Source: a virus. From it: a stretch of 20,394 nt of DNA. The notes under the pieces are model-generated. The model saw only the letters and a list, made by a program, of their open reading frames with translations. It ran no database searches and was not told the DNA's origin. Below are positions 1-20,394 of this stretch, piece after piece. Each line of letters begins with the position of its first letter. The first letter of the stretch is position 1. A program made the translations under genes and the position numbers. The stretch is taken from IMG/VR virus record IMGVR_UViG_3300009593_000161, positions 1 to 20,394 of that record, one strand, 5' to 3'.

Positions 1-1490
1 AATACTTCTATTGAAGCCCAATCTTCGTATGTGTCTCCATTGTGGTGAGTATAGTTTGATAACAAACCAGCTGAATAAGACCATAGTATATAAGTGTCGT
101 TTAAGAAAAAGTTATCATCACCATCTACATCACCAATTAGATATTCAAGAGCAGTTAACGTATCTATTCGTGTACCACCTGTATTATAATTATGATGTTT
201 ACCAGATTGGAAATTAAATGAAGCTATAGCATCGGTTACATTTGTGATAGCCGTTCTATCTACTTCAAAGTGGTCGTGTGTTTCTATATTATCACTAGCA
301 TCAGGTGGCCAGAATGATATACGATATCTATTATTTCTTGGTAATTGTATTTGATAATATCCTTTGTCGTCTGTATAAGTTGAATCATAATAAGAGATAC
401 CTAAGAATCCCTCTTTTGGTAAAGTATGGTCAGCGGTTGATGCGGTATTACCATCAAGAGCTTTTTTATTGTATCTAAATGTTGCTGTGTGGTCACCAAT
501 AACATCATCACTACCATCTTCATCAGCAGTATTAGCATCATTAGCTATACTTTCTAAGTTATACCAATTAGTTATTCTAGGATTAAAGTTGGCTTCATTT
601 TGGTCTAACTCAAATTTTACTTTCCAATATGGATATGTGTTTTCTGCTGGTGCACTCCAAGCAGCTCCAATAGCTCTATCTTTACCTTGAATGTATCTGT
701 AGTATCCTTCAACATCAACAAGTTTTGGGTGTAGAGTTATATCACCACGAGCACCATCTAAGTTAGTTGATTCTGTTCCATAGTTACCATCTATATAAAC
801 TTTATAGTTTACAGCATAATTTCCATTAGTAACGTAAGTATAATATCCTGTATTGTTTTCATATTCTGTAGCTACTCTAAAACTCTGAGGATTAAAGTTA
901 TCAGCTACGTCATCTACTTTAAAATGTAATTTTAATAATTCTTTTTGTACACCATTACCACCACCAAATTTATGTGTACCCACATTGTGAGATACCATTG
1001 TTATTCTTAACCAATCATATCTATTATCACTTGCAGATTTTTCATTACCATTACTAGCTATACCATCAGTATAACCTACGTTAGCATATCTAACTACTTC
1101 ATAAGAATAGTGATGTCCATTTTCTGCATTATCACCTTCAGTCCAACCAACTATATGTGCACCTTTCTCTACGTGAGTTGAGTCGTGAGTCCAGGTAAAG
1201 ATATCATTATCAAATACAATGTCTAAACGAAAGGCACTAACATTTGCAGCATTGTCGTCAATCGTAACGGCAACTGTCATTACATCATCTCTAAAAGCAT
1301 CAAAGTTATTATTCTTATAAGCTGGCGTTGATGTATCATCTGCCAAGTATGTTCTCAAGTCGTGAGTCACTTGGTCTCTCCACCAAAACTTTGGTGTCTT
1401 ATATGTTCTTGACTGCATAAGTCTGATAATCGGTGTTTGAGAATAAGAAAAACTCATTACCAATAACAGAGTTAATAAAAATCTACGCAA
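1..1490 (-). CDS. Exported cohesin/dockerin-like protein (3' end outside window)
   Basis: The frame is open from 1490 to the window edge, giving 496 codons with no stop. I chose the TTG at 1490 because AAGGGAG lies 7 nt upstream (1504-1498) and because it preserves a complete signal peptide: Arg-Arg at 2-3, a Leu-rich core at 5-12, and a Ser-Tyr-Ser/Gln junction at 15-18. The ATG at 1457 would destroy it. Residues about 45-230 resemble a cohesin-type beta-sandwich. Residues about 405-475 look like a dockerin dyad, with a clear calcium loop at 454-465 (Asp at 454, 456, 458 and 465, Asn460, Gly457). The protein is rich in Asn, Asp, Tyr and aromatic residues. It lies 113 nt downstream of the tail operon on the same strand. 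A signal peptide is unusual in a virion protein, so it may be exported by the infected cell. The open frame and signal peptide are seen; the domain names are by-eye similarity. Confidence 0.8.
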   Translation of the reverse strand, partial: MRRFLLTLLLVMSFSYSQTPIIRLMQSRTYKTPKFWWRDQVTHDLRTYLADDTSTPAYKNNNFDAFRDDVMTVAVTIDDNAANVSAFRLDIVFDNDIFTWTHDSTHVEKGAHIVGWTEGDNAENGHHYSYEVVRYANVGYTDGIASNGNEKSASDNRYDWLRITMVSHNVGTHKFGGGNGVQKELLKLHFKVDDVADNFNPQSFRVATEYENNTGYYTYVTNGNYAVNYKVYIDGNYGTESTNLDGARGDITLHPKLVDVEGYYRYIQGKDRAIGAAWSAPAENTYPYWKVKFELDQNEANFNPRITNWYNLESIANDANTADEDGSDDVIGDHTATFRYNKKALDGNTASTADHTLPKEGFLGISYYDSTYTDDKGYYQIQLPRNNRYRISFWPPDASDNIETHDHFEVDRTAITNVTDAIASFNFQSGKHHNYNTGGTRIDTLTALEYLIGDVDGDDNFFLNDTYILWSYSAGLLSNYTHHNGDTYEDWASIEV

Positions 1491-1497
1491 TGTAAAT

Positions 1498-1504
1498 CTC
1501 CCTT
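1498..1504 (-). promoter_or_regulatory. Shine-Dalgarno site deciding a TTG start
   Basis: AAGGGAG read on the minus strand lies 7 nt before TTG at 1490. No comparably placed site serves the in-frame ATG at 1457, so it decides the start of the exported protein gene. Confidence 0.6.
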
Positions 1505-1562
1505 AAATATATGTGTTGATGTAACCTTTTAGAATAAAAAGGGTATAGACTTTATTTCAGTA

Positions 1563-1570
1563 TATAAATA
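1563..1570 (+). promoter_or_regulatory. TATAAATA octamer, possible late promoter (antisense orientation)
   Basis: This is a perfect match to the T4 late-promoter octamer in the short gap between the exported protein gene and the tail operon. It points rightward, into the 3' end of the 367-residue gene on its non-coding strand. The surrounding run of alternating T and A makes a chance match plausible. The minus strand here carries only a TATAAT-like hexamer (1575-1570) that could serve the gene at 1490. Confidence 0.25.
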
Positions 1571-1603
1571 TTATATATATAGGTAAAAATATGTGGATTG
1601 GGT

Positions 1604-2707
1604 TTAATTTGTGTCGAACCTCACTACAAATGTCAAAGCTACTTCTTTGTCATTTTTTATGGGTGTAGCTAACTTACCGATTGCTACTAATTCTTCTTCA
1701 TCATTATATAGACCTATTGATGTTACATATGGTGAGAAAGCTGAGTGGGTAGCTTCACCAATTAGTTCACTACCAATCTCATAACCATTAGAGTTATAAG
1801 AACTTGTAGCAAATCCGTGTAGTAGATAAGGGTAATTATCATCTGATGATTTATCATCTGGGTTGGCTTGGAAAGGACTCATACCAGCACTACCACTTAA
1901 ACCTACTTTAAGTGTCCTATTGGTAGTGTGTACAAACTCATTTTCATCGACAACACAAGTATATTCTCGTTCATATATTGTCTGAGTTGAGTTAAATCTA
2001 ACTTGAAAACCATCACTACCATTACCAGTAGCAACGCTAGAATAAAATGAACCAGTATCTGTCAATACAACAATACCGTCATTATAAAAAATATTACCTA
2101 TGAGACTACCACTATTATTCACATCAGGTTCTCTCAAAGAATAACTACTTGAATAAGCAGTATCATATAAATTACCATAACCATCATCTCTTATAATAAT
2201 AGTAGAATCAGTTGAGTCATCTGTCAGTCTGAAAGAATTTTGTTCAATTTTTTCACCGAATAATTGTTGTGGTATTGAAATGACTGTAGCTGTATCGTGT
2301 AACTGTCGTGTAAATGGTTTAATATATGTACGTGATGTAGTCGAACGTAAAACACCATCTAAACCTAATTGTGGCACAGGTTGTGATGATTGATATTCAA
2401 ATGCTGCAACCGATGAAGTCGGTACTCCATTTAACAAATCAACATAACCTCTCATCTGACTTATATCACGATAATAAATTGTATTGATTGAATGCCAACT
2501 TGGTGTTTTGTAAAACGTGTTACCTGAGATGGTAGTTGATGTTGCTGTACTTGTTGAAAAATTATTCAAATTAGAAGCTGTCCCTTTGATTAATGGTATA
2601 GAATATATACCACTACCACTATCAGCTTCTGTGAAGGTGAATGTTTTATGAACCTCGAATGAAGTTATAGATTTATTTTCCGGTTCAAGGCTTTTCTTGA
2701 AGGACAT
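1604..2707 (-). CDS. Tail/receptor-binding-type structural protein, paralogue 1
   Basis: This is a 367-residue Ser/Thr/Gly-rich beta-type protein of unknown function and the last gene of the tail operon. Its final 40 residues carry a Gly-Leu-Tyr-Asn-Asp-Glu-Glu-Glu-Leu segment, then Ala-Ile-Gly-Lys-Leu and an Ala-Leu...Phe-Asp ending. This block is almost the same as the C-terminus of the gene just upstream (2718-3731). The stop codon of that neighbour lies inside the strong AGGAGGT ribosome site used here, so the two are coupled. Position after the baseplate wedge genes suggests a fibre, tip or adhesin component. The shared end and coupling are seen in the sequence; the role is inferred from context only. 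Confidence 0.75.
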   Translation of the reverse strand: MSFKKSLEPENKSITSFEVHKTFTFTEADSGSGIYSIPLIKGTASNLNNFSTSTATSTTISGNTFYKTPSWHSINTIYYRDISQMRGYVDLLNGVPTSSVAAFEYQSSQPVPQLGLDGVLRSTTSRTYIKPFTRQLHDTATVISIPQQLFGEKIEQNSFRLTDDSTDSTIIIRDDGYGNLYDTAYSSSYSLREPDVNNSGSLIGNIFYNDGIVVLTDTGSFYSSVATGNGSDGFQVRFNSTQTIYEREYTCVVDENEFVHTTNRTLKVGLSGSAGMSPFQANPDDKSSDDNYPYLLHGFATSSYNSNGYEIGSELIGEATHSAFSPYVTSIGLYNDEEELVAIGKLATPIKNDKEVALTFVVRFDTN

Positions 2708-2717
2708 TTAGTACCTC

Positions 2718-3731
2718 CTAGAAATCAAGTTTGACTTTAATTAATGCCTCACGAGATGTAGTTTTCAAGATTGGTTGACTTAGTTTAGCAATTGCTATTA
2801 ACTCTTCTTCATCATTGTAAAGACCTACAGTTGTAATGTAAACTCTTGGGTCTGTAGCTAATCCACCGATTGTCTCTTTGATACCCTCAACTGATTCAGT
2901 ATAAAAAGTTTCATTAGTTGTACCATTGAAATCACCAGCTGTAGCTCTTACAAAGAAATGTCGTGACGCTACTTCTTCTTCTCTTTTTGCTTGAAAGTAA
3001 GCTCCACCACTAATCGCATTATATAACTTTCTAGCATTTCTTGAATCGTTGTTAGACGTACGAACTGTTGATTCAGCACCTATAAAATGACCATCAATTC
3101 TTAAAGGATTTAAAAGTATGATACCTAGTGATGGGTAAAAATTACCATATGACCCTGAATCTGAATTTGTAGTAGCTGCTTCTGCAGTACCTGCTGCTAT
3201 TGTACCACTAACAACATTATATTCTGGTGAAAAGTTTCTAGCATTACTTGTACCTGCTGGGAAATCTGAAGAGTCATCTTTTAACTTCACGATACCTTTA
3301 CTACCACTTAAATGAAGTTCCCAACCACCTGGTTCAATTTTATCTCTCATTCTAGCTCTGTTAAAACTTAGAGCATAAAATTCTTTACTTGTAGTGTTTG
3401 CACTAAATACAAATCTTTGAGTTTGAGGTGGATTTATCAGTTGATTAAACTGACCAAATACAGCTGCTGTAGTTCTATCACCTGTAGCACCTGTTACACC
3501 TAGTGAACCACTACCTTCTACGTGTCCGTATGCTAAACCAAACTGAATAGATGCTGATGCATTGTTCGCTGGGTTGTAACGATATATGTCAACATTGTAA
3601 TCACCTGTGTTAGTATATTGTGTTGATGAAGTAAAGAATGATGTAATACTAGATGCCCCATCTTGAAATAAACCCGATGTTACAATTGCATCATCTTGTA
3701 CTTTATCAGTTGTACTTAAATTTTTAATCAT
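2718..3731 (-). CDS. Tail/receptor-binding-type structural protein, paralogue 2
   Basis: This 337-residue protein has low sequence complexity (Ser, Thr, Gly, Ala, Asn) and no signal peptide. Residues about 294-337 form the same C-terminal block as its downstream neighbour: Thr-Val-Gly-Leu-Tyr-Asn-Asp-Glu-Glu-Glu-Leu-Ile-Ala-Ile-Ala-Lys-Leu, then Pro-Ile and a basic/hydrophobic ending in Lys-Leu-Asp-Phe. A Gly-Ile-Ile-Leu-Leu-Asn patch in mid-protein has a similarly placed Gly-Ile-Val-Val-Leu-Thr patch in the neighbour, so the pair probably arose by duplication and diverged outside the C-terminus. AAGGA lies 8 nt before the ATG. A virion role near the baseplate tip is inferred from operon position. 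Confidence 0.75.
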   Translation of the reverse strand: MIKNLSTTDKVQDDAIVTSGLFQDGASSITSFFTSSTQYTNTGDYNVDIYRYNPANNASASIQFGLAYGHVEGSGSLGVTGATGDRTTAAVFGQFNQLINPPQTQRFVFSANTTSKEFYALSFNRARMRDKIEPGGWELHLSGSKGIVKLKDDSSDFPAGTSNARNFSPEYNVVSGTIAAGTAEAATTNSDSGSYGNFYPSLGIILLNPLRIDGHFIGAESTVRTSNNDSRNARKLYNAISGGAYFQAKREEEVASRHFFVRATAGDFNGTTNETFYTESVEGIKETIGGLATDPRVYITTVGLYNDEEELIAIAKLSQPILKTTSREALIKVKLDF

Positions 3732-3742
3732 TTTTTATTCCT

Positions 3743-4348
3743 TTATGATACGTCAGCAACAGTTTTATTTTGTCTGACAGTAGTAGTTGCTGCTGGGTCT
3801 TTTTTCACAGTCACAACAAGTGTTTTTACTAACATACTCTTATTACCTCTGACAGTAACAGTAGTTGATGCACCACCCTCATCTGAGAATGATTGAGCTA
3901 CTAAGATTGCTTGCTTAGCATCTCTTAATGTAGCACCTTTTTCATCTTGAAATTGTATAACACCTCTGTTAGCGATAAAGAAAGTATATGTTTCATCAGT
4001 ACCACCGTCTGTATTTGGTGTGATTGTTGGTTTATCACCAACTACCAAACCAGTTACTGAAGATGCTTGACCTAAAGTAAGCTTTCTACCTTGTAGAGAA
4101 GTATCAATTAAAAAACTATTAAAGTCTGTTCTGTTAGGAGCTGCTTCTAAAATAGACATATTTTCTATCACAGCACCATATGAATCACTTCCGTTTGGGT
4201 GAGTCACATCGTATAGCGTATAATCTATCTCTTCATCACTCAAGGCAAACTTTGTAATGTTTAAGTCTCTACCTTTTGAAAGAAGTTCTCTACCTCTTTT
4301 TGTTAATATAGCATCTACTGTAACAGTAGAATTGTCTAAAAATCCCAT
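3743..4348 (-). CDS. Conserved phage structural protein (MGFLDNS-type N-terminus)
   Basis: This 201-residue protein begins Met-Gly-Phe-Leu-Asp-Asn-Ser followed by a Leu-Thr-Lys-Arg-Gly-Arg-Glu-Leu-Leu segment and, near residue 30-45, Lys-Phe-Ala-Leu-Ser-Asp-Glu-Glu-Ile-Asp-Tyr. I associate this N-terminal signature with uncharacterised structural proteins of environmental marine phages, from memory and without a search. The C-terminal third is Thr/Val-rich. TAGGAG precedes the ATG. It sits between the large wedge protein and the two paralogous tip proteins, which fits an adaptor or fibre-base part, but no function can be read from the sequence. Confidence 0.75.
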   Translation of the reverse strand: MGFLDNSTVTVDAILTKRGRELLSKGRDLNITKFALSDEEIDYTLYDVTHPNGSDSYGAVIENMSILEAAPNRTDFNSFLIDTSLQGRKLTLGQASSVTGLVVGDKPTITPNTDGGTDETYTFFIANRGVIQFQDEKGATLRDAKQAILVAQSFSDEGGASTTVTVRGNKSMLVKTLVVTVKKDPAATTTVRQNKTVADVS

Positions 4349-4373
4349 TATATGCTCCTAATTGAATTGATTT

Positions 4374-4403
4374 GTGATATAACTTTTCAAAAATAAATAT
4401 CAC
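4374..4403 (-). other. Inverted repeat in the leader gap between two tail genes
   Basis: GTGATAT and ATATCAC flank a 16-nt spacer, giving a 7-bp stem in the 76-nt gap after the 201-residue gene's start and before the stop of the next upstream gene. No T-run follows on the minus strand, so it is not a standard terminator. It could be an RNA processing or stability hairpin, or chance in A/T-rich DNA. Confidence 0.3.
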
Positions 4404-4424
4404 TTTAGTAAAATTTTAATTAAT

Positions 4425-7400
4425 TTATATGCCTTTATTCTTCTCAAGTACTTTTAAGTTACTGTCACCAGCATCAAACGGTACAGCTACTGACGGTGCT
4501 GTGACTCTAACAACAACTGGACTATCACCATCGGTTGTTGAATTTTTAGTATTTTTTACACCCTCATAAAAACTTCTATTCAAACCTAAGATGAACTGAT
4601 ACTCTGGGTCTACATCTGTAGATACTAATGACTTTGATGTGTATAAATTTTTATCTTTTGTGACTGATATCTTATCACTCTTATCAAAATCATTTGAAGA
4701 AGTGTAATGAAATTTATATTCTTGATTGTGTACTGACAATCTATTTGAATCAATATATGCACCTGTTGGTTCACTATATACAGACTTTGGACCGTTGAAA
4801 GTTACATCACCATTTATATACCTATTTCTATCTTCAAAATTATCGTTTGCTGCAAAATTGTATAGTGCCGGTTCGTGTAATTCTTCATTAGATATTGTAG
4901 CAATATAATTTGGATACTCACCCTTAGGTAATACTACTGACCTACTGTCTTCGTGTTCAGTATCAAAGTTAGATACGTTTATAGTATCACTATAATCTAA
5001 TTGAGTACGAGATGGTTTATTTTTTTGTATAAGTGATTTAGGTCTTTCAAAAATATTACCTTCAATTAAAGTACCCATTTGTACTTTTGCTCTTGCTGGT
5101 ATAACTTTTCTTAATTGTTTAAATACTGATTGGTCATAATATTTTATCAATCTTATATAATCAAATAAATTATTATTACCAGTATATTTTTGAAAGTATA
5201 CATCTGCTACATTTTTTAGACCTCTGTAAGATTCAGAAAAATCATCACGTGGGTCACCAAGATATTGATTAAAATCAAGACTAGCAAATGATGATATAAT
5301 ATCTTCATTAATAACATCAACTGGTGAAAACATTACACTAAGTCTTGGTGAATCTAATGGTGCTGTATCATTAGAGCTAAAATCATATCTATCATCAATA
5401 CTTAAATTTGCACCACTACCACTTAGATAATTGTCTTCTATTCTAATCTTTGTAGCCATTCTACGATTCGGACCACTGTTAGGTATAAGTGTTTTTGTCT
5501 TATCAACAACTGATTCAAATGTATTAAGACTACCAAAATGATTAGCACTACCTGATTGTGTAGTTGTTTGATTTGGTCTTGTATCTCTTATTGAAGCACT
5601 GTTAGTCAAAACTTTGTCATCATCAAATTCGAGTCTTCTTACGAGTGTTGTGAACGAAGATGTTTCTTGATTACCTATGTATGATTTTGGTCTTGCCACG
5701 TGTACGTCAAATTTGTCTTCATCAAGAGGTTCTGTCCATAATCTGAACTCCATCATTGAACCAGTTAACTTACTACCAAATGGTGTTGTGTCATTACCAC
5801 CAATATATAAATCACCACTACCTGACCAAGCTGCATTTAATGAATGTGAAACTGCATTACTACCAGAGTTTATCACCATACTAGCTTGTGATGATAAACG
5901 TATTGAATCGATACCAGAATCATATTGTTTTACGAATAAATCGAACCTATATGCTTTCGTTATATCGTCTGTTGCCGTATCTATTTTGTAAACAGATACA
6001 TCGTCCCAATAAATTTTAGATGCAGCTCTATTGTTATCAAACCTTACACCAAGACCACTTGTCTCACCAAACTTAATCGTTTTACGAACTTGTACTTGTT
6101 TCCATTCAGTTTCGTTTATACCAACTATTTCAGAAAATTTAATACCACCTGGGTCAGCACCTTCATCTTCGTGTGCCCAATCTACTACTTCACCACTTGA
6201 GTTCAATTCAAACAAACCTATACTACATGCAGAATCTTCCATACTTGCTGAAACTTTTGCGTGAGCTGTAAAAACATATGTCTCACCTTCAGATACATCA
6301 GCAATACTTGCTAATAGATTTGGATAATTTTTATTATCATTTTGATATAAGTACGAATAAGATGTTGTGAATAAACCACCATTAACTGACGTACCACCAA
6401 CAGGATGATTATTTCTATGTTCTAAACTTTTACTACCTATCTTAGCAACACCTGAACCACTAGCTATTAGAACCTGACCATACTCAGCACTTGGTGTACC
6501 AGGTATAAAAGGTGGATTTACAATCGAACTTGTCTCAAAAGATGGTGTTGGAAAAAGATTTGTTTGTATAGCACTTCTTTTCAACATTACTGAACGATAG
6601 TCACCATCATATATTGGTAGAAGTGAAGAACTTATTTCTTCATAGCCACTTGAACCGGATAACATAAATGAAACCGTACCGTTGTTATCACTTGAATTAT
6701 TATTTTTTAATCTTATTGCCCATCGGTTATCTTTTTGTACTAGAACTTGATTTGAACCTGATAGAGCTCTAAATCTAAATTCAACAGTTTCAGGTTTTCT
6801 ACTTGTTATGGAGTCATCTTCCCAAGGTGTCTCAACATATTGTGAACTTCTAAAACCAAGAGCTTTTGTAAATTTACGACCTATTTCAAATGTAGGTTTC
6901 ATATTATTTTTTTGTATACCACCATATTCACGAACTCTTAAAATAGAACTTGGTATACCATAACAATTCAGTATAGCTTTTAATGAACCTAATGTACCCT
7001 TACTTTTTAATATATAAGGCATACTTGATATTAATCTTTTTGTAATTTCTTTAGATATGTCACCTTCATTCGGTGATTCAAGTGAACCAGAAGTATACAA
7101 TGAATATGATGAACCTTCTAACTTTTGACCAAAACCAACTCGACTTAAATCTAATAAATCTTTACCATCATTGACTGACCAACCTAAAGAAGCAGCTAGA
7201 TTAAATAATAATTCTTTTGAAAAACCTTCATCAATATCATTTTGTCTATCTGTTATATCTGATAATGCTTTTGTGTATAACCACAACTCATCAAATTGTT
7301 GACCTACCATATCTATAAAATCTAAGAAGTAACTATTATTGACATCTTCTCTAACATATTGTGGTAATAAATTAACGAGTCTATTTGGATTTTCTGTATC

Positions 7401-8711
7401 ATAGAGTGAAGCAGAATATATCTGACCACCTTGATTATTTACAGAACCATACCAAGATGTAAACGAACCATTTGATGAACTTACAGGTTCAAATGGGTCT
7501 GCATATGTACCACTACCTGTTTTAGGCCAAGATGTATCTTGAAATTCACCCATAGAACTTGAGACATACGATGAACTTACATTGTAAAGATAATTTTCAT
7601 ATCCGTCAAAGTTATTTTTCTCATCACGTATCAAGTTGTCAAATTTTAAAATATCAGCTTCATTTGATGTAACACCAACAAGAGAAGAACTTTGTTGAGT
7701 GTAACTTTCAATTTGTTCAATTTTATATTTAAAGTTTTTTAATCTTTTTTCAGCAGATGAAAAATTTACGAAGTTATTGTATTTAGTATAGTCTACACTT
7801 AATTCAACTGGTTTTTCACTACCACTTATAAACTTGTCAATGATATTACTTTGTAGTTTACTATCACTAGTGATAAGTGTGTTATAATCTTTAAACTCTG
7901 TAACTCGTTTGGTAACAGGTGAATCTACTTGTGATGATTCAACATTTCTTAAAACAGTTACTTCTTCTTCTTCTTGAGCATATGGTATAAGTTCAACATC
8001 TTCTATTACTTCAGGTAAAAGTTCACGTACTACATAGACAAAATCTTTTTCTTCAACATCGTTAGGTAGTGGTTCGTATAACTTAAATATTGTTGAGAAA
8101 GGTGACTCAGGAAAAGTTTCGGTATCTTGTTTACTATTTACTACCAATCGGATATTGTCATCACCAAAATGTAAAAAACTGTTTAAATCTCTTTTGTTAT
8201 TTGTTTTGATTCTCAATGATACATCATCAAAATCACTTGTGACTGGTTTGAAAGAACGTTCTGGATTAACGTCTTCAATATATTCAGACCAACTTTGATT
8301 GACAGTTATTTTGTTACCATCAATATCTAAAATACGAGTAACAAAAGGTGCTAAGACAAATTCATTACCAGGTGGTACTGGTGATGAAGTATCATAATTA
8401 AAATTTATATCTAGTGTAAATGATTTTTGTTTGTCTGAATCAACATCACGAGCAAAGATTCTAAATGTACCTGCTTCACTCTCACTATTGAGTATTCCAA
8501 AATTACGAAAATCAACTGTAAATGCTTCAGTTGGAATATGTAGGCCAAGAGGTATTATTTCACCATTAGGTTTTTTTACTTCAAAATCTAACTCTTCAAT
8601 ACGTTCTTCTAGCTGGTTATTTTTTTGTGCCACAAAAGAAAGTTCAAAAGGTTTATTCAATACACCTGATGCACGTCCGTCACTTATTGGTAAGTTTGTT
8701 TTAATTGGCAT
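4425..8711 (-). CDS. Giant baseplate wedge protein, P2 gpI-like core with LamG-like and CBM-like domains
   Basis: This 1428-residue protein is the largest in the window. Residues about 445-600 resemble the P2 gpI/tail-wedge family: a Leu-Leu-Pro-Gln-Tyr start, helices with an Asn-Leu-Ala-Ala-Ser-Leu-Gly-Trp patch (504-511), then Pro-Tyr-Ile-Leu-Lys-Ser-Lys-Gly-Thr-Leu (565-574), which matches the family's characteristic Lys-Gly-Thr-Leu segment. Residues 640-712 and 918-1005 look like two halves of one LamG/concanavalin-type sandwich, ending in Phe-Arg-Leu-Trp (989-992). Between them, residues about 717-912 look like a CBM4/9-type galactose-binding sandwich: Pro-Ser-Phe-Glu start, Val-Phe-Thr-Ala-His-Ala-Lys, and a Tyr-Trp-Asp-Asp-Val end. 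The ATG overlaps the upstream stop as TAATG. The likely role is attaching fibres to the wedge and contacting glycans. The wedge assignment is fairly firm; glycan binding is inferred. Confidence 0.8.
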   Translation of the reverse strand: MPIKTNLPISDGRASGVLNKPFELSFVAQKNNQLEERIEELDFEVKKPNGEIIPLGLHIPTEAFTVDFRNFGILNSESEAGTFRIFARDVDSDKQKSFTLDINFNYDTSSPVPPGNEFVLAPFVTRILDIDGNKITVNQSWSEYIEDVNPERSFKPVTSDFDDVSLRIKTNNKRDLNSFLHFGDDNIRLVVNSKQDTETFPESPFSTIFKLYEPLPNDVEEKDFVYVVRELLPEVIEDVELIPYAQEEEEVTVLRNVESSQVDSPVTKRVTEFKDYNTLITSDSKLQSNIIDKFISGSEKPVELSVDYTKYNNFVNFSSAEKRLKNFKYKIEQIESYTQQSSSLVGVTSNEADILKFDNLIRDEKNNFDGYENYLYNVSSSYVSSSMGEFQDTSWPKTGSGTYADPFEPVSSSNGSFTSWYGSVNNQGGQIYSASLYDTENPNRLVNLLPQYVREDVNNSYFLDFIDMVGQQFDELWLYTKALSDITDRQNDIDEGFSKELLFNLAASLGWSVNDGKDLLDLSRVGFGQKLEGSSYSLYTSGSLESPNEGDISKEITKRLISSMPYILKSKGTLGSLKAILNCYGIPSSILRVREYGGIQKNNMKPTFEIGRKFTKALGFRSSQYVETPWEDDSITSRKPETVEFRFRALSGSNQVLVQKDNRWAIRLKNNNSSDNNGTVSFMLSGSSGYEEISSSLLPIYDGDYRSVMLKRSAIQTNLFPTPSFETSSIVNPPFIPGTPSAEYGQVLIASGSGVAKIGSKSLEHRNNHPVGGTSVNGGLFTTSYSYLYQNDNKNYPNLLASIADVSEGETYVFTAHAKVSASMEDSACSIGLFELNSSGEVVDWAHEDEGADPGGIKFSEIVGINETEWKQVQVRKTIKFGETSGLGVRFDNNRAASKIYWDDVSVYKIDTATDDITKAYRFDLFVKQYDSGIDSIRLSSQASMVINSGSNAVSHSLNAAWSGSGDLYIGGNDTTPFGSKLTGSMMEFRLWTEPLDEDKFDVHVARPKSYIGNQETSSFTTLVRRLEFDDDKVLTNSASIRDTRPNQTTTQSGSANHFGSLNTFESVVDKTKTLIPNSGPNRRMATKIRIEDNYLSGSGANLSIDDRYDFSSNDTAPLDSPRLSVMFSPVDVINEDIISSFASLDFNQYLGDPRDDFSESYRGLKNVADVYFQKYTGNNNLFDYIRLIKYYDQSVFKQLRKVIPARAKVQMGTLIEGNIFERPKSLIQKNKPSRTQLDYSDTINVSNFDTEHEDSRSVVLPKGEYPNYIATISNEELHEPALYNFAANDNFEDRNRYINGDVTFNGPKSVYSEPTGAYIDSNRLSVHNQEYKFHYTSSNDFDKSDKISVTKDKNLYTSKSLVSTDVDPEYQFILGLNRSFYEGVKNTKNSTTDGDSPVVVRVTAPSVAVPFDAGDSNLKVLEKNKGI

Positions 8712-10006
8712 TATCTATTAGTCCTTATACAATATGGTATATATACAAAGTCTTTTACTATTTGACCATCACCAAGTTTACATTCAATATCAAGTTGTAC
8801 ACTTATGTGAGTATCAGCACCACTTAATTTGACTTCTATTTCACTACCGTCTGCTGAAGTCTCTTGAAAAAAAGTATTATTTCTACCACCTGTTATTACT
8901 ACATCATCACTACCAAAAACTTGATTTTGAAAACTTCTACTTTTGTCACCTCTATAATCTCTACCTGATATTTTCCAAGTGTATTTTGTTGAAACACTAG
9001 GTTTTGAAGACACACTCTTTAGTTTAATTACACTATTGAAATCGAAATATGGTCTCGGTCCATCAATAGTATTTTTATATCGTTGAAACAATGCATTATT
9101 AGGTTGCATACCTCTTTGTTCAATACTTCTTAATGTTGTTTTTTCTGCATCTGATAATGTATTGAATACAGACCACATATTATTTATGTAACCTATATTA
9201 CCTTGAGTCAAAGTACCAGCTGCAATATCTGATATAATCCATCTAGCTTTCACATCACTACTTTCTACCTCATCAGTTGGATTAAAATCTTCAAAGTTTG
9301 GAACAGGAGGTATAATCTCAGATATAAAGCTATTATTTAAATACAAAATACTACCAACAAAATTTTGACTGAGAGGTTCAGATGATTCTAAAATTTTAGT
9401 TTCTAGTAGTTTATCTTTATTTCGATTAGCTTTTTCACCAAATTTTATTGAAATATTTGGTAAATCTATTTTCTTACTTTCTATACCAGTTTGTAATAAA
9501 TTACTATTATACTCTGAGTCTGATATATTTTGAGCGATTACTCGAACTTCAGTTCTTGTTGGTGATATTTCGTGTATAACGTATTTGTTTTCTTTTATAG
9601 AAAGATTGTTACCATTAGTGTCTAATATTTGACCACCATCTGTGATTGTAAAATCACCTTTATAAATTTTATTATCTTTGTCAAGTAAAATAGTCTCATT
9701 AGAACCAGCAGTCTTTCTTAAAAATTTATATTTTACTCTATATCTACCTCTATCGTAACCGAGTTTTCTAAGTATAGTACCAGTTTTTAATTGAACATCA
9801 CCGTTAGTCTCAACAACATAATCACTATTATCAACAATACTCGTTTCTATAAGATTATCGTTTCTATCGTATAACAAAACTTCAACAAAATCTAAATCAC
9901 TTGTACCAAATTGACCACCAACATAAGCATATTCTAGTGACTTAAAATCTATAGATTTATTCTCATATAAAATATCTTTATCTTTTTGATTAAGATTACT
10001 TATCAT
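8711..10006 (-). CDS. Uncharacterised tail-operon protein with beta-rich N- and C-terminal parts
   Basis: I do not recognise this 431-residue protein. The N-terminal 200 residues alternate short beta-type stretches with Asn/Asp-rich turns. Residues about 255-320 are more helical and contain Trp-Ile-Ile-Ser-Asp and Asn-Met-Trp-Ser-Val-Phe. The last 110 residues look like an immunoglobulin-like sandwich, with Tyr-Thr-Trp-Lys-Ile-Ser-Gly at about 342-348 and alternating hydrophobics to the end. Its start overlaps the upstream stop (ATGA) and its stop overlaps the giant wedge gene (TAATG), so it is probably made in step with that protein and may be its partner in the baseplate or fibre network. 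Confidence 0.7.
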   Translation of the reverse strand: MISNLNQKDKDILYENKSIDFKSLEYAYVGGQFGTSDLDFVEVLLYDRNDNLIETSIVDNSDYVVETNGDVQLKTGTILRKLGYDRGRYRVKYKFLRKTAGSNETILLDKDNKIYKGDFTITDGGQILDTNGNNLSIKENKYVIHEISPTRTEVRVIAQNISDSEYNSNLLQTGIESKKIDLPNISIKFGEKANRNKDKLLETKILESSEPLSQNFVGSILYLNNSFISEIIPPVPNFEDFNPTDEVESSDVKARWIISDIAAGTLTQGNIGYINNMWSVFNTLSDAEKTTLRSIEQRGMQPNNALFQRYKNTIDGPRPYFDFNSVIKLKSVSSKPSVSTKYTWKISGRDYRGDKSRSFQNQVFGSDDVVITGGRNNTFFQETSADGSEIEVKLSGADTHISVQLDIECKLGDGQIVKDFVYIPYCIRTNR

Positions 10007-10539
10007 TCAATTATCTCACCCTCTGGTATACTATTTAAATCTGTTTTTGTAATTGTTTTTAGACTAAGTATATTACTATCAGCATAAAACACACCGATAT
10101 CTGAATATAATCTTTTTTGACTGTTTACTATTTTGTAAATATTTTTATCTGTAAAATCATCGCTAGTAACATTATCACCATCAACTATATCTTCTGGTAG
10201 TGTTTCTGCAAATCTTGATGTTGCCAATTCAACAATATTTCTATCAACGGTTTTTTCGAGTATTGATTTTTTTGTAACAACATTTAACTTATTACTGTTA
10301 ACTGTTTTCATTTTATCTATATCATCTTTATCAATAACATCTTGATACACACCTGAAGTCGTATCTAAATCATCAAGACCATTAGTTGATTGTATTTCTT
10401 CAAATGAGTACAAAACACCATTTCGTCTAAAATTATCTTGTTTGAGTTTTTTAACTTGTAATAAATAATCACTACGTAATTCATTTACAAACTTTTGATA
10501 AAAATTAACTTTTTTTAACTCTTTTTTTGTATATGGCAT
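10003..10539 (-). CDS. Small uncharacterised baseplate-operon protein
   Basis: This is a 178-residue, strongly charged protein (many Lys, Asp, Asn) with no cysteine, no membrane segment and no recognisable motif. Residues 1-40 should form a basic amphipathic helix; the rest mixes short hydrophobic patches with acidic turns. It overlaps both neighbours (TAATG at its start, ATGA at its end), so expression is tightly coupled to the DNRLRE-like and 431-residue proteins. A structural or chaperone role in tail assembly is a context guess only. Confidence 0.7.
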   Translation of the reverse strand: MPYTKKELKKVNFYQKFVNELRSDYLLQVKKLKQDNFRRNGVLYSFEEIQSTNGLDDLDTTSGVYQDVIDKDDIDKMKTVNSNKLNVVTKKSILEKTVDRNIVELATSRFAETLPEDIVDGDNVTSDDFTDKNIYKIVNSQKRLYSDIGVFYADSNILSLKTITKTDLNSIPEGEIIE

Positions 10540-11654
10540 TATTGAGATACCTTAAATGTAAATCCTTCTTCAAAATATTGTTGTGTTTTATCAACTGTAC
10601 CACTACCACTAACAACTTTATAATTTAATTTATAATATCTTTCAGGTTGATAACCATTCAAATCAAGGTTAAAATAATTACCTGTCGAGTCACAACTTAT
10701 TTTTGAACCACTACCATATGGTACAACTACGTCATCAGTCTCTGCATCTACTATTGAATAAAATGCACCATCACCAGATGCACTACCACTTGGTAAATAT
10801 TTTACTACTAAGTCAGCTGGTGTAGTTGAGTATGTTCTAGCAGGGAATCTTGCTTTACCTACTAATCTAAATTTAGTCTTTGACTTTTCATTATAGTCTG
10901 GTCTCAAACCTTTCATATAAATTTGCATATCTTCTAACTCAGTAGAAGTTAATGGTGAAAGAGAACCTGTTGACCATTTTGAATCATCCCATTCAACTTC
11001 GAGTGTTGGTGGGTATTTCGTGTGAGTATCAGATGAGAAAAATGAAAAGTTACCTAACTCAGTAGAACTACCTTCATCTGCATTTGAATTTAAATTACCG
11101 ACACTACCACTTCTCTTTACCATAAAACCTTCATTTTCGACATTTGAAGTCAACCATTTATTGACAATATCTGTAACATCCATTCTCATATCTTTTGATT
11201 TATGAGTAAAAGAATGAGATGCCTCATAACCAGAACCTGAATACCACGCACCACCAGATGCACTTACTTCAGACCATAAAGTACCATCTAATGTACCAAA
11301 TTTATATGTCCAACTACAACCCTCATCAGTTATTGGATTATCATAAGAACGACCATCACCCATTGTCCAAGACTGACTCACTGGATAAGCATATAAACTT
11401 TGAGATGTAGCTAAAGCTGTGGGTTTAGCATCAAATAAATTTAAATAATATTTTGGATTAGTAATTACACCATTTACAATGGATTGTGATATTTCAGACA
11501 AATTAAATTTTATCAATATACGAGATACATCAACTACTGTACCTGTTGGACTGACATCTTTCCTGACTTCTAATACTTCATCTAAACCAGAATTCATACT
11601 AGATGATGCTTCGTATAAAGTTGAATCTTTATCTGCGAAAGTAAAAAAATGCAT
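10539..11654 (-). CDS. DNRLRE-like virion protein
   Basis: This 371-residue protein has the layout of DNRLRE-type extracellular domains. An early Asp-Ser-Thr-Leu-Tyr-Glu-Ala strand is followed by Ser-Arg-Ile-Leu-Ile-Lys-Phe-Asn-Leu (44-52) and Ser-Gln-Ser-Trp at about 93-96. Then come Asp-Glu-Gly-Cys-Ser-Trp-Thr-Tyr (110-117), Met-Asp-Val-Thr-Asp-Ile-Val-Asn-Lys-Trp (158-167), and Asn-Glu-Gly-Phe-Met-Val-Lys (174-180). The C-terminal 140 residues are a second beta-rich part. GGAG precedes the ATG at good spacing, inside the end of the gp6 gene. Lying between gp6 and the P2 gpI-like protein, it is probably an accessory baseplate or fibre-anchoring subunit. The domain call is by eye and the precise job is unknown. 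Confidence 0.75.
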   Translation of the reverse strand: MHFFTFADKDSTLYEASSSMNSGLDEVLEVRKDVSPTGTVVDVSRILIKFNLSEISQSIVNGVITNPKYYLNLFDAKPTALATSQSLYAYPVSQSWTMGDGRSYDNPITDEGCSWTYKFGTLDGTLWSEVSASGGAWYSGSGYEASHSFTHKSKDMRMDVTDIVNKWLTSNVENEGFMVKRSGSVGNLNSNADEGSSTELGNFSFFSSDTHTKYPPTLEVEWDDSKWSTGSLSPLTSTELEDMQIYMKGLRPDYNEKSKTKFRLVGKARFPARTYSTTPADLVVKYLPSGSASGDGAFYSIVDAETDDVVVPYGSGSKISCDSTGNYFNLDLNGYQPERYYKLNYKVVSGSGTVDKTQQYFEEGFTFKVSQ

Positions 11655-11657
11655 TTA

Positions 11658-13601
11658 TTAATCTCCAGTTGCTAAGTTATCACCAACAACTTTACCTTCA
11701 ATATCTGTGTTGGGAAATTTCACTTCAAAAATACTTGGGTCTAATGCTGTATACAATATACCATCTATAATACTTTTTTCTATATTGAAAAAATTACCTG
11801 AATAACCTTCTGCTACTTTGTATTTAGTTTCTATAACAACAGGTAAATTTTTTGGGTTATTTTTTTCAGGTGGTACAACACTTGCGACACCGTCAATTAA
11901 AGAAAGTTGATAAGCAATGTCTGCTAAAATAATTGGTTGACCGATTTGCCATCTATTAATATCAAAGAAATTTTTCACTGCTGACACACATCTTAATAAG
12001 ACATCATTCTTATTAAAACCAATCTTAGTTAAAATAGAAAACTTTACACCAATATTAATAATGTAAGCATCTTTTATATTGACAGCATCAGTAACTAATC
12101 TAAATTGAGATAGATAAGTTTTTAGATTTTCTTTTACAGTATTTGTCAAAACTGTTAATTGACCAGTTGGGTTTAAACCTAAGGTATACATATTTAAAGC
12201 TAAGGGATTATTAACAATTTTATTCTTAGCATCTTCATCATCAAGTTTTGTAATTTCTAATTGTTCGTCTTGTACCATATGTACTTTAGCAATGTTACCA
12301 AATCTTTGAGGTAATGCATATGCTCTTACAATATAATCTTCCTTTGTTACAGCTCTACTTTGTGCTTGATAGTAAGCTAATGCACTTTCACGAACTTCTC
12401 TAACGCTTTGACCATCACTACCACCAGTAGCTGGTTTCACGTTTACAAATGATACAGAATCTTTTGATTCTTGTACAAGTGTTGATGATAGATTATTATC
12501 TTGAATTTTAAAAGATATAGAACTAACAGCTGATATATCACCGGATGCTACGTTGTCTTCAACACCACCACCATAAGAATATGTTATTGATAATGTTGTA
12601 TTAGAAGGTGCTTGACCGAATGCTTTTGTTTTTAAAAAATTACTAGGGTCAAAAGCTTCACCTAATTTACTTGGACTACCTGGTAAATTAGAACCAACCA
12701 TATCTGGGTTTGGTATTATTTCTTCATCTGGATTATTACTAGTACCTGCTCCAAATCTTAAAATAGTTTCATCGTCTTTATTTATATATGTTGTAAATCT
12801 ACGAGCTGTCTTTTTAAGTTTTAAAATATAAGGTGATACTTCTCTATGAATAACAGCTGTTGGAGTATTATCAACATTATTTTCAATTTCTTCAAATATT
12901 GTATCTCTAGCTAGAGAATCAACTTCAGACCAACTATTACCATCACTATCTGTACAAGATATAATTTCTATAACATCTGAGTTAGCTAATTTGATTTGAG
13001 AATATTTTTCTGGTGAACTGAAAGTAAATTGTTCAGTAATAATAGTACCACTTTCTGCTTTGACTTTTTTCTTTAATAAAAACTTAGTTGGAGCGCCACT
13101 ATCAGTTTCAAATATTTCTACATCTCTTGAGTCAAAAGAACTAGAGAATTTAAAGTTTACATCTTCAAGTGTTCTAAAAACTGTCCCATTACTTTTTGCA
13201 GTGACACGAGACCCAGCATCAACTGTCAACGCATATCTAAAATCTGGTTCTTCATTCAATGCCGGTACTGTTTGAAATACATCAAGAATAGTAGTAGCTG
13301 CAGTTGTTGTTTTTGGCTTGTAACCAAATGATTGAGCTATGTTATATACATTTCTTTTTTCTTCAGCATATGCTAAAAGAGACTCTCTGAATTGTGAATC
13401 TATGTAGTAAGAAAGAACATCACCAACATAAGCAGCCATTTCAATAAACATCATACCAGGTGAAGATTCATTAAAATCATTATAAGTATTTGGAAAATAT
13501 TGTTTTGCAAAATCGATTAAGTTATCTCTAAAATCACTAAAGTCTTTATTGAGATAGTTTACTTCTTTTACAACATTCTTTTTTACACTTGTTCTAGCCA
13601 T
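11658..13601 (-). CDS. gp6: Baseplate wedge protein, gp6 / baseplate J-like
   Basis: At 647 residues this is close to T4 gp6 (660). The N-terminus has the hallmark Asp-Phe-Arg-Asp-Asn-Leu-Ile-Asp-Phe-Ala-Lys, then Ser-Ser-Pro-Gly-Met-Met-Phe-Ile-Glu-Met-Ala-Ala-Tyr-Val-Gly-Asp-Val (46-62) and Tyr-Tyr-Ile-Asp. This is the helical region that in this family precedes a long beta part. The J-like domain includes Arg-Glu-Ser-Ala-Leu-Ala-Tyr-Tyr (404-411) and Arg-Ala-Val-Thr-Lys-Glu-Asp-Tyr (416-423). The C-terminal third has the wedge-type segment around Ile-Gly-Gln-Pro-Ile-Ile-Leu-Ala-Asp-Ile (553-562). gp6 forms the inner ring of the baseplate around the hub together with gp25. TTAGGA lies before the ATG and the gp25 stop (TAG) falls in that site, coupling the two. 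Confidence 0.92.
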   Translation of the reverse strand: MARTSVKKNVVKEVNYLNKDFSDFRDNLIDFAKQYFPNTYNDFNESSPGMMFIEMAAYVGDVLSYYIDSQFRESLLAYAEEKRNVYNIAQSFGYKPKTTTAATTILDVFQTVPALNEEPDFRYALTVDAGSRVTAKSNGTVFRTLEDVNFKFSSSFDSRDVEIFETDSGAPTKFLLKKKVKAESGTIITEQFTFSSPEKYSQIKLANSDVIEIISCTDSDGNSWSEVDSLARDTIFEEIENNVDNTPTAVIHREVSPYILKLKKTARRFTTYINKDDETILRFGAGTSNNPDEEIIPNPDMVGSNLPGSPSKLGEAFDPSNFLKTKAFGQAPSNTTLSITYSYGGGVEDNVASGDISAVSSISFKIQDNNLSSTLVQESKDSVSFVNVKPATGGSDGQSVREVRESALAYYQAQSRAVTKEDYIVRAYALPQRFGNIAKVHMVQDEQLEITKLDDEDAKNKIVNNPLALNMYTLGLNPTGQLTVLTNTVKENLKTYLSQFRLVTDAVNIKDAYIINIGVKFSILTKIGFNKNDVLLRCVSAVKNFFDINRWQIGQPIILADIAYQLSLIDGVASVVPPEKNNPKNLPVVIETKYKVAEGYSGNFFNIEKSIIDGILYTALDPSIFEVKFPNTDIEGKVVGDNLATGD

Positions 13602-13609
13602 TGTTTATC

Positions 13610-14035
13610 CTAAGAAACTGTTTCAAAATAAGTTGTATCAATTAACACTTCTTGTGTCGTTCTACTATTAAGTGTTGTATTGTATTTAACTTTTACATAA
13701 ATTTTATTTTTATTATCATCTTGTGTCAAAGTTTCAACAGAAATTATGTTAACGTAAGGTAACCACGTATTAACACTTCTTCTAATTTCTTCTTCAATTT
13801 TATTCGGTAAATTGTCATCTATTTGCTCGAAAATAAATTCTCGTAATCGACTACCAAACTCAGGTTGTGATACTCTTTCACCAACACTCGTTAATAATAA
13901 ATTTGTGATATTATATTGAGATTGTTCAAGTGAAGTTTTAGTCATCTTAAAATCTTGATTGTTACCATTTTTTAATGGTAAAGATAGACCAATATAAACA
14001 TCTGGATTTAAGTCATTTTCGAGAGCTGATGCCAT
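13610..14035 (-). CDS. gp25: Baseplate wedge protein of the GPW/gp25 family
   Basis: This 141-residue protein has the usual length and arrangement of the gp25/GPW family. The core is Leu-Leu-Leu-Thr-Ser-Val-Gly-Glu-Arg (46-54), then Pro-Glu-Phe-Gly-Ser-Arg-Leu (58-64), Phe-Glu-Gln-Ile, and a helix leading to Trp91-Leu-Pro-Tyr. The final 40 residues form the strands that end the fold. In contractile tails this protein joins the sheath to the wedge and nucleates sheath assembly. Its start overlaps the stop of the 146-residue gene (TAATG), and gp6 follows directly, the same W-J order seen in P2-like phages. Confidence 0.95.
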   Translation of the reverse strand: MASALENDLNPDVYIGLSLPLKNGNNQDFKMTKTSLEQSQYNITNLLLTSVGERVSQPEFGSRLREFIFEQIDDNLPNKIEEEIRRSVNTWLPYVNIISVETLTQDDNKNKIYVKVKYNTTLNSRTTQEVLIDTTYFETVS

Positions 14036-14475
14036 TATTTACCTTTCATTTTTTCGTGTTTCATTAAATCACTATAATCTCTAGTTAAAGCATTTGTTAT
14101 ATGTTCTGGTACATCATTTACAGATTTACCTGCTTTTCTCAAAGTATCTGCTGCTACCATATCTCTTTGTACCTCTTCTGGTTTACCGTAACCTAATAAT
14201 TCTGTCATTCTATTTGTATCGAATGTTCCACCACCTAGAGTTGGATATTCATCTGTTTGAGATTCTGATTTAGTTAAACCAACTGTTTCATTGAGAACTT
14301 TATTTAGACTTTCATTTTTAGTATATTTAACTTCATCTTTTGATTGTCTAACAACAGGTTTATTTTTAATAACTGGTTTTGATACTTGTTCTTCTATAAA
14401 TATCTTCTTTACTTCTTTTTGCACTTCTCGTTTCACTACTTCACGTATTATTTTAACGAGGTCTTTTTTAGTCAT
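14035..14475 (-). CDS. Conserved small protein of the baseplate operon
   Basis: This 146-residue basic protein has no assigned function. Residues 1-30 are a Lys/Arg/Glu-rich amphipathic helix (Lys-Lys-Asp-Leu-Val-Lys-Ile-Ile-Arg-Glu-Val-Val) that may form a coiled coil. The C-terminal half holds Glu-Tyr-Pro-Thr-Leu-Gly-Gly-Gly-Thr-Phe (76-85) followed by a Met-Thr-Glu-Leu-Leu-Gly-Tyr-Gly turn, and Leu-Thr-Arg-Asp-Tyr near residue 131. I associate this combination with uncharacterised proteins of marine phage baseplate clusters, from memory. AAGGAG precedes the ATG. Being sandwiched between the spike and gp25 suggests a baseplate assembly or hub-connection role. Confidence 0.75.
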   Translation of the reverse strand: MTKKDLVKIIREVVKREVQKEVKKIFIEEQVSKPVIKNKPVVRQSKDEVKYTKNESLNKVLNETVGLTKSESQTDEYPTLGGGTFDTNRMTELLGYGKPEEVQRDMVAADTLRKAGKSVNDVPEHITNALTRDYSDLMKHEKMKGK

Positions 14476-14484
14476 AATAACTCC

Positions 14485-15639
14485 TTATTTTTTCAAGTTT
14501 TTTAGTTTATCTTCGACTGAAAGTTTTTTAATATCTGGTGTACTAGGTATCTCAGGTAATTCTGGTACTTTGAAATCTGATTTAGGTATCTCTGGTATTT
14601 CAGGTAACTCTGGTCTTTCTGGTATTTTAAAATTAGGGTCTGCAGCTAATACTTGTTTATTTAAAAAAGTTTGTTTAGTAATTGAATCTTTTAATCTTAA
14701 AATTTTATCAATTAGTTTTTTTGCTTCAACTATAAAAACTGGTGGATTTGCTACTAATACCATTACCTTTTGTATATCAGTAAATAAAGTCAAAACATCA
14801 GATTGAAATTCTAATAGTTTTTCACCATCAATAGTTGGTATCATTGGTGCTCTTGGGTCACCCATTTTAATAGTTTGTTTTTCACCTGGATTTAAATTAA
14901 TACCTTTACCAGCTCGAATCTCCACATCTCTTTTTTTACCACTACTGATTCTAACATTCTTTCTTCCATTAATAAGTATATTATCAGATTGAATTATAAC
15001 ATTTTTTCCCTCTATCGGTTCACCGTCAAACGAACCATCCATACCATCAGAAGTTAAATAAATTGAACTATCGTCATTTTGTATATTTGGTTTTTCTAAT
15101 TGTTCGTCAACACCATCATTTGTACGAATATGTATGATTGGTTTTTGTTCTTTATTTTGTGAAAAACAAATAGATTGTCCAGTTCTACCTTCAAATAAAA
15201 TACAACCTGGTTCGATAGTTACAGCGTTTTGATTTTTAAGTTTGAAATCATCTAATTCAATTGCACTACCTAATCTACTTGCTATATTATTATTAGGTAC
15301 ACCTTTTTCATTTACTATATCAGTATAATAAAACTCACCGTCTATTTCAGTAACAAATACTTTTTCACCTGCAACCGGTACAGTTATTTTATGTGGTGAT
15401 AATGGTTTGACATTACTTACTACATTACCAGTCTTAGTAAATGTACCTGTGATTGAACCCCTACTGAAAGGTACGTTCATAGTAACTTCATCAACAATTA
15501 CAGTTTCATAATCGTGATGTATAACATTACCTGCGTTGATAGATTGTCTAATTTGTCTATCTATCTCTGGTCCTTTTACAAACTTGTCAGGTAAAGGGTT
15601 TGGTGGATATACATTTGTTGGCTTTTCGTTATATGCCAT
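14485..15639 (-). CDS. Baseplate spike-like protein (gp5/gpV type) with Pro-rich tail
   Basis: Residues about 50-115 of this 384-residue protein resemble the OB-fold of central spike proteins (Ile-Thr-Val-Pro-Val-Ala-Gly-Glu-Lys-Val-Phe-Val). Residues about 135-260 are short repeating strands with Asn/Asp/Gly turns (Ile-Leu-Ile-Asn-Gly-Arg, Val-Arg-Ile-Ser-Ser-Gly, Ile-Arg-Ala-Gly-Lys-Gly), as in a beta-helical needle. A helical segment follows (about 273-330), then a Pro/Glu repeat at 340-370 (Pro-Glu-Leu-Pro-Glu-Ile-Pro, imperfectly repeated). No lysozyme domain is visible, unlike T4 gp5. The gene lies just before gp25 and gp6, where P2-type clusters carry the spike gene V. Family membership is moderately supported by position and fold pattern. 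Confidence 0.72.
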   Translation of the reverse strand: MAYNEKPTNVYPPNPLPDKFVKGPEIDRQIRQSINAGNVIHHDYETVIVDEVTMNVPFSRGSITGTFTKTGNVVSNVKPLSPHKITVPVAGEKVFVTEIDGEFYYTDIVNEKGVPNNNIASRLGSAIELDDFKLKNQNAVTIEPGCILFEGRTGQSICFSQNKEQKPIIHIRTNDGVDEQLEKPNIQNDDSSIYLTSDGMDGSFDGEPIEGKNVIIQSDNILINGRKNVRISSGKKRDVEIRAGKGINLNPGEKQTIKMGDPRAPMIPTIDGEKLLEFQSDVLTLFTDIQKVMVLVANPPVFIVEAKKLIDKILRLKDSITKQTFLNKQVLAADPNFKIPERPELPEIPEIPKSDFKVPELPEIPSTPDIKKLSVEDKLKNLKK

Positions 15640-16038
15640 TTAATTTTCCAATGATGATGTTTTCTCTATTTTACTTTGAATTTTATCGTTTTCAACTTGT
15701 ATGTCTTTGACAGCATCCTCGAGATTAGTCATAAGTTGATTTTTTTCATCGTCAGATAAACCAAACTCGTCTTCTGAAGATGCTCTTTGTTCTGCGGAAA
15801 TAAGACGCTGAACAATACCTGCCATCTTAACAAGTTGGTCATCATTCCTAACGTTGATTTCAAGATACTCTTTTATCATAGGTACGATTTGAACTGCAGT
15901 ATCACCGTCTTTTATGAACTGAACTAGTTCTTTAGTTAAGACATCAAGTTGTTTTTTATTATATTCTGTGTTATCATAAATATCTTTGAATAGTGAAGAA
16001 AGTGATTTTCCATCAAAGATTTCGTAATCAATAGCCAT
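15640..16038 (-). CDS. First gene of the baseplate operon, conserved small protein
   Basis: This 132-residue acidic, mostly helical protein begins Met-Ala-Ile-Asp-Tyr-Glu-Ile-Phe-Asp-Gly-Lys-Ser-Leu. Later come Pro-Met-Ile-Lys-Glu-Tyr-Leu-Glu (53-60), Asp-Asp-Gln-Leu-Val-Lys-Met-Ala and a C-terminal Glu/Lys/Gln coiled-coil-like stretch. I associate this pattern with uncharacterised proteins near spike genes of marine myoviruses, from memory. It follows the divergent regulatory gap, abuts the spike gene directly (its stop is adjacent to the next ATG), and would be the first product from the leftward TATAAATA promoter. A tail assembly or chaperone role is possible. Confidence 0.75.
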   Translation of the reverse strand: MAIDYEIFDGKSLSSLFKDIYDNTEYNKKQLDVLTKELVQFIKDGDTAVQIVPMIKEYLEINVRNDDQLVKMAGIVQRLISAEQRASSEDEFGLSDDEKNQLMTNLEDAVKDIQVENDKIQSKIEKTSSLEN

Positions 16039-16096
16039 AGTTTACCTAAATGTTATTACTTAATAATAAATATGTACTACTTTAAAAATAGTAATA

Positions 16097-16104
16097 TATA
16101 AATA
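16097..16104 (+). promoter_or_regulatory. TATAAATA late promoter facing the 73-residue gene
   Basis: This is a perfect T4 late-promoter octamer in a non-coding gap, with the start codon of the only plus-strand gene 106 nt beyond it. A gp55-type sigma is encoded 430 nt away, so the recognising factor is present. The A/T-rich setting reduces certainty. A transcript from here would first cross the terminator-like hairpin at 16149-16188. Confidence 0.5.
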
Positions 16105-16138
16105 TATATTGAATCAAATAATTTATTAACATTATAGT

Positions 16139-16146
16139 TATTTATA
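16139..16146 (-). promoter_or_regulatory. TATAAATA late promoter for the baseplate operon
   Basis: Read on the minus strand, this is a perfect T4-late octamer 93 nt upstream of the first baseplate operon ATG (16038). It faces the plus-strand octamer at 16097-16104, so the two early transcripts would overlap by roughly 20-30 nt. It is the only perfect octamer I noticed in a non-coding position pointing into the long leftward operon, which supports it as that operon's promoter. Confidence 0.55.
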
Positions 16147-16188
16147 GAGGTTACTCGGTTCTGTAAAATTACTGAGTGACCTTTTTTT
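16147..16188 (+). terminator. Intrinsic-terminator-like hairpin upstream of the 73-residue gene
   Basis: GGTTACTCGGT (16149-16159) and ACTGAGTGACC (16171-16181) form an 11-bp stem with two G-U pairs and an 11-nt loop, extendable by two or three A/G-U pairs. Seven T residues follow (16182-16188). It works only in the plus direction. The position 22 nt before the ATG of a same-strand gene means it could attenuate the leader, or act as a 5' stability hairpin on a late mRNA. Confidence 0.65.
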
Positions 16189-16210
16189 CTAACTAACGGG
16201 AGAAAACCAA

Positions 16211-16432
16211 ATGAAGGAAGTCGTAACACAAGTCAAAGGATATGTTGATGATTTAGCTCATCTATTAATGTCTTTTGTAGCTATCGGTGCTGTATCTGAA
16301 GTAATCTTTGGGTCTGGTATCTTTGGCGTTAATGTTATAGGTAACCTTACATCCATCATTAATAAGTTCGGCGAGTCGGGTTTCGCTGGGCTTGTCGCCT
16401 TGTTGGTGTTGGTGGGTTTATTTCGAAAGTAG
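16211..16432 (+). CDS. 73-residue two-helix membrane peptide, sole plus-strand gene
   Basis: GGGAG lies 9 nt before the ATG. The 73-residue product has a hydrophobic stretch at about 16-38 (with Ala/Phe/Val/Ile and Gly-Ser-Gly) and a second at about 57-71 (Gly-Phe-Ala-Gly-Leu-Val-Ala-Leu-Leu-Val-Leu-Val), joined by a loop containing Asn-Lys-Phe-Gly-Glu-Ser, with a basic Phe-Arg-Lys end. That is compatible with a small holin, an inner-membrane modulator or a virion membrane peptide; I cannot choose among them. The gene is opposite to all its neighbours and bounded by hairpins on both sides. From 16367 to about 16416 it uses G/C-rich codons (TTC GGC GAG TCG) unlike the rest of the window. Confidence 0.75.
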   Translation: MKEVVTQVKGYVDDLAHLLMSFVAIGAVSEVIFGSGIFGVNVIGNLTSIINKFGESGFAGLVALLVLVGLFRK

Positions 16433-16469
16433 GACCGAAATAGTCTTATATTTCCTACAAGTGTAAGAC
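16419..16469 (+). ncRNA. Candidate structured RNA: two abutting hairpins with complementary loops
   Basis: Hairpin A pairs TATTTCG (16419-16425) with CGAAATA (16436-16442) around a 10-nt loop. Hairpin B starts at the very next base and pairs GTCTTATA (16443-16450) with TGTAAGAC (16462-16469) around an 11-nt loop, with one G-U pair. Loop A contains GTAGGA (16429-16434) and loop B its exact complement TCCTAC (16453-16458), allowing a six-base kissing interaction. The gene's TAG stop is inside loop A. This may be a 3' UTR stability or regulatory element; no known RNA family is recognised. Confidence 0.45.
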
Positions 16470-16472
16470 ACA

Positions 16473-16502
16473 AAAAAAGGGAAGTGAAAGCTTCCCTTTT
16501 TT
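16473..16502 (+). terminator. Bidirectional intrinsic terminator between convergent genes
   Basis: AAAAAAGGGAAG and CTTCCCTTTTTT form a 12-bp stem around a 6-nt loop, with the T-run on whichever strand is read. It ends the plus-strand 73-residue transcript and the leftward block that finishes with the late sigma gene at 16534, so one element serves both. Confidence 0.85.
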
Positions 16503-16533
16503 GTTTATAGTAAATGTGAGATTTATATCGTAA

Positions 16534-17256
16534 TCAAAAAATTGAACCTGTATTAGTAGTGTCGATATTACCAGTAGTACTAAACTCTTCTACCATATTA
16601 TAGTAGTAGTTTTTCATTTGATTAATAACACGAGTGATGTGTTGAGTGTTAGAACTTGTCATCTCACGAATCATAATATAAAGAGCTTTTTTATTAAAAT
16701 TCTCTATATTTTGTCTACGTCTAAATATTTCTAAAACTGAATCTGCAACAAGAATATCTTTTTGTCTTTTAAAAATATTAGTAATATTATTTTCCCAATA
16801 CTCTAACATCTGTTCTACAAACTCACCATAATATTCAGTAACTTCACCTGTAGTAGCTTCCCCATTTACATCACGATTAAAGTCAAGTACAGAAATATCA
16901 TCTTGAGATTTCATTTTTTTATAGTTGTTATTATTATTTAGAATCAAATAATTTTTACCAACTACAGAAAAATATGAAAAGGCTCTACCTTTATCAGGTC
17001 TATACTTAGGCATTTGCATTACGAGAAAAGAAACAACCTCATCTTTTACATCTTTAAAAGAATAATCAAAATAATAAAACTTAAAAGTATGAATCAGATT
17101 TTCAGCTAATTTATCAAAAGCAGCTGCAATCTCTTTACTATAAATTTCATTTCGTACAACAGGACTATCACTATCATTGTATCGAATGATTGCCTCTTGT
17201 ACTGGTGTACCAAAATATACTTTACTTTTTTTACGTCTTTTCTTAACTGCGGGCAT
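16534..17256 (-). CDS. gp55: Late-transcription sigma factor, T4 gp55-like
   Basis: This 240-residue protein is longer than T4 gp55 (185). After a basic N-terminus (Lys-Lys-Arg-Arg-Lys-Lys), residues about 38-108 match sigma region 2 as found in gp55: Phe-Asp-Lys-Leu-Ala-Glu-Asn-Leu-Ile, Asp-Val-Lys-Asp-Glu-Val-Val, and Lys-Tyr-Arg-Pro-Asp-Lys-Gly-Arg-Ala-Phe-Ser-Tyr-Phe (84-96). Residues about 190-222 look like a helix-turn-helix that T4 gp55 lacks. The end (Thr-Gly-Ser-Ile-Phe) is hydrophobic, where T4 gp55 has its clamp-binding tail. It should direct host RNA polymerase to TATAAATA promoters such as those at 16.1 kb. GGAGAG precedes the ATG, which overlaps the 87-residue gene by 14 nt. Confidence 0.85.
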   Translation of the reverse strand: MPAVKKRRKKSKVYFGTPVQEAIIRYNDSDSPVVRNEIYSKEIAAAFDKLAENLIHTFKFYYFDYSFKDVKDEVVSFLVMQMPKYRPDKGRAFSYFSVVGKNYLILNNNNNYKKMKSQDDISVLDFNRDVNGEATTGEVTEYYGEFVEQMLEYWENNITNIFKRQKDILVADSVLEIFRRRQNIENFNKKALYIMIREMTSSNTQHITRVINQMKNYYYNMVEEFSTTGNIDTTNTGSIF

Positions 17257-17506
17257 TGACTTGCTCTCCTCTAAATTGTTCTAATTGTTTTACTGTATCT
17301 TGTATTTGAGAAAATACTGCTCCAACTTCATCATCAGATTTGAAGGCGCCTGACTCATCTATATTTTCTAATTCTGTATTTACTTTATTTACTTGACTTG
17401 AAAAATTCTCTACCCAAGTTTCTAAAGTCTCTACTTTTCTTGTTAAGTTAAAAGTTGTATATGCAAATGTTACTGCTATACAACTTGCTATTATTTCAAG
17501 TACCAT
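17243..17506 (-). CDS. Small membrane-anchored coiled-coil protein beside the late sigma gene
   Basis: This 87-residue protein has an N-terminal hydrophobic helix (about 2-17), Lys/Glu-rich heptads at 21-50, then Ser-Asp-Asp-Glu-Val-Gly-Ala-Val-Phe-Ser-Gln-Ile (57-68) and a second short helix. Small proteins with a helix followed by an Asp-Asp-Glu-x-Gly-x-x-Phe patch next to gp55 are familiar to me from marine myoviruses, without a known function. The gene overlaps the gp55 start and follows the HD gene by 2 nt, with GGAG before its ATG. It does not resemble the T4 late coactivator gp33, though its position would fit a transcription partner. Confidence 0.65.
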   Translation of the reverse strand: MVLEIIASCIAVTFAYTTFNLTRKVETLETWVENFSSQVNKVNTELENIDESGAFKSDDEVGAVFSQIQDTVKQLEQFRGEQVNARS

Positions 17507-17508
17507 TA

Positions 17509-18324
17509 TTATTCTCCAAACAGTTCGTTAAATAAATCTTTAGATTTTTTTGAAAGAACATCAGGTGTTTCTTTTTTCTCTACAGCTTGTTTTATTCTTT
17601 CAACTTTTTCAGCTTCTTCTTTTTCTCTAACACCTCTAAGTTCTGGATTAAGAACTTCATCATAGTTTATTTCTGAATCTTTACTGAACATATACTGTTC
17701 TTTTTCCCAACGAGTTGCTAACATATCAGCTTGATGTAGTAGGTACGGTAAATTAGTTTTTAAATTCTTAGCTTCACCATATCCCATATAATATCCTTTG
17801 TTCGCTTCTTCATACATACCATCAGTAAGTCGTAAAGCTAAATATTCTACTTCACTCATCTTAATATCAAACTGACTTAACAACCATACAGACCTATCTG
17901 TAACAGTCATATAATGAACTCTATTATCATACTCATACATCTTACCTTGATTCTTTCTATGCCACTCTGATTCATTTGGTATATAATAATCAAAATCCAT
18001 ATTACCAACTTTACCTAAGTCGTGATGTAAAGTACAGAAAATAATTTCTTCTTCACTATATTCATCTGTATGTAGACCAAGTTCTTTATATAACTGATAA
18101 GTTTTTAAAGCAAATCTTGTAACGTTTAATATATGACATATATAACCACCTGGAAATGCATTGTGATAATACACGACTCCACTTGCAGGTGCAAACATCA
18201 TTCTATCTTTAAAATAGTCATACATTTTTAAAATGTTATCTTTACGTTTACCTTCAAACGTATCATTAATTAATTCAATTACTTCATTCCATTTGTCTTG
18301 TAATTGTTCTGGTGTTAATTGCAT
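17509..18324 (-). CDS. HD-domain metal-dependent phosphohydrolase
   Basis: This 271-residue protein has an HD-superfamily signature: His64 in Gly-Gly-Tyr-Ile-Cys-His-Ile-Leu, the pair His101-Asp102 in Leu-His-His-Asp-Leu-Gly-Lys, and a distal Asp200 in Leu-His-Gln-Ala-Asp-Met-Leu. These are the metal ligands of the fold. HD enzymes of this kind remove phosphate from nucleotides or cleave cyclic nucleotides, but the sequence does not reveal the substrate. The C-terminal 45 residues are a charged helix. A strong AAGGAG lies before the ATG, 9 nt after dpdA. Its place in the nucleotide-modification block suggests it acts on a nucleotide pool or a signal such as (p)ppGpp, which is inference. Confidence 0.8.
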   Translation of the reverse strand: MQLTPEQLQDKWNEVIELINDTFEGKRKDNILKMYDYFKDRMMFAPASGVVYYHNAFPGGYICHILNVTRFALKTYQLYKELGLHTDEYSEEEIIFCTLHHDLGKVGNMDFDYYIPNESEWHRKNQGKMYEYDNRVHYMTVTDRSVWLLSQFDIKMSEVEYLALRLTDGMYEEANKGYYMGYGEAKNLKTNLPYLLHQADMLATRWEKEQYMFSKDSEINYDEVLNPELRGVREKEEAEKVERIKQAVEKKETPDVLSKKSKDLFNELFGE

Positions 18325-18333
18325 TATATCTCC

Positions 18334-19515
18334 TTAAAAGAAATCGTGATTTGAATTAGTTAAGTCAACTCTAGTATTGCTTAATCTCTTGAATAATGGT
18401 TTATACTTCTCAAAAGTTTTTCTAGGATTATCACTTTTAACCATTTCATCAATAGACTTTAACAACTCTCTCATATCTTTTGACAATACTTGTTCTTTAA
18501 TATAATCGTGACTATAAACATAGTACTCAGCTTTTTCAATTGCTTCTTTAAATAACATAAAGTTATGTAAACGAATTGCCATTGTACATTGACCCTGCCA
18601 CTCTACTGTATCGTCCCAAGTTAATGCATCAGATAAATACTCTCTGTCAAACTCAGTTGATATTGGTAAATGTTTTGGTTCTAAGTCTTTAAATGACTCA
18701 TCATACTTCGGTACATTGATAGAAGTGAATGCTGGTTTTTTAAAATTATAACCTAGATAATAAGAACCAAATACTACTGCTCTATCTGGTGAAGAACTAT
18801 CAGTAGTAACAACGACATTAGAGTCAACTTCATTTAAAGATTTTTGTAATTGATTCAACATTAAAAAGTCTTTTACTTTTGAAATACCTAAGATATGAAA
18901 ATATTTATTTGTTTCTTTTAAATGTTCACCACCTTGTAGTAATGACATAACACCAGACATAAATGTGAAGATGTTTCTACCACCACCACCGACAGCCCAA
19001 CCTTGAAACGGATAATCTTTCATTTCATTGTACCAGTTTATATACTCTACATCATTCGTACCTTGTACAACATTTAAGAAATCAGTTTTACCTGATTGAT
19101 TATCTGCAAAGTATTTAAAGTTGTCTTTACTAATTTGTAAACATTCTTCATACATACCTTCGTATTTAATCTTCGGAGGAATATCTAAGTTCAAAGCAAT
19201 ATCAGAATTATGTTCTAACCAATTGAAAATTCTATCTCTAATAGAGATATCCCATTTGATTGCTCCAGATGCAATTTGATAACCACCAGAGTCACCCATA
19301 ACAAGATTTTTATCAGTAAGACCTAAATCATTTCTGTAATCTTCTTTTTTAAAATGATGACCTGCTGTAATTAATATATCAGTATGTCTATATCGTTCTG
19401 GAAATTCTTCACTATAAAATCTGATAGATAAATCGTTTTTTAATTTAACATTCTTTGCTAATGAACTACCCATAGCTCCAGCTGAGAACGATGGGAAATA
19501 TATAAATTTACTCAT
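18334..19515 (-). CDS. dpdA: DpdA-like DNA 7-deazaguanine transglycosylase
   Basis: The fold signature of tRNA-guanine transglycosylases is clear in this 393-residue protein: Gly-Asp-Ser-Gly-Gly-Tyr-Gln (74-80, Asp75 as general base), Asn-Leu-Asp-Ile-Pro-Pro (109-114), Trp-Ala-Val-Gly-Gly-Gly-Gly (173-179, the phosphate/base loop) and Thr-Thr-Asp-Ser-Ser-Ser-Pro-Asp-Arg (237-245, Asp239 as the nucleophile). The CxCxxC zinc cluster of tRNA enzymes is absent: only Cys125 and Cys310 occur, though Arg-Leu-His-Asn (315-318) recalls the zinc-site helix. Phage DpdA proteins swap guanine in DNA for a 7-deazaguanine such as preQ0. Placement after folE and the phosphoribosyltransferase, with ATGA overlap, fits DNA rather than tRNA modification. 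The exact base inserted cannot be told. Confidence 0.85.
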   Translation of the reverse strand: MSKFIYFPSFSAGAMGSSLAKNVKLKNDLSIRFYSEEFPERYRHTDILITAGHHFKKEDYRNDLGLTDKNLVMGDSGGYQIASGAIKWDISIRDRIFNWLEHNSDIALNLDIPPKIKYEGMYEECLQISKDNFKYFADNQSGKTDFLNVVQGTNDVEYINWYNEMKDYPFQGWAVGGGGRNIFTFMSGVMSLLQGGEHLKETNKYFHILGISKVKDFLMLNQLQKSLNEVDSNVVVTTDSSSPDRAVVFGSYYLGYNFKKPAFTSINVPKYDESFKDLEPKHLPISTEFDREYLSDALTWDDTVEWQGQCTMAIRLHNFMLFKEAIEKAEYYVYSHDYIKEQVLSKDMRELLKSIDEMVKSDNPRKTFEKYKPLFKRLSNTRVDLTNSNHDFF

Positions 19516-19910
19516 TTTAAATAATCCTGTATTTCTTCTGAATCTTCAGTTTCCCAAGGATAAACAATCCACTTGTCTCCTTTATCAATAACTGAATAAT
19601 CTGGTTTAACAATACTTTGTTCGTGTTCGTGAATAGTAACAATATAACTCTTGTCGAAAGTCTCTTCATAGAACTTTAAAGTTTCACCTGTATCTGCTAT
19701 ATCATCAATAACAACAAAGTCATCAAATTCACAATCAAAAGGATTTTCTATATACGGTAAATCTAACTTATGACTCAACATCACAGCTAGTATGACTCCA
19801 CCTCTTGGTATACCATACACACCTTTAAAATCTTTTTTAGTTTCTTTGAGATGAAAAGCTATATCTGTAACAGCCTCATCAATCACATTCCAACTTACAA
19901 ATTCTTTCAT
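19512..19910 (-). CDS. Purine-type phosphoribosyltransferase
   Basis: This compact 132-residue type I phosphoribosyltransferase has the pyrophosphate loop Gly-Ile-Pro-Arg-Gly-Gly-Val-Ile (33-40) and the PRPP-binding motif Phe-Val-Val-Ile-Asp-Asp-Ile-Ala-Asp-Thr-Gly-Glu-Thr-Leu (65-78). It also has a C-terminal Trp-Ile-Val-Tyr-Pro-Trp-Glu (114-120), typical of xanthine/hypoxanthine-guanine enzymes. It would join a purine base to PRPP to make a nucleoside monophosphate. It overlaps folE and dpdA by ATGA on both sides, so its substrate probably belongs to the same pathway: either guanine released by DpdA or a deazaguanine base. Substrate choice is inference; the enzyme class is well supported. 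Confidence 0.88.
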   Translation of the reverse strand: MKEFVSWNVIDEAVTDIAFHLKETKKDFKGVYGIPRGGVILAVMLSHKLDLPYIENPFDCEFDDFVVIDDIADTGETLKFYEETFDKSYIVTIHEHEQSIVKPDYSVIDKGDKWIVYPWETEDSEEIQDYLK

Positions 19911-20394
19911 TTTAAATCCCTTATAAAGTTATAAAATTCTTCTTTTGCTCTAGCTGTCTTTTTAAACGCTCCACTTAACTTAGCAGTTTTCATAGTCGCA
20001 TCGTGTTTAACACCACGAATACAAGCACACATATGGTTAGCTTCTACCATTACAGCAACACCAATGTTTTCTTCACATACATCGTGAATGTGGTCGTGTA
20101 CTTGCATTGTCAAGTTCTCTTGTACTTGAGGTCGTCTAGCATAAAACTCAACAATACGATTTAGTTTACTAAGTCCAATAACTTTACCGTTTGGTGTTGG
20201 GAGATAAGCTACGTGAGCATTACCAACAAAAGGTAAATGATGATGTGAACAAAATGAATGTAATTTAATATTACCTTGAAACACCATACCATCATAACCA
20301 TTAATATTATCAAAAGCTGTTATCTTAGGTGGTTCAGAATATACACCTTCTGCTAAATCATTAACAAAAGCCTTAGCAACTCTCATCGGTGTAT
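19907..20394 (-). CDS. folE: GTP cyclohydrolase I (5' end outside window)
   Basis: The frame continues past the window edge: the two codons before the Met at 20386 spell Thr-Pro, completing the Thr-Pro-x-Arg-Val-Ala-Lys motif that lies inside this family, so that Met is not the start. Numbering from it, the zinc/catalytic segment Cys46-Ser-His48-His49-His-Leu-Pro-Phe matches the GTP cyclohydrolase IA site. Ser-Lys-Leu-Asn-Arg-Ile-Val (73-79) and Asn-His-Met-Cys120-Ala-Cys-Ile-Arg-Gly-Val follow, supplying the last zinc ligand. The product, dihydroneopterin triphosphate, feeds folate or, more likely beside dpdA, preQ0 synthesis. QueD, QueE and QueC are not in the window. The stop overlaps the next gene by ATGA. 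Confidence 0.95.
   Translation of the reverse strand, partial: TPMRVAKAFVNDLAEGVYSEPPKITAFDNINGYDGMVFQGNIKLHSFCSHHHLPFVGNAHVAYLPTPNGKVIGLSKLNRIVEFYARRPQVQENLTMQVHDHIHDVCEENIGVAVMVEANHMCACIRGVKHDATMKTAKLSGAFKKTARAKEEFYNFIRDLK

Follow-up and report, generated by a model that had tools for sequence, protein, structure and literature searches.

The window, by which we mean the whole 20,394-nt stretch of DNA analysed here, is a fragment of a viral metagenome record and part of a marine contractile-tailed phage. It encodes components of the contractile-tail baseplate, and no integrase is seen within its 20,394 nt. The features discussed below are collected in Table 1. The conserved 240-aa protein, one of the markers with which relatives of this phage were gathered, has no match in Pfam or PHROG. 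A hydrophobic 73-aa ORF, holin-like in appearance, lies on the plus strand (16211-16432), opposite to and between two minus-strand genes, and has nine conserved counterparts among the ORFs of ten relatives.

Table 1. Features of the window
Feature	Position	Strand	Remarks
Whole window	1..20394	.	GATC absent, CATG almost absent; remaining palindromes ordinary
Sole CATG	6226..6229	.	Inside the 4425-8711 gene; GCA TGT, Ala-Cys
Baseplate wedge protein (gp6/J-like)	11658..13601	-	PHROG 6 and 219; family-tree gene
Baseplate wedge gp25	13610..14035	-	Pfam PF04965, 3.3e-13
Conserved 240-aa protein, no assigned function	16534..17256	-	Marker for gathering relatives
HD-type phosphohydrolase-like	17509..18324	-	PHROG 28876 and 5889; adjoins dpdA; anchor for the DpdA presence/absence test
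DpdA-like TGT-fold protein, 393 aa	18334..19515	-	GDSGG(F/Y)Q motif; tblastn, AlphaFold2, Foldseek
Phosphoribosyltransferase-like	19512..19910	-	Between dpdA and folE; Pfam PF00156, 4.4e-6; PHROG 8995, 2.7e-20
GTP cyclohydrolase I (FolE)	19907..20386	-	Pfam PF01227, 7.5e-47; first preQ0 pathway step

Genes for guanine modification

The DpdA-like protein shows tblastn matches to phage TGT-domain proteins, and its GDSGG(F/Y)Q motif is invariant, being conserved in 45 relatives. An AlphaFold2 model derived from an alignment of 45 sequences (pLDDT 92) points to a TGT fold: Foldseek searches with this model recovered a TGT (E 1.3e-10) and the DNA preQ0 insertase DpdA (7ui4, E 2.9e-9), the latter with a TM of about 0.5 and 14% identity. 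A DpdA profile gave no match among the sequences of solved structure chains. Of the preQ0 pathway genes, folE is present in the window, and folE, queD, queE and queC are present in a relative, G001 (53.7 kb), in which QueD, QueE, QueC, FolE, the phosphoribosyltransferase and DpdA are encoded in a row. The DpdA of this relative is 87% identical to that of the window, and its QueC, QueD and QueE score below the curated NCBIfam cut-offs. Given the predicted TGT fold of the DpdA-like protein and this gene row, we conclude that genes for 7-deazaguanine DNA modification are present in the group. The first-pass annotation of the window had spoken of an apparent guanine modification; this holds at the level of genes and fold (DpdA-like protein and FolE in the window, QueC, QueD and QueE in the relative), from which the phage DNA itself may be expected to carry modified guanine.

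Depletion of GATC and CATG in the window

A program count yielded no GATC and a single CATG in the 20,394 bases, the same numbers as those of the first-pass annotation. The G+C content is 31.4% rather than the approximately 33% given there, and the mononucleotide expectation is 57.6 for each word. The maximal-order Markov expectation is 68.6 for GATC and 52.5 for CATG, and no further 4-mer palindrome is depleted to a comparable degree. Its remark that neighbouring words are plentiful was likewise correct (GATG 69, CATC 174, GTAC 79, AGCT 83). A scan of 4-mer palindromes, gapped palindromes and all 5- and 6-mers of the window found no other similarly depleted motif.

To account for coding constraint we performed 1000 synonymous-codon shuffles of the 18.2 kb of coding sequence in the window, preserving both the proteins and the codon usage. 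Coding constraint halves the naive expectation, to 33 and 28 for GATC and CATG respectively as against 69 and 52. Nevertheless, the depletion survives this control, which the annotation had named as one that could overturn its claim: the shuffles contained 33.2±4.2 GATC (minimum 20; z -7.9) and 27.9±3.7 CATG (minimum 13; z -7.2). Thus, both palindromes are far below expectation in the Markov and the codon-preserving models alike, and neither composition nor coding accounts for their absence. The view of the annotation that composition alone is insufficient is borne out by these shuffles together with the common neighbouring words.

The signature of avoidance sits in synonymous codon choice. 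In the window, Asp codons before C are GAC in 14 of 14 cases (elsewhere 75 of 430, 17%), His codons before G are CAC in 20 of 20 (elsewhere 9 of 52), Ile codons following xxG are ATC in none of 37 (elsewhere 43 of 360), none of the 83 Met codons is preceded by a C-ending codon, and Ser following xGA is encoded by AGY in all eight cases. Alignments with related contigs show the same loss site by site: when a near neighbour, L203, is aligned to the window, none of its 15 CATG sites is kept, as against 14 of 30 GTAC and 18 of 47 AGCT sites serving as controls. None of 25 GATC sites of another relative, G007, is kept, and across the alignments of relatives to the window GTAC and AGCT sites are kept at 25-47%.

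Purged words across related phages

We collected relatives with four genes, deduplicated them and compared 89–118 related contigs, with codon-corrected ratios for the 89 that reach 10 kb or more; word counts of contigs are given below as observed/expected. These relatives are metagenomic fragments, and the absence of a gene from a contig is a local statement. GATC is the most often purged word, with a codon-corrected ratio of 0.1 or less in 30 of the 89 relatives and of exactly 0 in 25 of them. The same threshold is reached by CATG in 15, CTAG in eight, ACGT in seven, and GTAC and TCGA in two relatives each. In contrast, AGCT, TGCA and AATT stay at 0.3 or above throughout the 89, and TTAA drops under that value in a single contig. 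Hence the avoided words are specific and lineage-dependent, and palindromes in general are not avoided. Among near neighbours of the window, L203 has purged GATC (0/65) and retains CATG (35/64; 32/36 in the codon-corrected set), whereas G017 is poor in both (3/68 and 4/50). L229, of similar composition to the window, is neutral for both words (GATC 60/58, CATG 36/37). On a tree of the gp6-like baseplate wedge protein, a single gene in a phage group that may recombine, a strict 'purged' label requires at least nine changes of state for GATC and at least seven for CATG.

Depletion of the two words shows a weak positive raw correlation by the codon-corrected ratios (rho 0.25, p 0.019), no correlation by the Markov measure (rho 0.08) and no coupling in tree-independent pairs, where power is low. 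One common cause was considered and rejected on account of this weak or absent correlation and of L203, which purges GATC and keeps CATG. GATC and CATG are purged largely separately, with weak signs of partial coupling, and two agents are thereby indicated. Other words are lost elsewhere in the family: GTAC is absent from L057 (0/23) and L058 (0/37, both by Markov), with GATC at about half its Markov expectation, and ACGT is wholly absent from L082, L164, L166, L229 and L066. The related L164 and L182 have genes for N6/N4-methylase-like proteins on their contigs.

Probable selection by host restriction

We consider it probable that GATC and CATG were purged by selection, the agents being host enzymes, most likely of ordinary Type II restriction-modification (R-M) systems, that cut these palindromes. 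This reading is the best available because the depletion survives codon control, is specific to lineages and switches repeatedly among relatives. Host enzymes would have cut unprotected phage DNA at GATC (DpnII/Sau3AI-like) and at CATG (NlaIII-like), and point mutations, mostly synonymous ones to judge from the codon contexts, would have removed the sites. Lineages of one phage family would purge different sets of words according to the hosts they met, and since the purged set would depend on those hosts, avoidance would turn over among lineages. The first-pass annotation had suggested long exposure to restriction: its reading is borne out in part, namely as selection against two palindromes, and we infer both that a restriction enzyme is the agent and that the enzyme is the host's. 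A published survey offers a parallel: dsDNA phages often lose restriction sites, and near-complete or complete elimination, almost always of orthodox Type II sites, is seen in about one-tenth of viral genomes (PMC6286503).

An unlikely alternative is that the GATC part was driven by agents other than orthodox Type II enzymes. Candidates are methyl-directed enzymes like DpnI, nicking during mismatch repair of the MutH type, and phosphorothioate systems (Dnd-like). GATC is a known target shared by all three, so that the class of enzyme cannot be read from the site. It is also purged far more often than any other word in the family, and mismatch-repair counterselection of GATC has been proposed for enterobacteriophages in work cited in PMC4687349. 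However, this alternative leaves the loss of CATG, GTAC and ACGT within the same family unexplained, and the published survey traced weak avoidance at modification-dependent sites to Type II enzymes sharing their specificity (PMC6286503).

Avoidance and the DpdA pathway

The first-pass annotation had set the avoidance alongside guanine modification. This implied pairing found no support when 34 contigs with a DpdA match were compared with 22 whose sequence covers the region upstream of the HD gene and contains no such match. GATC and CATG are equally depleted in the two sets (codon-corrected p=0.92 and 0.31), as they are across nine edge-disjoint tree pairs, a comparison of low power (p=0.94 and 0.36). 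G003, with no DpdA match in 29.8 kb, is purged of both words (GATC 0/103, CATG 1/73), and L229 has DpdA, is neutral for both and lacks ACGT (0/24). A search for distant DpdA proteins returned 52 contigs, nearly all from phage groups other than that of the window, to which L277 and L279 belong, and the 52 show no such avoidance, with median ratios of 0.92 for GATC and 0.96 for CATG and GATC at or below 0.1 in none. DpdA is thus neither necessary nor sufficient, and was rejected as the driver. Avoidance follows phage lineage and not modification, and the effect of lineage presumably reflects the host. Some of the distant DpdA contigs lack other words: GTAC in L341 (0/57), CATG (0/37) and AGCT (0/36) in L342, AGCT in L353 and L355 (0 in each), TCGA nearly so in L338 and L339 (1/46) and CTAG in L329 (0/16).

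Under selection by host restriction, the 7-deazaguanine (preQ0/DpdA) pathway would act separately and would evidently leave site removal still needed. These observations suggest that modification of the DpdA type is insufficient as a shield in this phage group. The recognition site of PciI, ACATGT, contains CATG. Incomplete shielding by 7-deazaguanine DNA is already known: the preQ0-containing DNA of phage Rosebush is fully cut by PciI (PMC6884629), and when more than 200 Type II enzymes were tried on the DNA of phage 9g, about 29% cleaved it completely or partially (PMC5567051).

A layered arrangement, in which 7-deazaguanine shields a subset of G-containing palindromes (GTAC and perhaps ACGT, as lying closer to neutrality in phages with DpdA) while GATC and CATG stay exposed, with purging as a complementary layer, appears quite unlikely to us; were it true, the purge list of a phage would show where its DNA modification fails to protect. 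Very unlikely, in our estimate, is avoidance tied to the modification as such, whereby GATC and CATG contexts would be lost as they stay unmodified or become harmful once modified. Both DpdA and FolE in the window, QueC, QueD and QueE in the relative and the cutting of Rosebush DNA by PciI would fit such a link, as would the slightly better retention of GTAC in contigs with DpdA than in those without (seven of nine tree pairs, p=0.055). Against it stand the equal depletion with and without DpdA, the purged G003 and the distant DpdA contigs, none of which is purged of GATC.

Candidate enzymes and hosts

A search of 20 contigs, the closest kin of the window among them, found no Dam-type methylase; one of 40 further contigs has such a gene, and it belongs to a distant clade poor in ACGT and CTAG, in which N6/N4 methylases also occur. 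The 77 ORFs chosen to represent the window and ten relatives matched 16 PADLOC families, none of them a restriction-endonuclease family, and there was likewise none among the 25 commonest Pfam families listed for these ORFs. No phage-encoded R-M system was thus found in the window or in the representative ORFs of the ten relatives, which are themselves fragments.

These searches bear on a highly improbable source of the avoidance, a GATC- or CATG-cutting nuclease of the phage itself, used for instance to degrade host DNA, with its own sites purged. R-M systems are known from some viruses, the window covers a fragment of the phage genome, and a PDDEXK_15 protein is present in the relative G001; however, PDDEXK_15 is a generic phage family tied to no site, and the scarcity of Dam-type methylases and lack of restriction-endonuclease families described above speak against such a nuclease. 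Finally, the idea that the words owe their rarity to composition, codon usage or mutation bias, which the halving of the naive expectation by coding constraint might favour, can be set aside with near certainty, as the codon-preserving shuffle rules it out and relatives of similar composition are neutral (L229 for both words, L203 for CATG).

A scan of genomes for the host gave only two MAG matches, at 56% and 42% identity, and no host was assigned. The gp6 protein shows 39% similarity to Flavobacterium phages, and G001 encodes a SusC/RagA-like TonB-plug outer-membrane protein (L107:8965-11682, minus strand) and a PorV-family protein (L105:16842-17762, minus strand), both scoring below curated cut-offs. 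Together these similarities hint weakly at a host on the Bacteroidota/FCB side. Relatives of G022 accounted for only two of 21 PorV matches and gave no clue to the host. Peptide deformylase and Hsp20 are also encoded on the G001 contig, whose outer-membrane and PorV-family genes are unusual phage cargo.

Comparison with known systems

Restriction-site avoidance is a known strategy, and the window is a well-resolved new case of it, not a new kind of system. Like the lytic dsDNA phages analysed by Rusinov et al. 2018 (PMC6286503), it shows near-total loss of short orthodox Type II palindromes, but unlike in those phages the purged set turns over within one phage family and the avoidance occurs alongside genes for a DNA-modification pathway. 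The HF1-like haloviruses are likewise a myovirus group wholly without two 4-mer palindromes, in their case GATC and CTAG, with other palindromes also reduced in a virus-specific manner (PMC7230728). They differ in being archaeal, in having CTAG in place of CATG as the second purged word and in that most of them encode an N6 methylase. With the 7-deazaguanine phages 9g, CAjan and Rosebush (PMC6884629, PMC5567051) the family of the window shares the FolE-QueD-QueE-QueC-DpdA set (here in G001), a TGT-fold DpdA and its presumed anti-restriction role; unlike in them, the modified base is here predicted from genes, and the family also purges sites.

The family thus offers a natural experiment, in which at least six 4-mer palindromes have been purged in different lineages of one marine phage family, with and without the DpdA pathway, in an abundant and poorly known marine group. 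Where a phage lacks an assigned host, its purge list could be used as a fingerprint of the restriction systems of that host. By the baseplate wedge protein the nearest named relative, at 47%, is Microcystis phage Mel-JY01 (PP395634; about 176 kb; L262-L264, L125), with Microcystis elabens as the recorded host. Like the window it has no GATC (0/363), and it also lacks CTAG (0/143); unlike the window it keeps CATG (227/489 by Markov) and encodes a DNA methylase. This phage, a tractable isolate, also carries a gene annotated 'major paralogous domain'.
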